Positions 1-64,000 of a DNA stretch of 64,000 nucleotides are shown here, in pieces. Numbering within the stretch: the stretch's first letter is position 1; every line of letters starts with the position of its first letter. Position numbers and translations under genes: made by a program. The notes beneath the pieces were generated by a model. It worked only from the letters and a program-made list of their open reading frames with translations. It was not told the origin of the DNA and did no database searches. Source of the stretch: Aliiroseovarius crassostreae (GTDB lineage Bacteria > Pseudomonadota > Alphaproteobacteria > Rhodobacterales > Rhodobacteraceae). The DNA is taken from assembly GCF_001307765.1 (NCBI RefSeq), contig NZ_LKBA01000007.1, forward strand, positions 1 through 64,000, given 5' to 3'.

Positions 1-150
1 GAGCGAATAGAAGATCGGGAAAAGTTGCTCGATCTAATCACGCTTTCAGAGGTGTTCGCTGAGAACACGGGCGAAAAAATATTCAGAAAGCTGGCAGAAC
101 TCGCTGGTGTGGCGGTAAGCCGAAAAACCTCAATTCACTTCTATTTTTGA
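1..150 (+). CDS. C-terminal end of an unidentified protein (runs in from the left edge)
   Basis: Frame 1 is open from the first base and ends at a TGA at 148-150, giving 49 codons with no start inside the window. The tail is hydrophilic and charged and ends in an aromatic HFYF stretch. I do not recognise the family. It is followed within 25 bp by a rearrangement junction to sequence duplicated from 22984-23320, so the downstream neighbour is not original. It could be a genuine 3' end or another scrap of a broken gene. Confidence 0.4.
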   Translation, partial: ERIEDREKLLDLITLSEVFAENTGEKIFRKLAELAGVAVSRKTSIHFYF

Positions 151-154
151 CAGA

Positions 155-421
155 TTAATAGGTCCTGACCCTAGATGCCATCAATTCGTCAATCGCGGTC
201 AGACGTTCCTTCGGCGAAAGGTCAAGAAGTGCTTGAGTGGCTTCATCAAGAACTCTCCCGCCTGCATGCTCACTCGCGGCTTCCAAATCATTTGGGGAGG
301 GCATCGATTTCTCAGGATCCAAGCGAGATGCACCGTAGAAGGCCAAAATACGGGCTGCATGCTGAATGCCAGGAATCTGGCGCACAGCCGAAAGGGCTTG
401 TCTTTGATTGGGTTTGGTCAC
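155..421 (-). pseudogene. N-terminal fragment of the degenerate methylase/specificity fusion gene
   Basis: Reading leftwards from a GTG at 421 the protein matches the first ~80 residues of the fusion encoded at 21531-23234 (VTKPNQRQALSAV start, then ARILAF and LDPEKSMP), with few substitutions. The match stops near 172, where unrelated sequence supplies the last few codons. The GTG is preceded by AAGGGG, as in the intact copy. Only the leader portion remains; the methylase-like and target-recognition parts are missing. It shows that the fusion and the upstream DUF4258 gene existed as a pair in at least two places. Confidence 0.8.
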
Positions 422-431
422 TTTCAGCCCC

Positions 432-513
432 TTATTTTTTTGAAGCCGGACGTGCGAAACTGCCCGTGTTGTATGTCGTGATCTGGCAGTCGCCGGCAAC
501 GACGACTGTGATC
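432..513 (-). pseudogene. C-terminal fragment of the DUF4258 gene
   Basis: The last ~26 codons (ITVVVAGDCQITTYNTGSF to the TAA at 432-434) match the C-terminus of the DUF4258 protein at 23245-23517 almost exactly, with the same 10-bp spacing to the fusion-gene start. The match breaks near 513, directly beside the 3' end of the IclR gene. It is a relic of a rearrangement and cannot encode a functional protein. Confidence 0.8.
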
Positions 514-519
514 TGGTCG

Positions 520-1272
520 CTACATACTCAGCGCTCTGGACACAGCTACCACCGGCGGAAGAGTTTTTGCGATGAATTCACTCTCATCCTGGCCAGCGAT
601 AGGTGAATGCACCGAAACACCAGCGATTGCATCTGACCCTTTCGTTACCGGACTTGCCAACGTTATTGTCCCCGCTGACGTTTCTTGCTTCACAACCGCA
701 AAACCCAATTCCCGGCACTTGGAAATCTCTACCAGGATTTCTTCGGGGTTGGTCTTTGACCAGGGAGTAACAGCAGTCAGGTTCGTCACGTTCAAGAGCT
801 GGCGTACTTGCTCATCATCTTGCAAAGACATTATGCAACGGCCGCTAGCCGACAGATGAATGGGGACTTTCCGTCCGGGAAGGGTGTTTTCAAAGTTCCC
901 CGAGTATCCAGGAAGGCGATGAACATAAATCATTGTGTCGCCGGCTGGAACGGAAAGCGAAACGTCCAGTCCAAGGTCTTCCCGCAGCTTCACCAAATGT
1001 GGCCATGCCCGTTTGGCGAATTGGTTTCGAGAAAGATAGCTGAAGAGTAGATCCACTGTCTTGACTGTCGTTCCGTACCGTTTGGAATTCGCTTCTTTCT
1101 CAAGGTATCCTGCTTTGACAAGTGTGGCGGTCAACCGCTGCAGAGTAGGAACTGTGAGGCCAGTATTCCTGGCGATTTCGGTAAGCGACATTGGTCCCGT
1201 GCTCTCTGACAAGGCGTCCAGTACCAGAAATCCGCGTTCGACCGAACTGAGGAACCTGGGATCTTCCTTTTA
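520..1272 (-). pseudogene. IclR-family transcriptional regulator, 5'-truncated
   Basis: The frame encodes an IclR winged-helix N-terminus (SVERGFLVLDALSES then SLTEIARNTGL, helix-turn-helix in about the first 60 residues) followed by the ~170-residue IclR effector-binding domain (PIHLSASGRCIMS; SPVTKGSDAIAGVSV). The frame is open up to a TAA near 1271-1273 with no plausible start before the first helix. A TTG at 1212 would delete helix 1. The start codon and a few residues therefore appear lost where it meets the integrase fragment at ~1275. IclR proteins repress or activate catabolic operons in response to small acids; no target genes remain next to it. The 3' side also ends at a rearrangement scar. 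Confidence 0.75.
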
Positions 1273-1274
1273 GC

Positions 1275-1438
1275 ACAGACAGCTGGCATCGTCGCCCCAT
1301 GAGTTACATCTCTATGATATGCGTGGCACGGCGGCGACTGAGTTGCTCCGTGCAGGGTGTTCGCTTCAGGAAATTGCCGTCACCATGGGGTGGGGGCTTC
1401 GCCATGCTGGTAACATTATCGAACGTTATGCTGCTCTG
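1275..1438 (+). pseudogene. C-terminal fragment of a tyrosine recombinase (integrase)
   Basis: In the same frame as the downstream HTH fragment the DNA encodes ELHLYDMRGTAATELL, then MGWGLRHAGNIIERY. This is the tyrosine-recombinase C-terminus with the second catalytic Arg (DMRGTAAT) and the nucleophilic Tyr in IERY. The upstream catalytic domain is absent, with a stop codon just before. At 1430-1438 it joins in frame to the proline-rich linker of HTH copy A. It is unlike either recombinase at 28796 or 31344, so it comes from a third integrase. Confidence 0.75.
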
Positions 1439-2029
1439 GCCGCGCTCGAGCCCACCGCTGAGCCCGACATCGACACGGGGGTCACTGTGAACCCCGTCCA
1501 GCCTGAACCCGGTACGGGGTCCACGCTGAACGGGGTACGGGGTTCAGGGTGGACCCCAAACCATCCTAAAACCATCCTTAAACCACCTACGCGCAGGCGC
1601 GAGGCGGCGGAGGGGGTTGAAGATCTTGAAGCTGAGAAGATCTTGGCGGCCTATCCGGAAGACAGGATCCGAGACGGGCGAACCAGTCTGCGCCTGATCG
1701 CTGCGGCCCTGAAGGCAGGGGTAGAGCCTGATGACCTGAAGCAAGCGATCAAAGCCTATGCCAAGGAAAGCGAAGGCTACACGCGCAGCAAGGTCTGTTT
1801 CTCGGACAACTGGTTCAAGATGCGGCGTTGGGAGAAGGGGCTTGCCCAGATCCAGGCGGACCGAGAGAAAGCGCGAGAGGCCGAAGCCAAGGGGCGCGCC
1901 AGCCTCGCCGAGTGGATCCACGAGCGCCATCCGCTGTGCCGCCACATCACCAACCGGCAGATCGAGGATTTGATCGCGTCAAAGCTGGTGACGCCCGAAC
2001 AGGTGCGCGCTGCGGGGCTGCAGGCATGA
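1319..2029 (+). CDS. Chimeric protein: integrase tail fused to C-terminal two-thirds of the winged-HTH protein (copy A)
   Basis: This 236-codon frame has ~40 residues of integrase C-terminus followed from AALEPTAEPD by sequence collinear with residues ~95-287 of the complete HTH protein at 33231-34094 (GVTVNPVQPEPG linker; YAKESEGYTRSKVCFSDNWF; end VRAAGLQA). The winged HTH itself is missing, so DNA binding by that domain is lost. ATG 1319 is internal to the integrase fragment and translation is uncertain. It sits 235 bp upstream of hipBA-1, the same position that copies C and D hold before their hipBA pairs. I treat it as a recombination product, possibly not expressed. Confidence 0.6.
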   Translation: MRGTAATELLRAGCSLQEIAVTMGWGLRHAGNIIERYAALAALEPTAEPDIDTGVTVNPVQPEPGTGSTLNGVRGSGWTPNHPKTILKPPTRRREAAEGVEDLEAEKILAAYPEDRIRDGRTSLRLIAAALKAGVEPDDLKQAIKAYAKESEGYTRSKVCFSDNWFKMRRWEKGLAQIQADREKAREAEAKGRASLAEWIHERHPLCRHITNRQIEDLIASKLVTPEQVRAAGLQA

Positions 2030-2134
2030 CTTTCGAAGGAAGGCAGCGCAATCGTTTCGTTCGGGCAGACGCGTTGTATGAGTGCGGTGAGGTAACCAGG
2101 CCATGTTTCGGAATGGTAACCTTAATTCTCTTAA

Positions 2135-2216
2135 TGTTATATTGAGATAACATAAGTCGTGGCGCGAGCAGGGGCGTTGGATCGTCAGGTTGAGCGGCGA
2201 AAATTGACATTAATGT
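2135..2216. promoter_or_regulatory. Candidate hipBA-1 operator region: two palindromes
   Basis: Two inverted repeats lie in the AT-rich region before hipB-1: TGTTATATTGAGATAACA at 2135-2152 (6-bp perfect arms) and ACATTAATGT at 2207-2216. HipB-type regulators usually repress their own operon through such sites. The motifs differ completely from the operators of hipBA-2 and hipBA-3, which suits the different HipB sequence. The position upstream of the start codon is supportive; binding is inferred. Confidence 0.45.
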
Positions 2217-2264
2217 TTTCTCAGTGTACCATATAGCCGCTTAGTGTCGCTTGGAGATATCATT

Positions 2265-2567
2265 ATGGCTGTTCCGATCAAAATGCCCAGGGCAGCGCGC
2301 AAGGAGCTCGAGACACTTGGGGAAAACATTCGTGTTGCGCGACTGCGCCGCAAACTGACCGCTGAGATTGTTGCTCAGCGTGCTGGCACAACGCGGCAGA
2401 CCATCGCCAAGATCGAAAGCGGGAACCCAGCGGTCAAGATCGGCACTTACGTGGCAGTACTGCAGGCGCTCGGCCTTTTGAAAGGTTGGGGGGATATCGA
2501 TGACCCGGTTGGCGAGCAAATGGCCCTGGATGAGCTCCCGCAGCGTGCGAGATTGAAAAATGGTTGA
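2265..2567 (+). CDS. hipB: HipB-like XRE-family antitoxin/regulator (hipBA-1)
   Basis: A 100-residue protein with a classic helix-turn-helix (about residues 20-75: ENIRVARLRRKLTAEIVAQR, TRQTIAKIESGNP, VLQALGLLKG). ATG 2265 is chosen because TTGGAG lies 8 nt upstream. Its end overlaps the hipA start (ATGG at 2560), implying translational coupling. By family, it binds and restrains the HipA kinase and represses the operon. Its sequence is unlike the two 81-residue HipB proteins at 11982 and 34192, so this pair was acquired separately. Confidence 0.85.
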   Translation: MAVPIKMPRAARKELETLGENIRVARLRRKLTAEIVAQRAGTTRQTIAKIESGNPAVKIGTYVAVLQALGLLKGWGDIDDPVGEQMALDELPQRARLKNG

Positions 2568-3780
2568 GGTCTGGATCGACTGGAAGGGGCTGAAACAGGT
2601 CGGTACGCTCCACCGCACAGCGGGGCGTGGCCGAGAGCGGGTGTCCTTTACCTATCATGACGATTGGCTTGCCGACGAAAATGCCTTTGGGCTTTCGCCG
2701 GACATGCCACTCGTCAAAGGGCAATTCGCGCCTGAAGCCGGGCAAGATATGCTTGCACCGCTTGGGGATTCTGCCCCCGACACCTGGGGGCGAACGGTGA
2801 TGCGGCGCTATGAGGGGCGCATGGCAGAGGCCGAGGGGCGACGTCCGAGAGTGCTGCAAGAAACCGACTACCTGCTTGGGGTGAATGACGAGACCCGTTT
2901 GGGTGCGCTGCGCTTCAAGGTTGATAGCGAGTTTCAAGCGCGCGAAGGCATCGGCGTGCCTGCGCTCGTAAGCCTCGGGGATTTGCTTCATGCGTCTCAG
3001 CGCGTTCTGCGCGGGGAGGAGACCGCTGAGGACCTCAAGATGCTGTTTGCACCGGGAAGCTCGCTAGGTGGCGCACGGCCGAAGGCTAGCATCCTTGACC
3101 AGCACGGACGTCTTTCTGTCGCCAAGTTCCCGAAAGAGACGGACACCTATTGCGTGGAACGCTGGGAAGCCATTGCACTGGAGCTCGCAAGACGCGCCGG
3201 AATTACGGTTTCGGACCACACGCTTGAGATGGCAGGCGATAAGCCGGTTTTCCTGTCCCATCGGTTTGACCGGAACGGTGACGGCAGGATCCCGTTCATC
3301 TCAGCCATGGCGATGCTGGGCGGCAAGGATGGCGAAAGCTACAGCTATTTGGACCTGGCGGATGTTATCACTTCAGAAAGCGTCACGCCTGACCAAGACC
3401 GCGAAGAGCTCTACCGGCGGGTTGCCTTTTCCATTCTCGTCACGAACCTCGATGACCATATGCGCAATCACGGGTTTCTGCGGGGGCGGGGCGGCTGGCA
3501 CCTCTCACCGGCCTACGACATCAACCCAGTGCCGAACCAACCGCGCGTGCTCAAAAGCTACGTTGATGACGACAATCCGGACGCCAGCATTGCCCTGCAC
3601 CGCGCGCAACATGAATCCTACCTTCTCGAACGCGGCAAGGCAGACCGTATCATTGCAGAGGTAGCCGAAGCAACTATGGCTTGGCGTGACGTTGCTCGGG
3701 CTTTGGGGGCTCCGGCGAGGGAAATCAAGGAGATGGCGACAGCCTTCGAGCACGAGGAAGCGGATTTGGCGCTAGCGTGA
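2560..3780 (+). CDS. hipA: HipA-family serine/threonine kinase toxin (hipBA-1)
   Basis: A 406-residue HipA-fold protein. Visible elements are the N-terminal couple domain (first ~100 residues, ending LGDSAPDTWGR), the glycine-rich nucleotide loop PGSSLGGARPKA near residue 165, the catalytic segment TNLDDHMRNHGF near residue 296 and the metal-binding LSPAYDINP. All catalytic residues expected for an active kinase appear present. Characterised HipA proteins phosphorylate aminoacyl-tRNA synthetases and cause dormancy; the substrate here is unknown. It belongs to a shorter HipA subgroup than the 430-residue proteins at 12227 and 34437. The gene overlaps hipB by 8 nt and is followed by the conserved 65-codon gene leader. 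Confidence 0.85.
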   Translation: MVEVWIDWKGLKQVGTLHRTAGRGRERVSFTYHDDWLADENAFGLSPDMPLVKGQFAPEAGQDMLAPLGDSAPDTWGRTVMRRYEGRMAEAEGRRPRVLQETDYLLGVNDETRLGALRFKVDSEFQAREGIGVPALVSLGDLLHASQRVLRGEETAEDLKMLFAPGSSLGGARPKASILDQHGRLSVAKFPKETDTYCVERWEAIALELARRAGITVSDHTLEMAGDKPVFLSHRFDRNGDGRIPFISAMAMLGGKDGESYSYLDLADVITSESVTPDQDREELYRRVAFSILVTNLDDHMRNHGFLRGRGGWHLSPAYDINPVPNQPRVLKSYVDDDNPDASIALHRAQHESYLLERGKADRIIAEVAEATMAWRDVARALGAPAREIKEMATAFEHEEADLALA

Positions 3781-3904
3781 GCTGGGGCCGCTGTGGAATT
3801 GGATTGACCGAGAGCCGTTTGGCTGCAGCGGGATTTTGAGGTCTTTGGTCATTTCGACGCGTGATGACGTGGCAGGTCGATTTTTGAGTGCCGAACTCAA
3901 ACCC

Positions 3905-4088
3905 TCAACGCTGTGTTTCTGATTGCTGAACATAAGCGGGCAGCCGTGCCGGACGCGGTGCAGGCCCCGCTTCAACAAGAAAGTTCCCCTGCGCAAGCGC
4001 ATTCCTCGCGAGGCAAGTTTCTCGCTGACAGCCCCTTGGTGCCAGCTTTGGTCATGTTCATCGAAACACTCAAAATGAGGATCAAAAA
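3905..4088 (+). promoter_or_regulatory. Conserved leader upstream of the 65-codon gene (copy 1)
   Basis: About 180 bp nearly identical to 13655-13840 and 38655-38837, ending GAGGATCAAAAA before the start codon (GAGG as ribosome site). It contains TTCCCCTG, then CATTCCTCGCGAGGCAA at 4000-4016, a motif also found in the ardC leaders at 24775 and 47675. A 64-codon frame runs through the leader, but nearly all differences between copies are amino-acid-changing, so conservation is probably at the nucleic-acid level. Confidence 0.6.
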
Positions 4089-4391
4089 ATGGCCACCCAA
4101 ACTCTGAAACTGAACGTCAAATCCGGCGAAAAAGACGGCAAGAACTTCTGGGACCGCTGCGGCGTCCTCTTCGTCAACACCCACGACAGCGGCAACATCA
4201 CCTCGATCAACGTCAAACACAGCATGTTCCCCGATGTCGAAATGGTCGCTTTCCTCGCCGAATTCTCTGCTATTGGAACGAATGGTTGTTTTCTGGCCTG
4301 GTTGAGAGGGCATAATTGCCAAAACAAAGAGAAAATGGCTACTTTTAAGGATCGCGGCGCAGCATCGGCAAAACCACCAAACGGGTGGTGA
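4089..4391 (+). pseudogene. 65-codon conserved gene, 3' end replaced (copy 1)
   Basis: The first 55 codons (MATQTLKLNVKSGEKDGKNF to VEMVAF) match the intact 65-residue proteins at 13841 and 38838. After 4250 the sequence switches to the 3' end of the metallo-hydrolase gene (matching 59780 onward), read in another frame, giving an unrelated ~45-residue tail. The usual C-terminus PRRDE and the following terminator are lost. The junction lies immediately after GAAATGGTCGC, where a second remnant at 14840-14868 also breaks. Confidence 0.75.
4251..4371. repeat. 121-bp junction module, empty-site copy
   Basis: By eye, all 121 bases match 59780-59852 plus 61073-61120, where the same sequence is split by the IS1595 element. 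TTGCCAAA at 4316-4323 is the single uninterrupted target sequence. The module carries the last codons of the metallo-hydrolase gene plus ~70 bp of downstream DNA. Here it links the broken 65-codon gene to the virD4 3' fragment. Confidence 0.85.
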
Positions 4392-4852
4392 CACGGTCTA
4401 GGTCGGTTGGGCGCAACCCCTTTGTAGGTCGCAGCATGTCTGAGCGGACAGAGGAAACGGCGCTATTGCCGGAAGACGAGGCGCGGCGCATGAATCTGGA
4501 TGACATCGTTCTCGTGGTTGACGCGCAAATGCCGGTGCGAGCCAAGCGGATCAAATATTATGAGGACCGGTTCTTCAAAGAGACCTTTGACAGGCAATCA
4601 GGGGATTTTCCGTATCCATCGACCTCGGATCAGATGCGTGGCCTGCAGGGGCAAATCCACGCGTTGGATCAGAAGATTGGGTCGGTGCAAATGTCCTCTG
4701 GGAAGAAAGAAAAACCCGCCAGGCGCTCTGAAATTGATGCGTTAGCTGCTGAAGATGCCGGTGCTGAACCGCAGTCGGTGCCAGCCGTTGAGGCTTATCA
4801 GGACGCGTCAGCACGGGTCGATCAATTTATGGAGCGGGCGGCAGATGGATGA
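4369..4852 (+). pseudogene. virD4: C-terminal fragment of a VirD4/TraG coupling protein
   Basis: From KTTKRV onward the translation parallels the last ~165 residues of the complete VirD4 at 53212-55104 (RSRSVGRNPF, LLPEDEARRM, DDIVLVVDAQMPVRAKRIKYY, DQMRGLQGQI). The variable tail after the last block differs substantially, so this derives from a related but distinct element. Membrane segments, Walker A and Walker B are all missing. The fragment starts at the end of the 121-bp junction module. It is followed by cargo (MFS/MocR) and then a virB6 fragment, the same virD4-cargo-virB6 order as at 53212-62147. Confidence 0.85.
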
Positions 4853-4894
4853 CGTCAAACCCGCCATTTCGCTGCAGCCGTGCGTATGGCTGCT

Positions 4895-6061
4895 TCACCC
4901 TGCATTTGGGTCGGACAGCCGGAGTGACGCACGCCTTTTCCAAATCGCAATGATCAGTGCTGTGGTAATGCTCTGTGCGACCGCGAAAACAAGCATTGCG
5001 CTCAGAAGCCCAAACCTGTCCGCTAGAAATCCGCTGGCGATAACCGGCAGTGAAAACCCAACGTAGGCATAGACAAACAGACCTGCCGTTGCGCGCGCAC
5101 GGTCATTCGGTGCGCGCAGCGAAACTTCAGCGAGCGAGGCAAGGTAGGTAAATCCGTAGCTGGCGGCACTCGTGATGCAGGTTCCCAAAAGAACGAGGAT
5201 CAGGAGCTTCAGCCATACCCCGGCCAGTAGCACGAAGAACCCAAGTGGGATCATGACAAAGCCAAGCACCAAAGCCTGTTCGTTGGTCATACGACGCGCA
5301 ATCGGCTGACACAGGAACCCGACGAAGATTGCGAGGAAGATAACCAGCCCGGTCCAGCCGCCCAGATTATTCGCAGCCAGTTCCAGCGGCACCACTGCAA
5401 TGGTCATGCCAGTGGTGGACCATGCGAGGGCCATTGCTGCGCCGAACACCCATGTGCCTGCCGGAAACACCGGGAGGCGCAGCAGAGAGACAGTACGGGG
5501 AGTATCCACGCGCGGCAGAGCCAGCGCGGCCATCGCAAGGACGGGCGCAATGACAAATAAGACCATGTAACTGACAGGCAGCAATGTCGGGCCTTGGAAC
5601 CCCAAGCTTATCCCTGTCGCCAATGCTCCACCACCGAAGCCGAGAGATGTGGCCGAGGTCACGATCAATGCAGCCGTTTTCGCCCGATCTGCGCCGAGGA
5701 TTTCTGTCATATAGGCGGTTCCAGCGGTTGTCGCGAGACCGGTTCCTACCCCAAGCGTCAATCGGGCGATCACAAGGCTGGTCCAACTGGGCAATTGCAC
5801 GAGGAGAGCTGTCGCTGCGGCCCCGAGGATCAAAGCGAGAGCAATGGGAACCCGTCTGCCAATCCGGTCGGACAACCCACCCAGCAGCAGCAATGTTGGC
5901 ATCAACCCGCCCACATACGCTGCGAAAGCAATGGTCACAGCCGTTGCCCCAACATCGCTTTGTGCTGCATAGGCATCATAGAGCGGAGCCTGAAGGTTTA
6001 CGGCGAAGGTGACGGTGAACAGACCAAGTGCAAGCAATGAGATGGGGATCAGTTTGGGCAT
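4895..6061 (-). CDS. MFS transporter, probable drug or metabolite exporter
   Basis: A 388-residue inner-membrane protein with about 12 hydrophobic segments and the MFS signature GGLSDRIGRRVPIAL after the second segment, then the motif C-like region LGVGTGLATTAGTAYMTEIL. ATG 6061 (MPKLIPISLLALGLF) is preferred over an upstream start because GAGG lies ~10 nt before it and the first helix follows directly. It is divergently transcribed from the MocR gene, sharing an 84-bp promoter region, a common arrangement in which the regulator controls the exporter. The substrate cannot be read from sequence. Confidence 0.85.
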   Translation of the reverse strand: MPKLIPISLLALGLFTVTFAVNLQAPLYDAYAAQSDVGATAVTIAFAAYVGGLMPTLLLLGGLSDRIGRRVPIALALILGAAATALLVQLPSWTSLVIARLTLGVGTGLATTAGTAYMTEILGADRAKTAALIVTSATSLGFGGGALATGISLGFQGPTLLPVSYMVLFVIAPVLAMAALALPRVDTPRTVSLLRLPVFPAGTWVFGAAMALAWSTTGMTIAVVPLELAANNLGGWTGLVIFLAIFVGFLCQPIARRMTNEQALVLGFVMIPLGFFVLLAGVWLKLLILVLLGTCITSAASYGFTYLASLAEVSLRAPNDRARATAGLFVYAYVGFSLPVIASGFLADRFGLLSAMLVFAVAQSITTALIIAIWKRRASLRLSDPNAG

Positions 6062-6127
6062 AGGGGGACCTCGGGGTTGACATGGATCCGCAATGCCATG
6101 ATGACTGGTGTATGACAATTTTTCTAT

Positions 6128-6140
6128 TGTACTAGGTACA
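6128..6140. promoter_or_regulatory. Palindrome in the MFS/MocR divergent promoter
   Basis: TGTACTAGGTACA is two perfect 5-bp arms around TAG. It lies 5 bp upstream of the TTG start of the MocR gene and 66 bp from the MFS start. GntR/MocR regulators bind such short inverted repeats, so this is a plausible autoregulatory operator. With so short a gap, MocR mRNA would have almost no leader. Confidence 0.45.
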
Positions 6141-6145
6141 GTTCA

Positions 6146-7480
6146 TTGAAGAAGAACCCCCGATACCTGCGTTTGGCGGACATGCTGTCTGCCGCGATCA
6201 GCGAAGGAAAGTTGGCCCCCGGAACAAAGTTGCCGACGCATCGTGCCTTTGCCGAGCAATGCAATGTGGCTCTGGCGACGGCAACGCGGGTTTACAAAGA
6301 GTTAGAGCGGCGCGCTGAGGTCGTGGGTGAGGCAGGGCGCGGTACATTCGTGCGTGATCTTGGTCTGCCGCCGACGCTTGGCGTTCATCAGGCTGATACC
6401 GAAGGCCTAATTGACCTTGTGTTCAATATGCCAGGTGGCGCGGGGGACGCTGAAATACTCAGGGGCGGGCTGCGGCGACTTTCATCCGCTGGCGATCTTG
6501 AAGCAATGTTGCGCTATCAGCCACATGGCGGGCGCACGCACGAGCGCCGGATCATTGCAGAAAGTCTCAAGCCCACCCTTGGTACAGTCCTGCCTGAAAA
6601 TCTGCTGATAACCTCTGGCGGTCAGCATGGCCTCGCGACCATCGCTTTCGGTGTGCTCCAGAGAGGTGAGGCCATCGCAGCCGACACTTTGACCTACCCC
6701 GGTTTCAAATCTGTCGCTGCGCTTCAGGGGGTGGATGTCGTTCCGGTGGAGGGAACGGATGGTATCATGGACCCGGACGCGCTGGACAGACAATGCCGCG
6801 TGCGCAAACTGCGTGCAGTCTATCTCATGCCAACTGTGCACAATCCGCTAGGCTCGGTCATAGACGCGACCACACGGCAGCGCATTGTCGAAGTTGCACG
6901 GGCGCACGATCTTCTTGTCATCGAAGATGGGGCTTACGCATTTTTGGAAAGTGATCCGCCGCCGAGCTTTATCGAACTTGCACCCGAGCGAACAATTCAT
7001 GTCGGAGGGTTTTCCAAGAGCCTCGCAACAGGGCTGCGCCTTGGTTACCTCGTGACTCCGTCGCGGCATATTCCCAGCCTCCTTGAGGCAATCAGGGCAA
7101 CGACATGGAATGCCCCAGCAGTGATTTCCGGTCTTGTTACGAGTTGGATTGAAGATGGAACATTGGCTAAATCCGAAGACGACCGCAAACGAGACGGCGC
7201 AGAACGCCAGGCTATCTGCCGAACGTCATTGCCGAACTTGTCGCTCAGCGCCCACCCCAACGCCGGTTTTTCCTGGGTCTGGCTTGGAAACGGAGAGCGC
7301 GCCGAGCCGATTGTCGCTGCATTGAAAAAGCGAGGGATTTCGGCATCCGGTGCGGAGCCATTCGCGACAACAACCGCTGTTCCACAAGCGTTGCGTCTTG
7401 CTTTTGGTGGTATTCCAAAGGCTGATTTACAGAGAGTTCTTGAAACGGTTCGCCTCACTGTAGAAGAGATAGCGCAATAA
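6146..7480 (+). CDS. MocR-type regulator: GntR winged helix fused to a PLP aminotransferase-like domain
   Basis: The 444-residue protein has an N-terminal GntR DNA-binding domain (about residues 1-70: APGTKLPTHRAFAEQCNVAL, ATATRVYKELERRAEV, GRGTFVR). A class-I aminotransferase fold fills the rest, with the PLP lysine in VGGFSKSLATGLRLGYL and the conserved PTVHNPLG and EDGAYAFLE segments. MocR/PdxR proteins bind PLP or a PLP adduct and control a neighbouring gene, here the divergent MFS gene. The start is TTG 6146 with AGGT ~10 nt upstream; no ATG fits the N-terminus. Confidence 0.87.
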   Translation: MKKNPRYLRLADMLSAAISEGKLAPGTKLPTHRAFAEQCNVALATATRVYKELERRAEVVGEAGRGTFVRDLGLPPTLGVHQADTEGLIDLVFNMPGGAGDAEILRGGLRRLSSAGDLEAMLRYQPHGGRTHERRIIAESLKPTLGTVLPENLLITSGGQHGLATIAFGVLQRGEAIAADTLTYPGFKSVAALQGVDVVPVEGTDGIMDPDALDRQCRVRKLRAVYLMPTVHNPLGSVIDATTRQRIVEVARAHDLLVIEDGAYAFLESDPPPSFIELAPERTIHVGGFSKSLATGLRLGYLVTPSRHIPSLLEAIRATTWNAPAVISGLVTSWIEDGTLAKSEDDRKRDGAERQAICRTSLPNLSLSAHPNAGFSWVWLGNGERAEPIVAALKKRGISASGAEPFATTTAVPQALRLAFGGIPKADLQRVLETVRLTVEEIAQ

Positions 7481-7579
7481 AAAGGCTTAGCCTTTCGCAT
7501 TGCCGATCCGACATTCGTACAGAGCACAGCAGCGGTCAAAGTGGCTGCTACCGTTTAAAAACACTGAATTTGCAAAACT

Positions 7580-8200
7580 TTACCCCAACCGTTTCGCCCG
7601 CTCCGCCACCCTCTGCGCCAAAGCCGCCGCCCCAGACCCCGTCTGTCTGATCCCAGCCCCAGCCAGTTCCGCGTTCGTCCTGGTCCCAAACCGCGCCCGC
7701 GCCTTGGACCCTCTGGTCCCCACCAAACCTTTCGCAAATCCCATCGGCCCCGTCATGCTCGGCGGCCCAGCCATCAGGAAGTTCCCGGAAATCGTACGTA
7801 CGATCAGTGGCGTGGCGATGATCATCCCGCCTGCGAGGAACATCATCATGAAGAAGGGCACCAGCGCGCCGATATTGCTTGCCCCAGATGGATCGCCGAG
7901 TTCGCCCATGAGCGAGCGCCCCATGCCGATGACCGTGGAAAACGCCCCTGCAATCACCAGCGGATAGAGGGCGTAGGAGACCGTCGCTGATAGCCAACGG
8001 TGGAAGTAATCCTTGCTGACGTCAAAGAGGGAAAGGGCAATCATGATGGGGGCAATGCCGATCATGAAGGAGATCATAATTTTTGCAAAGATGAGGATTA
8101 AGCCGCAGAGGGCACCGATGACACCCAGAAGGAATGCCCCGATCGCACCAATCATTGCGCCAGCCATCCAATGCATATTGTCGCCTGCGGCGTTTAGATA
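7580..8200 (-). pseudogene. virB6: VirB6-like T4SS membrane protein, N-terminal third missing
   Basis: About 207 codons match residues ~130-332 of the full VirB6 at 61149-62147 (YLNAAGDNMHWMAG, MISFMIGIAPIMIALSLFD, FFMMMFLAGGMIIATPLIVR). At 8200 the sequence switches mid-codon to a fragment of the HTH gene. Several transmembrane segments survive but the N-terminal ones and the start are gone. It is a diverged paralogue of the right-hand gene, not a recent copy. Confidence 0.85.
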
Positions 8201-8471
8201 TGCCAAGGAAAGCGAGGGCTACACGCGCAGCAAGGTCTGTTTCTCGGACAACTGGTTCAAGATGCGCCGGTGGGAGAAGGGACTCTCCCAGATCCAGGCC
8301 GACCGCGAGAAGGCTCGAGCGGCCGAAGCCAAAGGGCGCGCCAGCCTCGCCGAATGGATCCACGAGCGCCATCCTCTATGCCGCCACATCACAAACCGGC
8401 AGATCGAGGATTTGATTGCGTCAAAGCTGGTGACGCCTGAGCAGGTGCGTGGTGCGGGGCTACAGGCGTGA
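8201..8471 (+). pseudogene. 3' fragment of the winged-HTH gene (copy B)
   Basis: Encodes the last 89 residues of the HTH family (YAKESEGYTRSKVCFSDNWF through EQVRGAGLQA and TGA), fused directly to the virB6 fragment. It is in direct orientation with copy C at 11573-11884, and the two bracket the 8.5-11.6 kb metabolic genes. Unlike copies A, C and D, no hipBA follows, consistent with cargo having displaced it. Confidence 0.85.
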
Positions 8472-8812
8472 AAGGCACCTGCTTCGAAAGCTCGTTTCTT
8501 ACGCTCAAGCTCGGAGTAAAATGAGCAAATGCGGCCATTGTCGGGCTACAGGACAATCCAAAACCGCTTAGATGTACGGTGAAACGAAGGCTAGAAAATG
8601 CACGTACCAAGAGGATGTTTTCATTGGCAGAACTCGGCCAAAGAGCGTGATAGCTCAATCCGGCAAAACACCAACTCCATGTGCGAACGAAAGTTCATGG
8701 TTGCTTTCCAATTCGGCTTAGTCAAATCTTTAACTGGAAAAAACATTCTGACCGACAGGTACGGCACTAACCCAAGCAGATCACGGAGTAATGGTCGAGG
8801 CAAACAGACGAA
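8472..8812. other. Gap upstream of the metabolic cargo
   Basis: About 340 bp with lower GC than the flanking HTH fragment. A 72-codon frame (8598-8816) overlaps the next ATG by a few bases, but I see no family signal in it and no clear ribosome site. TTGGCA or TTCCAATTC-like stretches could hold a promoter but none is convincing. This is probably the native upstream region of the oxidase gene. Confidence 0.4.
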
Positions 8813-9298
8813 ATGAAAATTCTAGTGATTGGCGCTGGTTTGTCAGGGCTGACAACTGCCACGATCTTGGCGCGGCAGGGCTACGAAGTCACGGTGATGG
8901 CAGACAAAATTGCGGTGGACTCCGCGTCGATTGTTGCGACAGCTATTTGGCATGTCTACCTTGTTGATCCTGATGATAAGAGGATCTTAGACTGGTCGTC
9001 ACGGACACTCGAAGTCTTGGTCCAATTGGCTGAAACGGAAGCAAAATCTGGAGTTGAGCTAATTGAAGGGGTGGAACTCTACAGGAACTCCGAAGAGGCG
9101 TTGCCTCCTTGGTTTAGCATACCTCCAAAGTTCTCGATGCTACCGTTACAGGTCTTTTCCCTATCTGACGAAGGTGAATCCAATGGATGCGACAAATGGT
9201 ACAGGGTAGCCTTGGCAAGAGAGCACTGCGAATTCTTGCGCGCGATTGATCAAATTAACAGAGCGACTAGTAGATATGTTTCCAACTCGAAGATCTAA
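8813..9298 (+). pseudogene. N-terminal half of a D-amino-acid-oxidase-like flavoprotein
   Basis: Starts MKILVIGAGLSGLTTATILA, the FAD-binding GxGxxG of DAO-family oxidases, with the expected SIVATAIWHVYLVDP. D-amino-acid oxidases are ~320 residues; this stops at 161 without the second half of the substrate domain or the C-terminal FAD motif. After YRVALAREH the sequence no longer looks like the family, suggesting a deletion that joined it to the next gene, which begins inside it at 9276. Probably non-functional, unless the short form has another role. Confidence 0.65.
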
Positions 9299-10634
9299 TA
9301 ACAAACACCCAGATTTTTCCGAGAATTTCCGGGGTGAAATTGTTGAGCCGGGTACCAAACGGTATGAAGAGCTGCGGCTACTCTTCAACGGGCAGATCGA
9401 TGTAAGGCCCTCGCTTATTCTGTTGTGCCATGGGGTCAGCGATGTTTGTGAGGCTTTGGAATATGTTAGATTGAATGCATTGCCATTTGTTGTCCGGGGG
9501 GGAGGCCATAGTGTTGCTGGTCGAAGCACAATAGAGAATGGAGTTGTAATCGACTTACGTGACATGAGGTCGGTGCGTGTCGACCCTTCTAGGTCCCAAG
9601 TATCTTGCGAACCGGGTGCCACAATTGGTGATTTGGATAGGGAATGCTCGCTATTCTCACTAGCTACGACTGGTGGGATAATATCGTGTACCGGAGTTGC
9701 CGGGCTCGTCTTAGGCGGCGGACTTGGCTGGCTGATGGGGCGTTATGGTCTTTCATGTGATAATTTGGTCTCTGCACTTGTTTTGCTCGCGGATGGTACG
9801 ATCGTTGAAGCCAGCGAGAGTCAAAATAGTGACTTGCTCTGGGCGCTGCGCGGTGGAGGTGGGGGAGTGGGAATTGTCCTTGAATTTACGTTGCAAGCCT
9901 ATCCGCTAAACAAAGTATATTGTGGGTCTACTATTTTTGATTTTTCCGAGGCGAGTAGAGTATTATCTGCCTATGCTGAGTTTGTAGAGACTGCATCCAA
10001 TGATCTGACTTTGGATTGCGTCCTTTTTACGGATGTCGATGGTTTGAAGCGGATCGCAATAGATGGGTGTTTCGCCGGTGAGGATACTAGCTCTGATCCA
10101 ACAATTGAGAGCATTAAAAATTTCCCAGGGTCCATTTCGAGTGATTGGAATTGGCAAGAGTATTGGAAATTTCAGAGATCGAACGATGACGACTTGAGAG
10201 AAGGACGTCGTAGTTATTGGAAGTCAGCTTATATTAGAGAGCTTAACGATGACTTTATAAGTAGTGTAATTTCTGCGTTCGAGAGCGTTCCTTCTGTACA
10301 TACCATTTTTACGTTTGATCACTTGCACGGAAGAGTCATGGAATTTGATGAATCCACGAGTGCCTTTGGCCATCGAGATTGCAAAAACCTTTTTCTCATA
10401 AATGCAAACTGGGATAGTGATGCAGATGACGAAGATAACTTCAGATGGGTTCGAAAAACATACGCTGAGTTAGGTATTCTCGAGGCGGACTCCAGCTACA
10501 TCAACTATCTCGGCTGTGATGAAGATGGACGAGATGCAGCTGCATTCGATCCTGGCATTCGAAAGAGGCTTTTGGAGGTTCAACGAAAATATGACAAGGA
10601 ATCACTATTCTCCAGAACTGTCTGTATTGATTGA
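9276..10634 (+). CDS. FAD-linked oxidase of the berberine-bridge/oligosaccharide-oxidase type
   Basis: A 452-residue protein with an N-terminal PCMH-type FAD domain (VRGGGHSVAGRS near residue 75, GGGLGWLMGRYGLSCDNL near 155) and a C-terminal substrate domain. The family ends in a YxN FAD-contact motif; here YINYLGC is near 410. The His in RGGGHS and the Cys in GLSCDN are the two residues that bicovalently hold FAD in this family. Such enzymes oxidise alcohols, sugars or amines with O2. ATG 9276 is preferred to a TTG at 9246. The gene overlaps both neighbours and has noticeably lower GC than surrounding plasmid DNA, implying joint transfer. Confidence 0.8.
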   Translation: MFPTRRSNNKHPDFSENFRGEIVEPGTKRYEELRLLFNGQIDVRPSLILLCHGVSDVCEALEYVRLNALPFVVRGGGHSVAGRSTIENGVVIDLRDMRSVRVDPSRSQVSCEPGATIGDLDRECSLFSLATTGGIISCTGVAGLVLGGGLGWLMGRYGLSCDNLVSALVLLADGTIVEASESQNSDLLWALRGGGGGVGIVLEFTLQAYPLNKVYCGSTIFDFSEASRVLSAYAEFVETASNDLTLDCVLFTDVDGLKRIAIDGCFAGEDTSSDPTIESIKNFPGSISSDWNWQEYWKFQRSNDDDLREGRRSYWKSAYIRELNDDFISSVISAFESVPSVHTIFTFDHLHGRVMEFDESTSAFGHRDCKNLFLINANWDSDADDEDNFRWVRKTYAELGILEADSSYINYLGCDEDGRDAAAFDPGIRKRLLEVQRKYDKESLFSRTVCID

Positions 10635-11589
10635 GGCCGCTAAACTTGCCCAACAGAGGCAAGCGTCCTGGCTGAAGCCTTCACCCACGGTTCGGTCTAA
10701 GAAAATCGAAAATTTATGGTTTAAGTGTGAGCAGTTCCAAAGAACTGGCTCCTTTAAGATACGCGGCGCACTTAATAAGATTGCCAGCATACGTGGGGAT
10801 GGGTGTACTGCCATAGAAGTAATCACTGCTTCATCAGGAAACCATGGAATTGCTTGCGCGCAAGCTGGTCTATGGTTTGGTGCAAATGTAACTGTAGTCC
10901 TTCCGATGGCTGCGGATGCCGAGAAAGTAAGAAAGCTCCAAGACCTTGGTGCTAACATTTTGACATTCGGCGATGAAGCTGGTCAGTCTGAGGCGTGGGC
11001 TCGGGAAGCTGCCCCTTCAAGAAATGCTATGTACGTTTCTCCTTACAATGATTGGGATATAGTTGCAGGACAGGCCACAATAGGATTGGAATTGCTTGAA
11101 CAAGTGCCGCTTGATCGGCCATTAAACATTTTTGTTGCGACGGGCGGAGGCGGGTTGATTGCCGGTATCGCAGCAGTCCTCAAAGCCAATGTTCCAGAAG
11201 TAAATATTTGGATGGTTTCGGCCGCAAATTCATGTGCGATGCACAAAAGCCTTATTGCCAAGAGGATTGTGGATGTTGAGCATTTGGATACCTTTGCCGA
11301 GGGCATTTCTGGTGGCATAGATAGCGATACAATCACTTTTGAACTCTGTCAGGCATTGGTGGACGGCTTGGTTTTGTGCACCGAAGATGAAATATTGGCA
11401 GCATATAGAGACCTTGCGTGCTCTGACGGTCTTCTGGTGGAGGGGGCTGCAGCGCTTGCGTATGCTGGATTCCTCAAGAAGAAGTCAGCGTTAAGTACTG
11501 AAAGCACGTCCATCGTAGTCCTGTGCGGCGGGAACATTGATCATAGCGCAATATTTCAAGTGGTCCAAAGCCAGTGTGGAGCCCGATGA
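10591..11589 (+). CDS. Threonine dehydratase-like PLP enzyme (fold type II)
   Basis: About 332 residues of the serine/threonine dehydratase fold. The PLP lysine is in RTGSFKIRGALNK, with the substrate loop SSGNHG, the phosphate loop GGGGLIAG and the C-terminal CGGN. ATG 10591 overlaps the upstream oxidase gene by 44 bp, suggesting coupling. Family reactions are deamination or racemisation of hydroxy-amino acids. With the oxidase and DAO fragment it forms a small amino-acid-modifying cluster of unknown product. The last codons run into HTH copy C at ~11573, so a few native C-terminal residues may be replaced. Confidence 0.8.
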   Translation: MTRNHYSPELSVLIEAAKLAQQRQASWLKPSPTVRSKKIENLWFKCEQFQRTGSFKIRGALNKIASIRGDGCTAIEVITASSGNHGIACAQAGLWFGANVTVVLPMAADAEKVRKLQDLGANILTFGDEAGQSEAWAREAAPSRNAMYVSPYNDWDIVAGQATIGLELLEQVPLDRPLNIFVATGGGGLIAGIAAVLKANVPEVNIWMVSAANSCAMHKSLIAKRIVDVEHLDTFAEGISGGIDSDTITFELCQALVDGLVLCTEDEILAAYRDLACSDGLLVEGAAALAYAGFLKKKSALSTESTSIVVLCGGNIDHSAIFQVVQSQCGAR

Positions 11590-11884
11590 CCTGAAGCAAG
11601 CGATCAAAGCCTATGCCAAGGAAAGCGAAGGCTACACGCGCAGCAAGGTCTGCTTCTCTGACAACTGGTTCAAGATGCGCCGGTGGGAGAAGGGACTCTC
11701 CCAGATCCAGGCCGACCGCGAGAAGGCTCGAGCGGCCGAAGCCAAAGGGCGCGCCAGCCTCCCCGAATGGATCCACGAGCGCCATCCTCTATGCCGCGAC
11801 AGCACCAACCGGCAGATCGAGGATTTGATTGCATCAAAGCTGGTGACGCCCGAGCAAGTGCGCGCTGCGGGGCTGCAGGCATGA
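11573..11884 (+). pseudogene. 3' fragment of the winged-HTH gene (copy C)
   Basis: Encodes VEPDDLKQAIKAYAKESEG through EQVRAAGLQA and TGA, the last ~100 residues of the family, directly abutting the dehydratase gene. It is closest to copy B (same KGLSQIQADREKARAAEAKG variant; copies A and D differ). The N-terminal winged helix is missing. Its stop lies 16 bp from the first hipBA-2 operator. Confidence 0.85.
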
Positions 11885-11899
11885 ACGCGGCTCGAGTGA

Positions 11900-11969
11900 T
11901 ACGCTGTAGCGTAAAAAGTTGATATTTACGTTGCGGCGTAATTTTTTTTCATTTACGCTGCGCCGTAAA
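11900..11969. promoter_or_regulatory. Three phased operator-like inverted repeats before hipBA-2
   Basis: TACGCTGTAGCGTA (11900-11913), TTACG-N6-CGTAA (11926-11941) and TTTACG-N6-CGTAAA (11952-11969) share the pattern TTACG-N6-CGTAA. Their centres are exactly 27 bp apart. The last ends 12 bp before hipB and overlaps the region expected for the promoter. The same three sites with the same spacing stand before hipBA-3. HipB dimers are the likely ligand. Confidence 0.75.
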
Positions 11970-11981
11970 AGGAGCCGCATC

Positions 11982-12227
11982 ATGGACCTCACAGCACGAA
12001 CGGCCGAGCAGATCGGCGAGGCACTCCGCCGGACGCGCAAAGCGCGCGGCTGGACCCAAAGCGATATCAGCGCGCGCACGAATTTGCGCGTCGCGACGAT
12101 TTCGTCGCTCGAGAATGGCGACGCGGGAACCAAGCTCGCCACTGTGCTCGCTGTCATGGCGGCACTTGGGCTTGAGTTCCGATTGGTTGAGCGCGGTGGC
12201 TCGCTTGAGATTGAGGATATCTTCTGA
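11982..12227 (+). CDS. hipB: HipB antitoxin (hipBA-2)
   Basis: An 81-residue XRE-type protein (EALRRTRKARGWTQSDISA, then VATISSLENGDAGTKLATVL, ending in the hydrophobic SLEIEDIF). AAAAGGAG lies 7 nt before ATG 11982. Its TGA overlaps the hipA ATG (TGATGG), a tight translational coupling that keeps antitoxin and toxin in proportion. It is almost identical to the protein at 34192. HipB represses by binding the upstream inverted repeats and inhibits HipA by complex formation. Confidence 0.92.
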   Translation: MDLTARTAEQIGEALRRTRKARGWTQSDISARTNLRVATISSLENGDAGTKLATVLAVMAALGLEFRLVERGGSLEIEDIF

Positions 12228-13519
12228 TGGCGAAACGCGGGCGTAGCGGCACTATGCAGGTGCTTCTGAATGGAAGGCTGGTGGGGGCTTTGCGTCTTGC
12301 AGGCTCAGGCGCAATCAACTTCACCTATGATCCGGACTGGCTGTCGTGGCAACACGCCATGCCCATCTCGCTTTCGCTGCCTTTGCGCGAAGAGGCGCAC
12401 CAAGGTGGTCCTGTCATTGCCTATCTTGAAAATCTGCTGCCGGACAATCAGGCGATACGTGAGCGCGTAGCCGCTCGGGTGCGTGCAGGCGGTACGGACG
12501 CCTGGCACATGCTGGAGAAAATCGGGCGCGATTGCGTAGGGGCCTTGCAGTTCGTCTCTGGTGAGGTCCCAGAGGATGGCACACTCGAGGGAGAGCTCGT
12601 GTCTGAGGCGCAGATTGCCGATATGCTGCGCAACCTCGCGAGCGCTCCGCTAGGCATGGACGAGGAAGACGACTTCCGCATTTCCATCGCAGGGGCGCAG
12701 GAGAAAACGGCGCTTCTGCGCCATGAGGGCGCGTGGATCCGTCCATCGGGGCTCACCCCAACGACCCATATCCTCAAGACTCAGCTGGGTGTTTTACCCG
12801 CAGGGATTGATCTATCCGACAGCGTTGAAAACGAGTATTTCTGCATGAGCTTTTGCCGCGCCATGGGCATGGATGTGGCGAAGGTCGAGATTGCCGACTT
12901 CGAAGACGTGCGAAGCCTTGTCGTGACGCGGTTCGATCGGCGCTGGACCAAGGATGGCCGGTTGATCCGCCTGCCGCAGGAAGATTTTTGCCAAGCGCTG
13001 ACTGTCCCACCCAGCCAAAAGTATCAAATGGACGGCGGGCCAGGGATCACCGAAGGGATCGGATTACTGACTGGAAGTGATGCCCCCGAGGCAGATCAGC
13101 GCGCCTTCTTTCGTGCGCAGGTGCTGTTCTGGCTCTTGGGCGCGACGGACGGGCACGCAAAGAATTTCAGCATCGCATTGCGCCCTGGGGGTTTCCTTAT
13201 GACCCCGCTTTATGACGTGCTGAGCGCCCAGAAAGCCGTGGATGACGGTCAAATCCGCCAGAACCGGATGCGCCTCGCAATGGCGGTCGACGGGCACTAT
13301 CGGATCAATGAGGTGGTGCCGCGCCATTTCCTGCAGGCAGCGAAGGCGGCAGGTTTTGGTGTCGCGCTGGCGGAAGAGGTCTTGTCGGATATTGCGACAG
13401 AGCTTGAACCCGCCTTGGACAAGACACTTGCAGACTTGCCGGATGGGTTCCCACAGCCATTGGCCGAAGCCGTTGTTGCTGGCGCACGACGTCGCTCAGC
13501 TGCCTTTGATGCCGTATGA
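12227..13519 (+). CDS. hipA: HipA serine/threonine kinase toxin (hipBA-2)
   Basis: A 430-residue canonical HipA: N-terminal couple domain (LNGRLVGALRL; LENLLPDNQAIRERVA), nucleotide loop ISIAGAQEKTAL near residue 154, catalytic LLGATDGHAKNFSI near residue 304 and PLYDVLSAQ metal site. All active-site residues are intact. It shares ~95% of residues with the protein at 34437. The 3' end is followed by a pair of ATGATC/GATCAT-rich repeats and the 65-codon gene leader. E. coli HipA phosphorylates glutamyl-tRNA synthetase; the target here is not known. Confidence 0.92.
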   Translation: MAKRGRSGTMQVLLNGRLVGALRLAGSGAINFTYDPDWLSWQHAMPISLSLPLREEAHQGGPVIAYLENLLPDNQAIRERVAARVRAGGTDAWHMLEKIGRDCVGALQFVSGEVPEDGTLEGELVSEAQIADMLRNLASAPLGMDEEDDFRISIAGAQEKTALLRHEGAWIRPSGLTPTTHILKTQLGVLPAGIDLSDSVENEYFCMSFCRAMGMDVAKVEIADFEDVRSLVVTRFDRRWTKDGRLIRLPQEDFCQALTVPPSQKYQMDGGPGITEGIGLLTGSDAPEADQRAFFRAQVLFWLLGATDGHAKNFSIALRPGGFLMTPLYDVLSAQKAVDDGQIRQNRMRLAMAVDGHYRINEVVPRHFLQAAKAAGFGVALAEEVLSDIATELEPALDKTLADLPDGFPQPLAEAVVAGARRRSAAFDAV

Positions 13520-13654
13520 TCCGCAGGTCATATTTCCGCTTTATGATCTGTGGATCATATTGAATGCAGAGCTATCTGTAGACCCAGTACAGGAGTTGCT
13601 GCGTTCCAGGCCAGCTTTGACGGACCAACCCGGAGATTGATGGCCAATTCAGAT

Positions 13655-13840
13655 CCTCGACGCCGTGTTTCTGATTGCTGAACATAAGTGGGCAGCCGTG
13701 CCGGACGCGGTGCAGGCCCCGCTTCAACAAGAAAATTCCCCTGCGCCAGCGCATTCCTCGCGAGACAAGTTTCTCGCTGACAGCCCCTTGGTGCCAGCTT
13801 TGGTCATGTTCATCGAAACACTCAAAGTGAGGATCAAAAA
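13655..13840 (+). promoter_or_regulatory. Conserved leader of the 65-codon gene (copy 2, uninterrupted context)
   Basis: The same leader as at 3905 and 38655, with CATTCCTCGCGAGACAA at 13752-13768 and GTGAGGATC as ribosome site. Upstream, ACCCGGAGATTGATGG near 13628-13643 shows the sequence as it was before the IS3 element inserted in the third copy. Strong conservation without coding pressure suggests a structured 5' region or regulator site. Confidence 0.6.
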
Positions 13841-14038
13841 ATGGCTACTCAAACTCTGAAACTGAACGTCAAAACCGGCGAAAAAGACGGCAAGAACTTC
13901 TGGGACCGCTGCGGCGTCCTCTTCGTGAACACCGATGACACCGGCAACATCACGTCGATCAACGTCAAGCACAGCATGTTCCCTGACGTCGAAATGGTCG
14001 CCTTCCCGCGCCGCGATGAAGAGCCGGTCACCGAATGA
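13841..14038 (+). CDS. Conserved 65-residue protein of unknown function (copy 2)
   Basis: Sequence begins MATQTLKLNVKTGEKDGKNF and continues WDRCGVLFVNTDD, NITSINVKHSMF, PDVEMVAFPRR. Alternating polar and hydrophobic residues suggest a small all-beta fold. I do not recognise a named family. Three copies occur in the window, each after hipBA and before cargo; this and 38838 are intact. Each intact copy is followed at once by a strong terminator, so the leader, gene and terminator form an independent transcription unit. A single-stranded-DNA-binding or establishment role is possible but unproven. Confidence 0.7.
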   Translation: MATQTLKLNVKTGEKDGKNFWDRCGVLFVNTDDTGNITSINVKHSMFPDVEMVAFPRRDEEPVTE

Positions 14039-14045
14039 CCTCAGC

Positions 14046-14075
14046 GCCAGGGCGGGGTTCCTGCCCTGGCTTTCT
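14046..14075 (+). terminator. Rho-independent terminator after the 65-codon gene (copy 2)
   Basis: GCCAGGGC and GCCCTGGC form an 8-bp perfect stem around a GGGGTTCCT loop, followed by TTTCTT. It starts 7 bp after the TGA at 14036-14038. The equivalent hairpin follows the third copy at 39043. Confidence 0.85.
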
Positions 14076-14244
14076 TCGGGGGCGATAGAGCTAAGCTGTA
14101 GTTCGGCTTTCAGGTGAAATTTCGTAGGCATGGCCGATTGATTTCTACCTTCTTCACTTCGCTATCGGCCGGACTGTAGGGATGTATTCGCACACCGTCG
14201 CCAGTGCCCTTGGGTTTCCGATCATGGTCGGCTAGGTTTTCGAG

Positions 14245-14775
14245 ATGTGTAGGAACGCTGCTGATTTCAGATTTGTCGATGTACATCCAAGAGTACTGCT
14301 GGTCGGGGCCTGTCCTGGACGTGAAGAAGAACGGGACGGACGGCCTTTCGCAGGGCAGTCCGGACAAAATCTTGAAATCATGCTGCGACGCTTGCAGGTC
14401 CTACATCCGCAGGTTTTTCCATCGCCGCAAATAGATGCCTACAGCTTAGTCAATGCACACTCACTGCCACGATATCCCGAGCGCGAGGGATACGATGGGA
14501 GCACGCAGCCACGCAAACAGGATGTTCTGGCACCCGAGAACCGAGCTAGGCTCATTGCCCGTTTGCAACGCGTTCAGCCCGAAATCATCGTTTATCTGGG
14601 AAAGGCGGCACAGTTCGCCCACGAAGTGTTTGAAGCGCATATGCCTGAGATAAGAGCCTACCGAACAGGGCACCCATCAGCCCAAGCCTGGAATATTCCG
14701 CGCCAATATCGAGGCATGCCGCGAGAAGAAAAAATCCGTTGCTGGGCTGAAGACCAATTCGCTGCAGTTGAGTGA
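14245..14775 (+). CDS. Uracil-DNA-glycosylase superfamily protein
   Basis: A 176-residue protein with UDG-fold motifs: LLVGACPGREEERDG then RPFAGQSGQN near residues 18-42 (motif A, normally GEAPGxxE), IVYLGKAAQ and the C-terminal catalytic-loop HPS (YRTGHPSAQ near 150). The motif-A glutamate and aspartate look present but the usual G-E start is G-A, so substrate range is uncertain. ATG 14245 is the first start after an in-frame stop. It is the first cargo gene after the 65-codon gene terminator and points towards the convergent hsd operon. It could remove modified bases or act in defence. Confidence 0.7.
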   Translation: MCRNAADFRFVDVHPRVLLVGACPGREEERDGRPFAGQSGQNLEIMLRRLQVLHPQVFPSPQIDAYSLVNAHSLPRYPEREGYDGSTQPRKQDVLAPENRARLIARLQRVQPEIIVYLGKAAQFAHEVFEAHMPEIRAYRTGHPSAQAWNIPRQYRGMPREEKIRCWAEDQFAAVE

Positions 14776-14839
14776 AGTCGGCGGACGGCCCAAAGCGTGC
14801 GAAATTGCGCTGCCTCTGTTCTGAGTTCGAACTCCCGAT

Positions 14840-14868
14840 ATGATTCCCGACGTCGAAATGGTTGCCCA
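14840..14868 (+). repeat. Remnant of the 65-codon gene 3' region
   Basis: ATGATTCCCGACGTCGAAAT followed by GGTTGCCC corresponds to the SMFPDVEMVA codons of the 65-residue family with small changes. Nothing of the gene remains on either side. It lies between the UDG gene and the 3' end of hsdR. It suggests that cargo was inserted by recombination at this short segment, leaving a partial copy at the far end. Confidence 0.5.
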
Positions 14869-14925
14869 GTGCCCGCTTTTCTTGGCGCATGTTTTTTGGG
14901 CCAATCGGCGCTGGAAGAGCTCGAT

Positions 14926-17900
14926 TCATACATCGCCGAGCTCTCCAAGGTCGATATCTTTCCTCGCTTTGATTAGATCGTAAATAAGGTTCGTAAGGAT
15001 GCCGAGGCCTTGTTTGTCTTCCTTGAGAAGATGCGTGGCTAAAGCGTTGTTCGAACTCATGGCACGCACCACCGCGCCTTGAACCGCGCCGGGAAGGCTT
15101 CCTTTCAACGCTTGGTCTTTAGAGTTTTCCTCAACTTGCGCTCTTACGATGCTGTTTTCACGGGTAATCGAAACGATTTGGTTTACGAAGCTTGCTTGGT
15201 CTTTGATCGGAGCGGCTTCGCCAAAGATACCGTTCAATCGTTCGATCAGTTCTTGGAGGTAGACAGGAAGCTTACCGGGCGCATTTGAACCGCCCGGTCC
15301 AGTGGGCTTTAAGTTTGGATCTGGGTCATCACCGTTGTTGCCCTGGTCATCGTTCTTTTTGATATCGTATCCCGTCAGGGAAATGCCTCTGAGATCTACG
15401 TGCTCGGGAGGAACGCCATTGAGGCGGTTTGCCAGAAGTTTTGTGAAAGCGGCAAAATTCTCCATGCTGGGATCTCCCAGATCCAGCAATTGCGCAATGT
15501 AGGTGTAAGTTCTGGAGAACCTGGACAGACCGGATTTGAACTCGAGCATCCGCCCGATACTTTCCTCCACCTGCATCCTTTCATGCTCGGCCTTTTTCGC
15601 AGTGGCATCGTCTCCCCCCTCGGTAGCCTTCAGGAATTCAACTTCACATCGAGCGGCTTCTTCGCGGAGCGCTTTGAGGCGGGCGTTGAACATGTCTGTC
15701 GGCTTTTGGGTGGCCGCAAACATCGCCTTATGGTGATCTTCTTCGGCGGTGTCGAAAGCCTTGGCGGTTTCAAAGCGCGCTACCTTGAACGCCTCGATGT
15801 CTTCGTCCGAGTAGATGCCTTGTTGGTCAAGGGTATCCTTCATGTCGTAGACAACGTTTGGGTCTTGAACCTCCGTGATCTGCGCGCCGGAATCGTATTT
15901 TTTGCACGCAGCGCGGATCGCTTCCGGGTCGTTGACAAAGTCCACAATGAAGGTCTCTTCCTTGCCAGGGAAAGTGCGATTGAGGCGCGACAGTGTTTGA
16001 ACAATCTCGACTTCATTCGCGATCTTCTTGTCGACATACATGGCAACAAGCTTCGGCTGGTCGAAGCCGGTCTGGAACTTGTTGGCGACCAGCATTACCC
16101 TGAATTCCGGCCGATCAAATGCGATCCGCAGGTCCTTGACCTCAACGCCCGCATTCATGTTGCTTTCAGTGAATTCCGCATCATCGTCACAAACGAACAG
16201 ATCCCCTGAAATTTGCGCGTCATCTGAATGCATGACGTCCTTGCCGCTGAGCTTCCCCGAGAAAGCGACCAGCGCACGAACGTCTTTGTACTGCGGGTTC
16301 GCAATGACAAAAGCATCGAAGGCCTTCTTGTAGCGAACAGCCGCCGCACGCGAGCTCGTCACAACCATTGCCTTCGCCTTTCCGTCAAGGAGAGGCGAAA
16401 CGTTGTGCCGGAAGTGCTCCATGATGAACTGCACCTTCTGGGTGACGTTCGTGGGGTGCAGGCTCATCCATTTGGCAAGCGCCCGCTTGGCCGCCTTGCC
16501 GTCCACGCGTTTTTTGTCTTCCAGCTCTTTTCCCAGGTTGAAGGCCGTCTTGTACGAAACGTAGCCCTTGAGCACATCGAGGATGAAACCCTCGTCGATA
16601 GCTTGGCGCATCTCGTATTTATGGAAGGCACGCGGCAGGTTGTCTGGGCCTGCCGGACGGGACGTGTCTTGCGGCCTTCCAAACAACATCAATGTCGAGT
16701 GCTTTGGCGTCGCAGTAAACGCGAAATGGGACAGGTTCTTTGGCCGGGCACGGCTCTTTTGGATCTCGGTCAAGAGCTCTTCGACGGTCATATTGGCAGT
16801 GTCTTTGGCCGACGATAGGGCGAGCGTCGCCTGCAGCTTCGAAGCCGTGCTGCCGGTTTGTGATGTATGCGCCTCGTCGATGATCACGGCAAAACTACGG
16901 TCCTTCAACGACGTTTCCGTCAGGATCGCTTCCATCGCATGCGGGAAGGTCTGCAGCGTCACCACGATGATCGGAACGCCTTTCAGAATAGCTTCCGCCA
17001 ACTGCGCCGTTTTCGTCTTGGAGCTTGTCTCACGATCAATCGCAGCGATCATGCCCTTTCGGTGGTCGATCTGTTGAACGGCATCTTGCAGCTGGCCATC
17101 CAGCACGGTCCGGTCCGTCACGATGATCACGGTGTCAAAGACCGCCTTGCCATCGTCATGGCGCAGCTTGGTCAGGTCGTGGGCTGTCCATGCGATTGTC
17201 GATGTCTTGCCCGATCCCGCACTGTGTTCGCACAGATACGCATGTCCAGGGCCATTCTCCTTGGCGTCCGCGATCATCTTGTTGACCGCGTCGTGCTGGT
17301 GGAAGCGCGGGAAGATCAGCGTTTCCTTGACCGACCAGTTGCCCTTCAGGTCCACCACATCCTTCTTCTCGACATAGACGAAGCTGTGGAAGATCCGCAG
17401 GAAGGCATCGGGCTGGCAAATCTCTTCCCAGAAATAGGCAACGGGGTATTCGCCGTCGTCACGGGGCGGGTTGCCGCCTTTGCCGTCATGGCCACGGTTG
17501 AAGGGCAGGAAGTAGGTGTTCTCGCCCGCCAGTTTCGTCGCCATCCAAATCTCGCTATCAGACATCGCGAAATGCACGATGGCACCGCGTTTGAACGTCA
17601 GCAGCGGGTGTTTGCGCCCGGTGGCGGGGTCTTCGGGCAGGCGGTCGCGCTTGTATTGCTCGCGCGCGCTTTCGGCGGATTGGGTGAAGTCAGTTTTGAG
17701 CTCGACCGTGGCGACGGGCAGCCCGTTGATGAAGAGGCCCAGATCGATCGCCAGCTCTCGGCCGGGATGATACTTCAGCTGGGGCACCACGCGCAGCCGG
17801 TTAGCGGCGTAGTGTGCGATGATTGTCTCGTTGCGCTGATCTTCGGGCGCGGCTTCGGACATGTCGATCTGCCCGCAGCCTGCGATGGAAAATCCACGGC

Positions 17901-18159
17901 GCAGGACTTGAATGGTGCCTTGTTTCGCCAAGGCGGCATCGAGGCGGGAGAGGAGTGTTTCGCGGGCGCGGTCACCGTTCAGGGCGACCAGCTTGTCCCA
18001 CTTCGGCCCTTGGGTCTCTTGGATCCAGGCCTCCAAATCCTCGGTGTAGACGGCGGTGTCCTGGTCAAAGCCTTTGGTGTCGCCAAGCAGCCAGCCCTGT
18101 TCCGTCAGCTTCTTGACGATATAGGCTTCGAGGTGTTTTTCGTGGTGCAAATCGCTCAT
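14926..18159 (-). CDS. hsdR: Type I restriction enzyme HsdR (system 1)
   Basis: A 1077-residue restriction subunit. The N-terminal PD-(D/E)xK nuclease shows ELAIDLGLFINGLPVATVELK with catalytic E-x-K near residue 153. The SF2 translocase has Walker A HSAGSGKTSTIAW near residue 315, DEAH box VIIDEAHTSQTGS near 428, FTATPK and LVANKFQTGFDQP; a long helical C-terminus binds the methylase core. The ATG overlaps the hsdS stop by 4 bp, so hsdM-hsdS-hsdR is one operon. It cleaves DNA lacking the system's adenine methylation after ATP-driven translocation. No frameshift or missing motif was seen. Confidence 0.95.
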   Translation of the reverse strand: MSDLHHEKHLEAYIVKKLTEQGWLLGDTKGFDQDTAVYTEDLEAWIQETQGPKWDKLVALNGDRARETLLSRLDAALAKQGTIQVLRRGFSIAGCGQIDMSEAAPEDQRNETIIAHYAANRLRVVPQLKYHPGRELAIDLGLFINGLPVATVELKTDFTQSAESAREQYKRDRLPEDPATGRKHPLLTFKRGAIVHFAMSDSEIWMATKLAGENTYFLPFNRGHDGKGGNPPRDDGEYPVAYFWEEICQPDAFLRIFHSFVYVEKKDVVDLKGNWSVKETLIFPRFHQHDAVNKMIADAKENGPGHAYLCEHSAGSGKTSTIAWTAHDLTKLRHDDGKAVFDTVIIVTDRTVLDGQLQDAVQQIDHRKGMIAAIDRETSSKTKTAQLAEAILKGVPIIVVTLQTFPHAMEAILTETSLKDRSFAVIIDEAHTSQTGSTASKLQATLALSSAKDTANMTVEELLTEIQKSRARPKNLSHFAFTATPKHSTLMLFGRPQDTSRPAGPDNLPRAFHKYEMRQAIDEGFILDVLKGYVSYKTAFNLGKELEDKKRVDGKAAKRALAKWMSLHPTNVTQKVQFIMEHFRHNVSPLLDGKAKAMVVTSSRAAAVRYKKAFDAFVIANPQYKDVRALVAFSGKLSGKDVMHSDDAQISGDLFVCDDDAEFTESNMNAGVEVKDLRIAFDRPEFRVMLVANKFQTGFDQPKLVAMYVDKKIANEVEIVQTLSRLNRTFPGKEETFIVDFVNDPEAIRAACKKYDSGAQITEVQDPNVVYDMKDTLDQQGIYSDEDIEAFKVARFETAKAFDTAEEDHHKAMFAATQKPTDMFNARLKALREEAARCEVEFLKATEGGDDATAKKAEHERMQVEESIGRMLEFKSGLSRFSRTYTYIAQLLDLGDPSMENFAAFTKLLANRLNGVPPEHVDLRGISLTGYDIKKNDDQGNNGDDPDPNLKPTGPGGSNAPGKLPVYLQELIERLNGIFGEAAPIKDQASFVNQIVSITRENSIVRAQVEENSKDQALKGSLPGAVQGAVVRAMSSNNALATHLLKEDKQGLGILTNLIYDLIKARKDIDLGELGDV

Positions 18160-19412
18160 GCTGCGGCCCTCACATCAATCTTACCGGTCACCGCCGCCGT
18201 AATGAGCGCCGCGCGTTTTTCTTTCAAAAGCGCGATGGAGCGCTCAGTCTTTTCAATCAAACCCCGAATTCGATCCAATTCGCGGTCAATCCGGTTCGCA
18301 ATAGCTTCCTGTTCATCCATTGGTGGCAGGAAAATCGGCAATTCTAAAAATTTCTCTGGTTCCATACGCCATTGATCGGTCCGAATACCGTTGGAAATCA
18401 AGCGATAAACCCAAGGCATCGGTCTCGCGCGAAGATAATGGTGCATGTATCTGGGGTTGTGCTCGCCAACTGGCTTCATCACCACATAGTCGGGCGATGT
18501 GATGCCTAAGAAGGGCGAAATCCCCATCGACCCTTGCCATGCTTTCATCTTGTTGATTGCCAAGTCGTTTGGTTCGACCAGCTGATATTTGGACAGGTCT
18601 TCCGGCGTTTTGTTGATGTTGTCGCTTCGCGAAGCTTTCTCGATGACGCCAAACTCACGATAGACGGACAGCACGGTCAGGTCGTCAAACCCTTGGCGTT
18701 TGACCTGTTTGAAATGGTTCTTCATGCGCGCACGTTGCCAATGGGCAGGCACGGCCCCCCGCCATTCGACGCCGCTGTCCTTCGTTGGTGCGCTGGCATC
18801 GATGCCCCGACGAACGAAGTGGGCTATCATCGCTTTTTCTTTGTCGTCCAGAACAGCAATGAAGCGGGTCTTTTGTGCGATCAACCCATCAATTCGCGCG
18901 GTCTCGCGGTCGAGATAGTCGGCGATTGCGTTTTGGTCGTCTTGAGACAAATCTGGCACCGGAAAGTTCAGGAGTTCCGTTTGGCTCAGGTTCTGACGGA
19001 TACCGCCGCCAAGACCATTGAAAATGTTCCCGATGTAAGCGGCGTAGAAATACCAGTAGTAGAACTTGGAAACCACAACATCAGACGTCGGAACCAGACG
19101 AATGTATGCAGGGCTCATGATTCCGCGACGAGGAACCAAGCCGACGCGGCTCGTTTTAATGTTCTGAAGGTCGATCAGTTTGAAGGCCAAGTCACCCGGT
19201 TCAAAGATTTGGTATGAACCGTAGTCAGACGATTGAAGCCCCTCGTTATCGTCTAACGATCGATCGATGACGCCCTTCATGGTCAAGGCCAGACGGTGGC
19301 TTTCCTTCATCCCAGTGTTTGGTTCTTTCGTGTACTTGAAACGATGCTTTGCGGGCAGAGTTGACCACAGAGAAGTGCCGACAAAATCGTCGAGGAAATC
19401 CTTCGGGGTCAT
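18156..19412 (-). CDS. hsdS: Type I specificity subunit HsdS (system 1)
   Basis: A 418-residue subunit with two target-recognition domains (about 1-150 and 215-370). Each is followed by a conserved coiled spacer: IADYLDRETARIDGLIAQKT, and IANRIDRELDRIRGLIEKTE near the C-terminus. The second TRD opens with the usual VEWRGAVPAHW motif; the first lacks a typical W-x-x-x-P-x-x-W start. The recognition sequence cannot be deduced. The start ATG overlaps the hsdM stop (ATGA). Confidence 0.93.
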   Translation of the reverse strand: MTPKDFLDDFVGTSLWSTLPAKHRFKYTKEPNTGMKESHRLALTMKGVIDRSLDDNEGLQSSDYGSYQIFEPGDLAFKLIDLQNIKTSRVGLVPRRGIMSPAYIRLVPTSDVVVSKFYYWYFYAAYIGNIFNGLGGGIRQNLSQTELLNFPVPDLSQDDQNAIADYLDRETARIDGLIAQKTRFIAVLDDKEKAMIAHFVRRGIDASAPTKDSGVEWRGAVPAHWQRARMKNHFKQVKRQGFDDLTVLSVYREFGVIEKASRSDNINKTPEDLSKYQLVEPNDLAINKMKAWQGSMGISPFLGITSPDYVVMKPVGEHNPRYMHHYLRARPMPWVYRLISNGIRTDQWRMEPEKFLELPIFLPPMDEQEAIANRIDRELDRIRGLIEKTERSIALLKEKRAALITAAVTGKIDVRAAA

Positions 19413-21451
19413 TCCGTCACCTCAGCCAAGACTTCGGCGATGGAGGCCTCGATGGCCTTCAGCTCTGCATCAATCTCGTCCAGATCGCGCGGCGGCACGT
19501 ATTCATAGAAATAGCGGTTGAAGTTAATCTCATAACCGACGACCCCGATGTCTCCATCAGTTTCGTCCACATAGGTTTCGTCGATATAGGCGTCATGGGC
19601 GTGGGGCGTGACCTCGGTTTCGAGGTAGTCATGGATATTGGTTCCCATGGGCACGTTTTCATAATCCGTCAGGTCATCGTCGGGGATCAGGTTGTCCTTC
19701 TTGTCCTTCACCGGGTCCAGATCTTCGTCCCGCACGCCAAAGGCCTTTTGAAACGCTTTGATCAGCGCCGCGTCGGCTTTACCGAGGCTCGGGTCCTTCT
19801 TCGCCGCCGCCTTGGCAAAGCTTTCGATCCAATGCCAATCATGGTCGGTGCCTGCATGCTCTGCCAACACCTCGCGCCAGCCTTGCCGCTGATCATCCGT
19901 GCGCTTTTCCCAAGCCTTGTGTTCGGCCAGTGCCTCGAACCCCGCGTCTGACACAAGGATCTTGTGGCGTAGCGGGCGCAGCACCTTGATACGGCGATAG
20001 CCAAAGTCCTGCGCATCGAGGATGAGGCTTTTCTTCGTGGGCTCGAAATCGGCATAGAGCTGCACGATATCGCGGATTTGGTCCTCGCCGATCTTACGGC
20101 GCTTGTTGCCCTCGCTCTTGCGGAGCGGTTCAAACATCTCGGTTGCGTCGATCAGCTGAACCTTGCCGCGCCGGTCAGCGGGCTTGCGGTTGGACAGAAC
20201 CCAGATGTAGGTGCCAATGCCGGTGCGGAAGAAGATCTCGGTCGGCAGGGCGATGATGGCCTCGACCACGTCCTGCTCAAGCAGGTGACGGCGGATTTCG
20301 GATTCACCCTGCCCGGCGTTGCCATTGAAGAGGGGAGAACCGGACAGCACAATCGCCGCGCGCCCGCCGCCTTTTGCAGGGTCTTCAAGCTTGCTTAGCA
20401 GGTGCAGGAGGAACAGCATGGAGCCATCGCTGACACGGGGCAGTTTGGGGCCAAAGCGCCCTTCAAATTTCTGGTCGCGGTGTTCGCGCACGACGTCGGC
20501 CTGGTCCAACTCCCACTTCTTGCCAAACGGCGGGTTGGAGACGCAGTAGTGGAATTTGTCGTGGCGGAATTTGTCGGCCGACAGCGTACTGCCAAGCTTG
20601 ATGTTCTGGGACAGGTCGCGACCAGGGTCGGATTTGAGCGTCTTCAGAAGCATGCTCGCCAGACAGACGGCGTGGGTTTCGGATTCCAGTTCCTGGCCGT
20701 AGGGAACAAGGGTCGGGGCGGTGCCATAGCGATCTTGCAATGACTGAACGTGCTCCATCCCGTCCGAGACAAAGCCGCCGGTGCCGATCGTCGGGTCGTA
20801 GAGCGTGCGGATGATGCCGGGGTTGTCGATGAACATCTGGTCATCCGGTTCGAGCAGGAGCTCGATGCCCAAGTGGACAACGTCGCGGGGCGTCATGAAA
20901 TCCTCGGCTGCTTCGTTCACTTCGGCCCCGAAGCGGCGGATCAGGTGTTCATAGACATTGGACATGGTCCGCTCTGGAACCGCGTCGGGGTGCAGGTCGA
21001 TGGCGGCGAAGTTCTGGCAGATCTTGTAGAGAACGCCCTTCTTGTCCATCTGGCTGATCGTGTTGATGAAATCGAACTGTTCGAAGATCACGCGGGCATT
21101 GCCGGAGAACTTCGCGATGTAGTCCTCAAGGTTCTGGCGGGTGCGGCCAGACCCGAGCGTTTCCAGGCTGTAGCTTGACGTGTTGTAAAAGGGGTAGCCG
21201 GTTGCCTGACGCAGGATGACATCGACGTCGAGCCCGTTTTCGACGGCCATTTTGTGCATTTTGGCGGCTTCTTCACGAGTAGGCTCAAGGACGCATTCCA
21301 GGCGGCGGAGAAGCGTGAAGGGCAAGATGATTTTGCCGAAATCGACGTGTTTGAAGTTGCCCCACAGGTCGTCCGCGTTCTTCCAGATGAAATCCGCGAG
21401 TGACGTGTGGGTGTTGTTGGCTTTGGATGCGGGTGATGCATGTGTGTTCAA
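19409..21451 (-). CDS. hsdM: Type I methylase subunit HsdM (system 1)
   Basis: A 680-residue N6-adenine methyltransferase. The N-terminal HsdM helical domain (first ~150 residues; FIWKNADDLWGNFKHVDFGK) is followed by the SAM-binding motif DPTIGTGGFVSDG near residue 222 and catalytic NPPFGKKW near 306. Both motifs are complete, so methylation is expected. The start is TTG 21451, the only start that keeps the N-terminal helix; it has a weak GAGA upstream. First gene of the hsdMSR operon; the fusion gene ends 79 bp upstream on the same strand and may be co-transcribed. Confidence 0.93.
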   Translation of the reverse strand: MNTHASPASKANNTHTSLADFIWKNADDLWGNFKHVDFGKIILPFTLLRRLECVLEPTREEAAKMHKMAVENGLDVDVILRQATGYPFYNTSSYSLETLGSGRTRQNLEDYIAKFSGNARVIFEQFDFINTISQMDKKGVLYKICQNFAAIDLHPDAVPERTMSNVYEHLIRRFGAEVNEAAEDFMTPRDVVHLGIELLLEPDDQMFIDNPGIIRTLYDPTIGTGGFVSDGMEHVQSLQDRYGTAPTLVPYGQELESETHAVCLASMLLKTLKSDPGRDLSQNIKLGSTLSADKFRHDKFHYCVSNPPFGKKWELDQADVVREHRDQKFEGRFGPKLPRVSDGSMLFLLHLLSKLEDPAKGGGRAAIVLSGSPLFNGNAGQGESEIRRHLLEQDVVEAIIALPTEIFFRTGIGTYIWVLSNRKPADRRGKVQLIDATEMFEPLRKSEGNKRRKIGEDQIRDIVQLYADFEPTKKSLILDAQDFGYRRIKVLRPLRHKILVSDAGFEALAEHKAWEKRTDDQRQGWREVLAEHAGTDHDWHWIESFAKAAAKKDPSLGKADAALIKAFQKAFGVRDEDLDPVKDKKDNLIPDDDLTDYENVPMGTNIHDYLETEVTPHAHDAYIDETYVDETDGDIGVVGYEINFNRYFYEYVPPRDLDEIDAELKAIEASIAEVLAEVTE

Positions 21452-21530
21452 GGGTCAGGTCTCGTTCTGATTGGGTGCTTCACGCTTGGCGTGAAGATGA
21501 ATTGAATTGGTCTGGGTTGAAAGCGGGCGG

Positions 21531-23234
21531 TCAGGATTCCTCAAGGTGCAGCTTTCGGCTTGGCCAAGAGTTTGTGCGCTCGGCTTCAATCTCGGCCATG
21601 ATTGCTTCGATCTGAGAATGCCGCTCTTGCCTAAACTGAAATGTGTGTTCTGCGCGTTCGGCGTCGTCGTCGGAGGGAATTGGAACTCGGAAAGCCTTCA
21701 GGTCTTTGATAGCGATTGATTGGATCGCTGCACCGCCAGCAAGTGTGCGTAGTGCTTCAACGACTGTTGGATTTGCCAGGTATTCATAAAGAACCACACC
21801 GGATATTCCTCCGCGTTTCGGGCGCAAAATCATGAAGGATTGCCCAGCCGTCCAAAACCCATCTTCGTCGCCAGTCGGCGCATCGGCCGGAACGAGTCCT
21901 GCGGTGCCGATCGTACCTTTGACCGACAAGACTACATCGCCGGGAAGTAAGCGTTGGTTGCGAGCTTTGCGCATCTGCGCGCGTTCGAGCGTCGATATTT
22001 TGTTTGGTTTCATCAGTAGACCACTATCGCCAACATCTGCCGGTGACGCCTCGAAGATAGTGAATTCGCCGTCATCCGCTTTGCCCAAGCTCAGAGGCCG
22101 GATCAATTCGAGAGCATCTTCCAACTCAATCGTGCTTGAGCGTTCTAGAAAGCTATCAAGTGCGGCTGCAGCTGGCGGAAGCAAATACCGGTTTATGCTC
22201 AAGATGAAGTCTTTCTCCTTGATCTCTCTGAGCGAGACATCCTTGGCGAAGGTTTCATCGATTAAGGTGCTTTCCTCAAAAAAACTGGCCCAGTTTGTGC
22301 CCGGAAGTATTTCAGGGCGCCCCCTAAGGGTTCTCCCAGAGAACTGTGGATGAGAAAGATCGAGCATTCTGACCTCGGGATAATCTTTGCCCGAAGGGCC
22401 GAGAACCAAAACGTCTGTATTAATCATTGTGTTTGGGAAAATCATGCCACCGGGTACCGCAAGGATCCCTTTCAGACGGCCGGACGCGACGAGCGCTTCG
22501 CGCGCCAAAGGTTCAACGCCAACTCCCCGAAACATCAAACCGTCGGGCACACAAAGGATAGTAAGGCCGCTGGTTTGTGCCAGCGCGTCCGCTAGAGCAA
22601 GTGCATCTTCGGTTAAGCGTTTTTTCCCTTCCTCTGCGTCCAATACCGCGAGTGTGCGTCGCGGAAACTGGCTTGTGTTTGCGGGTCTAGTGCCGAAAGG
22701 GGGAAGGGCCACTTCTGCGTCAAAAGCGGTGGTATTGTTGCGCGCCAAAGGATCAGCGTTTTGGACCTTCAATTCGCACTCCAAGAGAACGGTAAGGCTT
22801 TGTGCAAAGTCACAAATGTCCTTATTTTGCGACACGAAGAGCACTGCCTTGCCGCGCATTGCCAGCAAAAGTGCTGTGTGAAGGGAGGCCTCGAACGAGC
22901 AGCGTACGGAACTGGCGCTATCGACAAATTCTGCAAAGCGCTTTGCTGGGGTTTTGGGCAGCCATGGCTCGTGGCTCCCATGACTAGGTGCCATCAATTC
23001 GTCAATCGCGGCCAGACGTTCCGTCGGAGAAAGATCAAGAAGTGCCTGAGTGGCTTCATCAAAAGCTCTCCCGCCTGCATGTTCACTCGCGGCTTCCAAA
23101 TCATTTGGGGTGGGCATCGATTTCTCAGGGTCCAAGCGAGATGCGCCGTTGAAGGCCAAAATACGGGCTGCATGCTGAATGCCGGGAATCTGGCGCACAG
23201 CTGAAAGGGCTTGTCTTTGATTGGGTTTGGTCAC
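21531..23234 (-). CDS. Degenerate N6-methylase domain fused to an HsdS-like target-recognition domain
   Basis: A 567-residue protein. Residues ~1-95 form a leader of unknown fold. About 110-330 resemble the HsdM catalytic core, but the motif-I glycine loop is replaced (CSFEASLHTALLLAM) and catalytic NPPF reads LPPFG near residue 179. The last ~200 resemble one HsdS recognition half (GDVVLSVKGTIGTAGLV; AIQSIAIKDLKAFRVPIP; ending in a helix). GTG 23234 is chosen because AAGGGG lies 8 nt upstream and 10 bp separate it from the DUF4258 stop. Methylation is improbable; it may read or redirect target sequences for the adjacent hsd system. A relic of the same gene pair lies at 155-513. Confidence 0.75.
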   Translation of the reverse strand: MTKPNQRQALSAVRQIPGIQHAARILAFNGASRLDPEKSMPTPNDLEAASEHAGGRAFDEATQALLDLSPTERLAAIDELMAPSHGSHEPWLPKTPAKRFAEFVDSASSVRCSFEASLHTALLLAMRGKAVLFVSQNKDICDFAQSLTVLLECELKVQNADPLARNNTTAFDAEVALPPFGTRPANTSQFPRRTLAVLDAEEGKKRLTEDALALADALAQTSGLTILCVPDGLMFRGVGVEPLAREALVASGRLKGILAVPGGMIFPNTMINTDVLVLGPSGKDYPEVRMLDLSHPQFSGRTLRGRPEILPGTNWASFFEESTLIDETFAKDVSLREIKEKDFILSINRYLLPPAAAALDSFLERSSTIELEDALELIRPLSLGKADDGEFTIFEASPADVGDSGLLMKPNKISTLERAQMRKARNQRLLPGDVVLSVKGTIGTAGLVPADAPTGDEDGFWTAGQSFMILRPKRGGISGVVLYEYLANPTVVEALRTLAGGAAIQSIAIKDLKAFRVPIPSDDDAERAEHTFQFRQERHSQIEAIMAEIEAERTNSWPSRKLHLEES

Positions 23235-23244
23235 TTTCAGCCCC

Positions 23245-23517
23245 TTATTTTTTTGACGCCGGACGTGCGAAACTGCCCGTGTTGTATGTCGTGATCTGAC
23301 AGTCGCCCGCAACGACGACTGTGATCCCGCCCTTGCACTTGGCGCGCTCAAGGAGCTTCAGCGTTTGGCGAAGTTCGGCCGCGACTTCGTCGCAGTCCTT
23401 GCGGCGCAACACGATTTTGTCGCCTTCAAAAATGCCATGTTCTAACGCAAGGTCTACCATCTGCTTGTTGATGCCGCGCTGGTTCATTCTGCAATCCATG
23501 TGGTTTGTGACTTGCAT
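23245..23517 (-). CDS. DUF4258-like small protein paired with the fusion gene
   Basis: A 90-residue protein with the DUF4258-style core: RMNQRGINKQMVDLALEHG, a central IVLRRK strand, then GGITVVVAGDCQITTYNTG. ATG 23517 is chosen because AGGAG lies 7 nt before it; a start 8 codons earlier lacks one. DUF4258 proteins have a small RelE/BrnT-like alpha-beta look, and some are suspected RNases, but this is not established. It precedes the fusion gene by 10 bp, and the same spacing is kept in the relic at 432. Confidence 0.7.
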   Translation of the reverse strand: MQVTNHMDCRMNQRGINKQMVDLALEHGIFEGDKIVLRRKDCDEVAAELRQTLKLLERAKCKGGITVVVAGDCQITTYNTGSFARPASKK

Positions 23518-23603
23518 CGACTTGCTCCTCTTGATGACCAAGAGATACGAGCGCCTGATTTAAAAATCAACCCCTTATTTTATTTTATTGTCACGAGGTC
23601 CTG

Positions 23604-24521
23604 TTAGGACGAGGCGCTAGCTTCAGCTTGTTGCCAGTCATGGTAGGTCTGCTTCGATCCTTTGACCTTCCACTCCAGGCGTCCGTTGCTGTTTCGGTCC
23701 AGGACGACAGCAGCGGCGGCTGAAGGACTATTGAATGACCAAGGTTTCGTGAAACGGAGTTTTTGATTGCCGTCGGCGACCAGAGTGCCGTCGGATATAA
23801 GCTTTTCCTTCAAGCTGCCATAGCTTTGTTGGACATAGCCGGTCTCGGTGAGCGCCTCAGACCCTTCCAGTACAACAAATTCACCATCTTCCTCGACAGC
23901 GGTCGCTTTGACACCACTCTTGTGGCGGATCTCAAACTGCACTTCACCTGCGGTTCGTTCGTCGACTGGCTTCGCTGTCTGTGTCACCGCGCGCGGTTGT
24001 GGCTTGAGCATATCCAGGCCGATTACGGGCAGGATGATCCGCAGGTTTGATAGAAACTGCTCCATGTTGGCTACGTCGGCCTCGGGCAATCGCCGCCTGC
24101 TGGTGTCCGGCTGCGTGCCGTTATCCAATGTGACGCGGCCTGCTTGGGCGGCTTGTTCTATGAGCCGCGCCTCCAGGTATTCCGCGTGCCCTTTGGAAAG
24201 GTCATCGTCACTTGTCGTAATGGTGATGGCAGTTTCCCAGAAGTCTCTTTTGATCGCGCTTTGCTTGATCCTCTCGGCCACGGAATTTCCGGAGCCAATA
24301 TAGGTGCGGGTTGCACCGGCTTTTTCGGGATCAGGACCCGATAGGATATAGATACCGGTCCGATCAACTTCTTCACGAGCGGTCAGGTCGCCGAAAGCTG
24401 AAGCTCCGCTTACAAAAAGCAAACCGGTCCAACCATGGATTGTCGCTTTTCGCAGCCCAGTTGGCTTCCCGTCGACGAGAAAAAGCTGGATTGTTCGACC
24501 GAATGAGCCCTCTGCTTGCAC
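23604..24521 (-). CDS. GIY-YIG nuclease-domain protein with C-terminal DUF4357
   Basis: A 305-residue protein. After a ~50-residue leader (GRTIQLFLVDGKPTGLR) comes a GIY-YIG fold: GIYILSGPD near 57, RTYIGSGNSVAERI near 74, a helix with KRDFWETA and the catalytic Glu probably in HAEYLEARLI. The C-terminus carries a DUF4357-type module ending WKVKGSKQTYHDWQQ. Proteins with this architecture are frequent beside restriction-modification genes and are presumed nucleases or DNA-binding accessory factors. Same strand as the DUF4258 gene, 86 bp upstream of it. Confidence 0.8.
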   Translation of the reverse strand: MQAEGSFGRTIQLFLVDGKPTGLRKATIHGWTGLLFVSGASAFGDLTAREEVDRTGIYILSGPDPEKAGATRTYIGSGNSVAERIKQSAIKRDFWETAITITTSDDDLSKGHAEYLEARLIEQAAQAGRVTLDNGTQPDTSRRRLPEADVANMEQFLSNLRIILPVIGLDMLKPQPRAVTQTAKPVDERTAGEVQFEIRHKSGVKATAVEEDGEFVVLEGSEALTETGYVQQSYGSLKEKLISDGTLVADGNQKLRFTKPWSFNSPSAAAAVVLDRNSNGRLEWKVKGSKQTYHDWQQAEASASS

Positions 24522-24594
24522 GATTTTTTCCCTGAAAACATGATTCTAATAATTTCTTGTACAGCACACTTTAACCACGAAATTACATGATTGT

Positions 24595-24998
24595 CGTCCC
24601 GTCGGGACGGCTTTTGCAAACGGACTGCACCGAGGTTCAACGGGCCGTTGGCCCGCTCACCCCGATCCAGACATCATTCTTTTTGTTTGGTCCGCCCAAC
24701 ATCCCTGACCGTGGCGGTCAACCTTAGTCCATCACCAAAATCAGCCACCAATTTCCCCTGTCTCGCGAGCGAGCCATTCCTCGCGAAGCAAATTGGCGTC
24801 TGATTTTGGCGCAGACATTTTCTTCGCAAATGTGACCGATTGACAGCCCCGTTCAGGGCCGTGGGTCGGGCTGTGCCCTCTCCCACTCTGTTCCGCCGAA
24901 TACATGCGTATTCGGTCAGATCAGGTGGCCGAGGCGCAGCCCATCGGCGGAAAGGGGCGTGAAGCCTCTCCCGCGTCACTTTGAACAGGAGGCCACAA
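24595..24998 (+). promoter_or_regulatory. Structured leader L1 upstream of truncated ardC
   Basis: A ~400-bp non-coding element repeated at 47524-47899 (L2) and in diverged form at 49014-49402 (L3). Hairpins visible are CGTCCC-GTC-GGGACG (24595-24609); CGGGCC-GTT-GGCCCG; a 75-bp long hairpin with 10-bp arms CCAAAATCAG/CTGATTTTGG (24735-24809) and inner CCAATTT/AAATTGG; CCGAATACATGCGTATTCGG (24896-24915); and an enclosing TTCCGCCGA/TCGGCGGAA (24891-24899 with 24944-24952). It ends AGGAGGCCACAAATG. Function is inferred: an RNA leader, a regulator site, or a promoter active on single-stranded DNA entering by conjugation. Confidence 0.7.
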
Positions 24999-25544
24999 AT
25001 GGCACCGAAATTTGATGTTTATGCCCATGTCACCGACACCATTATTGCAGAGATCGAGGCGGGCACGCCGCCTTGGCGCAAGCCGTGGACCGGAAGCGCG
25101 TCGGGCATTGCCCTGCCAACTCGACACAACGGCGAGGAGTATCGCGGGATTAATATCCTGATGCTCTGGGTCATGGCAGCAAAGCATGGCTATGTGTCCA
25201 GCCGCTGGATGACCTACAAGCAGGCGCGAGAGCTGGGCGGCCAAGTCCGCAAAGGCGAAACGTCGTCGACCGTGGTCAAATACGGGACGTTCACCCGAGA
25301 AAACGAACTGGGCATTGAGGAAGAACTGCCCTATGCGCGCGCATACCGCGTCTTCAACGCGGATCAGATCGAAGGTTTGCCGGAGGAGTACTACATCCGT
25401 CCCGAGGCCCCGCGCGATCTTGGCACTGAGGTTGATCCCGACGGTGGTCGAAGTTCAAGAGGGAAGGCATTGGCGAGGAATTTTGGATGGCAAAATCGTC
25501 TGCCACAAAAGCACAGCACTATACGGCAGCAGTGTGAGTTGTAG
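24999..25544 (+). pseudogene. ardC: ArdC antirestriction gene, C-terminal metallopeptidase domain lost
   Basis: The first ~142 residues match the complete ArdC at 47900 nearly residue for residue (KFDVYAHVTDTIIAEIEAGT, the ssDNA-binding N-domain) up to RPEAPRDLGT. At ~25427 the sequence switches to unrelated DNA with ~40 foreign codons to TGA-25544. The HExxH peptidase domain is missing. The N-domain alone could still bind DNA. The foreign tail, read in another frame (VEVQEGRHWRG, GKIVCHKSTALYG), looks like the end of some other protein, unidentified. Confidence 0.85.
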
Positions 25545-25644
25545 TTCTAACCCATAGATAAATGCATACGATTGCCAAGTGCCAGAGTCGCTGGCGCTTG
25601 GCTGGCAAGTAGTGATTAGCTTTACTTGCACGTGTGCTTGTTTA

Positions 25645-25719
25645 CTAATTCGCCAAGCCGCCGCGCTTGGCACTGAAGAACAGGGGAGCATGGGGTTTGC
25701 TGACGTGACGCGGAGGCGT
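25645..25719 (-). pseudogene. Remnant of a XerC-like tyrosine recombinase
   Basis: Reading leftwards, about 24 codons give TPPRHVSKPHAPLFFSAKRG and then a stop. This matches PRHISKPGAPLFFSAKRGG of the intact recombinase at 28796-29368. Both sides are unrelated. The remnant and the intact gene bracket the DUF4297/ATPase pair. The remainder of 25545-25956 shows no gene; hairpins based on GCCAAG at 25574-25671 partly fall in this remnant. Confidence 0.7.
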
Positions 25720-25956
25720 CTCTTACGGCCCGTGCTCCAGCTGGCTTTGGAACAGTGACGACGGGATAAAGCAAATCGTCAGTGAATCGTTTGAATCCAG
25801 TTGAGTTGCGAAAGGCTCACTAGCCAATATTGCAACCTAGCGCTAGTAGACTGGGCCCTTTCTTTGAAAAAACGGATGAAAGCTCACATCATTTGTTGTC
25901 AGCGCTGTGTAGTTGAGTAGAGTGCACTCTATGGTTGTCTGATTTGGGCCAAAATT

Positions 25957-27018
25957 GTGAGTAGTTTTAAGAATAAGCTGGAAACCACGCCGCCTAGAGA
26001 AGATAGCGGTGCGCCAACAAATAGTAGATACCATTACCAAGCCTTATGCGGTCTGGTTCTTGTCCTGGAGCGACACAAATTGGATGGCGACTATGCTTTG
26101 GTGTTTGAATATCATGACGATATAGCTGTTTTTGACGACCAATGTGCGCCTCAGAGCGTTCAGTTTTATCAAGTGAAGTCAAAAAAAAGCGGCAACTGGA
26201 CACCAGCATCGCTAACCAAGCGTGACAAGGAAAAAGGTGACTCTGCGCGTTCGTTTTTGGGGAAAATGTATGAAAATGTGATTTCATTTGGCGACAGCGT
26301 GGAATCAGCAACATTTCTTTCAAATGCACCAGCAAACTTTTCGCCAGCGAACAAATCAAATTTTTGCCTGAGCGAGTGCGACGACGAAAGTCTCAAAAAA
26401 ATCACTAAAAAACTTGAGGAAGAATTCTCAGGTGAAGACACCATTAAGAGTGAGCTACTTTGGGTCTCACAAACAGACCTAAGTTTGGAAGATGCGGACG
26501 CGCACGCGAAAGGTAAGTTGGATGCCTTCGTGGTTGAAAATTTGGGTGAGGTCGAGTTTTCTTTGGCGGCGTTGTTCAAAGCGGTTTCTGAGGAATGCGA
26601 TAGAAAATCGCGTGCCGCAGATGTTGATCTAAGCGATTTCGATGAAGTTGTGTCGCGCCGCGGCATAACTCGAGTTGACACAGACAGTTGGTTGCAAATC
26701 GTTTCTTCTACTGTGAACTGCCCAAAGTGGGAACAGATTGCACCTGATATTCAATTGCCAGCACTGCAAAAAATTCGCTTGGGGCAGGAATGGAACGCCT
26801 ATCGTGTTGCAGTTCTAAATCCAAATGAGGCAGTGCGGAAAGTGCGTCGCATGATCTCAAACTATATCCAGGACAACGACTTGGATGCACTGAGTTTGAA
26901 CGAGCTAGTAAACCAAGTTTATGCAGCGGTCGCATCAGAAGCTCGAGCGGAGCTAAGAACAGCCACGGACCAACGAATAAGGGCGATGATTTTATATGAA
27001 GCGTATTCAATCGACTAA
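25957..27018 (+). CDS. DUF4297/Cap4-like dsDNA nuclease effector of an ABC-three-component defence pair
   Basis: A 353-residue protein. The N-terminal ~130 residues match the DUF4297 (Cap4) PD-(D/E)xK nuclease pattern: SRYHYQALCGLVLVLE, FEYHDDIAVFDD (acidic metal ligands) and QFYQVKSKKSG (the Q-x-K). The C-terminal ~200 residues, with FSLAALFKAVSEECDRK and FDEVVSRRGITR, resemble the ABC-3C C-terminal module that couples effectors to an SMC-like ATPase. Start GTG 25957 has a poor ribosome site. Low GC and flanking recombinase sequences point to transfer. Expected role: abortive DNA cleavage upon phage or plasmid entry, controlled by the next gene. Confidence 0.75.
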   Translation: MSSFKNKLETTPPREDSGAPTNSRYHYQALCGLVLVLERHKLDGDYALVFEYHDDIAVFDDQCAPQSVQFYQVKSKKSGNWTPASLTKRDKEKGDSARSFLGKMYENVISFGDSVESATFLSNAPANFSPANKSNFCLSECDDESLKKITKKLEEEFSGEDTIKSELLWVSQTDLSLEDADAHAKGKLDAFVVENLGEVEFSLAALFKAVSEECDRKSRAADVDLSDFDEVVSRRGITRVDTDSWLQIVSSTVNCPKWEQIAPDIQLPALQKIRLGQEWNAYRVAVLNPNEAVRKVRRMISNYIQDNDLDALSLNELVNQVYAAVASEARAELRTATDQRIRAMILYEAYSID

Positions 27019-27130
27019 GCTTGAGAACTACAAAACTTTAATTCGAAATCTGAGGAAAAAGCGGCATGAAAAGGCTGAAATTCAGAAAACTCTGGCTGCT
27101 ATCAAGTCGCGAAAAGAAAGCGAGAGTTGA
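26996..27130 (+). CDS. Possible 44-codon coupling ORF between the nuclease and ATPase genes
   Basis: ATG 26996 overlaps the end of the nuclease gene and the frame runs 44 codons (MKRIQSTKLENYKTLIRNL, rich in Lys/Arg/Glu) into the ATPase gene, ending TGA 27130. It might act as a translational relay, or be a shrunken version of the middle component found in many ABC-3C loci. It may also be chance; there is no homology evidence. Confidence 0.3.
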   Translation: MKRIQSTKLENYKTLIRNLRKKRHEKAEIQKTLAAIKSRKESES

Positions 27131-28760
27131 GGATTTTAGCAACCTGACAACAGCTGTTGTGGCTGACAATGACTTTGGGAAATCTAGTCTGGTAAAATCT
27201 TTATACGCTACGCTGGGTGCTGATCCTTCCAGAACGCCAGAACCTTGGAAAAATGCCAAAGTCGAGTCTCTTCTTGAGATTGAAGTGGACGGGAGCATAT
27301 TCTTTGTCCTCAAGCAAGCAGGGCGCTTTGCACTGTTTGATGAGGGGGGTAAGCTTACTTGGACAGGAAACTCAGTCGTCAAAGCGCTAGCTCCAAAGGT
27401 AGGGGAGCTTTTAGACTTTGAGGTGACACTGAAGCTAAAAGGGGGAAAGAATGCTGTTCCTCCACCAGCCTTCTGCTTTCTGCCATTCTATCTGGACCAA
27501 GAAAAGGGGTGGGTAGATACTTGGGCATCTTTTTCTGGGCTTGAAATGGTCAGCGCCTATAAGGACGATATCGCGCGTTACCACACTGGTATCCGACCAA
27601 AAGAATACTATCGATCCAAGGCAGCAAAGGATGAGGCAACAGTTGAAAGGGGGGAGCTTGCTCAGGAAAGAGCAGCGCTTACCAAAGCTAGGAAGAGGTT
27701 TAAGGATAAGCGGAAACATGTTGGAATTTCATTAGATGTGGGTACTTTTGAGGACAGAATTAAAGCGCTGTTGAAAGAACAAAATGCGCTGCAAAAATCT
27801 TATGATGAAATTCGCAATGAAATTTCACATTTGCAGGCTCAAAGAACCGCCTCGCAAGAAGAAGTGGAAATTGCCGCTAGGGTTTTGTCTGAGCTGGAAG
27901 CGGACATAAAATTTTCTCAAAAGTTAAGCGATGCTGAGATTGTATGCCCTGTTTGCAGTACTGTTCATGAAAACGACTTTGCAAATCGCTTTGGTCTGCA
28001 CAATGACGCTGACGCGTGCAGGATTGTTCTTTTGGAGTCGCGAGGGAAAGTTGAAAAACTGGAATCTGAAATATCGCTCCAACTGAAGAGTATCCCAGCA
28101 CTTCAAACCCGTATTGACCAAATTCAGTCCATACTTGAAGAGACAAGGGGACAAATCAAACTTGGCGACATGTTGCGCGACGAGAGCGAGCGCTTGGTAG
28201 ATGGTACTTTTGAAGAAGAAGAGCGCGCTATTGACGGCGATATTGGCGTGCTGAACGAAAAAATTGCTGCGGCCAAGAAAGAGATGAGTGCTTTCGAAAA
28301 GAAAGAACATAAGGACAAAATAATAGAATTCTACGCGGGCAAATTACGAGAATTTTGTACGAAACTTGGTGTTGAAAACGTTCCAAGCAATATGTGGGAT
28401 AATATTCGCCCCACAATTCGAGAGACAGGAAACAGGGCGCCGCGGCTGATACTCGCCTACTGCTATGCCGTTTTGCATACGATCAATGAGTTCTCTACTT
28501 CGTGTTTCTGCCCAATCGTCGTGGATACTCCACTTCAGCAGGATCCAGATCCTAAGAATTCAGAACGAATGATCAGTTTTGCGATAAATGAAAGACCAAA
28601 GGGAAGCCAGTTGGTTCTTGCGACTGGAAGTTTGCAGGGAGTGAATTTTGAAGGGCGGGAAATTAATCCTGTGAACAAAGAGCAGTTGCTACAAGCTGAG
28701 CAGTACGAGCCAGTTCGCAAGTTTATGTTGCCGTTTCTCAACGCAGTTCTCACGGACTAG
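27066..28760 (+). CDS. SMC/Rad50-like ATPase of the DUF4297 defence pair (LmuB/ABC-3C type)
   Basis: A 564-residue protein. KLWLLSSREKKARVEDF then a P-loop ADNDFGKSSLVKS (first Gly replaced by Ala) near residues 34-46. A long coiled coil (~180-420) holds a zinc-hook-like CPVC near 300. The C-terminal ATPase half includes RAPRLILAYCYAVLHTI and Walker B-like CPIVVDTPLQQ. The D-loop region is atypical, with Gln where many SMC proteins have Ser/Ala. Lamassu and ABC-3C systems use such an ATPase to sense abnormal DNA ends or replication structures and release the nuclease. It starts 47 bp after the nuclease stop. Confidence 0.75.
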   Translation: MKRLKFRKLWLLSSREKKARVEDFSNLTTAVVADNDFGKSSLVKSLYATLGADPSRTPEPWKNAKVESLLEIEVDGSIFFVLKQAGRFALFDEGGKLTWTGNSVVKALAPKVGELLDFEVTLKLKGGKNAVPPPAFCFLPFYLDQEKGWVDTWASFSGLEMVSAYKDDIARYHTGIRPKEYYRSKAAKDEATVERGELAQERAALTKARKRFKDKRKHVGISLDVGTFEDRIKALLKEQNALQKSYDEIRNEISHLQAQRTASQEEVEIAARVLSELEADIKFSQKLSDAEIVCPVCSTVHENDFANRFGLHNDADACRIVLLESRGKVEKLESEISLQLKSIPALQTRIDQIQSILEETRGQIKLGDMLRDESERLVDGTFEEEERAIDGDIGVLNEKIAAAKKEMSAFEKKEHKDKIIEFYAGKLREFCTKLGVENVPSNMWDNIRPTIRETGNRAPRLILAYCYAVLHTINEFSTSCFCPIVVDTPLQQDPDPKNSERMISFAINERPKGSQLVLATGSLQGVNFEGREINPVNKEQLLQAEQYEPVRKFMLPFLNAVLTD

Positions 28761-28795
28761 AGAAGAGACTGCTCGCGGGCAAAGTTCATGCTGGA

Positions 28796-29368
28796 CTAAA
28801 TTAATTCAATTGCGTTGCGCAGCTTGCTTTCATTGTAATCAATATAGCGTTGCGTAGTGCTAATGTCCTTGTGCCGCGCCAGTGCTTGTATCACACGCAC
28901 ATTAACACCCTTGTCTGCAAGCTCCGTCAAAAACTGCCTGCGACCGCTATGACTGCTTGCACCTTTAACGTTTGCTAAGTCGTAAAACCTGGCGAACAAG
29001 TTCACTATCGTTTGCGCGCTAAAGCCACCACGTTTTGCGCTGAAAAATAACGGCGCACCGGGCTTACTGATATGACGGGGGTAGGTTGCAGCATATGAAG
29101 CAAGAGCTGTATTTAATCGCTTGCTCACAAGCACAGTGCCAGCTTCATCTCCCTTTGTTTGCGTAGCTGCTAAATAAACCGTGTCACGCACGTTGCCATG
29201 TTCATCAAACACGTCGCCAACCTTCAGCGCAGCAATCTCACATGCACGCAGTCCAGCAAAAAAGCTGAATGCAAAAATTGCACGGTTTCGCGCGCTGTAG
29301 CGATGAGCGTCAATGACTGCGTAAACGCGTTTCTGTTCTGCTTGTGTCAGTAGCTTTGCGTGTTTCAT
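28796..29368 (-). CDS. XerC-like tyrosine recombinase, core-only form
   Basis: A 190-residue recombinase without the N-terminal arm/core-binding domain. Catalytic elements: Arg in AGLRACEIAALK, a GGFSAQ loop, HSGRRQF (H-x-x-R), LARHKDISTTQRYID (His and nucleophilic Tyr). Start ATG 29368 is followed by KHAKLLTQAEQKRVY, typical of short XerC-type proteins. It lies 35 bp past the ATPase gene, converging on it. Likely the integrase of the low-GC insert; a fragment of the same gene at 25645 marks the other side. Confidence 0.88.
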   Translation of the reverse strand: MKHAKLLTQAEQKRVYAVIDAHRYSARNRAIFAFSFFAGLRACEIAALKVGDVFDEHGNVRDTVYLAATQTKGDEAGTVLVSKRLNTALASYAATYPRHISKPGAPLFFSAKRGGFSAQTIVNLFARFYDLANVKGASSHSGRRQFLTELADKGVNVRVIQALARHKDISTTQRYIDYNESKLRNAIELI

Positions 29369-29502
29369 GTCTCACCTAAAATGTATGCTTCTGTCACAAG
29401 TCATTGTAAAATCACACATTTTGCAAAGCGACCTAAAAAGGCAGTGAAGCTAAACCTTTGTAGTCAAAAACAGATTTGCTGAAATGTTAAACTCTACACA
29501 AT

Positions 29503-29844
29503 TCATAACATTTTGGGTTTTCGCACCTCTACCGGAACCACAGATAAAATGCAGTGCTTGTCTCTTAGGTGGGCTTCCAAGCAGGAAATAACGTCTCGCA
29601 GCGTTTCAATTTCAGCATCTATGGCGCTACCCAATCGTTTCCTTTGAAGGTGTGAGATAATAAGTCTGGCTTGGGAGCGTCGAAGGCAAGCGACAGCAGC
29701 TTGCACGCTAAGATCGCTATTGCTGCATTTCTGAACTGCATACCAGCTGCGGCTTCGATTGCACCATTTCTGACTGAAGGCTTCTGCATTTTCGACTAAA
29801 GATTCAGCCTTAAGTTTTTTGTAAATGCTTTCCATTAGTAACAT
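29503..29844 (-). CDS. Small unknown protein
   Basis: 113 residues from ATG 29844 (MLLMESIYKKLKAESLVENA), selected because AAGGAG lies 7 nt upstream. Contains several Cys and Arg residues and a helical C-terminal half (IDAEIETLRDVISCLEAHL). No family recognised. It is the same orientation as the recombinase, with ~135 bp between them that show nothing notable. It may be a regulator or accessory gene of the insert. Confidence 0.5.
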   Translation of the reverse strand: MLLMESIYKKLKAESLVENAEAFSQKWCNRSRSWYAVQKCSNSDLSVQAAVACLRRSQARLIISHLQRKRLGSAIDAEIETLRDVISCLEAHLRDKHCILSVVPVEVRKPKML

Positions 29845-29922
29845 ATGATTTCTCCTTAAATATGTGGATTGGATTGAAAGTGGATTTATGTTGATGCTCT
29901 GCATCAACAGCTGAAGCTGTTC

Positions 29923-30108
29923 TTAGCTACGCTTACGCTTCGCATTCACAGCATCAGCATTCTTCGAATTAGATTTCTGGACATAATATTGGTTTAAAAG
30001 ATATTGGTTTTTTTGAAGGGCTTTACTCAGAGCAAATAGATCACGCCTCTTCTTGGCGCGATCTAAAAGCGCAACTTTACTCGTCGCGTAATAGGCTACA
30101 CTCACCAA
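29923..30108 (-). CDS. Possible 61-codon unknown gene
   Basis: A short basic frame (RAKKRRDLFALSKALQKN; NAKRKRS at the end) starting from TTG 30108 without a convincing ribosome site. Immediately upstream of, and co-directional with, the 113-residue gene. Unrecognised; could be spurious. Confidence 0.3.
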   Translation of the reverse strand: MVSVAYYATSKVALLDRAKKRRDLFALSKALQKNQYLLNQYYVQKSNSKNADAVNAKRKRS

Positions 30109-30693
30109 ACCACTAGGGAAGAGCAGGTTTTGCTATCATCTCAATTACAGGGGCATCATACGCACGCACTGGAGCTGGTGTAGCAAAGCTGGGTCCAATG
30201 CGATGACGGGTACTGCAATGCAGCGTGTCATTCCGTCTCACTCAAATTCGCGCATTTCTGCGCTACAACCATTCCGACAACAGTAAACGCGGTTCCGCAT
30301 TGGCGGCGCGTTTTTAGTGGCATCCTGCGCGTGATGGCAGGGTAGACTGTTGAAGCGCATAACTGACAATGCGTTTGAGTTGACCGTCTCACATCAGAAC
30401 GGATTCTCAGCACGATTATGAACTGGCGTGCCAACCTTATGGTCAGTTTATGGACAAGCAGCGTGTGCCTTAGCTTGCTAAGTTATTTATCATCTGCGAG
30501 CCGACGACCGGTGATTACCCGGATATCTATCTTGAGTGAGCTAAGGAGTTTCATTTGCGGGGGTATGTTGCCTACTAGATAGCATTTCTGTTTGCAGAAA
30601 CGGTTCAGCGGATACTAGGGAAGTTTAGGTGCACGAAAACGACCTTTAAGGACAATTAACTTATCCGGTGGTGATGAAGACTGTGGGGTTGAA
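30109..30693. other. 585-bp gap with only tiny candidate ORFs
   Basis: No convincing gene. A 40-codon minus-strand frame at 30238-30360 has a zinc-finger-like spacing (CHH near its start, then CCRNGC) and a second tiny frame follows, but neither has a clear ribosome site. The DNA is a low-GC mosaic. It may contain the promoters of the divergent small genes and of the gene at 30694. Confidence 0.35.
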
Positions 30694-31314
30694 GTGGCAA
30701 GTGAAGAAAAACGCGTCGCTAAGCTGAAATCAGTTTTGGAGAAGCTTACAGGTGGAAAAAACGTGCAAAACCGTCAATTGCGCTCCCTATTAGGTGAAGA
30801 GGCCTATGCACGGTTTGAGGACGACTGGCAGCAACAGATTGAGCTACGCGAGGTGCTGGAAAATAAACCCAAAGAGGTTTTGAAGTACGAGAAACTATTA
30901 AAGCAGGCGACTTTTACATACGTCAAAGCAGAAACTGCGAGCCAGCAAGGCAGGCATAAGATTGCAAGGGAGCTTCTTGATAAATCTGATGCTCAGTTTT
31001 GTCGGGTTGCTGAGTATCTTGCAGAAAATGTGGTCGGCAATCCTTCTCTAGAGGGTTGGTTTGATAGAAACGTTCATTTTGACGCGAGCAATACGCCACA
31101 TAGTTGTCCAGATGACTTTCCTTGTGTCGTTACTTCGCGTGGTACACGAAATCGGGGTGGGGGATTGCTGAGATTAAGGCGTTCGAAACGACAAGTCAAA
31201 ATCGATGCAATTGAACGGGAGCTAGACAAACTGGTGGATGGAGAGATTAGGGAAAGCGATATTTTGCAACGAATTGCGTCTAAGAAGGCTTTAAGAAAGC
31301 TGGCCTCCAATTGA
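30694..31314 (+). CDS. Unknown 206-residue coiled-coil-like protein
   Basis: Starts GTG 30694 with GGGG upstream. Charged, mostly helical composition (KLKSVLEKLTGGKNVQNRQL; LRSLLGEEAYARFEDDW) and a very basic segment RNRGGGLLRLRRSKRQVKID near residue 150. No recognised domain. It converges on the integrase at 31344, with 29 bp between stops. The position beside the integrase and att fragment suggests a cargo gene of this integrative element. Confidence 0.55.
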   Translation: MASEEKRVAKLKSVLEKLTGGKNVQNRQLRSLLGEEAYARFEDDWQQQIELREVLENKPKEVLKYEKLLKQATFTYVKAETASQQGRHKIARELLDKSDAQFCRVAEYLAENVVGNPSLEGWFDRNVHFDASNTPHSCPDDFPCVVTSRGTRNRGGGLLRLRRSKRQVKIDAIERELDKLVDGEIRESDILQRIASKKALRKLASN

Positions 31315-31343
31315 AGCGGTAAGAAATGCTCAGCAGCGCATAT

Positions 31344-32759
31344 CTAACCGCCCACAATTCTCAGAAGCGTCTCGCCGCAAATCAAATCATCACGCTTAGC
31401 CTCCAATGCTCTTAGCCTCAGTTCTTCCGTCACTACATAGCCTTCACGTTCAACGCCAAGCGTCGCTAGCAACGTCTGCTGGTCCAATTGCCCCGCAGCG
31501 AGCATGGCAAAAGCGGTGTCTACGACGCTTTGTGCGCCTTCCATAGCCGTCTTGTTGTTTTTTCCGCGTAAGTGACGCCCGCTATGAATGTCAGCGTTTA
31601 GAATGGAGCTGTATTTGCTGTAGTGCTTGTCGATCATTGCGGTGCTGTTGCCCAACTGTTTGCTGAGCGCATGAATTTCAACACCGTGCTTCAGTTCTCG
31701 CGTCGCGTAGTAGTGCCGCAAGCTGTATAGCGTTCTTGCTTTGCCGCCAGCGTCGGTCTTCAGATTCAGATCTGCTAGCAAGGAATTAAATGCTCGGTTT
31801 AAGCTTGCTATGTTGGCCACGTTTCCAAGGCGCGTTGTAAACACAAACGCGTCGTTCTTCGCGGCGATAAGTTCGTCGAAGGTGCCGCTTTGTGTTGCTG
31901 GGTTTAGCTTCCGCTGTCTGTCTAAATAGTCTTCAACTTTGTCTCGGACTACAGCGCTGCGCTTGCTTGTTTTGCCGTCGACGTTAACGACTAAATAGCG
32001 CTGTTTATCCTTTTCCTGCCACTCAATGTTTCGCCATTGCAACCCAAGCGCTTCGGTGCCGTGCCGCACACCGCTGTTGGCTAGGAAGAGTACGTAGTTG
32101 CGCAGCACTTCGCGCGTTGCCGCAGCTTGAGTGTTTTGGGTCTTTTTGTGCCAGGTGCGAAGAGCAGTAAAGATTTTCCTGTACTCATCGTCGGTGAAGC
32201 TGCCCCTGCTTTGGCTTTTGATGCCCTTGTTTAACAAGGTAGGGCGCATTGATTGTACGAGCCAACCTTGCAGCACAGCTTCGTCGAATACTCTGTTTAA
32301 GGCCGCGTTGTGATTGTTGATGCCGCTTTGCGAGAATGGCCTTTTGTTCGTTTCCGTGCGCCATAAGTCAAACGCAGTCAGTGCAGCCAAATCAATCTTA
32401 TCTACATCTGTTTTCTCAAAAAACGGGATAAGCCAAATGCGCAGTGCTGAGATGTAATCCTTGTAGGCTTGTTTGCCTGTGCCATTTTCCAAAGCATCTT
32501 GCATTCTCTTAATGGCGTATTCTGCTACGTGCTTGAATTTACGTGTTTGGGCAGGGAGGTTGTTGGCAATGCGCGCTTTGGTGTTGTGGTAAAGCTCAAT
32601 CGCGCGTTCTTTAGCTTCCTCCAAATCATCCGTTTTGGTGCTTTTCACGATGCGCTTGCCGTTATCAAGCGTCAGCCGTGCATACCAGTTGTCACTGCCG
32701 TTTCGCTTATCCAGCTTCAATTTCTTGTGCACAGTTACTGTGCCTACACCGTAGCTCAT
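31344..32759 (-). CDS. Site-specific tyrosine integrase of an integrative element
   Basis: About 471 residues: an N-terminal arm-binding region (GSDNWYARLTLDNGKRIVKS), SAM-like core-binding domain (~70-170) and catalytic domain with Arg in NSGVRHGTEALGL, H-x-x-R in LYSLRHYYATREL, and LGNSTAMIDKHYSKYS containing the Tyr nucleophile. ATG 32759 is preferred over a GTG one codon earlier. Its 5' side faces a tRNA-Cys 3' fragment 175 bp away, the classic int/att layout. Complete and probably active. Confidence 0.92.
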   Translation of the reverse strand: MSYGVGTVTVHKKLKLDKRNGSDNWYARLTLDNGKRIVKSTKTDDLEEAKERAIELYHNTKARIANNLPAQTRKFKHVAEYAIKRMQDALENGTGKQAYKDYISALRIWLIPFFEKTDVDKIDLAALTAFDLWRTETNKRPFSQSGINNHNAALNRVFDEAVLQGWLVQSMRPTLLNKGIKSQSRGSFTDDEYRKIFTALRTWHKKTQNTQAAATREVLRNYVLFLANSGVRHGTEALGLQWRNIEWQEKDKQRYLVVNVDGKTSKRSAVVRDKVEDYLDRQRKLNPATQSGTFDELIAAKNDAFVFTTRLGNVANIASLNRAFNSLLADLNLKTDAGGKARTLYSLRHYYATRELKHGVEIHALSKQLGNSTAMIDKHYSKYSSILNADIHSGRHLRGKNNKTAMEGAQSVVDTAFAMLAAGQLDQQTLLATLGVEREGYVVTEELRLRALEAKRDDLICGETLLRIVGG

Positions 32760-32933
32760 CACGCAGCTCTTTTGTTAAGTGACTGTTATTGAACACTATA
32801 GGGTAAAGCATGGCGAAATCGCAGCAAAAACTGCACGCGGACTGTGTACGAATTGTGTACGGTAGTGAAATAGCCGCATATGCGCTTGATTTGCGCATAT
32901 GTTGTGTCGGGGCTCTGGGGGTATACTAGATAT

Positions 32934-32981
32934 TGGAGGCGAGTACCGGAATCGAACCGGTGTACACGGATTTGCAATCCA
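32934..32981 (-). other. tRNA-Cys 3' fragment, putative attachment site
   Basis: On the minus strand the sequence runs from GGATTGCAAATCC (GCA anticodon region) through the T-arm GGTTCGATTCC to CTCGCCTCCA. This is the 3' part of a tRNA-Cys including CCA. The 5' half (D-arm, acceptor 5' strand) is absent upstream, so no functional tRNA is encoded. Tyrosine integrases typically use exactly this tRNA segment as att core. It is either an attP-type site on a circular element or the displaced end of an integration. Confidence 0.75.
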
Positions 32982-33090
32982 GAAAGAGCGTAAGCGAAAA
33001 CAACGACTTAAGGGTGCAAAATACCCCCTGACAAAAAGTGAACAAAAAGCGAAAGTTTCAAAGCCAAATTCGCCGGTTCAAAACGAAAAA

Positions 33091-33124
33091 GGCCCCGTCA
33101 CAGCGGCAACTGTGAACCGGGGCC
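33091..33124 (-). terminator. Strong hairpin upstream of HTH copy D; terminator on the minus strand
   Basis: GGCCCC pairs with GGGGCC and, inside, TCACAG pairs with CTGTGA around CGGCAA. On the minus strand the stem is followed by TTTTTCG, a rho-independent terminator shielding the integrase from leftward transcription. On the plus strand it would lie in the leader of the HTH gene and could attenuate it. Confidence 0.65.
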
Positions 33125-33230
33125 AAATAGAAAAAGCCTGTCAGCTTTCGCAGTACGTTAGCATGAGCAAGCGCCACACCGCAAACGCTCAGTCCGCTTT
33201 TTCGCGGCCGTTGACCGGTGAGGTGGTCCA

Positions 33231-34094
33231 ATGAGCTGGCGCATCGCAAATGAGTGCGCCGAGCGCCGTTTTGGCAGCGCTGCGCGCAAGCAGATCATCA
33301 TGTTCCTGGCCGATAAGGCGAGCGATGACGGCTCAGGAATCTGGTGCTCCAAAGGGACGATCCAGCGCCATACAGAGCTCAGCGAGAGCACGGTGAAGCG
33401 CACCATTATCGACTTCCTGCGCGAAGGCGTTCTGATTGAGACTGGGCGGCGGCAGTGCAAGAACGGCTACACCGTCATTTACCGCATCGTTCTAGAGCGC
33501 GTGGCCGCTCTTGAACCGACGGCTGAGCCCGACATTGAGACGGGGGTCACTGTGAACCCCGTCCAGCCTGAACCCGGTACGGGGTCCACGGTGAACGGGG
33601 TACGGGGTTCACGGTGGACCCCAAACCATCCTAAAACCATCCATAAACCACCTACGCGCAAGCGCGAGGCGGCGGCGGAGGTTGAAGATCTTGAAGCTGA
33701 GAAGATCTTGGCGGCCTATCCCGAAGACAGGATCCGAGACTGGCGGACTACTCTGCGCTTGATCGCAGCAGCTGTGAAGGCCGGGGTGAAGCCCGATGAC
33801 CTGCATCAGGCGGTCAAAGCCTATGCGAAGGAAAGCGAGGGCTATACACGCAGCAAGGTCTGTTTCTCGGACAATTGGTTCAAGATGCGTCGATGGGAGA
33901 AGGGGCTTGCCCAGATCCAGGCCGACCGCGAGAAGGCGCGAGAGGCCGAAGCCAAAGGCCGCGCCAGCCTCGCCGAGTGGATCCACGAGCGCCATCCCCT
34001 GTGCCGCCATATCACCAACCGGCAGATCGAGGACTTGATTGCCTCAAAGCTGGTGACGCCTGAGCAGGTTCGAGCTGCGGGGCTACAGGCATGA
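33231..34094 (+). CDS. Winged-HTH protein, possible replication initiator or regulator (complete copy D)
   Basis: 287 residues; the only full-length member of four copies. Residues ~1-90 form a winged helix-turn-helix (AARKQIIMFLADKASDDGSG, GTIQRHTELSESTVKRTIID, NGYTVIYRI) like HTH_36 domains of plasmid and phage replication proteins. A proline-rich acidic linker (~95-140) follows, then a conserved C-terminal domain (YAKESEGYTRSKVCFSDNWF; ITNRQIEDLIASKLVTPEQV). ATG 33231 follows GAGGTGG. It precedes hipBA-3 by ~100 bp. I infer an element-maintenance role; evidence for true replication function is lacking. Confidence 0.65.
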   Translation: MSWRIANECAERRFGSAARKQIIMFLADKASDDGSGIWCSKGTIQRHTELSESTVKRTIIDFLREGVLIETGRRQCKNGYTVIYRIVLERVAALEPTAEPDIETGVTVNPVQPEPGTGSTVNGVRGSRWTPNHPKTIHKPPTRKREAAAEVEDLEAEKILAAYPEDRIRDWRTTLRLIAAAVKAGVKPDDLHQAVKAYAKESEGYTRSKVCFSDNWFKMRRWEKGLAQIQADREKAREAEAKGRASLAEWIHERHPLCRHITNRQIEDLIASKLVTPEQVRAAGLQA

Positions 34095-34108
34095 GTGTGT
34101 CTCGATTG

Positions 34109-34179
34109 TTACGCTATGGCGTAAAAATTGAATATTTACTTTGCAGCGTAATTTTCTTTGATTTACGCTGTGCCGTAAA
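34109..34179. promoter_or_regulatory. Three phased operator-like inverted repeats before hipBA-3
   Basis: TTACGCTATGGCGTAA (34109-34124), TTACT-N6-CGTAA (34136-34151) and TTTACG-N6-CGTAAA (34162-34179). The centres are 27 bp apart, exactly as before hipBA-2. Arms are conserved while the spacers vary, which supports protein binding to the arms. Confidence 0.75.
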
Positions 34180-34191
34180 AGGAGCCACATC

Positions 34192-34437
34192 ATGGACCTC
34201 ACAGCAAGAACGGCCGAGCAGATCGGCGAGGCACTCCGCCGGACGCGAAAGGCGCGCGGCTGGACCCAAAGCGATATCAGCGCGCGCACGAATTTGCGCG
34301 TTGCGACGATTTCGTCGCTCGAGAATGGTGACGCGGGAACCAAGCTTGCCACTGTGCTCGCCGTCATGGCCGCGCTTGGGCTTGAGTTCCGATTGGTGGA
34401 GCGCGGTGGCTCGCTTGAGATTGAGGACATCTTCTGA
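34192..34437 (+). CDS. hipB: HipB antitoxin (hipBA-3)
   Basis: 81 residues, essentially the same protein as at 11982 (TWTQSDIS-type HTH, end SLEIEDIF). AAAAGGAG is 7 nt before the ATG and the stop overlaps the hipA start (TGATGG). Because the two HipB proteins are so similar, each should repress and neutralise both hipBA-2 and hipBA-3. Confidence 0.92.
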   Translation: MDLTARTAEQIGEALRRTRKARGWTQSDISARTNLRVATISSLENGDAGTKLATVLAVMAALGLEFRLVERGGSLEIEDIF

Positions 34438-35729
34438 TGGCAAAACACGGGCGTAGTGGCACGATGCAGGTGCTTCTGAATGGAAGGCTGGTGGGGGCTT
34501 TGCGTCTTGCAGGCTCAGGCGCAATCAGCTTCACCTATGATCCGGAATGGTTGGCATGGGAACATGCCATGCCCATCTCGCTTTCGCTGCCTTTGCGCGA
34601 AGAGGCGCACCAGGGCGGACCTGTGATCGCCTACTTGGAAAACCTGCTGCCGGACAATCAGGCGATACGAGAACGCGTTGCGGCACGTGTGCGTGCGGGC
34701 GGCACGGACGCATGGCACATGCTGGAGAAGATCGGGCGCGATTGCGTGGGGGCCTTGCAGTTCGTTTCGGGTGAGATACCCGAGTTTGACACGCTCGAAG
34801 GAGAACCCGTATCTGAGCCGCAGATTGCTGATATGCTGCGCAACCTCGCAAGCGCTCCGCTCGGCCTGGATGAGGAAGACGACTTCCGCATTTCCATCGC
34901 CGGGGCGCAGGAGAAAACAGCGCTGCTGCGCCACGAGGGCGCGTGGATCCGTCCATCGGGGCTCACTCCTACGACCCATATCTTCAAGACTCAGCTTGGA
35001 GTTCTGCCTGCAGGGATCGATTTGTCCGACAGTGTTGAGAATGAGTTTTTCTGCATGAGCTTCTGCCACGCCATGGGTTTGGATGTGGCGCAGGTCGAGA
35101 TCGCCGACTTCGAAGACGTGCGGAGCCTTGTTGTGACGCGGTTTGATCGGCGCTGGACCAAAGATGGCCGTTTAATCCGCCTCCCGCAGGAAGATTTTTG
35201 TCAGGCCCTATCGGTCCCACCCAGCCAGAAATATCAAATGGATGGCGGGCCTGGGATCACCGAAGGGATCGGTTTGCTGAAGGGCAGTGATGACCCAGAG
35301 GCAGATCAACGCGCCTTCTTCCGCGCGCAGGTACTGTTCTGGCTCTTGGGCGCGACGGACGGTCACGCGAAGAATTTCAGCATCGCACTGCGCCCCGGCG
35401 GTTTCCGTATGACCCCGCTCTACGATGTGCTGAGCGCGCAAAAAGCCGTGGATGACGGTCAAATCCGCCAGAACCGGATGCGCCTCGCGATGGTGGTCGA
35501 CGGGCACTACCGGATCAATGAGGTGGTGCCCCGCCATTTCCTGCAGGCAGCGAAGGCGGCCGGTTTTGGTGTGGCGCTGGCTGAAGAAGTCTTGTCGGAC
35601 ATCGCGACGGAGCTTGAACCCGCCTTGGACAAGACACTCGCAGAGTTGCCAGATGGGTTTCCACAGCCTTTGGCCGAAGCTATTGTTGCTGGCGCAAGAC
35701 GTCGCGCAGCTGCCTTTTGCGCCGTATGA
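34437..35729 (+). CDS. hipA: HipA serine/threonine kinase toxin (hipBA-3)
   Basis: 430 residues, canonical HipA with ISIAGAQEKTAL, LLGATDGHAKNFSI and PLYDVLSAQ all intact. It differs from hipBA-2 at scattered positions only (for example EFDTLEGEPVSEPQ and the C-terminal RRAAAFCAV). Its 3' side originally continued to the 65-codon gene leader but is now split from it by the nested IS elements at 35843-38626. Confidence 0.92.
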   Translation: MAKHGRSGTMQVLLNGRLVGALRLAGSGAISFTYDPEWLAWEHAMPISLSLPLREEAHQGGPVIAYLENLLPDNQAIRERVAARVRAGGTDAWHMLEKIGRDCVGALQFVSGEIPEFDTLEGEPVSEPQIADMLRNLASAPLGLDEEDDFRISIAGAQEKTALLRHEGAWIRPSGLTPTTHIFKTQLGVLPAGIDLSDSVENEFFCMSFCHAMGLDVAQVEIADFEDVRSLVVTRFDRRWTKDGRLIRLPQEDFCQALSVPPSQKYQMDGGPGITEGIGLLKGSDDPEADQRAFFRAQVLFWLLGATDGHAKNFSIALRPGGFRMTPLYDVLSAQKAVDDGQIRQNRMRLAMVVDGHYRINEVVPRHFLQAAKAAGFGVALAEEVLSDIATELEPALDKTLAELPDGFPQPLAEAIVAGARRRAAAFCAV

Positions 35730-35890
35730 TCCGCAGATTATATTTCCGCTTTATGATCGGCAGATCATATTTACTGAGAGCAATCTGCAGGCCCGATACA
35801 GTAGTTGCAGCGTTCCGGGCCAGCTTTGATGGACCAGCCCGGTGAACCGCCCCTTGTTTGCCGGAGACCCTGAAGTAAGGATACTGGGTC

Positions 35891-36223
35891 ATGGGAAAGA
35901 CGAAGAACGGAACACGCTATCCAGAGGAACTGCGCGCGCGAGCGGTGCGGATGGTCTTGGATCACGAGGAAGAATACGCGAGCAGATCGGCGGCAATCTT
36001 GTCGATCTCTCAGAAGGTTGGGTGCAGCAGGGACAGCCTGCGGATTTGGGTCAAGCAGCATGAAACAGATACCGGCAAACGTGACGGTATGACGACTGCC
36101 GAGCGGGATCGCATCAAGGAGCTTGAGCGCGAGAACCGGCAATTGCGTCAGGCGAACGAGATTCTCAAAAAGGCGTCTGCTTATTTTGCACAGGCGGAGC
36201 TCGACCGCCCATTCCGCAAATGA
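35891..36223 (+). CDS. IS3-family transposase OrfA
   Basis: 110 residues; N-terminal HTH (RYPEELRARAVRMVLDHEEE; VGCSRDSLRIWVKQHE) and a leucine-zipper-like segment (RIKELERENRQLRQANEILK) used for multimerisation. Its TGA overlaps the OrfB ATG (ATGA at 36220), so OrfB may be made by coupling as well as by the frameshift usual in the family. Confidence 0.93.
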   Translation: MGKTKNGTRYPEELRARAVRMVLDHEEEYASRSAAILSISQKVGCSRDSLRIWVKQHETDTGKRDGMTTAERDRIKELERENRQLRQANEILKKASAYFAQAELDRPFRK

Positions 36224-36822
36224 TTGCCTTCATCAAAGATCATCGCGGGGCGCATGGGGTCGAGCCGATCTGTAGAGTTCTCCAGATTGCCCCTTCGACG
36301 TTCTATGAGCGCCTTGCCATCGAACGTGACCCCAGCCGAGCTTCAGATCGGGCCAAGCGGGATGCGTATTTTTGCAAGGAGATGAAGGACGTTTGGGAGA
36401 AGAACCGTTCCGTCTACGGCGCGCGGAAGCTTTGGCACGCGATGAAGCGTGAGAAGATTGATATCGCCCGCTGCACCGTCGAGCGATTGATGCGCCAGCT
36501 TGGCATTCAAGGCGTCCGGCGCGGCAAGAAGGTCAAAACCACCCAGGGACAGCCTGCGGACCAATGCCCGCTGGACAAAGTCAATCGCCAGTTCCGAGCC
36601 TCCATGCCGAACGAGCTGTGGGTATCGGATTTTACGTTTGTTTCCACCTGGCGCGGGTTCGTCTACGTGGCCTTCGTGATCGACACCTTCGCGAACCGGA
36701 TCGTGGGCTGGAAGGCATCGACAACGCAGGACACGCAGTTTGTCCTGGATGCTCTTGAGCAAGCAATCCATGCGCGCAGGCCTACTGAGAACCTAATCCA
36801 TCATTCAGATCGCGGGTCTCAA

Positions 36823-38285
36823 GGCGGATTCAACCGGTCGTCGCAACACCTTCGATCATATCCTTTTTGAGCAGCCGGTCGAGAGCCTCTGCTGGTGTTT
36901 GCCAACCGAGTGTTTTGCGAGGGCGCGTGTTCAGGGCGTTGGCAACGGCGCTTAACTCGTCAACATCATGCTTGCTGAGATCAGTGCCCTTTGGGAAGTA
37001 CTGGCGGAGCAAACCGTTAGTGTTCTCATTACTGCCACGCTGCCATGGGCTTTGAGGATCGCAGAAGTAGATCTCGAGACCTGTATCAATCCGCAGCTGC
37101 GCGTGTTGGGCCATCTCCGCACCTTGATCCCAGGTCAGCGAGCGCCGCAATTGAGCAGGCAGGCTACTGATCGTCTCGGTGATGGCATCGCGCACGGCTT
37201 CGGCACCGTGACCAGCGAGAGCTGGTCCGTTCTTGACTGGTTTGCCTGTACCGTGTCCCTTCATGCGTGGCAGGTGTAGGAGCATGGTGAAGCGGGTCGT
37301 GCGTTCGACCAGAGTGCCGATCGCAGAGCTGCCAAGGCCGAGAATGAGGTCTCCCTCCCAATGGCCAGGAACCGCTCTGTCGCTGATCTCCGCTGGGCGG
37401 TCGCTGATCATCAACGCGTCAGTGAGGAAGGATTTGCCACGATTGCGTCCGCGTTCGCGCGGCAATCTGAGAGCACGGCCGGACCGTAGACACGCTGAGA
37501 GCTCTCGTTTTAGCGCGCCGCGACCCTGAATGTAGAGAGCTTGATAAATAGCTTCGTGGCTGATGCGCATCGTCGGATCCTCGGGAAAGTCCACCTTCAG
37601 CCGCTGCGCGATCTGTTCAGGGCTCCAGGCAGACGACCAGCGACGGTTTTGCCGGTGAATGGCCCGCCGCCCTTTCCATACCACAAAAGGACCATGATGC
37701 ACGATGCCGTCTGGTGTGGCGATGCGGCCGGAGAGCCGATCTTGCACATAGTCTCGCAAGGCGGGATTGAGCGTGAGCTTACTCGCTTTTGGCCGCTTCG
37801 CCGCACGGTCAGCATGCCATTGTGCATTAATCGCGCGATAGTCGAAATCTCCACCCCGAGTTGCCGAGTTACGCCTGATCTCTCGGGAAATCGTGCTGGG
37901 TGATCTCTTAAGCTTCCTAGCGATGGCACGGACACCTGCGCCTCTCGCACACTCCAAAGCTATTTCCTCACGTTCTGCGAAGGAAAGGCTACGGCTCTTT
38001 GGTATGGACGCCGATGGCGCAAGATGTGTGGGAGGCATTCCACCAGAACTCCTAAACCAACGGGTTCCGACAGGAGCAGAGACACCAGCTGCAACGGCGG
38101 CATCCTCACTGGATAACCCCTCTGCAACCGCCCGCCAGAACCGACATAGATTCTCACGCTGCCACACTGGCGGCCTTCCTGGAGAGTTCAATTTGTCCCG
38201 GGTCGAACGTTCGGACTTTCGTCTGCCTGTTTTTGTCATCCACAACTCCATCAATGAGGTGTTGCGACGACCGGTTGAATCCGCC
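36823..38285 (-). mobile_element. IS30-family element inserted in IS3 orfB
   Basis: 1463 bp with perfect 28-bp terminal inverted repeats beginning GGCGGATTCAACCGGTCGTC (36823-36850 and 38258-38285). They are flanked by the 3-bp duplication CAA (36820-36822 and 38286-38288). The perfect repeats suggest a recent insertion. Confidence 0.93.
36830..38239 (-). CDS. IS30-family transposase
   Basis: 469 residues. N-terminal HTH regions (GLSSEDAAVAAGVSAPVGTR; SLSFAEREEIALE then AIARKLKRSPSTISREIRRN) and a DDE core with GHWEGDLILG, TWDQGAEM and SNENTNGLLRQYFPKG. ATG 38239 has GGAG 7 nt upstream. The stop codon lies inside the terminal repeat. All catalytic motifs are intact. Confidence 0.93.
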   Translation of the reverse strand: MTKTGRRKSERSTRDKLNSPGRPPVWQRENLCRFWRAVAEGLSSEDAAVAAGVSAPVGTRWFRSSGGMPPTHLAPSASIPKSRSLSFAEREEIALECARGAGVRAIARKLKRSPSTISREIRRNSATRGGDFDYRAINAQWHADRAAKRPKASKLTLNPALRDYVQDRLSGRIATPDGIVHHGPFVVWKGRRAIHRQNRRWSSAWSPEQIAQRLKVDFPEDPTMRISHEAIYQALYIQGRGALKRELSACLRSGRALRLPRERGRNRGKSFLTDALMISDRPAEISDRAVPGHWEGDLILGLGSSAIGTLVERTTRFTMLLHLPRMKGHGTGKPVKNGPALAGHGAEAVRDAITETISSLPAQLRRSLTWDQGAEMAQHAQLRIDTGLEIYFCDPQSPWQRGSNENTNGLLRQYFPKGTDLSKHDVDELSAVANALNTRPRKTLGWQTPAEALDRLLKKDMIEGVATTG

Positions 38286-38654
38286 CAATACGTATCGATC
38301 AAGTACACAGAGCGCCTCGCAGACGCAGGGCTGGAACCCTCCGTCGGCAGCGTCGGTGACAGCTATGATAATGCACTGGCCGAGACGATCATCGGCCTGT
38401 TCAAGACCGAAGTCATCAATCGACTGGGGCCTTGGAAATCCAAGGATCAGGTCGAATGGGAAACCCTGCAATGGGTCGATTGGTTCAACAAAGAGCGCCT
38501 GCTTGAGCCTCTCGGCTACATCACACCAATCGAAGCAGAGGAGAAATACGAACAAGCCTTGAAGTCAGACAAAATCGCAGCTTGAAATACGAACTCAACA
38601 GTCTCCGGCAAATCCGGGGCGGTTCACGGAGATTGATTGCCAATCCCAGATACT

Positions 38655-38837
38655 CAACGCCGTGTTTCCGACTGCTGAACATAAGCGGGCAGCCGTGTCA
38701 GACGCGGTGCAGGCCCCGCTTCAACAAGAAAATTCCCCTGCGCCAGCGCATTCCTCGCGAGGCAAGTTTCTCGCTGACAGGCCCTTGGTGCCAGCTTTGG
38801 TCATGTTCATCGAAACACTCAAAGTGAGGATCAAAAA
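38655..38837 (+). promoter_or_regulatory. Conserved leader of the 65-codon gene (copy 3)
   Basis: The same leader as at 3905 and 13655, with CATTCCTCGCGAGGCAA at 38749-38765 and GAGGATC as ribosome site. The IS3 element ends 29 bp before it, leaving the unit itself intact. Confidence 0.6.
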
Positions 38838-39035
38838 ATGGCTACTCAAACTCTGAAACTGAACGTCAAATCCGGCGAAAAAGACGGCAAGAACTTCTGG
38901 GATCGGTGCGGCGTCCTCTTCGTCAACACCGACGACGGCGGCAACATCACGTCGATCAACGTCAAACACAGCATGTTTCCCGATGTCGAAATGGTCGCCT
39001 TCCCGCGCCGCGATGAAGATCCGGTCGCTGAGTGA
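38838..39035 (+). CDS. Conserved 65-residue protein of unknown function (copy 3)
   Basis: Differs from the protein at 13841 at only a few residues (KSGEKDG, DDGGNITS, RRDEDPVAE). Intact with its own leader and terminator. High identity across copies in otherwise diverging blocks suggests either selection or recent exchange. Confidence 0.7.
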   Translation: MATQTLKLNVKSGEKDGKNFWDRCGVLFVNTDDGGNITSINVKHSMFPDVEMVAFPRRDEDPVAE

Positions 39036-39042
39036 CCTTAGC

Positions 39043-39074
39043 GCCAGGGCGGATTCGCCGCCCTGGCCTTCCTC
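39043..39074 (+). terminator. Rho-independent terminator after the 65-codon gene (copy 3)
   Basis: GCCAGGGCGG pairs with CCGCCCTGGC around ATTCG, followed by CTTCCTC. The stem is two base pairs longer than at 14046, with the added pairs matching, which supports the structure. The T-tract is weak. Confidence 0.8.
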
Positions 39075-39094
39075 GGCGAAAACAAGCTTGTCAG

Positions 39095-40231
39095 CTAGGT
39101 CGCTTCATCTTGCGATCGAACCTGCCGATTCAGGCGCGCTAGCGGTTCGCTGAAAGCCGCTTCCAGTTTTTGGATATGAGCTGCAAGCCAACCAATCATC
39201 TCGGGCCACGCTTCTCTGTTGAAGCCTTCAAAAGGTTGAGCGTAGACGATGCGGCTTGCCTTCTTATCGTCCATGCGCCGCCAATCGAGTTCGGCCCCAA
39301 AAGCTGCTTCGATGGCATCTTTTTGACTATAGAGCTGATCGAACAACCATTTATTCTCGGCGGTTTCAGAGCGCTGCAAGCTTATCTCGACCCTCGCTTC
39401 ATCTCGCGAGAAGATCATCTGATAGGGGCAAGACCTAGTCCCAGACCCTGCGCTGAGCCAATGATCCTTGGTCGGGCTGATGTTCTGGTAAAGTGTAACG
39501 CCGTCGACACGCAGCTGTTCAAGGGCCGCTTCCCAGAAGTCTAAACGCAGCTTATGCCGCTTCTTCTGTGTGTCTTGGATGGCTTTCTCTTCGTTTTCTT
39601 TGCTCGACATCCCGATCATGAAGTCCGCCGCTTCCGGCGTCGGTATAATCTGCTGAATATCGACCATCAGCTCATCGCCAAACGCGTATGGTGTCACCTT
39701 GAAGCACTGCGCGCGAATTCCGCGGCTGAGGAGCCATAGGACCGTTGCTGTCACCTCGCGCCGAAAATTGGCTGCGATGAAGATCATCCTTTGGTCATTG
39801 CCTGGGTTTAGGACGGTCTCTTCCAGCTCTTCAACTTCCATAAACTCGCAGATCCCCACAGCCGCATTGCCACCACCCGCATAGCGGTCGAGGTATTGCT
39901 GATAGATGTCGACGATCTGCGTCTTGGTCAGGCCCGAGACGTAGGCGGTGTACTTCAGCGCCTGCCACGTCACATCTCTCCCGCTATCATCAAGCTTGTT
40001 CTCGATCACCACGAGGTTGCCGTCCTTGTCGAGCGCCAAGAGATCCAGGCGTTCACGGGTTTCATCAAACCCGTCGAACTCCTTCTGAATGATCAGCAAT
40101 TCTTCACCGAGGGCGTCAGGCTGGTTGGCCAGCCACTCCTGCAGATGGTCGCGCTCGCGCAGGTTCAACTCAGAAAAGCGCTTTTGGGACAGGCGGGACA
40201 AACGGTTTTTGTTCAAATCAACGCGGAACAT
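39095..40231 (-). CDS. PD-(D/E)xK nuclease-like protein with C-terminal DUF4268
   Basis: 378 residues. The N-terminal half has the restriction-nuclease pattern ERLDLLALDKDGNLVVIENK (D...E-x-K near residues 62-78) then GRDVTWQALKYTAYVSGL. The C-terminal third (LRLDFWEAALEQL; NKWLFDQLYSQKDAIEAAFG; WRRMDDKKASRI) is DUF4268. Such proteins accompany type I and other defence systems. It is 35 bp downstream of hsdR-2 on the same strand, probably the last gene of that operon, and may add a further nuclease activity. Confidence 0.8.
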   Translation of the reverse strand: MFRVDLNKNRLSRLSQKRFSELNLRERDHLQEWLANQPDALGEELLIIQKEFDGFDETRERLDLLALDKDGNLVVIENKLDDSGRDVTWQALKYTAYVSGLTKTQIVDIYQQYLDRYAGGGNAAVGICEFMEVEELEETVLNPGNDQRMIFIAANFRREVTATVLWLLSRGIRAQCFKVTPYAFGDELMVDIQQIIPTPEAADFMIGMSSKENEEKAIQDTQKKRHKLRLDFWEAALEQLRVDGVTLYQNISPTKDHWLSAGSGTRSCPYQMIFSRDEARVEISLQRSETAENKWLFDQLYSQKDAIEAAFGAELDWRRMDDKKASRIVYAQPFEGFNREAWPEMIGWLAAHIQKLEAAFSEPLARLNRQVRSQDEAT

Positions 40232-40266
40232 CGGCTAACTAACTCCAATAATGCGGTCGGCGGCGT

Positions 40267-43200
40267 TCAGTCCGCTGAGGTTTCCTCCTTGCCGACGATT
40301 GAATCATAAACTCGTTTCACTAGGCCGTTCGCAGCAGCCTCCCGAAACCGATCATCGTTCATTAATTTGGCAAAGATCTCTTCATTGCCTTCCATGCGTT
40401 CAATGAACATGCCTTCAAGCATGGAGTTGAAAACCAAGGAAAAATTGTCCAGCGTGTTTGCCCGCGCGGCTTCACGTAGCTTTTCTTTACCTGTTGCGAC
40501 CTCAACCACTTGATCGAAGAACAACTCATCAGCCTTGTCGAATTCGGTTCCAAACCGCTCATTCAACGTGTCGACCAGCAAACTAAGCTGGACAGCTTCA
40601 TCTTTAGAAACCCCTGATCCTACTTCCGTTGGCCCTTTCAATGGTTCAGCTTCACCTTGTGAAAGGTCGATGCCACCTTCGCTGATTTTCTGCAGGCGGT
40701 AGTATTGCAGCTCTACCTCGTCGCCGAGTTGGAATGGATCGTCCTCGGCGCGTTTCGGCAGTTTAGGGATAAGGAGACGAAGGTAGGTGTAGAGCTTCTC
40801 TTGGTCTGAATCCTGATATGGTACGACCTGGGACAAGAAAGCATAAAGGTTTCGGAAACTGGTGAGTTTGCCACGCAGTAGCTCGCGGTCGGCATCTTCC
40901 AGAGCCGCAAAGCGTTCAACGGCCAAGTCGATCAAAGCATTCATGTTGCGATGGTCGGAAGCAGTCGGTTCTTTGCGATTCTTGAACCAGATTTCACAAA
41001 CCTGATCAACTTCATCGCTGCCAAAAATACGCCATTCTTCGATAGAGTGCTGTAATTCGTAAAGTTGGTGCGGATCCGGCGCTTCTCCCGCGTCGGTGGT
41101 TTCGTAATAATCTTTAAATGATTGGAAAATCTCGTCGCGTTCGTTGACGAAATCCAAGACGAAAGTGTCTTCCTTGCCCGCTGTCCGTCGGTTGAGGCGA
41201 GACAGCGTTTGGACCGCCTGAATGCCTGACAAGCGCTTGTCGACATACATGGTGTGAAGCAAAGGCTGGTCGAAACCGGTCTGATATTTGTCGGCCACAA
41301 GCAGCACCTGGTATTCCTCCGTGCCGAACTTCTCGGGCAATTCGCTTTCTTTGATGCCCTTGTTCATCCCAACTTCAGTGTATTCCTTGTCGGGGAAGTC
41401 CGGATCCTTCACCGAACCGGAAAACGCCACCAGCGCCTTGATGTCGCCGTAGCCTTTGTCTTTGACATATTTGTCGAAAGCCAATTTGTAGCGAACAGCA
41501 TGTAAGCGCGATCCGGTGACCACCATCGCTTTGGCGCGGCCACCAATCTTATGCCGCGTATGATGGCGGAAGTGCTCGATGATGACTTCCACCTTTTGCG
41601 CAATATTGTGCGGGTGCAGGTTCATGAACCGCGCGAGCTGCTTGGCGGCCTTCTTGCGCGGCACTTCAGGGTCGTCTTCGATTGACTTGATGAGCCCGTA
41701 GTAGGCTTTGTAGGTCGTGTAATTCTTGAGCACATCCATGATGAAGCCTTCTTCGATGGCTTGTCTCATGGAGTAGTGGTGGAATGGGGGCTTCCCGTTC
41801 GGTCCCGGCTCATTGAACACAGCCAGCGTCTTAAATTTAGGCGTCGCGGTGAAAGCGAAAAAGCTGATGTTCTTCTGGCGTGGGCGTTTGAGCATCTCTT
41901 GGAACAGGGCTTCCTTCGCCTCGTCCGAAAGATTCTGCTCCTCTTCGTCATCGATGATCTGTTCGGCGATGGTTGCCGCAATGCCCTCTCGGTTCAGTAC
42001 CTTTCGCAGTTCCATGGCTGTCTCGCCACTTTGGGAACTGTGCGCTTCGTCCACGATAACGGCAAAGCTCTTGCCAGACGTATCGATCTGAACACCTTCG
42101 CCCTTTTTGGACAGCGTGTCCAATGCCTGCGCGATGAAAGGGAACTTCTGGATCGTGGTGATTACGATCGGCACACCGCCTGACAGCGCCTTCGCTAGCT
42201 GCTGAGTGTTCTCGTCGATCTTCTCGACCACGCCTTGCTTATGCTCGAACTGATAGATCGTATCTTGCAGCTGTTGATCCAGCACGCGCCGGTCTGTGAT
42301 GACCACCACCGTGCTGAACACCTTCTGGTCATTGTCATCATGCAGGCTCGACAAGCGGTGCGCCAGCCAAGCGATCGAGTTGGACTTGCCGGAACCAGCC
42401 GAATGCTGGACTAAGTAATTGTGGCTCGGACCCTTGGCTTTGGCATCGGCAACGAGGCCACGCACGACGTCCAGCTGATGATATCGCGGGAAGATCATCG
42501 TTTCCTTGCGCGATGTCTTGATCCCGCGCGCAGTCACGACCTTGGTTTCCTTGACCTCCAGATGAAGAAAGCGGGCCAGGATATCCATCAGGCTATCCTT
42601 GGTCAGCACCTCTTCCCACAAATAGGCCGTGCGGTAGTTGTCCTCATCCGGCGGATTACCCGCGCCGTGCCCATGCCCTTTGTTGAACGGCAAGAACACC
42701 GTCTTTGATCCGCTCAGCCGCGTGGTCATCGAGGCCAGATCGGTATCGACGGCAAAATGAACCAGCGTCCGTTCCTTGAAACGGAAAATCGGGCAGGTTG
42801 GATCGCGGTCAAACTTGTACTGCTTCTTGGCGTGTTCGACCGTCTGGCCGGACATCTGGTTTTTCAGCTCCATCGTCACGATGGGCAGGCCGTTAACCGA
42901 CAGCACCAGATCGAGCGACAGGCCCTTTTGCTTGGGGTCGAAATGCACCTGCCGCGTGGCGGTCAGGTGGTTGGCGGCATAATCAGCCAGCGCGTCGGGG
43001 TTCATGCCAGAGGCTGGCGCAAAATAGGCCAGCTTCCACGTCTTGCCGAAACACTTGAACCCGTGGCGCAGCACATGCAGCGAGCCCTTGCCCGACAGCT
43101 CCTTGCAGAGCGAGTCCAGCAGGGTGCTCTTGGCGCGGTCGCCGTGGAACTCCTGCAGGCTGGCCCAGCGTTTGGCCTGTGTCGCCTTGATGAAAGAAAT

Positions 43201-43326
43201 GACGTCATCAGGGAACAACCCGCGCTCGGCGTCAAAGCCGTAAGGATCGCCCAAGGCATATCCGCCCGTCGTGGTCAGGCTTTCGGTGATGGCATCTTCA
43301 AAACGGATTTCGGTATGTTTGCTCAT
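40267..43326 (-). CDS. hsdR: Type I restriction enzyme HsdR (system 2)
   Basis: 1019 residues. N-terminal nuclease LSLDLVLSVNGLPIVTMELK near residue 153, Walker A QHSAGSGKSNSIAW near 310, DEAH VIVDEAHSSQSGETA near 426, FTATPKFKTL, LVADKYQTGFDQP. It shares general architecture but limited identity with HsdR of system 1, so the two systems are independent acquisitions. It follows the 202-residue gene by 10 bp. All nuclease and helicase motifs are present. Confidence 0.95.
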   Translation of the reverse strand: MSKHTEIRFEDAITESLTTTGGYALGDPYGFDAERGLFPDDVISFIKATQAKRWASLQEFHGDRAKSTLLDSLCKELSGKGSLHVLRHGFKCFGKTWKLAYFAPASGMNPDALADYAANHLTATRQVHFDPKQKGLSLDLVLSVNGLPIVTMELKNQMSGQTVEHAKKQYKFDRDPTCPIFRFKERTLVHFAVDTDLASMTTRLSGSKTVFLPFNKGHGHGAGNPPDEDNYRTAYLWEEVLTKDSLMDILARFLHLEVKETKVVTARGIKTSRKETMIFPRYHQLDVVRGLVADAKAKGPSHNYLVQHSAGSGKSNSIAWLAHRLSSLHDDNDQKVFSTVVVITDRRVLDQQLQDTIYQFEHKQGVVEKIDENTQQLAKALSGGVPIVITTIQKFPFIAQALDTLSKKGEGVQIDTSGKSFAVIVDEAHSSQSGETAMELRKVLNREGIAATIAEQIIDDEEEQNLSDEAKEALFQEMLKRPRQKNISFFAFTATPKFKTLAVFNEPGPNGKPPFHHYSMRQAIEEGFIMDVLKNYTTYKAYYGLIKSIEDDPEVPRKKAAKQLARFMNLHPHNIAQKVEVIIEHFRHHTRHKIGGRAKAMVVTGSRLHAVRYKLAFDKYVKDKGYGDIKALVAFSGSVKDPDFPDKEYTEVGMNKGIKESELPEKFGTEEYQVLLVADKYQTGFDQPLLHTMYVDKRLSGIQAVQTLSRLNRRTAGKEDTFVLDFVNERDEIFQSFKDYYETTDAGEAPDPHQLYELQHSIEEWRIFGSDEVDQVCEIWFKNRKEPTASDHRNMNALIDLAVERFAALEDADRELLRGKLTSFRNLYAFLSQVVPYQDSDQEKLYTYLRLLIPKLPKRAEDDPFQLGDEVELQYYRLQKISEGGIDLSQGEAEPLKGPTEVGSGVSKDEAVQLSLLVDTLNERFGTEFDKADELFFDQVVEVATGKEKLREAARANTLDNFSLVFNSMLEGMFIERMEGNEEIFAKLMNDDRFREAAANGLVKRVYDSIVGKEETSAD

Positions 43327-43336
43327 AACTTACAAT

Positions 43337-43945
43337 CTATACGATAACTTTTTGCGTGTCGTTTTCCAAATCTTCGAGCGCCATTCCATCAACGTCACTG
43401 AACAGGTAGTGGCGAATGTCGGGGTAATCCTTCAAGTATTTGCCTTCCGGGTCCAAATCGGGTCCAGGGTTTTGGCAGTCCGTGAAAACGTACTTGGACA
43501 CCTCCAATTGAGCATCCTTGTTGGAATAGGCTGCGATCAGCTTGTGCAGCTGAAGCATGACGTCGGAGGCTGGGATGAACGTCCGCGCCTTCTTGAACTC
43601 GATGCAATAGGCCTTCAGCCGGTTTGCATGCGCCTGAAACAAGACAAAGTCGCATTTGCGCATCCAAGGGCGTTTGCCGTCGTCATCGAGGAAATGGAAA
43701 AGTGGGTTCTTGCAGGCATCGAGGCGCAGCCCAAGAACACGGCCCGAAAACGTCAGCTTGGCTTTTAGGCGTTCCTTGGTTGTCTCGTCCGTATCGGCCA
43801 ATACAAACTCGTTGGCTTCAAGCCCCTCGCGTTCTTTCGCTCGGCACAACTGACCGTAGTGCGGAATGTTGCTTTTCCCAACGCTTTCACGAGTGTCGAG
43901 GAATGTCTTCAAGTGATTGAAATAGCCATCGGCGTTTATTGGCAT
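43337..43945 (-). CDS. Unknown 202-residue protein inserted between hsdS and hsdR
   Basis: Begins MPINADGYFNHLKTFLDTRE. The middle contains CDFVLFQAHANRLKAYCIEF followed by KKA, compatible with a small PD-(D/E)xK-like fold (D...E-x-K), then ASDVMLQLHKLIAAY. It lies 2 bp after the hsdS stop and 10 bp before hsdR, so it is clearly part of the operon. Function unknown: an accessory nuclease or a modulator of HsdR assembly are possible. System 1 lacks it. Confidence 0.6.
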   Translation of the reverse strand: MPINADGYFNHLKTFLDTRESVGKSNIPHYGQLCRAKEREGLEANEFVLADTDETTKERLKAKLTFSGRVLGLRLDACKNPLFHFLDDDGKRPWMRKCDFVLFQAHANRLKAYCIEFKKARTFIPASDVMLQLHKLIAAYSNKDAQLEVSKYVFTDCQNPGPDLDPEGKYLKDYPDIRHYLFSDVDGMALEDLENDTQKVIV

Positions 43946-43947
43946 CG

Positions 43948-45207
43948 CTACGCAACCTTGATCTTTCCGGTCACAGCGTTGGTGATCAGGGCAGTGCGAT
44001 ACTCTCTAAGCTTCTTGATAGCCTTTTCTGCAGCCTTTTCCACATTGGAAATTTCCAATGTCTCTCGCTTGATGTGTGTAGCGATTTCTCTTTGTTCCTC
44101 AATCGGCGGAAGCGGGATGCGAAGTTTTGCAATATTGTCGACGGATAGCCCCGGCTGAGCAGCAGAAACTGAGTATTGGTTCAAGTTCATGGCTCGCAAT
44201 AGCTCGCCCATCCAATCGACGACGAATTCACGCAGTGGGTTGGCAACTAATGCATGTTCAGAGGCCCAAAATTTGCCCGAGGCATAATTGACGTTTCCGC
44301 ACAGAGCACCTTGCCTCCCCACCAAGACGAAATCGCCTTTGTGAGTATATCTGTCGGAATACCCACGAAACCCGTTGCCCCCATACACTGGAAAGTCGCC
44401 CGCGTCCGCAATGCTCCCCGAGGTGATTGCTTCACCGCTCCTTAGTTGAACGACGTGCTGAATTCTCGGGTTGATCCAATGTTGCGGCATCTCATCAAGC
44501 CAATCGATGCCGCTGGGTTTCATGGGTGCGTTGGGGTTGAGGCCTTTGGTGACGGCGTGGGTGATCAGCGCGGTGCGTTGTTCGGCCAGAAGGCGCAGAA
44601 GCTCTTCCTTCTTGGCGATCAGATCATCAATCTCGGTCGTCTTCTTATCCAAAAAATCCGCGATGGCGGTTTGTTCTTCGATAGGTGGTAGAACGAGATG
44701 AAGGTTTCCAGCTTGCTGAAAGTTTAGGCCCTCCCGAGATGTCCCATTTTCATTGGAGGTGACTTGCTCTTTGCCAATCGAGGAACAGAAGAAGGCGTGC
44801 AGAAACTCTGGGACGATTTTGGTTCTTTGGGGCCGAAAAATGCAAACGTGCTGATTTACATTCGCTGTTGGCAGATCGTCAGGAACGATCGAGCTACGGC
44901 CAATTGAGGCCCCAGTGATGTTCAAAAGCACATCGGCAGGCTGCACTCGCGTGTTGATTTGCTGTGCTTCGACCTCGGGCGTGACGTAAGCAACGTCTTT
45001 AAGGCGTAGACCATCGTCATAGACGTTCTGGCTTCTCAAAATCATGATGCCATCGTCGGTGTAGATTTCGGCTCCGCCACGTGGTGTCTTGCCACTGCCG
45101 ATGTAGTTGACCAGATACTTGATCTTTTTGGGCTCCCATCCCTCAGGCACTTGCCCAAGCCACGGGACGCCGCTGTCCTTGTATGTCGGATAAGGGGCGT
45201 AGCTCAT
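43948..45207 (-). CDS. hsdS: Type I specificity subunit HsdS (system 2)
   Basis: 419 residues with two complete target-recognition domains. Each is introduced by the family motif (DSGVPWLGQVPEGWEPKKIK; PSGIDWLDEMPQHW) and followed by a spacer helix (IADFLDKKTTEIDDLIAKKE; IATHIKRETLEISNVEKAAE). Overlaps hsdM by 4 bp. The TRDs are unlike those of system 1, so the recognition sequence should differ. Confidence 0.95.
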   Translation of the reverse strand: MSYAPYPTYKDSGVPWLGQVPEGWEPKKIKYLVNYIGSGKTPRGGAEIYTDDGIMILRSQNVYDDGLRLKDVAYVTPEVEAQQINTRVQPADVLLNITGASIGRSSIVPDDLPTANVNQHVCIFRPQRTKIVPEFLHAFFCSSIGKEQVTSNENGTSREGLNFQQAGNLHLVLPPIEEQTAIADFLDKKTTEIDDLIAKKEELLRLLAEQRTALITHAVTKGLNPNAPMKPSGIDWLDEMPQHWINPRIQHVVQLRSGEAITSGSIADAGDFPVYGGNGFRGYSDRYTHKGDFVLVGRQGALCGNVNYASGKFWASEHALVANPLREFVVDWMGELLRAMNLNQYSVSAAQPGLSVDNIAKLRIPLPPIEEQREIATHIKRETLEISNVEKAAEKAIKKLREYRTALITNAVTGKIKVA

Positions 45208-47393
45208 GCGGTGATACCCTTTAGCATCTCCATGATGTCGCGAGTGACATCCTCGATATCTTTTTCGATCTTCTCGAGCTTGCGTGGCGGTTCGTAGACA
45301 TAGAAATGCCGGTTGAGGGGGATTTCGTAGCCCATCTTGGTTTTCTTGTGATCGACCCAGGCGTCAGGCACATGCGGATGCACCTCGGCGGCCAGATAGG
45401 CCTCGACGTGTTCGTGCACGAGATCGGGCAGCTGATCATCGGTCAGCTCGCCTTCACCCGCGTTCAGCATGGGCAGCTCGATATCCTTGGGCAGCGGCAC
45501 CAGTTCGGTATCGCGCAGCTCGGTATCCGGCTCGGGGTTGCCTTTGGCGTCGGTGCAGGTGTCGGCGGTCTCATCCCGTTCCGACAGCGCGCTAAGGATC
45601 GCCTTGCGGATCGGCGCTTCGAGCTTGATGCCCGCAGATTTGAACGCGACGTTCAGCGTTTTGGTGAAGTCAGCACGGTTCTTGACCAGCGTATTTGGCA
45701 TGCCCTCCAGCACAGCAATGATCTGGGCCTGTAAAACCTTGCCTGCCTCTTCCTCCGCCGCGATGGCGGCACTGTCCTTGCGCTTCTTGCTTTCGGACAG
45801 CTTGGCAAAGGCGGTTTCGCCCGCCAGCCGTGCGATGCGTTCCGCACTGGCTTGGAAGTTCAGTTTGAGCGGGCGTTCGACCGTGATCTTGAGATACCCG
45901 AAATCGCGGTTGTCGAAGATCTTGGAACAAATCCGCTCTTTGGTTTCGCCGTCGATGATGACGCTCGAGGTGTCATCGTGTTTGAAGGCGGCATAAAGGC
46001 GGGTGATCTCGCCGATATGGTCTGGCTTGCCATCTTCGCCATCGCCAAGCTCATTGCGCTTGTTACCCAGGCTCTTGCGCATCTTCATGAAATGCTTGGT
46101 GCCGTCGATCAGCTGCACCTTACCGCGCCGCTCGGGCCGTTTGCGGTTCGAGACAATCCAGATGTAGGTGAAAATTCCGGTGTTGTAGAACATCTGATCC
46201 GGCAACGCGATGATCGCGTCGAGCCAGTCGTTCTCGATGATCCAGCGGCGGATATTGCTTTCGCCCGAACCGGCGTCGCCCGTGAAGAGGGGGGAGCCGT
46301 TGAAGACGATTGCGATCTTGGAGCCGTCGCCGCCGATCTCGGGGCTGGGGCGCATCTTGCTGATCATGGTTTGAAGGAACAAGAGCGCGCCGTCATTGAT
46401 GCGCGGCGTGCCCGCGCCAAAGCGGCCCGAAAAGCCAAGCGCGTCGGCCTCCTTCTGCACGATGGATTGCTGGGTTTTCCATTCCACACCGAAGGGCGGG
46501 TTGGCCATCATGTAGTGAAATTTCTTGTCTGGGTGTCCGTCCTCAGATTTCCCGTCACCAAGCGTGTCACCGAAGTGGATGTTGTCGATCGGTTCATCCT
46601 TGATGAGCAGGTCAGAACAACAGATCGCGTAGGACTCCGCGTTGTATTCTTGGCCGTAGAGGATCAGGTTGGCCTGTGGGTTCTGCTCGCGGATGTATTC
46701 CTCTGACACCGAAAGCATACCGCCGGTCCCGCAGGTCGGGTCATAGATCGTGCGGGCGATGCCGGGCGTGTAGACGTCTTCATCCTCGGTATACATGAGG
46801 TGGGCCATCAGGCGGATGACCTCGCGCGGGGTGAAGTGATCCCCGGCTTCTTCGTTGGCCTGTTCGTTGAACTTACGAACCAGCTCCTCGAAAACGTAGC
46901 CCATCTGCAGGTTGCTGACGCGGTCGGGGTGCAGGTCAACTTCGGGTTTGGCGAACTCTTGGATCACCATGAACAGACGGTTGGCGTTGTCGAGCTTCTC
47001 GATCTCGGCGTCGAAGCCGAACTTTGAGAAGATGTCCTTGGCCTTGGGGGAGAAGCCTTCGATGTAGGTAACTAGGTTGCGCGCGATGTTATTCGGATCA
47101 CCGAGCAACTTTTCAAAGTCATATTTGCTGACGTTGTAGAGCGGTTGCTCCCGGTCATCGGTTGCGGTCTTGCCGAGGATCTTGTGGATCGCGTCTTCAC
47201 TGTGGCCCTGGGCCTGCAGCTTTTCGTACTGTGCGAGCACTTTGTCTTTGTTTGGAGCGAGAACCAGATCCATGCGGCGCAGCACCGTCATGGGCAGCAT
47301 GACACGACGATACTGTGGGGGGCGGTAAGGGCCGCGAAGTTTATTGGCGATGCTCCAAATGAGGCCGACAAGTTTATCGTGGTTCTGATTCAA
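45204..47393 (-). CDS. hsdM: Type I methylase subunit HsdM (system 2)
   Basis: About 729 residues. N-terminal helical domain (LVGLIWSIANKLRGPYRPPQ), SAM motif DPTCGTGGMLSV near residue 222, catalytic MANPPFGVEWKTQQ near 298, and a long C-terminal region. TTG 47393 is preferred to a TTG 5 codons earlier because GAGGGC lies ~6 nt upstream. Both motifs are intact. First gene of the operon hsdM-hsdS-202 aa-hsdR-DUF4268, which points away from the ardC leader; promoters probably lie in 47394-47523. Confidence 0.94.
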   Translation of the reverse strand: MNQNHDKLVGLIWSIANKLRGPYRPPQYRRVMLPMTVLRRMDLVLAPNKDKVLAQYEKLQAQGHSEDAIHKILGKTATDDREQPLYNVSKYDFEKLLGDPNNIARNLVTYIEGFSPKAKDIFSKFGFDAEIEKLDNANRLFMVIQEFAKPEVDLHPDRVSNLQMGYVFEELVRKFNEQANEEAGDHFTPREVIRLMAHLMYTEDEDVYTPGIARTIYDPTCGTGGMLSVSEEYIREQNPQANLILYGQEYNAESYAICCSDLLIKDEPIDNIHFGDTLGDGKSEDGHPDKKFHYMMANPPFGVEWKTQQSIVQKEADALGFSGRFGAGTPRINDGALLFLQTMISKMRPSPEIGGDGSKIAIVFNGSPLFTGDAGSGESNIRRWIIENDWLDAIIALPDQMFYNTGIFTYIWIVSNRKRPERRGKVQLIDGTKHFMKMRKSLGNKRNELGDGEDGKPDHIGEITRLYAAFKHDDTSSVIIDGETKERICSKIFDNRDFGYLKITVERPLKLNFQASAERIARLAGETAFAKLSESKKRKDSAAIAAEEEAGKVLQAQIIAVLEGMPNTLVKNRADFTKTLNVAFKSAGIKLEAPIRKAILSALSERDETADTCTDAKGNPEPDTELRDTELVPLPKDIELPMLNAGEGELTDDQLPDLVHEHVEAYLAAEVHPHVPDAWVDHKKTKMGYEIPLNRHFYVYEPPRKLEKIEKDIEDVTRDIMEMLKGITA

Positions 47394-47523
47394 AGGATTT
47401 GCCCTCAACTGCTCAAGATTGTTGCAGGCAATTTATGCGTAATTTCGGTCGTTTACCATCCAAATTACGGAGTAGCGTATAAACGCTTCACTTTCTGGTT
47501 GTGTGTTTTTGTGGGTGATTGTG

Positions 47524-47899
47524 TCTGCACCGGGGCTCAACGGGCCGTTGGCCCGCTCACCCCAATCCAGACATCATTCCTTTTCTTTGGTCCGCCCAAC
47601 ATCCCTGACCGTGGCGGTCAACCTTAGTCCATCCCCAAAATCAGCCACCAATTTCCCCTGTCTCGCGGGCGAGCCATTCCTCGCGGGTCAAATTGGCGTC
47701 TGATTTTGGCGCAGACATTTTCTTCGCAAATGTGGCCGATTGACAGCCCCGTTCAGGGCCATGGGTCGGGCTTTGCCCTCTCCCACTCTGTTCCGCCGAA
47801 TACATGCGTATTCGGTCAGATCAGGTGGCTGAGGCGCAGCCCATCGGCGGAAAGGGGCACTAAGCCTCACCCGCGTCACTTTGATCGAGGAGGCCACAA
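47524..47899 (+). promoter_or_regulatory. Structured leader L2 upstream of ardC
   Basis: Near copy of L1 from CTGCACC onward. Keeps CGGGCC-GTT-GGCCCG, the long hairpin CCAAAATCAG/CTGATTTTGG (47635-47709), CCGAATACATGCGTATTCGG (47796-47815) and TTCCGCCGA/TCGGCGGAA (47791-47799 with 47844-47852). Motif CATTCCTCGCGGGTCAA is at 47675. Differences from L1 fall mainly in loops. Ends GAGGAGGCCACAA before the ATG. Confidence 0.7.
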
Positions 47900-48778
47900 A
47901 TGGCACCGAAGTTTGATGTTTATGCGCATGTCACCGACACCATTATTGCAGAGATCGAGGCGGGCACGCCGCCATGGCGCAAGCCGTGGACAGGGAGCGC
48001 GTCCGGCATTGCCCTGCCGACCCGACACAATGGCGAGGAGTATCGCGGGATTAATATCCTGATGCTCTGGGTCATGGCGGCCAAGCATGGCTATGTTTCG
48101 AGCCGCTGGATGACCTACAAACAGGCGCAGGAGCTTGGCGGGCAGGTCCGCAAAGGTGAGACGTCGTCCACCGTGGTCAAATACGGGACTTTCACCCGAG
48201 AGAACGAGCTGGGCATCGAGGAGGAGTTGCCCTATGCGCGCGCCTATCGCGTGTTTAACGCGGATCAGATCGAAGGTTTGCCGGAGGAGTACTACATCCG
48301 GCCCGAGGCCCCGCGCGATCTTGGCACGGCCGAAGATCCTGAGCTTGAGGCGTTTTTCAACCGAACAGGGGCAGAGATCCTCACCAGCGACGACCCGCGC
48401 GCCTACTACAGCCCCGCCAAAGATCACATCCACATGCCGCCGATTGCCACCTTTCACGATGCGGCAGGCTATTATGGGACGTTGGCCCATGAGGTGATCC
48501 ATTGGACCGGCAGCGAAAAGCGGCTGGAGCGGATCAAGAAATTTGCGAACCGCGAAGCCTATGCCTTTGAAGAGCTGGTGGCGGAAATTGGCGCTTGCTT
48601 CCTTGGTGCTCAGATTGGCGTCGCGCCGGCATTCGGTCAAAGCGCCGCCTATGTTGAAGGGTGGTTGAAAGCGCTCAAAGAAGACAAACGGGCGATTTTT
48701 CGCGCGGCGTCCGAGGCGCAGAAGGCAGCCGATTTTGTCCTAGCAGCCGCAGGTCAATCGAAAGCGGCCGCAGCATGA
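47900..48778 (+). CDS. ardC: ArdC antirestriction protein
   Basis: 292 residues. N-terminal ArdC ssDNA-binding domain (residues 1-~140: TIIAEIEAGTPPWRKPW; YRGINILML; RKGETSSTVVKYGTF). The C-terminal zincin-like metallopeptidase has AHEVIHWTGSEKRLER (HExxH) near residue 197 and a downstream FEELVAEIGACFLG acid ligand. ArdC proteins protect incoming single-stranded plasmid DNA from type I restriction early in conjugation. Complete, unlike the copy at 24999. The stop overlaps the next gene (ATGA). Confidence 0.93.
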   Translation: MAPKFDVYAHVTDTIIAEIEAGTPPWRKPWTGSASGIALPTRHNGEEYRGINILMLWVMAAKHGYVSSRWMTYKQAQELGGQVRKGETSSTVVKYGTFTRENELGIEEELPYARAYRVFNADQIEGLPEEYYIRPEAPRDLGTAEDPELEAFFNRTGAEILTSDDPRAYYSPAKDHIHMPPIATFHDAAGYYGTLAHEVIHWTGSEKRLERIKKFANREAYAFEELVAEIGACFLGAQIGVAPAFGQSAAYVEGWLKALKEDKRAIFRAASEAQKAADFVLAAAGQSKAAAA

Positions 48779-48954
48779 GCGGCCCCGCAATCCTGCCCCC
48801 GATGACGTGCCGCAAATGCGGCGCGTCAAATCCGGTGATCTTTCTTGCGCCGGTCATCGTGACAGGCAGTGGCACCTGTATTTGCTTGGACTGCGCAGAG
48901 GCGCGCGAATGGCTGGATCCGGACGGCAACTTGAAAGCCGGTATTGAGCTTTGA
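48775..48954 (+). CDS. Small zinc-ribbon protein coupled to ardC
   Basis: 59 residues, ATG overlapping the ardC stop. Two Cys pairs (MTCRKCGASNP and CICLDCAEAREW) suggest a zinc ribbon. Unknown role; the overlap indicates co-expression with ArdC, probably in establishment after transfer. Confidence 0.7.
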   Translation: MSGPAILPPMTCRKCGASNPVIFLAPVIVTGSGTCICLDCAEAREWLDPDGNLKAGIEL

Positions 48955-49013
48955 GCACCTGCGCCCCGCCTCACGTGGCGGAGCGTAGGCCTCGGGGGAT
49001 GAAATGAGAAATT

Positions 49014-49402
49014 GTGGCCCGTGCTGCTGCGCACGGGCCGCTCTGAGAAACGGACTGTGCGGAGGATCGGCTGGCTTTCAGCCCGCTCACCTCCTTCAGG
49101 CTTCTTTCAATTTGATTGGTCCGCCCAACATCCCTTTCGCGTCCCGTCAATGGGCAAGCGCCGCGCGTGCGCGTCGTCAAAGCCTGCAACCCGTGTCCTC
49201 GCGCGGGGCGCGCTGCGGGCCGCGCCAGTTGCTGGCTTTGACCCATTGACTGGCCGCTCCGGGGCCGTGGGTCGGGCTGTGCCCCCACCCACTCTGTTCC
49301 GCCGAATACATGCGTATTCGGTCAGATCAGATTGGCCGGTGTGCAGCCCATCGGCGGAAGGGGAGCCAAGCCCCAACCGCAGCAGCCAAGAGGAGGCCAC
49401 AA
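49014..49402 (+). promoter_or_regulatory. Structured leader L3 (diverged member)
   Basis: Shares with L1 and L2 the 5' hairpin position (here GGCCCGTG/CACGGGCC at 49016-49039) and AAACGGACTG (as in L1). A hairpin before CTCACC is now CGGCTG/CAGCC(C)G instead of CGGGCC/GGCCCG. GGTCCGCCCAACATCCCT, CCGAATACATGCGTATTCGG (49302-49321), TTCCGCCGA/TCGGCGGAA (49297-49305 with 49351-49359) and AGGAGGCCACAA before the ATG are kept. The long CCAAAATCAG hairpin is replaced by other sequence. Preserved pairings despite changed bases argue for structure. Confidence 0.7.
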
Positions 49403-49711
49403 ATGGCTCACAAATATCAGCCCCCGAAATTCTGGACCTGCGACTGTGATCGCACGACCGGCGGTCATATCATCGACGGGCTCTATAGCACCTGCGTCTA
49501 TTGCGGGAAGCATCGGCACGAGCTGAAGGAGATCGTTGTTCCGTCGGGTTTGGGCGGCGTGTTCTGCGTCGAGATCCTCAGCGTCGAGGATGATTGCGCC
49601 AAGGTGAAGGTGGTCAAAAGCTCGAACGGCTTTGACGCGCTGCCGCCCTTCACGGTGCTGTTCAAAGACATCGCTCCGCGTTGGAAGCACAAGGCGGGAG
49701 AAATCCGATGA
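49403..49711 (+). CDS. Small Cys-rich unknown protein under leader L3
   Basis: 102 residues: FWTCDCDRTTGGHIIDGLYS then TCVYCGKHRHELKEIVV (probable zinc site), followed by a beta-rich C-terminal domain (GVFCVEILSVEDD; VKVVKSSNGFDALPPFTVLF). AGGAGG is 8 nt before the ATG. Unrecognised. It shares the leader type with ardC, so it is likely expressed together with ardC upon transfer. Overlaps the next gene by 4 bp. Confidence 0.7.
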   Translation: MAHKYQPPKFWTCDCDRTTGGHIIDGLYSTCVYCGKHRHELKEIVVPSGLGGVFCVEILSVEDDCAKVKVVKSSNGFDALPPFTVLFKDIAPRWKHKAGEIR

Positions 49712-49911
49712 CCCCTGACTATCACAGCGATGATTTTGCGACGGCACGTCTGGAAGACACCGTCAGCTTGCGTAGCGCTGCCCGTGAGGCCCGCGCCACG
49801 CTTTACGCGGTGTTGAACCGGCTGGAGCTGAACGATCTGGAGGGTGAGGAGCAACCCTATATCGACGATTGTCTTGGGGCTCTCGCAATCCTTGAGGAGG
49901 CGTTGCGATGA
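49708..49911 (+). CDS. Small unknown acidic protein
   Basis: 67 residues (MTPDYHSDDFATARLEDTVS; a helical YIDDCLGALAILEEALR end). ATG overlaps the preceding stop and its own stop overlaps the following ATG, making a tight three-gene run. No family recognised. Confidence 0.65.
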   Translation: MTPDYHSDDFATARLEDTVSLRSAAREARATLYAVLNRLELNDLEGEEQPYIDDCLGALAILEEALR

Positions 49912-50051
49912 CCTTGGAAGACATCAAAGCAGTAGTGGACGCGGGCAACCGCGTTCACTGGGTCAATAGCGGGTATGTGGTTTCCGATGGTCGCGTCAGC
50001 CGTTTTGCTAAGTCAATATCCAGCACAATCGTAATTAAGTGGGGCGCTTAA
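49908..50051 (+). CDS. 47-codon protein, probably 3'-truncated
   Basis: Starts MTLEDIKAVVDAGNRVHWVN and continues SGYVVSDGRVSRF, a pattern of small conjugative-element proteins. After ~SRFAKS the sequence appears to change and the stop lies inside the 3' end of the convergent membrane-protein gene. Insertion of that gene may have clipped the C-terminus. Confidence 0.5.
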   Translation: MTLEDIKAVVDAGNRVHWVNSGYVVSDGRVSRFAKSISSTIVIKWGA

Positions 50052-50553
50052 AGCGAGATGTTCGCCAGTTTTTGCCAGTTTCATCGGTTGCATGGGCGCT
50101 CTTGATTTCCAAGTATCCACCCTCTTTTGTGGAGAAGACAGAAAATGAATGAGAGGAGCGAGGAGCGATTTCAACGTTGCCGCGCTCAGAGACCGCCCCA
50201 TAAATATTCTGCTGACTGCCGCCGTAAGGCATTGTGGCGTTTTTTCTTCCATCCTGAGTCTCAACCCATACGTCTTGCAGATGTGCGGTCACGCCGCCGA
50301 TATTCCGGACCTTTACTTTATGGGTGATGCAGGACGTCGGAGCGCTAAAGAGCTCTATCTCTGCTGCAGGTGGATTTAGGTGTGCTTGAAACGCTTCTTC
50401 GGTCTTTTCTGTTAACACTTCTATCTGAAGGCGGATTTTTGACCCAGCGACAGCGTGACGGTATCGCATGAAATTCAGCGCTAAGGCGATAGTTCCTACA
50501 GCCGCCCCATATGTCGCGAGAAGGTTTTGACTGACAAAATCGTAAATGCTCAT
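50035..50553 (-). CDS. Single-pass membrane protein of unknown function
   Basis: 172 residues from ATG 50553 (MSIYDFVSQNLLATYGAAVG). One transmembrane helix is near residues 8-28 and the soluble domain contains KIRLQIEVLTEKTEEAF and KVRNIGGVTAHLQDVWVET, a beta-sandwich-like pattern. Further upstream starts exist without ribosome sites. Lower GC and opposite orientation to the surrounding operon suggest an inserted gene. Confidence 0.55.
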   Translation of the reverse strand: MSIYDFVSQNLLATYGAAVGTIALALNFMRYRHAVAGSKIRLQIEVLTEKTEEAFQAHLNPPAAEIELFSAPTSCITHKVKVRNIGGVTAHLQDVWVETQDGRKNATMPYGGSQQNIYGAVSERGNVEIAPRSSHSFSVFSTKEGGYLEIKSAHATDETGKNWRTSRFKRPT

Positions 50554-50728
50554 ACTTCGGAAATCTCTTGTGTATTTGTCTTTTAGCACTTGCAGCTGTG
50601 TTCGGTGAACCTCGTCAATCACGCCGACCAAACAAAAGCTGAGCAGTACGCATCGGGGAACATAATGGTGTTTTGATGCATGTGTCCATCGTCCACCAAT
50701 GACAGCGCGCGCCGCTGCTCCAAACGGA

Positions 50729-50800
50729 ATACAGGCAGTTGATGCAATATTATAATATTGAATCAATTATGGCGAAATGCCATAACAGGGCTGCCTGTAT
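50729..50800. other. Candidate oriT: nested inverted repeats before mobC
   Basis: Perfect 10-bp arms ATACAGGCAG (50729-50738) and CTGCCTGTAT (50791-50800) enclose a 16-bp palindrome CAATATTATAATATTG (50745-50760) and a stem TTATGGC-GAAAT-GCCATAA (50767-50785). It sits 34 bp upstream of mobC and the relaxase, where origins of transfer usually lie. No nic consensus can be asserted. The alternative is an operator array for the mob operon. The rest of 50554-50833 shows no gene. Confidence 0.55.
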
Positions 50801-50833
50801 GATGCTGGCAAGAAATAGGGGTGATTACTTCAC

Positions 50834-51424
50834 ATGGGTCGACCGCGCGCACCACGGCACAAGCGACTGACGCAAAACCAGCGTTTTGCCATCGTGCGCA
50901 AGCGTGCCGAGGGGGTGGCGATCGAGGATCTGGCCCGTGAATTCGGCGTCACGCCCCGCAGCATCTTCTACACGTTGAAGGGCGATCAAAGCCGCAAGCT
51001 TGATGCGCGTGTGCGCTCTGAGCTGGTGAATGTCCGGCTTACGCCAAAGGAGCTTGCGCGCTTTGATGCCGTGCTGACGCGGCATGATATCGCCAGCCGC
51101 GCCGACGGGTTGCGGCGGTTGATCCATGCCTCAAACGATCTCTTCGTCCCCGACGATGAGCTGGCCAACCAGATGCAGGGGCTATCGGCCTCACTCAATC
51201 GCACCGGCAACAATATCAACCAAATTGCGCAGCGCCTGAATGAGGCAAAGCGCCAGGGCAAGACGCCGCCCTATGGCAATTCTGCCCATAATCAGGTGCG
51301 CGCCTTGGCCGGGCTGATCTTCGACATCGCAGACCAAGTTCAGGACATGGCGCAGCGCCGCCGAAGTGCGCTATCCGGTGAGGTTGCCCGCGTACTGGGA
51401 GGCATTGCCGATGGCCCGGAATAG
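50834..51424 (+). CDS. mobC: MobC-like relaxosome accessory protein
   Basis: 196 residues. N-terminal HTH-like segment (NQRFAIVRKRAEGVAIEDLA; EFGVTPRSIFYTLK), a ribbon-like VRSELVNVRLTPKELARFDA, then the MobC signature LNRTGNNINQIAQRLNEAKR near residue 125. MobC proteins bind near nic, help open oriT and assist the relaxase. Overlaps the relaxase start by 14 bp. Confidence 0.85.
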   Translation: MGRPRAPRHKRLTQNQRFAIVRKRAEGVAIEDLAREFGVTPRSIFYTLKGDQSRKLDARVRSELVNVRLTPKELARFDAVLTRHDIASRADGLRRLIHASNDLFVPDDELANQMQGLSASLNRTGNNINQIAQRLNEAKRQGKTPPYGNSAHNQVRALAGLIFDIADQVQDMAQRRRSALSGEVARVLGGIADGPE

Positions 51425-53219
51425 CGCCGTTGCCGCCGCGCAGGAGGCCTTTTTCGATCGCGACTGGAGCCGCATTCGCGGCAACGTCCCGCGTGTGCGT
51501 GCCAAGCAGATGGCGCGCGCCGCCATGGGGCATTCGCCCGCTATTTTCAAAGCCATTCGCGACGGCGGAACGCACAACAAAACTCAGCTGCGTAACCAGC
51601 TGGAGTATCTAACCACCAAGTCGAGCTTCATCATCGACAGCCGTGGCACCTATGACGGCCAAAGCGTCTTGTCCGTGAAAGAGATCGAGCAGGTCACGCG
51701 CCGGTTTTCAGCGCAGTGGAATGAGGGGTTCCATCCCAAACTGGGGCATACCTCGCACCTCTTGATGGCCTTCCCGATTGGCACGCGTGGCGAGGATGTT
51801 ACTGAGATCACGCGCGAGATTTGCGAGCGGTTCTTTCAGGGCGAAGGCAGCCACTTCGACTACATCGCGGCCGTGCATGAGGACCGGGACCACCCCCACG
51901 CGCACATCGTTCTGAACCGGCGCAGCAAGGACGGTGAATTCTTCTTTCTGAAAGAAGGGCACCACTTCAACTACGACAGTTTTCGCGAGGCGATGGTGGA
52001 GGTGTCGGACCGCCATGGGCTGCGGCTTGAGGCGACCCGCAAGCTTGATCGTGGGGTCACGACGAAAGGTCCAAGCGATATAGAACAGCGTCGCGCGGAA
52101 GCCACGGGCCAGAGGTTGGCCGAGCGTGAGCGCGTGGGGCCAGAGCTTGATCGTGCCTTGGCTGAGGTGGCGCAGAACGCGCGGCTTTATCGCGGATTGG
52201 CGGCCGAAGCCTCGCGCGAGAACCAGCATGACATTGCAGCAGCCTTGGGCAAGGCCGCGATGCTTTTGGCGCAGGGCAAACCGATAGAAGCAGATGGAAA
52301 GGTATATGGCATGGCCGAAGAACAGCATTCGTTTGATGAGGTCGTGGATGCCTTTCACGACAAGATCAACCAAGCTGAACGCATTGTGGCGGACGCGCCT
52401 GTAGAGCGGCGCGCGGCGCTCGAACATGAGCTGAACGACATCTATCGTTCTTTGTCACATCTGAGCCCAATGGGAACGCAGTCCCACACCTTGCTTGAAG
52501 ACGCGTCCAAGAGTGGGATCTATTCCGCTGCGAACATACGGGTCGAGGCCCAAGGAGCTTTGCAGGATCCAGCGCTCACCGAACGTCTTCAGCAGGCTTT
52601 GAAAGGCACCGGCATTGACGTGCAAGAGGTGACGCGCCGCGTTGAAATCGGCGCGGGCAATGCCGCGCTCGAGCGGCAATGGCTTGGACAGGATTTGAAG
52701 GCGATTGCGGAGAAGGACGGCTTTGACTTGTCACGCGCTGATGAGCTCGAGAAAGCTATTGACCGTCTTGACCAGGTTCACAGCGATCTGGGCCGTGTGT
52801 TGGCCGAGACGCACGTTCTCAAAGACAGTGGGACGGTGGAGACCGACCGGCAGGAAGCCATCATCGACCGGCTGCCTCCGACCACTGCTGAAATCCTGAG
52901 CCGTATGAGGGACGACCCAACCGCAGATCCATTCCGCAGCGATCTGGAGCGTGAGACTTTTCGTGCTGAGCTGGAGGATCTGGCCGGTGAAGAAAATACC
53001 CTGGACTTGGCAATTGGCGATGAGACCGCGCTGGAGGAACATATCGAAGCCCGCCTGGACCGGCTCTATGCGGCTAAGGCCTATCTGCAGAGCGATGCCG
53101 CTCTGGCAAACAGTGTGGCGATGGAACATGTCCTCGACGAGATCGCCAATGAGGAAATAGACCTCCAACGCGAGCGATATGTCGATGCCGACGGCGAAAA
53201 GGGTGTGACGCATGGGTAA
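51411..53219 (+). CDS. VirD2-like relaxase (MOB_P type)
   Basis: 602 residues from ATG 51411. The relaxase domain (~1-230) has the histidine triad motif HEDRDHPHAHIVLNR near residue 156 and an upstream Tyr-containing region (QLEYLTTKSSFIIDSRGTYD) likely to supply the nicking tyrosine. The C-terminal ~370 residues are helical and acidic, probably for secretion and contacts. It nicks oriT and pilots the strand through the T4SS. Overlaps virD4 by 8 bp. Confidence 0.9.
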   Translation: MARNSAVAAAQEAFFDRDWSRIRGNVPRVRAKQMARAAMGHSPAIFKAIRDGGTHNKTQLRNQLEYLTTKSSFIIDSRGTYDGQSVLSVKEIEQVTRRFSAQWNEGFHPKLGHTSHLLMAFPIGTRGEDVTEITREICERFFQGEGSHFDYIAAVHEDRDHPHAHIVLNRRSKDGEFFFLKEGHHFNYDSFREAMVEVSDRHGLRLEATRKLDRGVTTKGPSDIEQRRAEATGQRLAERERVGPELDRALAEVAQNARLYRGLAAEASRENQHDIAAALGKAAMLLAQGKPIEADGKVYGMAEEQHSFDEVVDAFHDKINQAERIVADAPVERRAALEHELNDIYRSLSHLSPMGTQSHTLLEDASKSGIYSAANIRVEAQGALQDPALTERLQQALKGTGIDVQEVTRRVEIGAGNAALERQWLGQDLKAIAEKDGFDLSRADELEKAIDRLDQVHSDLGRVLAETHVLKDSGTVETDRQEAIIDRLPPTTAEILSRMRDDPTADPFRSDLERETFRAELEDLAGEENTLDLAIGDETALEEHIEARLDRLYAAKAYLQSDAALANSVAMEHVLDEIANEEIDLQRERYVDADGEKGVTHG

Positions 53220-55104
53220 GGCGCGGATCGCACTCGGTGTCATGAGCTTTGCTCTTCTTGGCGCGGTGCTGGGGTATGTTCTGGCGTCGGCCTTTCTGAC
53301 GTTCCGCTGGTTCGGGGTCGGGGCGGATATCGATTTCTTGATGCTAGCACGCAGCTATGGGGTTCTTCGAACGACGCATGCGGACGATATGCAGATCGTT
53401 CACTTGATCGTGGGGATCTGCACGTGCGCCGGTGTTTTACTCAGTGCGGTCTTGATGAACGATGCGCTGACCAAATTTGGGGAAACCCACTGGCAGCAAA
53501 TGTCCGAGATGAAGCGAAACGGTTTCTTCGGCAAGCCCGGCCACGGCTTTGTTCTCGGCAAAATGGGTAAGCCCAAGGGTCGCAAACCCTTCGTGATGTC
53601 TAAGGTGTTCCCTCATGCCCTGATCGTCGCCCCGACCGGGCGCGGCAAAACGACGGGGTTCGTGATCCCGAACCTTCTGACCTATCAGGGTAGCGCGGTT
53701 GTGCTGGACGTGAAGGGCGAAAACTTCGATGCGACGGCGCGCCACAGGGCCGCGCAGGGCGACAAGGTGTTCCGGTTCGCGCCAACAGATTGGAAGGATG
53801 GTCGCTCGCACCGCTACAATCCCTTGCTGCGAATATCGGCGCTGGAAAACGTCGACCGCCAGCAGATGGAGCTGCAGCTCCTGGCCTCCCTGTTTCTGCA
53901 AGCAGATAACGACCGCGTTCAAGGGCTTCTCGACGGCGGTATCGATCTATTCGTGGCGGCAGGGCTTTTAGCGTTCGAGCGCAAGCGACCCACCCTGGGC
54001 GAGATTTACCGCATCACCGCATCAGGCGGGGACAAGCAGAAGGAGTATCGCCGCCGCGCCGATGAAGTGGTCAATCCAGCCGCCAAGCTGATCTTCATGC
54101 GTATGGCCTCGACCAACAACGACACGCTGACCTCTTATCTGTCGCTCTTGATGACATCTGGCCTCAAGCAGTGGTCAAACCCCGCCATCGACCGTGCGAC
54201 CGCAACGTCGGACTTCGATTTCCGCGACATCCGAAAGTCGCCGTTTTCGGTTTATCTCGTGGTCGAACCGCTGATGGTGAAACCGCTGGCGCCGTTGATC
54301 CGCTTGTTCTTCTCGGACTTGCTGGCATCGCTGCAGGACCATGAACCCGGCAAGGACGAACCCTGGCCCGTGATGATCATGCTCGATGAGTTCAACCGCC
54401 TGGGCAAAATGCCGATCGTGCTCGACAGCATCGAAACCCTGCGGTCTTACCGGGCCAACCTCGCGATCGTCACACAGACCATCCCGGCGCTAGATGAAAT
54501 CTACGGTGAAAACGCCCGCCGTGCCTTGCAGGGTAATGCGGGCATCAAGCTCTATCTGACTCCCTCAGACGAAAAGACCATCGAAGAGCTCAGCAAGGCT
54601 GTCGGCAAAACCACCAAGCGCGTCGTGACCCGCTCGCGCTCAGTCGGTCGCAACCCCTTCGCCGGTCGCAGTATGTCTGAACGGACCGAAGAGACCGCGT
54701 TGCTGCCCGAAGATGAAGCGCGGCGCATGGATCTTGATGACATTGTTCTGGTGGTCGACGCGCAAATGCCCGTGCGCGCCAAGCGGATCAAATACTATGA
54801 AGACCGGTTCTTTCAGCGGATCTTCGACAAGCAGAGCGGAGAGCTGCCATATCCCTCGGCCGGTGACCAGATGCGCGGCCTGCAAGGGCAGATCAAGGCG
54901 TTGGAGGCGAAGATTGGGGCGCTGGAGGTGCCGAAGGATGTTCCTGCTTCTAGTCCCGAAAGTGGTGGGAAACGGCGTGAAGAGATTGAGGAATTGGCGT
55001 CCGGCAGTCAAAGTGCACAGCCAGGTGATCAGGCCAGTTTGGGGGATTATCAGGCCGGGACCGGAAGAGTGGAAAGGTTTATGGAAGAGGCTTCTACCAG
55101 TTGA
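53212..55104 (+). CDS. virD4: VirD4/TraG-type coupling protein
   Basis: 630 residues with two N-terminal transmembrane segments (about 7-30 and 60-82), Walker A IVAPTGRGKTTGFVIP near residue 142 and Walker B PVMIMLDEFNRLGKMP near 391. It delivers the relaxosome to the secretion channel. A 3' fragment of a diverged relative is at 4369. It ends mobC-relaxase-virD4, an overlapping operon. Confidence 0.95.
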   Translation: MGKARIALGVMSFALLGAVLGYVLASAFLTFRWFGVGADIDFLMLARSYGVLRTTHADDMQIVHLIVGICTCAGVLLSAVLMNDALTKFGETHWQQMSEMKRNGFFGKPGHGFVLGKMGKPKGRKPFVMSKVFPHALIVAPTGRGKTTGFVIPNLLTYQGSAVVLDVKGENFDATARHRAAQGDKVFRFAPTDWKDGRSHRYNPLLRISALENVDRQQMELQLLASLFLQADNDRVQGLLDGGIDLFVAAGLLAFERKRPTLGEIYRITASGGDKQKEYRRRADEVVNPAAKLIFMRMASTNNDTLTSYLSLLMTSGLKQWSNPAIDRATATSDFDFRDIRKSPFSVYLVVEPLMVKPLAPLIRLFFSDLLASLQDHEPGKDEPWPVMIMLDEFNRLGKMPIVLDSIETLRSYRANLAIVTQTIPALDEIYGENARRALQGNAGIKLYLTPSDEKTIEELSKAVGKTTKRVVTRSRSVGRNPFAGRSMSERTEETALLPEDEARRMDLDDIVLVVDAQMPVRAKRIKYYEDRFFQRIFDKQSGELPYPSAGDQMRGLQGQIKALEAKIGALEVPKDVPASSPESGGKRREEIEELASGSQSAQPGDQASLGDYQAGTGRVERFMEEASTS

Positions 55105-55316
55105 GAGCGGAGTCCAGTCTTTCGCTGCATCCGCAGGCTATCGAGCGGCCACCAAGGTAAGCTGATATTGGCGTCGCGCACGTATCCACACACATGGGCT
55201 TTTTGCGCCTTTGAGAATCTCAACAGCAAACAAAGGATTAAGCTTCCGTTATTGACCCGGCACTTGTAGCCTTCTGATTTTGAAAACCATATTCTGTGAG
55301 AGAGATTAATTCGGTG
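55105..55316. other. Short gap before the ATPase gene
   Basis: About 210 bp without a gene. TTGACC near 55253 followed by TGATTT about 20 bp on is a weak promoter candidate for the downstream gene. The virD4 operon ends without an obvious terminator hairpin. Confidence 0.35.
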
Positions 55317-57950
55317 ATGTCGGACAGCGCGAGAATAGAAAAAAACGACGATACTGTCCCTAAACGTATCTTGGCTTGGTCAAAGAGCCGTCCGCTATGG
55401 CAACGCGATGCGCTGCGCCGCATTGTCCTGAACGGTTATCCGGATGAAGAGGCGTTCGAGGAATTATTGTCGCTCTGCAAGAAAGAGCACGGCGATCAGA
55501 CGGTGACGCTGGCAGCCAAGCCACTCTCGAAGGACCATCTGCCGGTTGATCCTGGTTCCGGCGAGTCGATTTCCCTGTCCGGCATCGCAAATGTTTCTGG
55601 TGTCAACCAGCTCGCAACCGGCCAGACCCTGAACTTTGAGGAATCGGGCCTGACCATTGTTTACGGGCAGAATGGCACCGGAAAATCTGGCTACACTCGA
55701 ATTCTCAAGAAGGCGTGCCGCTCACGGCATGCCGGTGAGATCATACCCGATGTTTATAGCTCTTCCCCAACGCGAACAGCAAAGGCCGATCTGAAAATAA
55801 CACGTACCGGCAGCGCAGCGGAAACGGTCGCGTGGCAGGATGACGGCAGTTCCGCTGAGACGCTTTCCGCGATCACGGTCTTTGACCGTGATGCAGCTTC
55901 GGTACACGTTCAGAAGAAAAATGAGGTTTGGTTTCGCCCCTTCGGTCTTGATATTCCGGATGACCTCGCCGGTGTCTGTCAGGAAATTAAGGCGCGCCTG
56001 ACAACCGAGAAAGAAACACTGGAGCAAAAGCGTAACTCTGTTTTCGTCAATCCGATCTGGTCAAGCCGCTCTGCGCTCGGCAAAGCCCTGTCTTCGCTTC
56101 GTCATGATACCGATATCGCCGCCGTAACGCCCAAGACAGCCTTTTCGGATGCGGACGAAGCGCGCCTGATCAAGCTTCAGGGCGATCTCGCTAAAGACCC
56201 CGCCGTGGCGGCACAAGGGCAGCGCGACTACGCGGCCCAGCTCGATCAACTGGAATCCTATTTGAAGCGGATCGAGCTGGCGCTGAATGACGAGGCCATT
56301 CAGGCGCTTCATGCGGCGAAAAAGGGTGCCGACGACATGCGCATGGCCGCCAACACGGCAGCGCATGATGCATTTTCCGGATTGGCGCTTGAGGGCGTTG
56401 GTGAAACGGTTTGGCGGACTCTCTGGGAATCCGCCAGATCATATTCGCAAGTGGCGAAGGAAACTGGGGCGGCGTTTCCACCATCGCAAGGGGATATCTG
56501 CGTCCTGTGCCATCAGGAGATCGACGAGCCCACCGCCGCGCGGATGCTTGGCTTTGAGGACTTCATCAAGAACGACACAGAAACCAAAGCAGCTGAGGCT
56601 GAGCGTGTTTTCAAGGAAGCAGAACAAAAATTCCGTGATGTGGTCGTTCACGTAAACAAGGTCTCTGCTGCCTATCGGAGTTTGAAAGCCGGCAACTTCG
56701 CGCTCGCAAGGCAAGTGCTGCGATTCATCGCGCTTGGGCGGCGTGTGCATGTGCAGACGCTTGCGCAGCTCTCCGGCGAAGATGTTCCGAATCCGTTGAC
56801 GTTGCCTGAATCCGTCGCAGAGGCCGTAAACACGGAAGCCGCGCAGACCCGCGCCTATGCGGCTTCTCTCGATGACGCATCCGGGGGCGAAGCACGAGAA
56901 GCCGTGCTCAACGAACAGGCCAATTTGCAGGATTGGAAACAATGTCACGAGCTACTGGATATCGCAAAAACAGAGCTCTCGAGGCTCGCAGAGCTAAAGC
57001 GCATTGAAGACTGCTTGCGCGACACTGCCACCACGGCGATCACGCGGCTCGGGAACGAAATTGCCGACAATTTGATCACGCCGCGTATGCGCGATCGGTT
57101 CCAACAAGAGATCGTCGCGCTGGCTGGCAATCGCGTGCGGGTCGAGGTTGTGCGCTCGGGGGGCAAATTCGGTTCACCGCAATACGAGGTAAAGCTCTAT
57201 GCCAACCCCAAGGCCAAGGTCCATGATGTGCTCAGCGAGGGCGAGCAGACTTGTGTGGCGTTGGCCTCATACCTCACCGAACTAGCCAATGCATCGCATA
57301 CATCGGCGCTTGTGTTCGATGATCCGGTTTCATCACTCGATCATCGCTGGCGCTCAAAAGTCGCCAAGCGCCTAGCAAAGGAAGCCGGTGTGCGACAGGT
57401 TATCGTGTTCACGCATGACATGATATTCGTAAACGATCTGGCGCAATTGGCTTCGGAGCGAAATGCGCCGACTGCGCTGGCGCATCTCACACGCGGGCAG
57501 GATGTCGTCGGCATCGTTAACACGGATCTGCCGTGGACGGCTTCCAGCATTCGAGACCGGATTGACAAACTTGAAAAAGAAGCCCGCGCTGCAAAGCGCT
57601 TGTTCGAGGAGAGCGACGATGAGGGCTACAAAACGGCAGTATCTTCGCTCTACAGTCGATTGCGGGCGACTTGGGAACGGGCGCTAGAGGACATCGTCTT
57701 TGCCAATGTTGTAATTCGTCACCGCGATTACATTGACACTAAGAATTTGAAGCGTGTCACAGCTTTGGAAGAGGCCGATGTGCAAATTTTCCAAAATGGG
57801 TTCAAAAAGTGCTGTGACTTTGTTGATGCACATGATCCTTCCCGAGGCCATGATCCCGAGCCACCGGAGCCATCCGAAGTTATGGCTGACATTAAGTCGT
57901 TGAAGGACTGGTCTGAAGAATTACGGAGTAAGATGAACGGGGTCGCGTGA
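55317..57950 (+). CDS. Rad50/RloC-like ABC ATPase, probable defence protein
   Basis: 877 residues from ATG 55317 (a GTG at 55296 is also possible). Walker A VYGQNGTGKSGYTRIL near residue 120, a coiled-coil middle with zinc-hook-like CVLCHQE near 394, ABC signature LSEGEQTCVALASYL near 640 and Walker B ALVFDDPVSSLDH near 665. The C-terminal extension contains RATWE (R-x3-E, near 783), the spacing used by PrrC/RloC anticodon nucleases, but the matching His cannot be assigned. It lies in the virD4-virB6 cargo gap. A translation-halting response to DNA damage or phage is the likeliest role; a DNA-repair ATPase is the alternative. Confidence 0.7.
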   Translation: MSDSARIEKNDDTVPKRILAWSKSRPLWQRDALRRIVLNGYPDEEAFEELLSLCKKEHGDQTVTLAAKPLSKDHLPVDPGSGESISLSGIANVSGVNQLATGQTLNFEESGLTIVYGQNGTGKSGYTRILKKACRSRHAGEIIPDVYSSSPTRTAKADLKITRTGSAAETVAWQDDGSSAETLSAITVFDRDAASVHVQKKNEVWFRPFGLDIPDDLAGVCQEIKARLTTEKETLEQKRNSVFVNPIWSSRSALGKALSSLRHDTDIAAVTPKTAFSDADEARLIKLQGDLAKDPAVAAQGQRDYAAQLDQLESYLKRIELALNDEAIQALHAAKKGADDMRMAANTAAHDAFSGLALEGVGETVWRTLWESARSYSQVAKETGAAFPPSQGDICVLCHQEIDEPTAARMLGFEDFIKNDTETKAAEAERVFKEAEQKFRDVVVHVNKVSAAYRSLKAGNFALARQVLRFIALGRRVHVQTLAQLSGEDVPNPLTLPESVAEAVNTEAAQTRAYAASLDDASGGEAREAVLNEQANLQDWKQCHELLDIAKTELSRLAELKRIEDCLRDTATTAITRLGNEIADNLITPRMRDRFQQEIVALAGNRVRVEVVRSGGKFGSPQYEVKLYANPKAKVHDVLSEGEQTCVALASYLTELANASHTSALVFDDPVSSLDHRWRSKVAKRLAKEAGVRQVIVFTHDMIFVNDLAQLASERNAPTALAHLTRGQDVVGIVNTDLPWTASSIRDRIDKLEKEARAAKRLFEESDDEGYKTAVSSLYSRLRATWERALEDIVFANVVIRHRDYIDTKNLKRVTALEEADVQIFQNGFKKCCDFVDAHDPSRGHDPEPPEPSEVMADIKSLKDWSEELRSKMNGVA

Positions 57951-58036
57951 AACCACAACCCTGCAAGAAGAGTCGGAAAGACGACCACGACGTATGGGTG
58001 CCGTATAACCTTGGTATATTGCGAGTTGAATCATTC

Positions 58037-58180
58037 ATGAAAATTGACAGTATTGAAATCTATAATGTCCGAAAACTGCACAGGGCCAAACTTGATCTTT
58101 CTAGGAAGCAGACGCCACTCGTGGGTCCAAATAACAGCTGCAAGCCGATGAGATCGTGCGAGCGCCTCTCGTCTAATTAA
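58037..58180 (+). pseudogene. N-terminal scrap of an OLD/AAA-type ATPase
   Basis: Starts MKIDSIEIYNVRKLHRAKLD then TPLVGPNNSCKPMRS, the beginning of an OLD-like ATPase whose P-loop would normally read GxNNSGKT/S. Here the Gly before Lys is Cys and the next residue Pro, which should abolish nucleotide binding. It stops after 47 codons, 25 bp before the next gene. The remainder of the ATPase is deleted, perhaps partly fused into the next ORF. Confidence 0.6.
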
Positions 58181-58205
58181 CATTGAAGAAATTTGTGGGC
58201 CCCCA

Positions 58206-59834
58206 ATGGATAATACTAGCTCCGAAGAACCTTTGGACGACAAGCAGTGGGGTGATGCATGTCTGTGTGCCGAGACCAGAATTCGCTCAGACATTGCTCG
58301 AAATTACGGCCTCAGATTGATATTTGAAGACCTCTGCCTCCGCCTAGAAGAGGGTATCCCCGACGACGTTCTTGCCCAAGCGTTGAAACATATAAAAAAG
58401 TCTTTCGATGTGGAAGCAGAACACAAGGAGTGTCAGGAGTTTCTGTCTAAGAAAAGGAAGGAAGCCGAGCATCTCTCCGCTCGTACAGCACGCCTACCTT
58501 CTAGTCATTCTCGGGCATGGAAGCGCGACGATTCAAGGCATGTTTTAGGACATCACCGATATCAACTACCGGTCGGTCAGGGCGGCTTCCACGTCGGCAC
58601 TCTCCGGAACCTTGGAGTTGATGAGACTGTCTGGCGGTCGTCCCTTGTTGAAGACGCGATACCTTTGGCCGACTTCATGTATGTTTATGACTGCGGTTCG
58701 ATCCCTATCGAGGGTGTGGTTAAGGCGGTACGATCGATCGTATCTCGGCGGGTATCGCGCCGTCTCGACATGCTTTTAGTGTCGCACTTCGATCGAGATC
58801 ATATCTGCGGCATACCACACCTGTTACATCAAAAAAAAGGGCTACAGGTCGATACGATCGTGATACCCTACCTGGACGATATTGAGCGGATTATTGCATT
58901 TGGAAGAAGCTCGGCGACAAGCGCCGAACCCCGTGCGGAACGTTTCCATGAAGACATAGTTGTTGATCCAATTGGAACAATGACCCAGTTCGGTCCAAGG
59001 CAGATCGTGATGGTCGCATCAGATGAAGAGGACGATACTGACTCGGGCTTTTTCGAATTTCCGCCCACGGAACCTCCTCGTTCCGATCCAGACGGTCAGC
59101 CATGGAAGATTAAAGGTTCTGGAGGCCCTAGAAGTGCGCCACCTTCTGCCCGCCGGACGCCCGAGGGTGCCATTCTCGTCCATAAAATTGAATTCAACAT
59201 TGTCGACGAGATCAAAGGCGGATGGCTTTTAAAGCCACATGTGAAAAAGGCACCTCTGCAAGACCGAGAGGCCTTCTGCACTGCTGTTGAAGTGATGCTG
59301 AAATGGCCGAGGGGTAGTTTTCGTAAAAAAGCGCAAAGTAAGAAAGTACGTCGGTCATTGGTAACGAAGCACCGGACCATCCTGTCTCGAGCCTATGCCT
59401 GGGCGTTCGGCGACAAGAATGAAACCTCAATGTCCTTATATTCTGGTCCCGCAAATCCAGAGGAGGCTGGTGCCGTAGTATATAAATCCAAAAAGTTCGA
59501 TTGCGCCCGCGTTGGTTGGTTGGGAACCGGGGATGCGTGCTTTCTGGATCCCCAAACGGTGCGGAAATACCAAGATCACTATAGTGAAGAGTTAGAATGG
59601 GTCACCACCTTCATGCTTCCTCATCACGGATCCGCGCACAATTTTGATCCCGATCTGCCAGTAGTTGACGCAGAGCTCTGGGTAGCAGCGGCCCAACCGA
59701 AAAATTCGAGCTGGAAGCATCCGGCGCCGGGTATTGTAAAGGCGATCAAGGCAAGCGGCGCTAAATTCCGCAAGGTGGGTTCCTCGCCGAATTCTCTGCT
59801 ATTGGAACGAATGGTTGTTTTCTGGCCTGGTTGA
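58206..59834 (+). CDS. MBL-fold metallo-hydrolase with foreign N-terminal extension
   Basis: 542 residues. The MBL domain starts near residue 115 (LPVGQGGFHVGTL; FMYVYDCGS), with metal motif MLLVSHFDRDHICGIPHL near 193 and late motif FMLPHHGSAHNFDP near 470, a ComEC-like HHGS. The first ~100 residues (EDLCLRLEEGIPDDVLAQAL; HIKKSFDVEAEHKECQEFL) do not fit an MBL protein and may be the tail of the deleted ATPase. The metal ligands look intact. Possibly the hydrolase half of an ATPase/MBL defence pair; substrate unknown. Its 3' end was copied to 4251. Confidence 0.7.
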   Translation: MDNTSSEEPLDDKQWGDACLCAETRIRSDIARNYGLRLIFEDLCLRLEEGIPDDVLAQALKHIKKSFDVEAEHKECQEFLSKKRKEAEHLSARTARLPSSHSRAWKRDDSRHVLGHHRYQLPVGQGGFHVGTLRNLGVDETVWRSSLVEDAIPLADFMYVYDCGSIPIEGVVKAVRSIVSRRVSRRLDMLLVSHFDRDHICGIPHLLHQKKGLQVDTIVIPYLDDIERIIAFGRSSATSAEPRAERFHEDIVVDPIGTMTQFGPRQIVMVASDEEDDTDSGFFEFPPTEPPRSDPDGQPWKIKGSGGPRSAPPSARRTPEGAILVHKIEFNIVDEIKGGWLLKPHVKKAPLQDREAFCTAVEVMLKWPRGSFRKKAQSKKVRRSLVTKHRTILSRAYAWAFGDKNETSMSLYSGPANPEEAGAVVYKSKKFDCARVGWLGTGDACFLDPQTVRKYQDHYSEELEWVTTFMLPHHGSAHNFDPDLPVVDAELWVAAAQPKNSSWKHPAPGIVKAIKASGAKFRKVGSSPNSLLLERMVVFWPG

Positions 59835-59852
59835 GAGGGCATAATTGCCAAA

Positions 59853-61064
59853 CCCGTTTATCCACCAAAGAAAGCAGCGCATTTAGTAAGCCGCTGATAA
59901 TGCTAAGGGTTTAGCCTTTACTTCCTATTTTCGCGCGAAAAGGCCGTCTCTTCACTTCGTCGAAACCTCCTCTGACCAAGATTATCCGGTTGGCAGAACG
60001 AGGGGGCTTTGATGATCACCGAACTCAAGTCGATCCCGGACATCTGGAAGCGGATGCCGAGCGAAAGGCACGCACGACGGTTCTTGGAGGGTATCATATG
60101 GTCAACCGGAAGGCACTGTCCGCATTGCGGGTCGGTCGCCTCGTCGGCTCTGCGTGGCCAGACTTGTAGGCCTGGCCTTTATCAATGCCGGGACTGCCGT
60201 CTCCAGTTTACCGTCACCACGCGCACCCCGATGCACGGCACCAAGCTTGATCTTCGGATCTGGATCTGCGCGATGTTCCTGATGCTTACATCGAGCAAGG
60301 GCATTTCCTCCGTGGTGATGGCGCGTCTGCTTGGTGTGAACCAGAAGACAGCTTGGAAAATGGGGCACGCCATCCGGGAAATGATGGATGACCGGAACGG
60401 CGAGTTGATGCCGCTGGAGGACATCGTGGAAGTGGACGAGGCCTATGTCGGGGGAGCACCGAAATCGCTGTCAGAGGCCTATAATCCAAGGGGCAAGGGC
60501 ACAGGCAAGCCGATGATCTTCGTGGCAGCCTCACGCGAAGGACAGGCGCGCGCAAGGGTCGTTTCCGATGATCAAAGGGCGACACTCGAACCGGTTCTCT
60601 TGGAATGGATCGACCCTGAGACGACCAGTCTCATGACGGATGGAAGCACGAGCTATCGCGGCTTGGGAAAGACTATGGCTGCCCATCAGTATGTGATCCA
60701 CAGCAAGAAAGAGTATGCGAACCCGGAGACCGGTGCTCATGTGAACACGGCCGAGGCAGTCATCTCCCAGGTGCAGCGCGCCCTGGTTGGCGTGTATCAC
60801 AATCTCGGCCGCCAGCACCTTCAGCGATACCTCGACGAGATCGTCTGGCGGTGGAACCATCGGGACCCCGTCCGGGAAGTGGTCAAGCAGTGGACCACGA
60901 AAGCTGGCGTCGACCGAGAGAAATCGACAACAATCTGGCGTCCGATCCCAGTGGTCGACCAGATGCGCCTCCTCCTTCAAGGCGCGGTCGGCAAGCAAGT
61001 TCGCCGCTCGAAGGAATACGGACTATGCTGGCCGTGATGTTGCTTTCTTTGGTGGATAAGCGGG
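59853..61064 (+). mobile_element. IS1595-family insertion sequence
   Basis: 1212 bp. Ends CCCGTTTATCCACCAAAGAA (left) and, complemented, CCCGCTTATCCACCAAAGAA (right), one mismatch in the first 20. An 8-bp target duplication TTGCCAAA lies at 59845-59852 and 61065-61072. The unoccupied target at 4316-4323 confirms the boundaries. The 8-bp duplication is typical for the family. Confidence 0.95.
60012..61037 (+). CDS. IS1595-family (ISXO2-like) transposase
   Basis: 341 residues from ATG 60012 (AGGGGG 6 nt upstream). N-terminal zinc ribbon (HCPHCGS and YQCRDCRLQF), then HTH region and ISXO2-like catalytic core with EVDEAYVGGAPKS, MTDGSTSY and VNTAEAVISQVQRALVGVYH. Complete and probably active. 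Confidence 0.95.
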   Translation: MITELKSIPDIWKRMPSERHARRFLEGIIWSTGRHCPHCGSVASSALRGQTCRPGLYQCRDCRLQFTVTTRTPMHGTKLDLRIWICAMFLMLTSSKGISSVVMARLLGVNQKTAWKMGHAIREMMDDRNGELMPLEDIVEVDEAYVGGAPKSLSEAYNPRGKGTGKPMIFVAASREGQARARVVSDDQRATLEPVLLEWIDPETTSLMTDGSTSYRGLGKTMAAHQYVIHSKKEYANPETGAHVNTAEAVISQVQRALVGVYHNLGRQHLQRYLDEIVWRWNHRDPVREVVKQWTTKAGVDREKSTTIWRPIPVVDQMRLLLQGAVGKQVRRSKEYGLCWP

Positions 61065-61148
61065 TTGCCAAAACAAAGAGAAAATGGCTACTTTTAAGGA
61101 TCGCGGCGCAGCATCGGCAAGTCTTGGTCAATGGCCGAAATGGGCAGT

Positions 61149-62147
61149 TCACTCCAGACGCTTCGCCCGTTCAGCGACCTTTTGAACAATCGAAACAGTC
61201 GCACCGCCCGCCAGGCGTATCCCAGCCCCGGCGATCTCAGCATTTGACCTGGTCCCAAACCGTGCCCTCGCCCGTGAGCCTTTGGTGCCGATCAAGCCCT
61301 TTGCGAACCCACCAGGGCCGGGAATGCTTGGCGGTCCGGCCATCATGAAATTGCCTGAGATTGAGCGGACGATCAGCGGGGTGGCGATGATCATGCCGCC
61401 TGCGAGGAACATCATCATAAAGAAAGGCACCAGCGCGCCGATGTTGCTGGCACCGGATGGATCTCCGAGCTCGGCCATTAGCGAGCGCGACATCCCGACG
61501 ACGGTGGAAAACACTCCTGCGATCACGAGGGGGTAGAGCGCGTAGGAAACCGTGCTGGACAGCCAGCGGTGGAAATAGTCCTTGCTTCCGTCGAACAGCG
61601 AAAGCGCGATCATGATGGGGGCGATGCCGATCATGAAGGCCAGCATGATCTTGGCGAAGATCAGGACAAGCCCGCAAAGTGCGCCGATGACGCCCAATAG
61701 GAATGCGCCAATCGCACCGATGAGGGCACCGGCCATCCAATGCATGTTGTCACCGGCCGCGTTCAGGTAATTGCCAAACTCTTCGATGAGATCGTCGAAG
61801 GCCTCGGCAAAGTAGGACGCACCTGCACCGCCGCCGCCAAGCCCCGCCACCATGCCGCCCGCAAGTTGGTCTAGCCCATCGATAAGGGCGCTGGCTACTG
61901 CGTTGAATTGGACCCAGTTCATTGCAAAGAGGGAGATCAGCATGAGCTTGAGGGCGAACCTGAACGCGGTCCGCCCATCCATGGATTTGTACTGAAACAC
62001 CATGTTGAGGAAGACGCCGATCACCGCGAGCGTCGATGCCACGGCAATGACGCCTCCAAGCTGCCCGGCGACGTTGCCAAAGGTGGTTTGGGCCGCGTCT
62101 TCCAGAAAGTTGTCGGTTGTCTCAACCATCCAGGTGACGACGCCCAT
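61149..62147 (-). CDS. virB6: VirB6-like T4SS inner-membrane channel protein
   Basis: 332 residues with about six hydrophobic segments (VIAVASTLAVIGVFLNMVFQ; FLLGVIGALCGLVLIFAKIM; MFLAGGMIIATPLIV) and the periplasmic loop with Gly-rich GLGGGGAGASYFAEAFD. Together with VirB8-VirB10 it forms the inner-membrane path for DNA. Last gene of the leftward virB operon; the IS1595 scar lies just past its stop. A truncated diverged copy is at 7580. Confidence 0.92.
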   Translation of the reverse strand: MGVVTWMVETTDNFLEDAAQTTFGNVAGQLGGVIAVASTLAVIGVFLNMVFQYKSMDGRTAFRFALKLMLISLFAMNWVQFNAVASALIDGLDQLAGGMVAGLGGGGAGASYFAEAFDDLIEEFGNYLNAAGDNMHWMAGALIGAIGAFLLGVIGALCGLVLIFAKIMLAFMIGIAPIMIALSLFDGSKDYFHRWLSSTVSYALYPLVIAGVFSTVVGMSRSLMAELGDPSGASNIGALVPFFMMMFLAGGMIIATPLIVRSISGNFMMAGPPSIPGPGGFAKGLIGTKGSRARARFGTRSNAEIAGAGIRLAGGATVSIVQKVAERAKRLE

Positions 62148-62168
62148 CGTGTCCTCCTCAGGTTGGCT

Positions 62169-62345
62169 TTAGGCGCTCGCGCCCGTGCGCCGCTTCAGGA
62201 AGGCCTTCAGTATGTGTTCGCCGTCAAAATCCGGCACCACTGAAACCAGTTCCCAGCCTTCTTGGCCGAGTGCGGTCAGCTGCGCTTCGATCTTTGGCGG
62301 CTTTGTCTTGGCGGTGTTAATCTGTTCAATCTTGTATTCAAACAT
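62169..62345 (-). CDS. DUF4177-type small protein
   Basis: 58 residues from ATG 62345 (MFEYKIEQINTAKT; LGQEGWELVSVVPDFDG), matching the DUF4177 pattern of a short beta-strand/helix/beta fold. It overlaps the end of virB11 by 8 bp and precedes virB6 by 21 bp, so it belongs to the virB operon. Role unknown. Confidence 0.8.
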   Translation of the reverse strand: MFEYKIEQINTAKTKPPKIEAQLTALGQEGWELVSVVPDFDGEHILKAFLKRRTGASA

Positions 62346-63333
62346 GGGCTGTTTCCTTCGCTTGGGCCGGATCAATCGGCAGGTAGAATTCGGTAATGCC
62401 GCGCGCGCCCTCATGACGACCGGCCTGAATAATCACATCGATCGAGCGGGTGATGTAATCGTTCATGTCCTGATAGGTCATGGGCACGTCGGTTTTCAGG
62501 GCGGCGATGGCGAGACGCTGAACCGCCAGCTGAGGGGTTTCAGCATGGAGCGTAGTGAGTGAGCCACCATGGCCGGTGTTTATAGCCTCAAGGAAGGTCA
62601 TGGCCTCCTTGCCGCGTACTTCGCCCAGGACGATGCGGTCCGGCCGCATGCGCAGGGTGGAGGTCAGAAGGACATCAGCGCTGCGCGTGACCTCATCGCG
62701 GTCAGACATCAGCGTGACGACATTGGGCTGCGTTGGACGCAGCTCCGCAGCCTCTTCGATCGTGATGATACGCTCGTCGGCGGGCACGAAGGAAAGGATC
62801 TTGCGCGCCGTGACGGTCTTGCCGGTCGAGGTGCCGCCGGACACGATCATGTTGAGTTTGTGCGTTACGCAGAACTTGATCGCGGCGTCGATGTCACCGG
62901 TGGCAACGACATCGCGCAGCTCGGCATTGCGCTTGCGTCGTGCGCCCTCGTTGCTGCGCTCTTTGCCGAAAAGATAGGATAGCTTGATCTGATCCAGTGG
63001 CAGGTCCGCAAAGAACCGCAGTGAAATCGCGTAACCGCCATCAACGGCGGGGGGCTGGATGACTTGCGCGCGGATGGGGCGGTCTCGGTAGGCGATACTG
63101 ACCGACACAATCGGCTTGATCCGGCTGAGGGTGGTGTTCGCGGCCGAAGCAATCTGATTGCCGAGGTCTTTGATCTCATTGGGTGAGAGCCGTCGATTGA
63201 CGGACCGCATGAAGTGATCCCCCTGAAACTCGGCCCACAGCGTGCCGTCGGGGTTGATGCAAAGCTCGATCAGCTTGGGGTCACGCGCCTCGGGGATCTT
63301 GTCCATCGAGCTTTGCAGATAGCTGGCCGCCAT
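62338..63333 (-). CDS. virB11: VirB11 ATPase
   Basis: 331 residues. Walker A IVSGGTSTGKTVTARK near residue 170, Asp box and Walker B LGEVRGKEAMTFLEAINTGH with His box GHGGSLTTLHAE near 250. A hexameric secretion ATPase of the T4SS, powering pilus assembly and substrate transfer with VirB4 and VirD4. Two bp separate it from virB10. Confidence 0.96.
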   Translation of the reverse strand: MAASYLQSSMDKIPEARDPKLIELCINPDGTLWAEFQGDHFMRSVNRRLSPNEIKDLGNQIASAANTTLSRIKPIVSVSIAYRDRPIRAQVIQPPAVDGGYAISLRFFADLPLDQIKLSYLFGKERSNEGARRKRNAELRDVVATGDIDAAIKFCVTHKLNMIVSGGTSTGKTVTARKILSFVPADERIITIEEAAELRPTQPNVVTLMSDRDEVTRSADVLLTSTLRMRPDRIVLGEVRGKEAMTFLEAINTGHGGSLTTLHAETPQLAVQRLAIAALKTDVPMTYQDMNDYITRSIDVIIQAGRHEGARGITEFYLPIDPAQAKETAHV

Positions 63334-63335
63334 GA

Positions 63336-64000
63336 TCAGAAAATCTCCAGATCGCGATCGACCATCACGGTAACGCGGGCACCTTGATCGACATAGATCA
63401 CGGGCGAGACGGAGAGGTATTCTCCAATCACGCTTTGCGCGCTGTTTTGCAGGTCTTCACCAATGCCCTCGAGCACATCAGAGGTGATTTCATCTTCGGT
63501 GTTCTGGGCGGCCACGGCGGGCAAGGCTCCGATCAGGGATATCAGGGCGGCAGAACCGAACCGTGTGCCAAAGCGGCTGTCGACGAAACCAGTTGTGCCG
63601 GAGCGCCCAAGTTCATCACCACCGAAGGCGCTGATTTCTACGGTCTGGTTGCTGGGCAGAATGATCCTGTCCCAGGCGATCGTCACGCGTTGTTGTGCGA
63701 TATCGTGGCCAGATTGATAGCGCCCGATCAGACGCGCGCCGCGCGGGATCAGGATCCGCGAGCCGTCATAGGCGTGGACATCTTCAGACACCATCGCGCG
63801 GACCTGACCGGCGAGCGAGCTGTCGATCGCTGTCTCGAGCACGGCTTGGATCATCGTACCCTGAACAACCGTGTTTGACGGGTTCACGATCAGCTGGGCC
63901 TGCGTCACCTCAGCGGGTTCAGCGCCGTTGCGAACAAAGTCTGTATCGCCATCAAGTCGACGCTGCTCGGCGGCGGTATCATTGTTGCCGCTTCCAGTGC
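63336..64000 (-). CDS. virB10: VirB10, C-terminal part (runs off the right edge)
   Basis: About 221 codons are in the window. They carry the TrbI/VirB10 domain: VQGTMIQAVLETAIDSSLAG, RILIPRGARLIGRYQSGHD, VTIAWDRIILPSNQTVEISA and the outer-membrane antenna region GSAALISLIGALPAV. Upstream codons (DGDTDFVRNGAEPAEV) continue past the edge. VirB10 spans both membranes and gates the channel. Confidence 0.95.
   Translation of the reverse strand, partial: TGSGNNDTAAEQRRLDGDTDFVRNGAEPAEVTQAQLIVNPSNTVVQGTMIQAVLETAIDSSLAGQVRAMVSEDVHAYDGSRILIPRGARLIGRYQSGHDIAQQRVTIAWDRIILPSNQTVEISAFGGDELGRSGTTGFVDSRFGTRFGSAALISLIGALPAVAAQNTEDEITSDVLEGIGEDLQNSAQSVIGEYLSVSPVIYVDQGARVTVMVDRDLEIF

Follow-up and report, generated by a model that had tools for sequence, protein, structure and literature searches.

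Structured leaders of ardC and neighbouring genes in Aliiroseovarius crassostreae as putative hairpin promoters of the transferred plasmid strand

Leaders and neighbouring genes in the window

The analysed window is a stretch of 64,000 nucleotides from Aliiroseovarius crassostreae (contig NZ_LKBA01000007.1, positions 1–64,000, forward strand). It contains three leaders on the plus strand, L1 (24595–24998), L2 (47524–47899) and L3 (49014–49402), whose existence and positions as given in the initial annotation were confirmed. L2 precedes an intact ardC gene (47900–48778, plus strand; domains ArdcN, PF08401, and MPTase-PolyVal, PF18818), whose product of 292 amino acids does not fit the label "small genes" under which it had been placed. 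L1 is followed by a truncated ardC copy (24999–25544, plus strand) within an ORF (24981–25544) that is ardC-like only up to approximately position 25426, and L3 by a gene of 102 amino acids (49403–49711, plus strand) that matched no Pfam family at E ≤ 0.01. A mobC-like gene (50834–51424), assigned by position (its Pfam matches, HTH and MobC at E 0.0042, are weak and below threshold), a relaxase gene (51366–53219; PF03432) and a gene for a VirD4/TraG-type coupling protein (53212–55104; PF02534) are also encoded on the plus strand. Directly before the mobC-like gene, a nick region of oriT is proposed on the minus strand (TATTTCTTG^CCA, 50806–50817), based on its conservation and its likeness to TATCCTG^C, which it does not match exactly. 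No full MOBP motif was found beside this proposed oriT, where the sole ATCCTG (position 50251) lies on the plus strand and is followed by A. Read from the sequence, the window's own nick would lie on the bottom strand, making the bottom strand the transferred strand (T-strand).

All three leaders are real, but as repeats L1 and L2 are not independent: L1 is a duplicate of L2, arising from one duplication that extends into ardC (24625–25426 versus 47525–48327; 803 aligned columns, 93.3% identical). The 3′ half of L3 is 82% identical to L1. As initially described, CCGAATACATGCGTATTCGG is common to all three leaders (starting at 24896, 47796 and 49302); on the minus strand it is placed, by sequence and covariation, as an apical hairpin (24896–24915 in L1, 47796–47815 in L2 and 49302–49321 in L3). 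Both forms of the 5′ hairpin before CTCACC (CGGGCC/GGCCCG and CGGCTG/CAGCCCG) were found, as was AGGAGGCCACAA before the ATG. The enclosing TTCCGCCGA/TCGGCGGAA occurs in the leaders of the window, but only a subset of relatives have this stem, and TTCCGCC by the apical hairpin is likewise kept in a subset only. The hairpin of L1 and L2 that had been given as 75 bp exists, but its total length is about 75 nt. The leaders are probably non-coding as claimed: mechanically called ORFs cross them, yet stem covariation and indels speak against coding. No Rfam family matched the leaders, either at gathering scores in the whole window or at E up to 0.5 in the region 47480–49420.

A leader family in the Rhodobacterales

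A 3′ conserved module on the plus strand of each leader is matched by model R1 (L1, 24836–24961, 131.8 bits; L2, 47736–47861, 131.4 bits; L3, 49242–49368, 121.8 bits), with all three leaders included in the model (L1 among its 23 source sequences). Model R1 matched at least 76 of 390 genomes of the order Rhodobacterales, to which the window belongs; the value is a lower bound since the genome scan scored nine candidates per genome and applied strict filters. L3 was matched by 35 of 72,556 plasmid records. Two of the 149 aligned model hits were short reverse-strand self-matches and were dropped, and weaker matches (e.g., L150) did not reach the E cut-off. The resulting 147 elements include duplicates across collections and genomes (identical elements are shared by L010/L051, L020/L077, L070/L071 and L096/L097); 140 sequences are unique, of which 135 have the full flank, and the reduced sets contain 54 elements below 90% identity and 67 below 93%. 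L1–L3 are members of this large leader family, which appears to be undescribed: the open-licence PMC listings searched contained no paper on it.

The family precedes ardC, DUF3768, DUF1419, DUF3560 and methylase genes as well as uncharacterised genes; ten of the downstream proteins were scanned against Pfam and the remaining cluster members were assigned by BLAST linkage. A downstream gene was called for 146 elements, and in 7 of these it belongs to the cluster of the 102-amino-acid gene behind L3. A search of the open-licence PMC literature for DUF3768 in a plasmid context returned nothing. Two to five copies of the element, each before a gene, are carried by 25 of the 114 fetched loci. The last conserved block, GGCGGA (alignment columns 271–276), is kept far more widely than TTCCGCC and lies at a nearly fixed distance from the start codon (median 44 nt, with a gene caller that required a Shine-Dalgarno sequence); a TCCGCC (columns 31–36) is located about 230–260 nt 5′ of it. 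In the window, GGCGGA occurs on the plus strand at 24946–24951 (L1), 47846–47851 (L2) and 49353–49358 (L3), 44–48 nt 5′ of the start codons.

Covariation and fold

Covariation among homologs of L1–L3, which the initial annotation had proposed to assess with R-scape, was analysed by our own tree-null script, and the main stems covary beyond the controls. With 60 tree-based null alignments as the background, 12 of 39,060 column pairs in 135 unique elements had E ≤ 0.5, and nine of these 12 were Watson-Crick pairs. In the set of 67 elements, 404 double-changed cells were counted versus 157 in shuffles and 47–121 with slid partners, a comparison in which the structure is favoured over its slid versions because it was taken from the same alignment. 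RNAalifold consensus folding of the family alignments gave few pairs. The bottom-strand fold contains a long helix, P2, in which columns 43–66 covary with columns 160–182; placed by sequence on L2, its arms correspond to 47591–47621 (5′ arm, TCCGCC...GTCAA) and 47740–47769 (3′ arm, TTGACAG...TCGG) on the minus strand. Hairpin A follows at 47761–47786 (minus strand) and varies among relatives as GTGGG/CCCAC, GCGGG/CCCGC and GCAGG/CCTGC. Among 114 unique cores, the bottom-strand sequence of its loop is GNA in 60 and fits purine-N-A in 106, whereas the sense strand of this loop never reads GNA. The GNA triloop was considered as a DNA signature and given little weight, as a second hairpin has a sense-strand GCA in 28 of 114 unique cores.

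Strand asymmetry of the fold

An A.C mismatch on the sense strand corresponds to a G.T wobble on the opposite strand. In P2, approximately 44 parsimony changes on the tree involved sense-strand A.C versus seven involving G.U (after removal of one pair listed twice). Mutation bias was ruled out as the cause of this excess, as polarised transitions at unpaired columns were symmetric (379 versus 376), and misalignment was rejected because A.C cells also outnumbered G.U cells when three other alignments were made with MAFFT (74/23, 74/16 and 45/23) and in alignment A4 (54/25). Outside P2 the wobble changes were mixed (G.U/A.C: P3, 8/3; hairpin A, 6/9; its inner stem, 0/1; apical hairpin, 12/9; loop-loop pairing, 9/2), and the long-range loop-loop pair of columns 231–261 had five G.U and no A.C cells, which is the RNA-like direction.

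Folding energies were also asymmetric. The bottom strand, opposite the gene, had the larger folding excess over dinucleotide shuffles in 54 of 54 elements with DNA parameters and in 50 of 54 with RNA parameters, and both subtypes of the family favoured it (32/32 and 22/22). L1–L3 favoured bottom-strand folding in three of three cases with DNA and in two of three with RNA parameters, and Frpo of F, taken through the same test, in two of two with both parameter sets. Downstream coding DNA folded better on the bottom strand in 25 of 54 cases (raw energies), and among tRNAs the sense strand was better in seven of eight (raw energies). RNase P RNA, with 22 of 25 loci used, showed the reverse of the leaders (bottom strand better in 1/22 with DNA and 4/22 with RNA parameters). 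Not every RNA gave a clean result in the energy test: cobalamin riboswitches (27 of 30 loci used) had no sense bias and folded better on the antisense strand in 16 of 27 cases with RNA and 20 of 27 with DNA parameters. In one copy that is cut at its contig end (L080_83m), the sense strand folded better. The fold conserved in evolution is that of the strand opposite the gene, and a stable fold is predicted for the T-strand.

Transferred strand and position relative to oriT

Nick sequences and their polarity were taken from PMC4814116. The MOBQ nick TAAGTGCG^CCCT was recognised in 17 loci, and 40 loci were examined for the MOBP motif YATCCTG^Y, which 10 of them contain. In each of the 17 and each of the 10, the motif is carried by the strand opposite to that of the gene. 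For the MOBP motif about five chance hits are expected by arithmetic over both strands of the stretches searched; the 11 observed hits share a single strand. Wherever a nick motif was recognised (27 loci, of which L010 and L051 represent one plasmid), the template strand of the gene is the one transferred. A transfer gene was in view for 79 elements, 57 of which lie upstream of that gene and on the same strand, which fits a MOBP leading region; for the 16 elements scored as opposite and upstream, the four reversed copies aside, virD4 was the sole gene used for placement. In the 17 loci of MOBQ plasmids, the element is on the trailing side, 222–4524 bp from the nick, and would enter last. Four copies are reversed relative to the transfer genes (L076_5878m, L079_6789m, L112_6259m and L117_9930p) and one is ambiguous (L116_9849m). 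In these copies the template strand of the copy's own gene still folds better, and therefore the strand preference tracks the gene and not strictly the T-strand.

Proposed function and alternative explanations

Two readings had been offered initially, single-stranded DNA promoters similar to Frpo/ssi and a new regulatory RNA family. Strand asymmetry, nick strand, gene content and the use of Frpo as a yardstick support the former, although neither sequence similarity to Frpo nor recognisable −35/−10 boxes were found; the same four lines of evidence disfavour the latter, which keeps a minor share of the probability. We consider it fairly probable that the leaders are hairpin promoters of the T-strand, Frpo-like in action and unrelated to Frpo in sequence. 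Each leader would be a promoter-like element that is active while the plasmid is single-stranded. The incoming T-strand, which corresponds to the bottom strand in the window, would fold into a large branched structure in which P2 forms a long, imperfect duplex accompanied by two or three hairpins. By analogy to Frpo of F, the folded DNA may recruit RNA polymerase so that the T-strand is transcribed; ardC and adjacent establishment genes would be expressed ahead of second-strand synthesis, and duplex formation would destroy the fold and shut expression off. Polymerase recruitment, timing and shut-off are modelled on that system. The genes behind the elements are ardC and other leading-region types, and ArdC of R388 is reported to be required in the recipient and not in the donor (PMC7213743). 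The leaders probably serve as switches by which an incoming plasmid can produce protective proteins immediately. Sigma70 boxes were looked for without success: a linear scan compared with shuffles found no conserved −35/−10 pair in the leaders (mean z −0.43), but the scan is weak, as it gave no clear boxes for Frpo either. A bolder version, which appears doubtful, is a large, multi-branched single-stranded DNA regulator tuned by evolution, which would match a riboswitch in complexity but consist of DNA, exist only in the single-stranded plasmid, use DNA features such as purine-rich triloops and recruit the host polymerase without ordinary −35/−10 boxes; it would have spread as a cassette to positions before many different establishment genes in the Rhodobacterales.

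A large cis-regulatory RNA in the 5′ UTR of the mRNA, riboswitch-like or protein-binding, would control translation through the sense-strand fold. The strong covariation, the nearly fixed GGCGGA-to-start spacing with its Shine-Dalgarno sequence (required by the caller) and the RNA-like loop-loop pair are compatible with it, but the A.C excess in P2 is the opposite of what an RNA helix tolerates (other helices being mixed), the bottom strand folds better where RNase P RNA behaves in the opposite way, and Rfam contains no match; this explanation is unlikely. The folded T-strand might instead act mainly as a priming or primosome-assembly site (ssi) for synthesis of the second strand, or be bound by a plasmid single-stranded DNA-binding protein. 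The evidence for a T-strand fold fits this equally well, and in the title of an article by Masai and Arai (1997) Frpo is named as a promoter and also as a primer RNA synthesis site. Priming alone, however, requires neither the multiple copies per locus nor their near-fixed spacing to start codons, and we regard this reading as improbable. Least probable, if only slightly so, is a structured or antisense RNA of the bottom strand that regulates the adjacent gene: it would give an identical wobble and energy bias, but the spacing between the end of the element and a start codon on the opposite strand is almost constant, and the element serves many unrelated genes and follows the transferred strand in all loci with a nick motif.

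Single-stranded DNA promoters have so far been described, in the literature consulted, for F, ColIb-P9 and their sequence relatives. If the leaders are T-strand promoters, an unrelated and widespread family in the Rhodobacterales would imply repeated evolution of early expression from the strand that enters the recipient, and such expression may be a general route by which plasmids disarm recipient defences. The combined wobble and energy asymmetry offers a sequence-only test of T-strand DNA versus mRNA function, the 140 unique copies represent a natural mutation series, and the family marks uncharacterised downstream genes as likely establishment genes.

Comparison with known systems

Genes in the leading region of the F plasmid use hairpin promoters (Frpo/ssi) that act on single-stranded DNA. 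Like the leaders, Frpo1 and Frpo2 (ssi) of F are hundreds of bases long, are repeated in the plasmid, stand directly before establishment genes and fold better on the template strand. Their neighbours in F are of the same kind as those of the leader family (ParB-like, DUF932, methylase, antirestriction and ssb genes). In contrast, the leaders have no sequence homology to Frpo (best blastn E 0.7; no nhmmer match in the F stretch or any of 12 loci), and they differ by their branched covarying fold, their occurrence in another bacterial class and their trailing-side copies in MOBQ plasmids. Frpo is also reported to rebuild canonical boxes (PMC9849209), whereas the linear scan recognised no −35/−10 pair in the leaders.

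The STAXI motif (Weinberg et al., 2010; PMC2864571) resembles the leaders in being structured and located near genes for single-stranded DNA-binding and antirestriction proteins, and a role in single-stranded DNA was considered for it; it differs in being enterobacterial and consisting of tandem pseudoknots with UUCG loops, and it was absent from the Rfam matches obtained here. In Samuel et al. (2024; PMC11541004), five known Frpo/ssi sequences served as BLAST queries and candidates were drawn from the islands of Fig. 2a–d; the main text of that article mentions neither Rhodobacter nor Alphaproteobacteria nor ardC. As proposed for the leaders, the Frpo-like candidates of Samuel et al. are single-stranded DNA promoters on the T-strand of the leading region, located before anti-defence genes.

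The leader family and its genes

The positions and common motifs that the initial annotation had given for the three plus-strand leaders, L1 (24595-24998, before a truncated ardC), L2 (47524-47899, before an intact ardC) and L3 (49014-49402, before a gene for 102 amino acids), were all borne out by the sequence. L1 and L2 represent a single duplication of 803 aligned columns at 93.3% identity, which extends into the first part of ardC, the copy behind L1 being broken, and L3 is a diverged copy with 82% identity to L1 across the 3' half. No Rfam family matched the leaders at gathering score, the sole match in the window being an unrelated ALIL pseudoknot (36178-36294), an element linked to IS3-type frameshifting; at E ≤ 0.5, none matched positions 47480-49420. 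L2-ardC and L3 are oriented towards a mobC-like gene, whose Pfam match is weak and under its cut-off, a relaxase gene and virD4. According to PADLOC, the broken ardC behind L1 is followed by the Lamassu-type defence pair LmuA and LmuB (25957-28760), and a type I restriction-modification system (39095-47408; HsdM, HsdS and HsdR-like matches plus a PDC-S11 match) lies immediately upstream of L2-ardC; an ArdC relative on R388 is described as countering type I restriction (PMC7213743). The gene for a PDC-S06 candidate defence protein (55296-57950; PADLOC) has virD4 on one side and the TrbL/VirB6 and VirB11-type genes on the other, so that the transfer region has defence genes inserted in it.

Among 72,556 plasmid records, blastn recovered L1-like DNA in 24 and L3-like DNA in 35, by genus mostly Rhodobacterales and also Jiella and Ochrobactrum, and more divergent members used as queries matched 86 and 84 plasmid records. 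R1, a covariance model of the conserved 3' module built from 23 sequences, matched, within the window's order, at least 76 of 390 genomes and at least 39 of 139 genera; in a class-wide sample of 385 genomes it matched only one other than that of the window. Altogether 147 elements, 140 of them unique, were gathered. Two to five copies occur in 25 of the 114 fetched element-bearing loci; pFER2 of Paracoccus ferrooxidans carries three and a plasmid of Paracoccus sp. Arc7-R13 five. In one locus (L011), tandem elements of different subtype (2199 and 2387) stand 188 bp apart before a single DUF932 gene. The leader-ardC start typified by locus L099 (9900-10400) recurs at 90-99% identity in 41 of 86 matching plasmid records from several genera, L151 (NZ_CP021046.1) being one matching plasmid, and this near-identity suggests recent spread.

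A start codon, the calling of which required a Shine-Dalgarno-like match, follows 146 of the 147 elements, at a median of 44 nt from the GGCGGA block (10-90%: 41.5-50.5). The genes behind the elements are diverse: by BLAST they form clusters of 66 (ArdC) and 18 (DUF3768) and smaller ones that include DUF1419, DUF3560, a DNA methylase and uncharacterised proteins, the one behind L3 among them; families were assigned by a Pfam scan of one or two members per cluster. Genes for ssb, ParB-like, DUF932 and DUF4942 proteins, kinds also present in the F leading region, are annotated near elements in several plasmids.

The fold and the strand that carries it

A check of the kind proposed in the initial annotation, a covariance model and a covariation test among homologues, with a purpose-written script in place of R-scape, yielded R1 and covariation above both simulated and shuffled controls. 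Covariation was scored by a G-test with average-product correction on 135 unique elements aligned by sequence only, with 60 tree-simulated alignments as the null; of 39,060 pairs, 12 had E ≤ 0.5, and nine of the 12 are Watson-Crick. Most of these belong to four features: the long helix P2, in which columns 43-66 pair with 160-182; hairpin A; a loop-loop pair; and the apical hairpin, which the initial annotation had already noticed in the window's leaders. Across 67 sequences, P2, hairpin A and the apical hairpin together comprise 35 pairs, whose cells are paired in 88.5% of cases (71.3% in shuffles) and whose covariation score is 0.405 (0.152 in shuffles). The same pairs showed 404 double-changed cells versus 157 in shuffles and 47-121 with partners slid, the structure having an advantage over the slid versions as it was drawn from the very alignment tested.

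G.U pairs are tolerated in RNA, and an A.C pair on the sense (gene's) strand is G.T on the bottom strand, the gene's template. Parsimony changes in P2, counted with Watson-Crick neighbours demanded and one doubly counted pair taken out by hand, comprised 7 involving sense G.U versus about 44 involving sense A.C. Background mutation was rejected as the cause of this excess by the unpaired columns, where C>T plus A>G (376) equalled G>A plus T>C (379) almost exactly. The other helices gave mixed G.U/A.C counts (P3 8/3, hairpin A 6/9, inner 0/1, apical 12/9, loop-loop 9/2), so that it is P2 that carries the wobble signal; the loop-loop pair leans RNA-wards.

Folding energies pointed to the same strand. 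With DNA parameters, the excess over dinucleotide shuffles was 20.9 kcal/mol for the bottom versus 12.3 for the sense strand and was larger for the bottom strand in all 54 elements (<90% identity), and it was so in both subtypes (32/32 and 22/22); RNA parameters gave 23.6 versus 16.3 (50 of 54). L1-L3 themselves followed in 3/3 (DNA) and 2/3 (RNA) cases, and a copy cut by a contig end (L080_83m) folds better on its sense strand. Among the controls, the bottom strand was better in 25 of 54 stretches of downstream coding DNA (raw energies), and the sense strand in 21 (DNA) and 18 (RNA) of 22 RNase P RNAs and in 7 of 8 tRNAs (raw energies). Cobalamin riboswitches showed no sense bias with RNA parameters (antisense better in 16 of 27) and were slightly antisense with DNA parameters (20 of 27, 1 kcal/mol). 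An RNA transcribed from the bottom strand would produce an asymmetry of this kind too.

Orientation and the transferred strand

A transfer gene is in view for 79 elements, and 57 of these precede it on the same strand. In 20 cases the element was classed as opposite and upstream; for 16 of these virD4 is the only transfer gene used, and in NZ_CP021046 and NZ_CP004397, two small MOBQ plasmids with annotation, virD4 faces away from mobQ, element and ardC. The transferred strand is defined by nick sites, given as TAAGTGCG/CCCT for RSF1010 and CTATCCTG/C for RP4 (PMC4814116). Seventeen loci contain the MOBQ motif, and in every one of them the element's gene has the transferred strand as its template. 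A MOBP motif before mobC or the relaxase gene, present in 10 of 40 loci examined (two of the ten being the same plasmid), was opposite the gene's strand in 10/10. Overall, it is the strand opposite the gene that retains the fold and, wherever readable, that strand is the transferred one. MOBQ plasmids carry the element on the nick's trailing side, so that these copies enter the recipient late. In L108, L109, L123 and L131 the MOBQ nick lies just 222-408 bp before the 3' module and oriT and element abut, perhaps as an oriT-leader-gene cassette. No full MOBP motif was found in the window, whose single plus-strand ATCCTG (50251) is followed by A. A block before the mobC-like gene, conserved in relatives, contains TATTTCTTGCCA on the bottom strand (50806-50817), which resembles a MOBP nick and would be the window's nick site.

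Four elements (L112, L117, L076, L079) point the other way, and L116 is ambiguous; that of L112 lies on the minus strand between ardC and mobC of P. albus p2 (61526-61642). Their better fold is still on their own gene's template strand, so the preference follows the template and not strictly the transferred strand. The elements L112 6259m and L117 9930p have a common downstream gene of about 117 aa, with its start codon almost directly after the element, and a different apical hairpin.

Comparison with single-stranded promoters

With the family, its fold and its strand established, the simplest reading, by analogy with Frpo, is that the leader is a promoter forming while the plasmid arrives single-stranded. 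Polymerase would be recruited to the folded strand, and expression would be early and then shut off. Expression from Frpo1 and Frpo2 of the F plasmid is described as early and transient, going off upon conversion to duplex (PMC9849209), and both copies fold like the leaders (2/2 with DNA and with RNA parameters). Strand, fold and transferred strand agree with the Frpo/ssi-like option of the initial annotation; sequence similarity to Frpo was not found, nor was a conserved -35/-10 in the elements by a scan that was weak on Frpo as well. Besides the missing -35/-10, the late entry of the MOBQ copies, the four reversed copies, the RNA-like lean of the loop-loop pair and the asymmetry expected equally of a bottom-strand RNA count against the promoter reading. 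Searches of open PMC papers listed no account of the family; the survey of leading regions by Samuel et al. (2024; PMC11541004) used as queries five known Frpo/ssi sequences and the island candidates of its Fig. 2, and its main text contains no mention of Rhodobacter, Alphaproteobacteria or ardC. We rate the leaders, by this comparison, as a family that probably works like a single-stranded DNA promoter but stands outside the Frpo sequence family.
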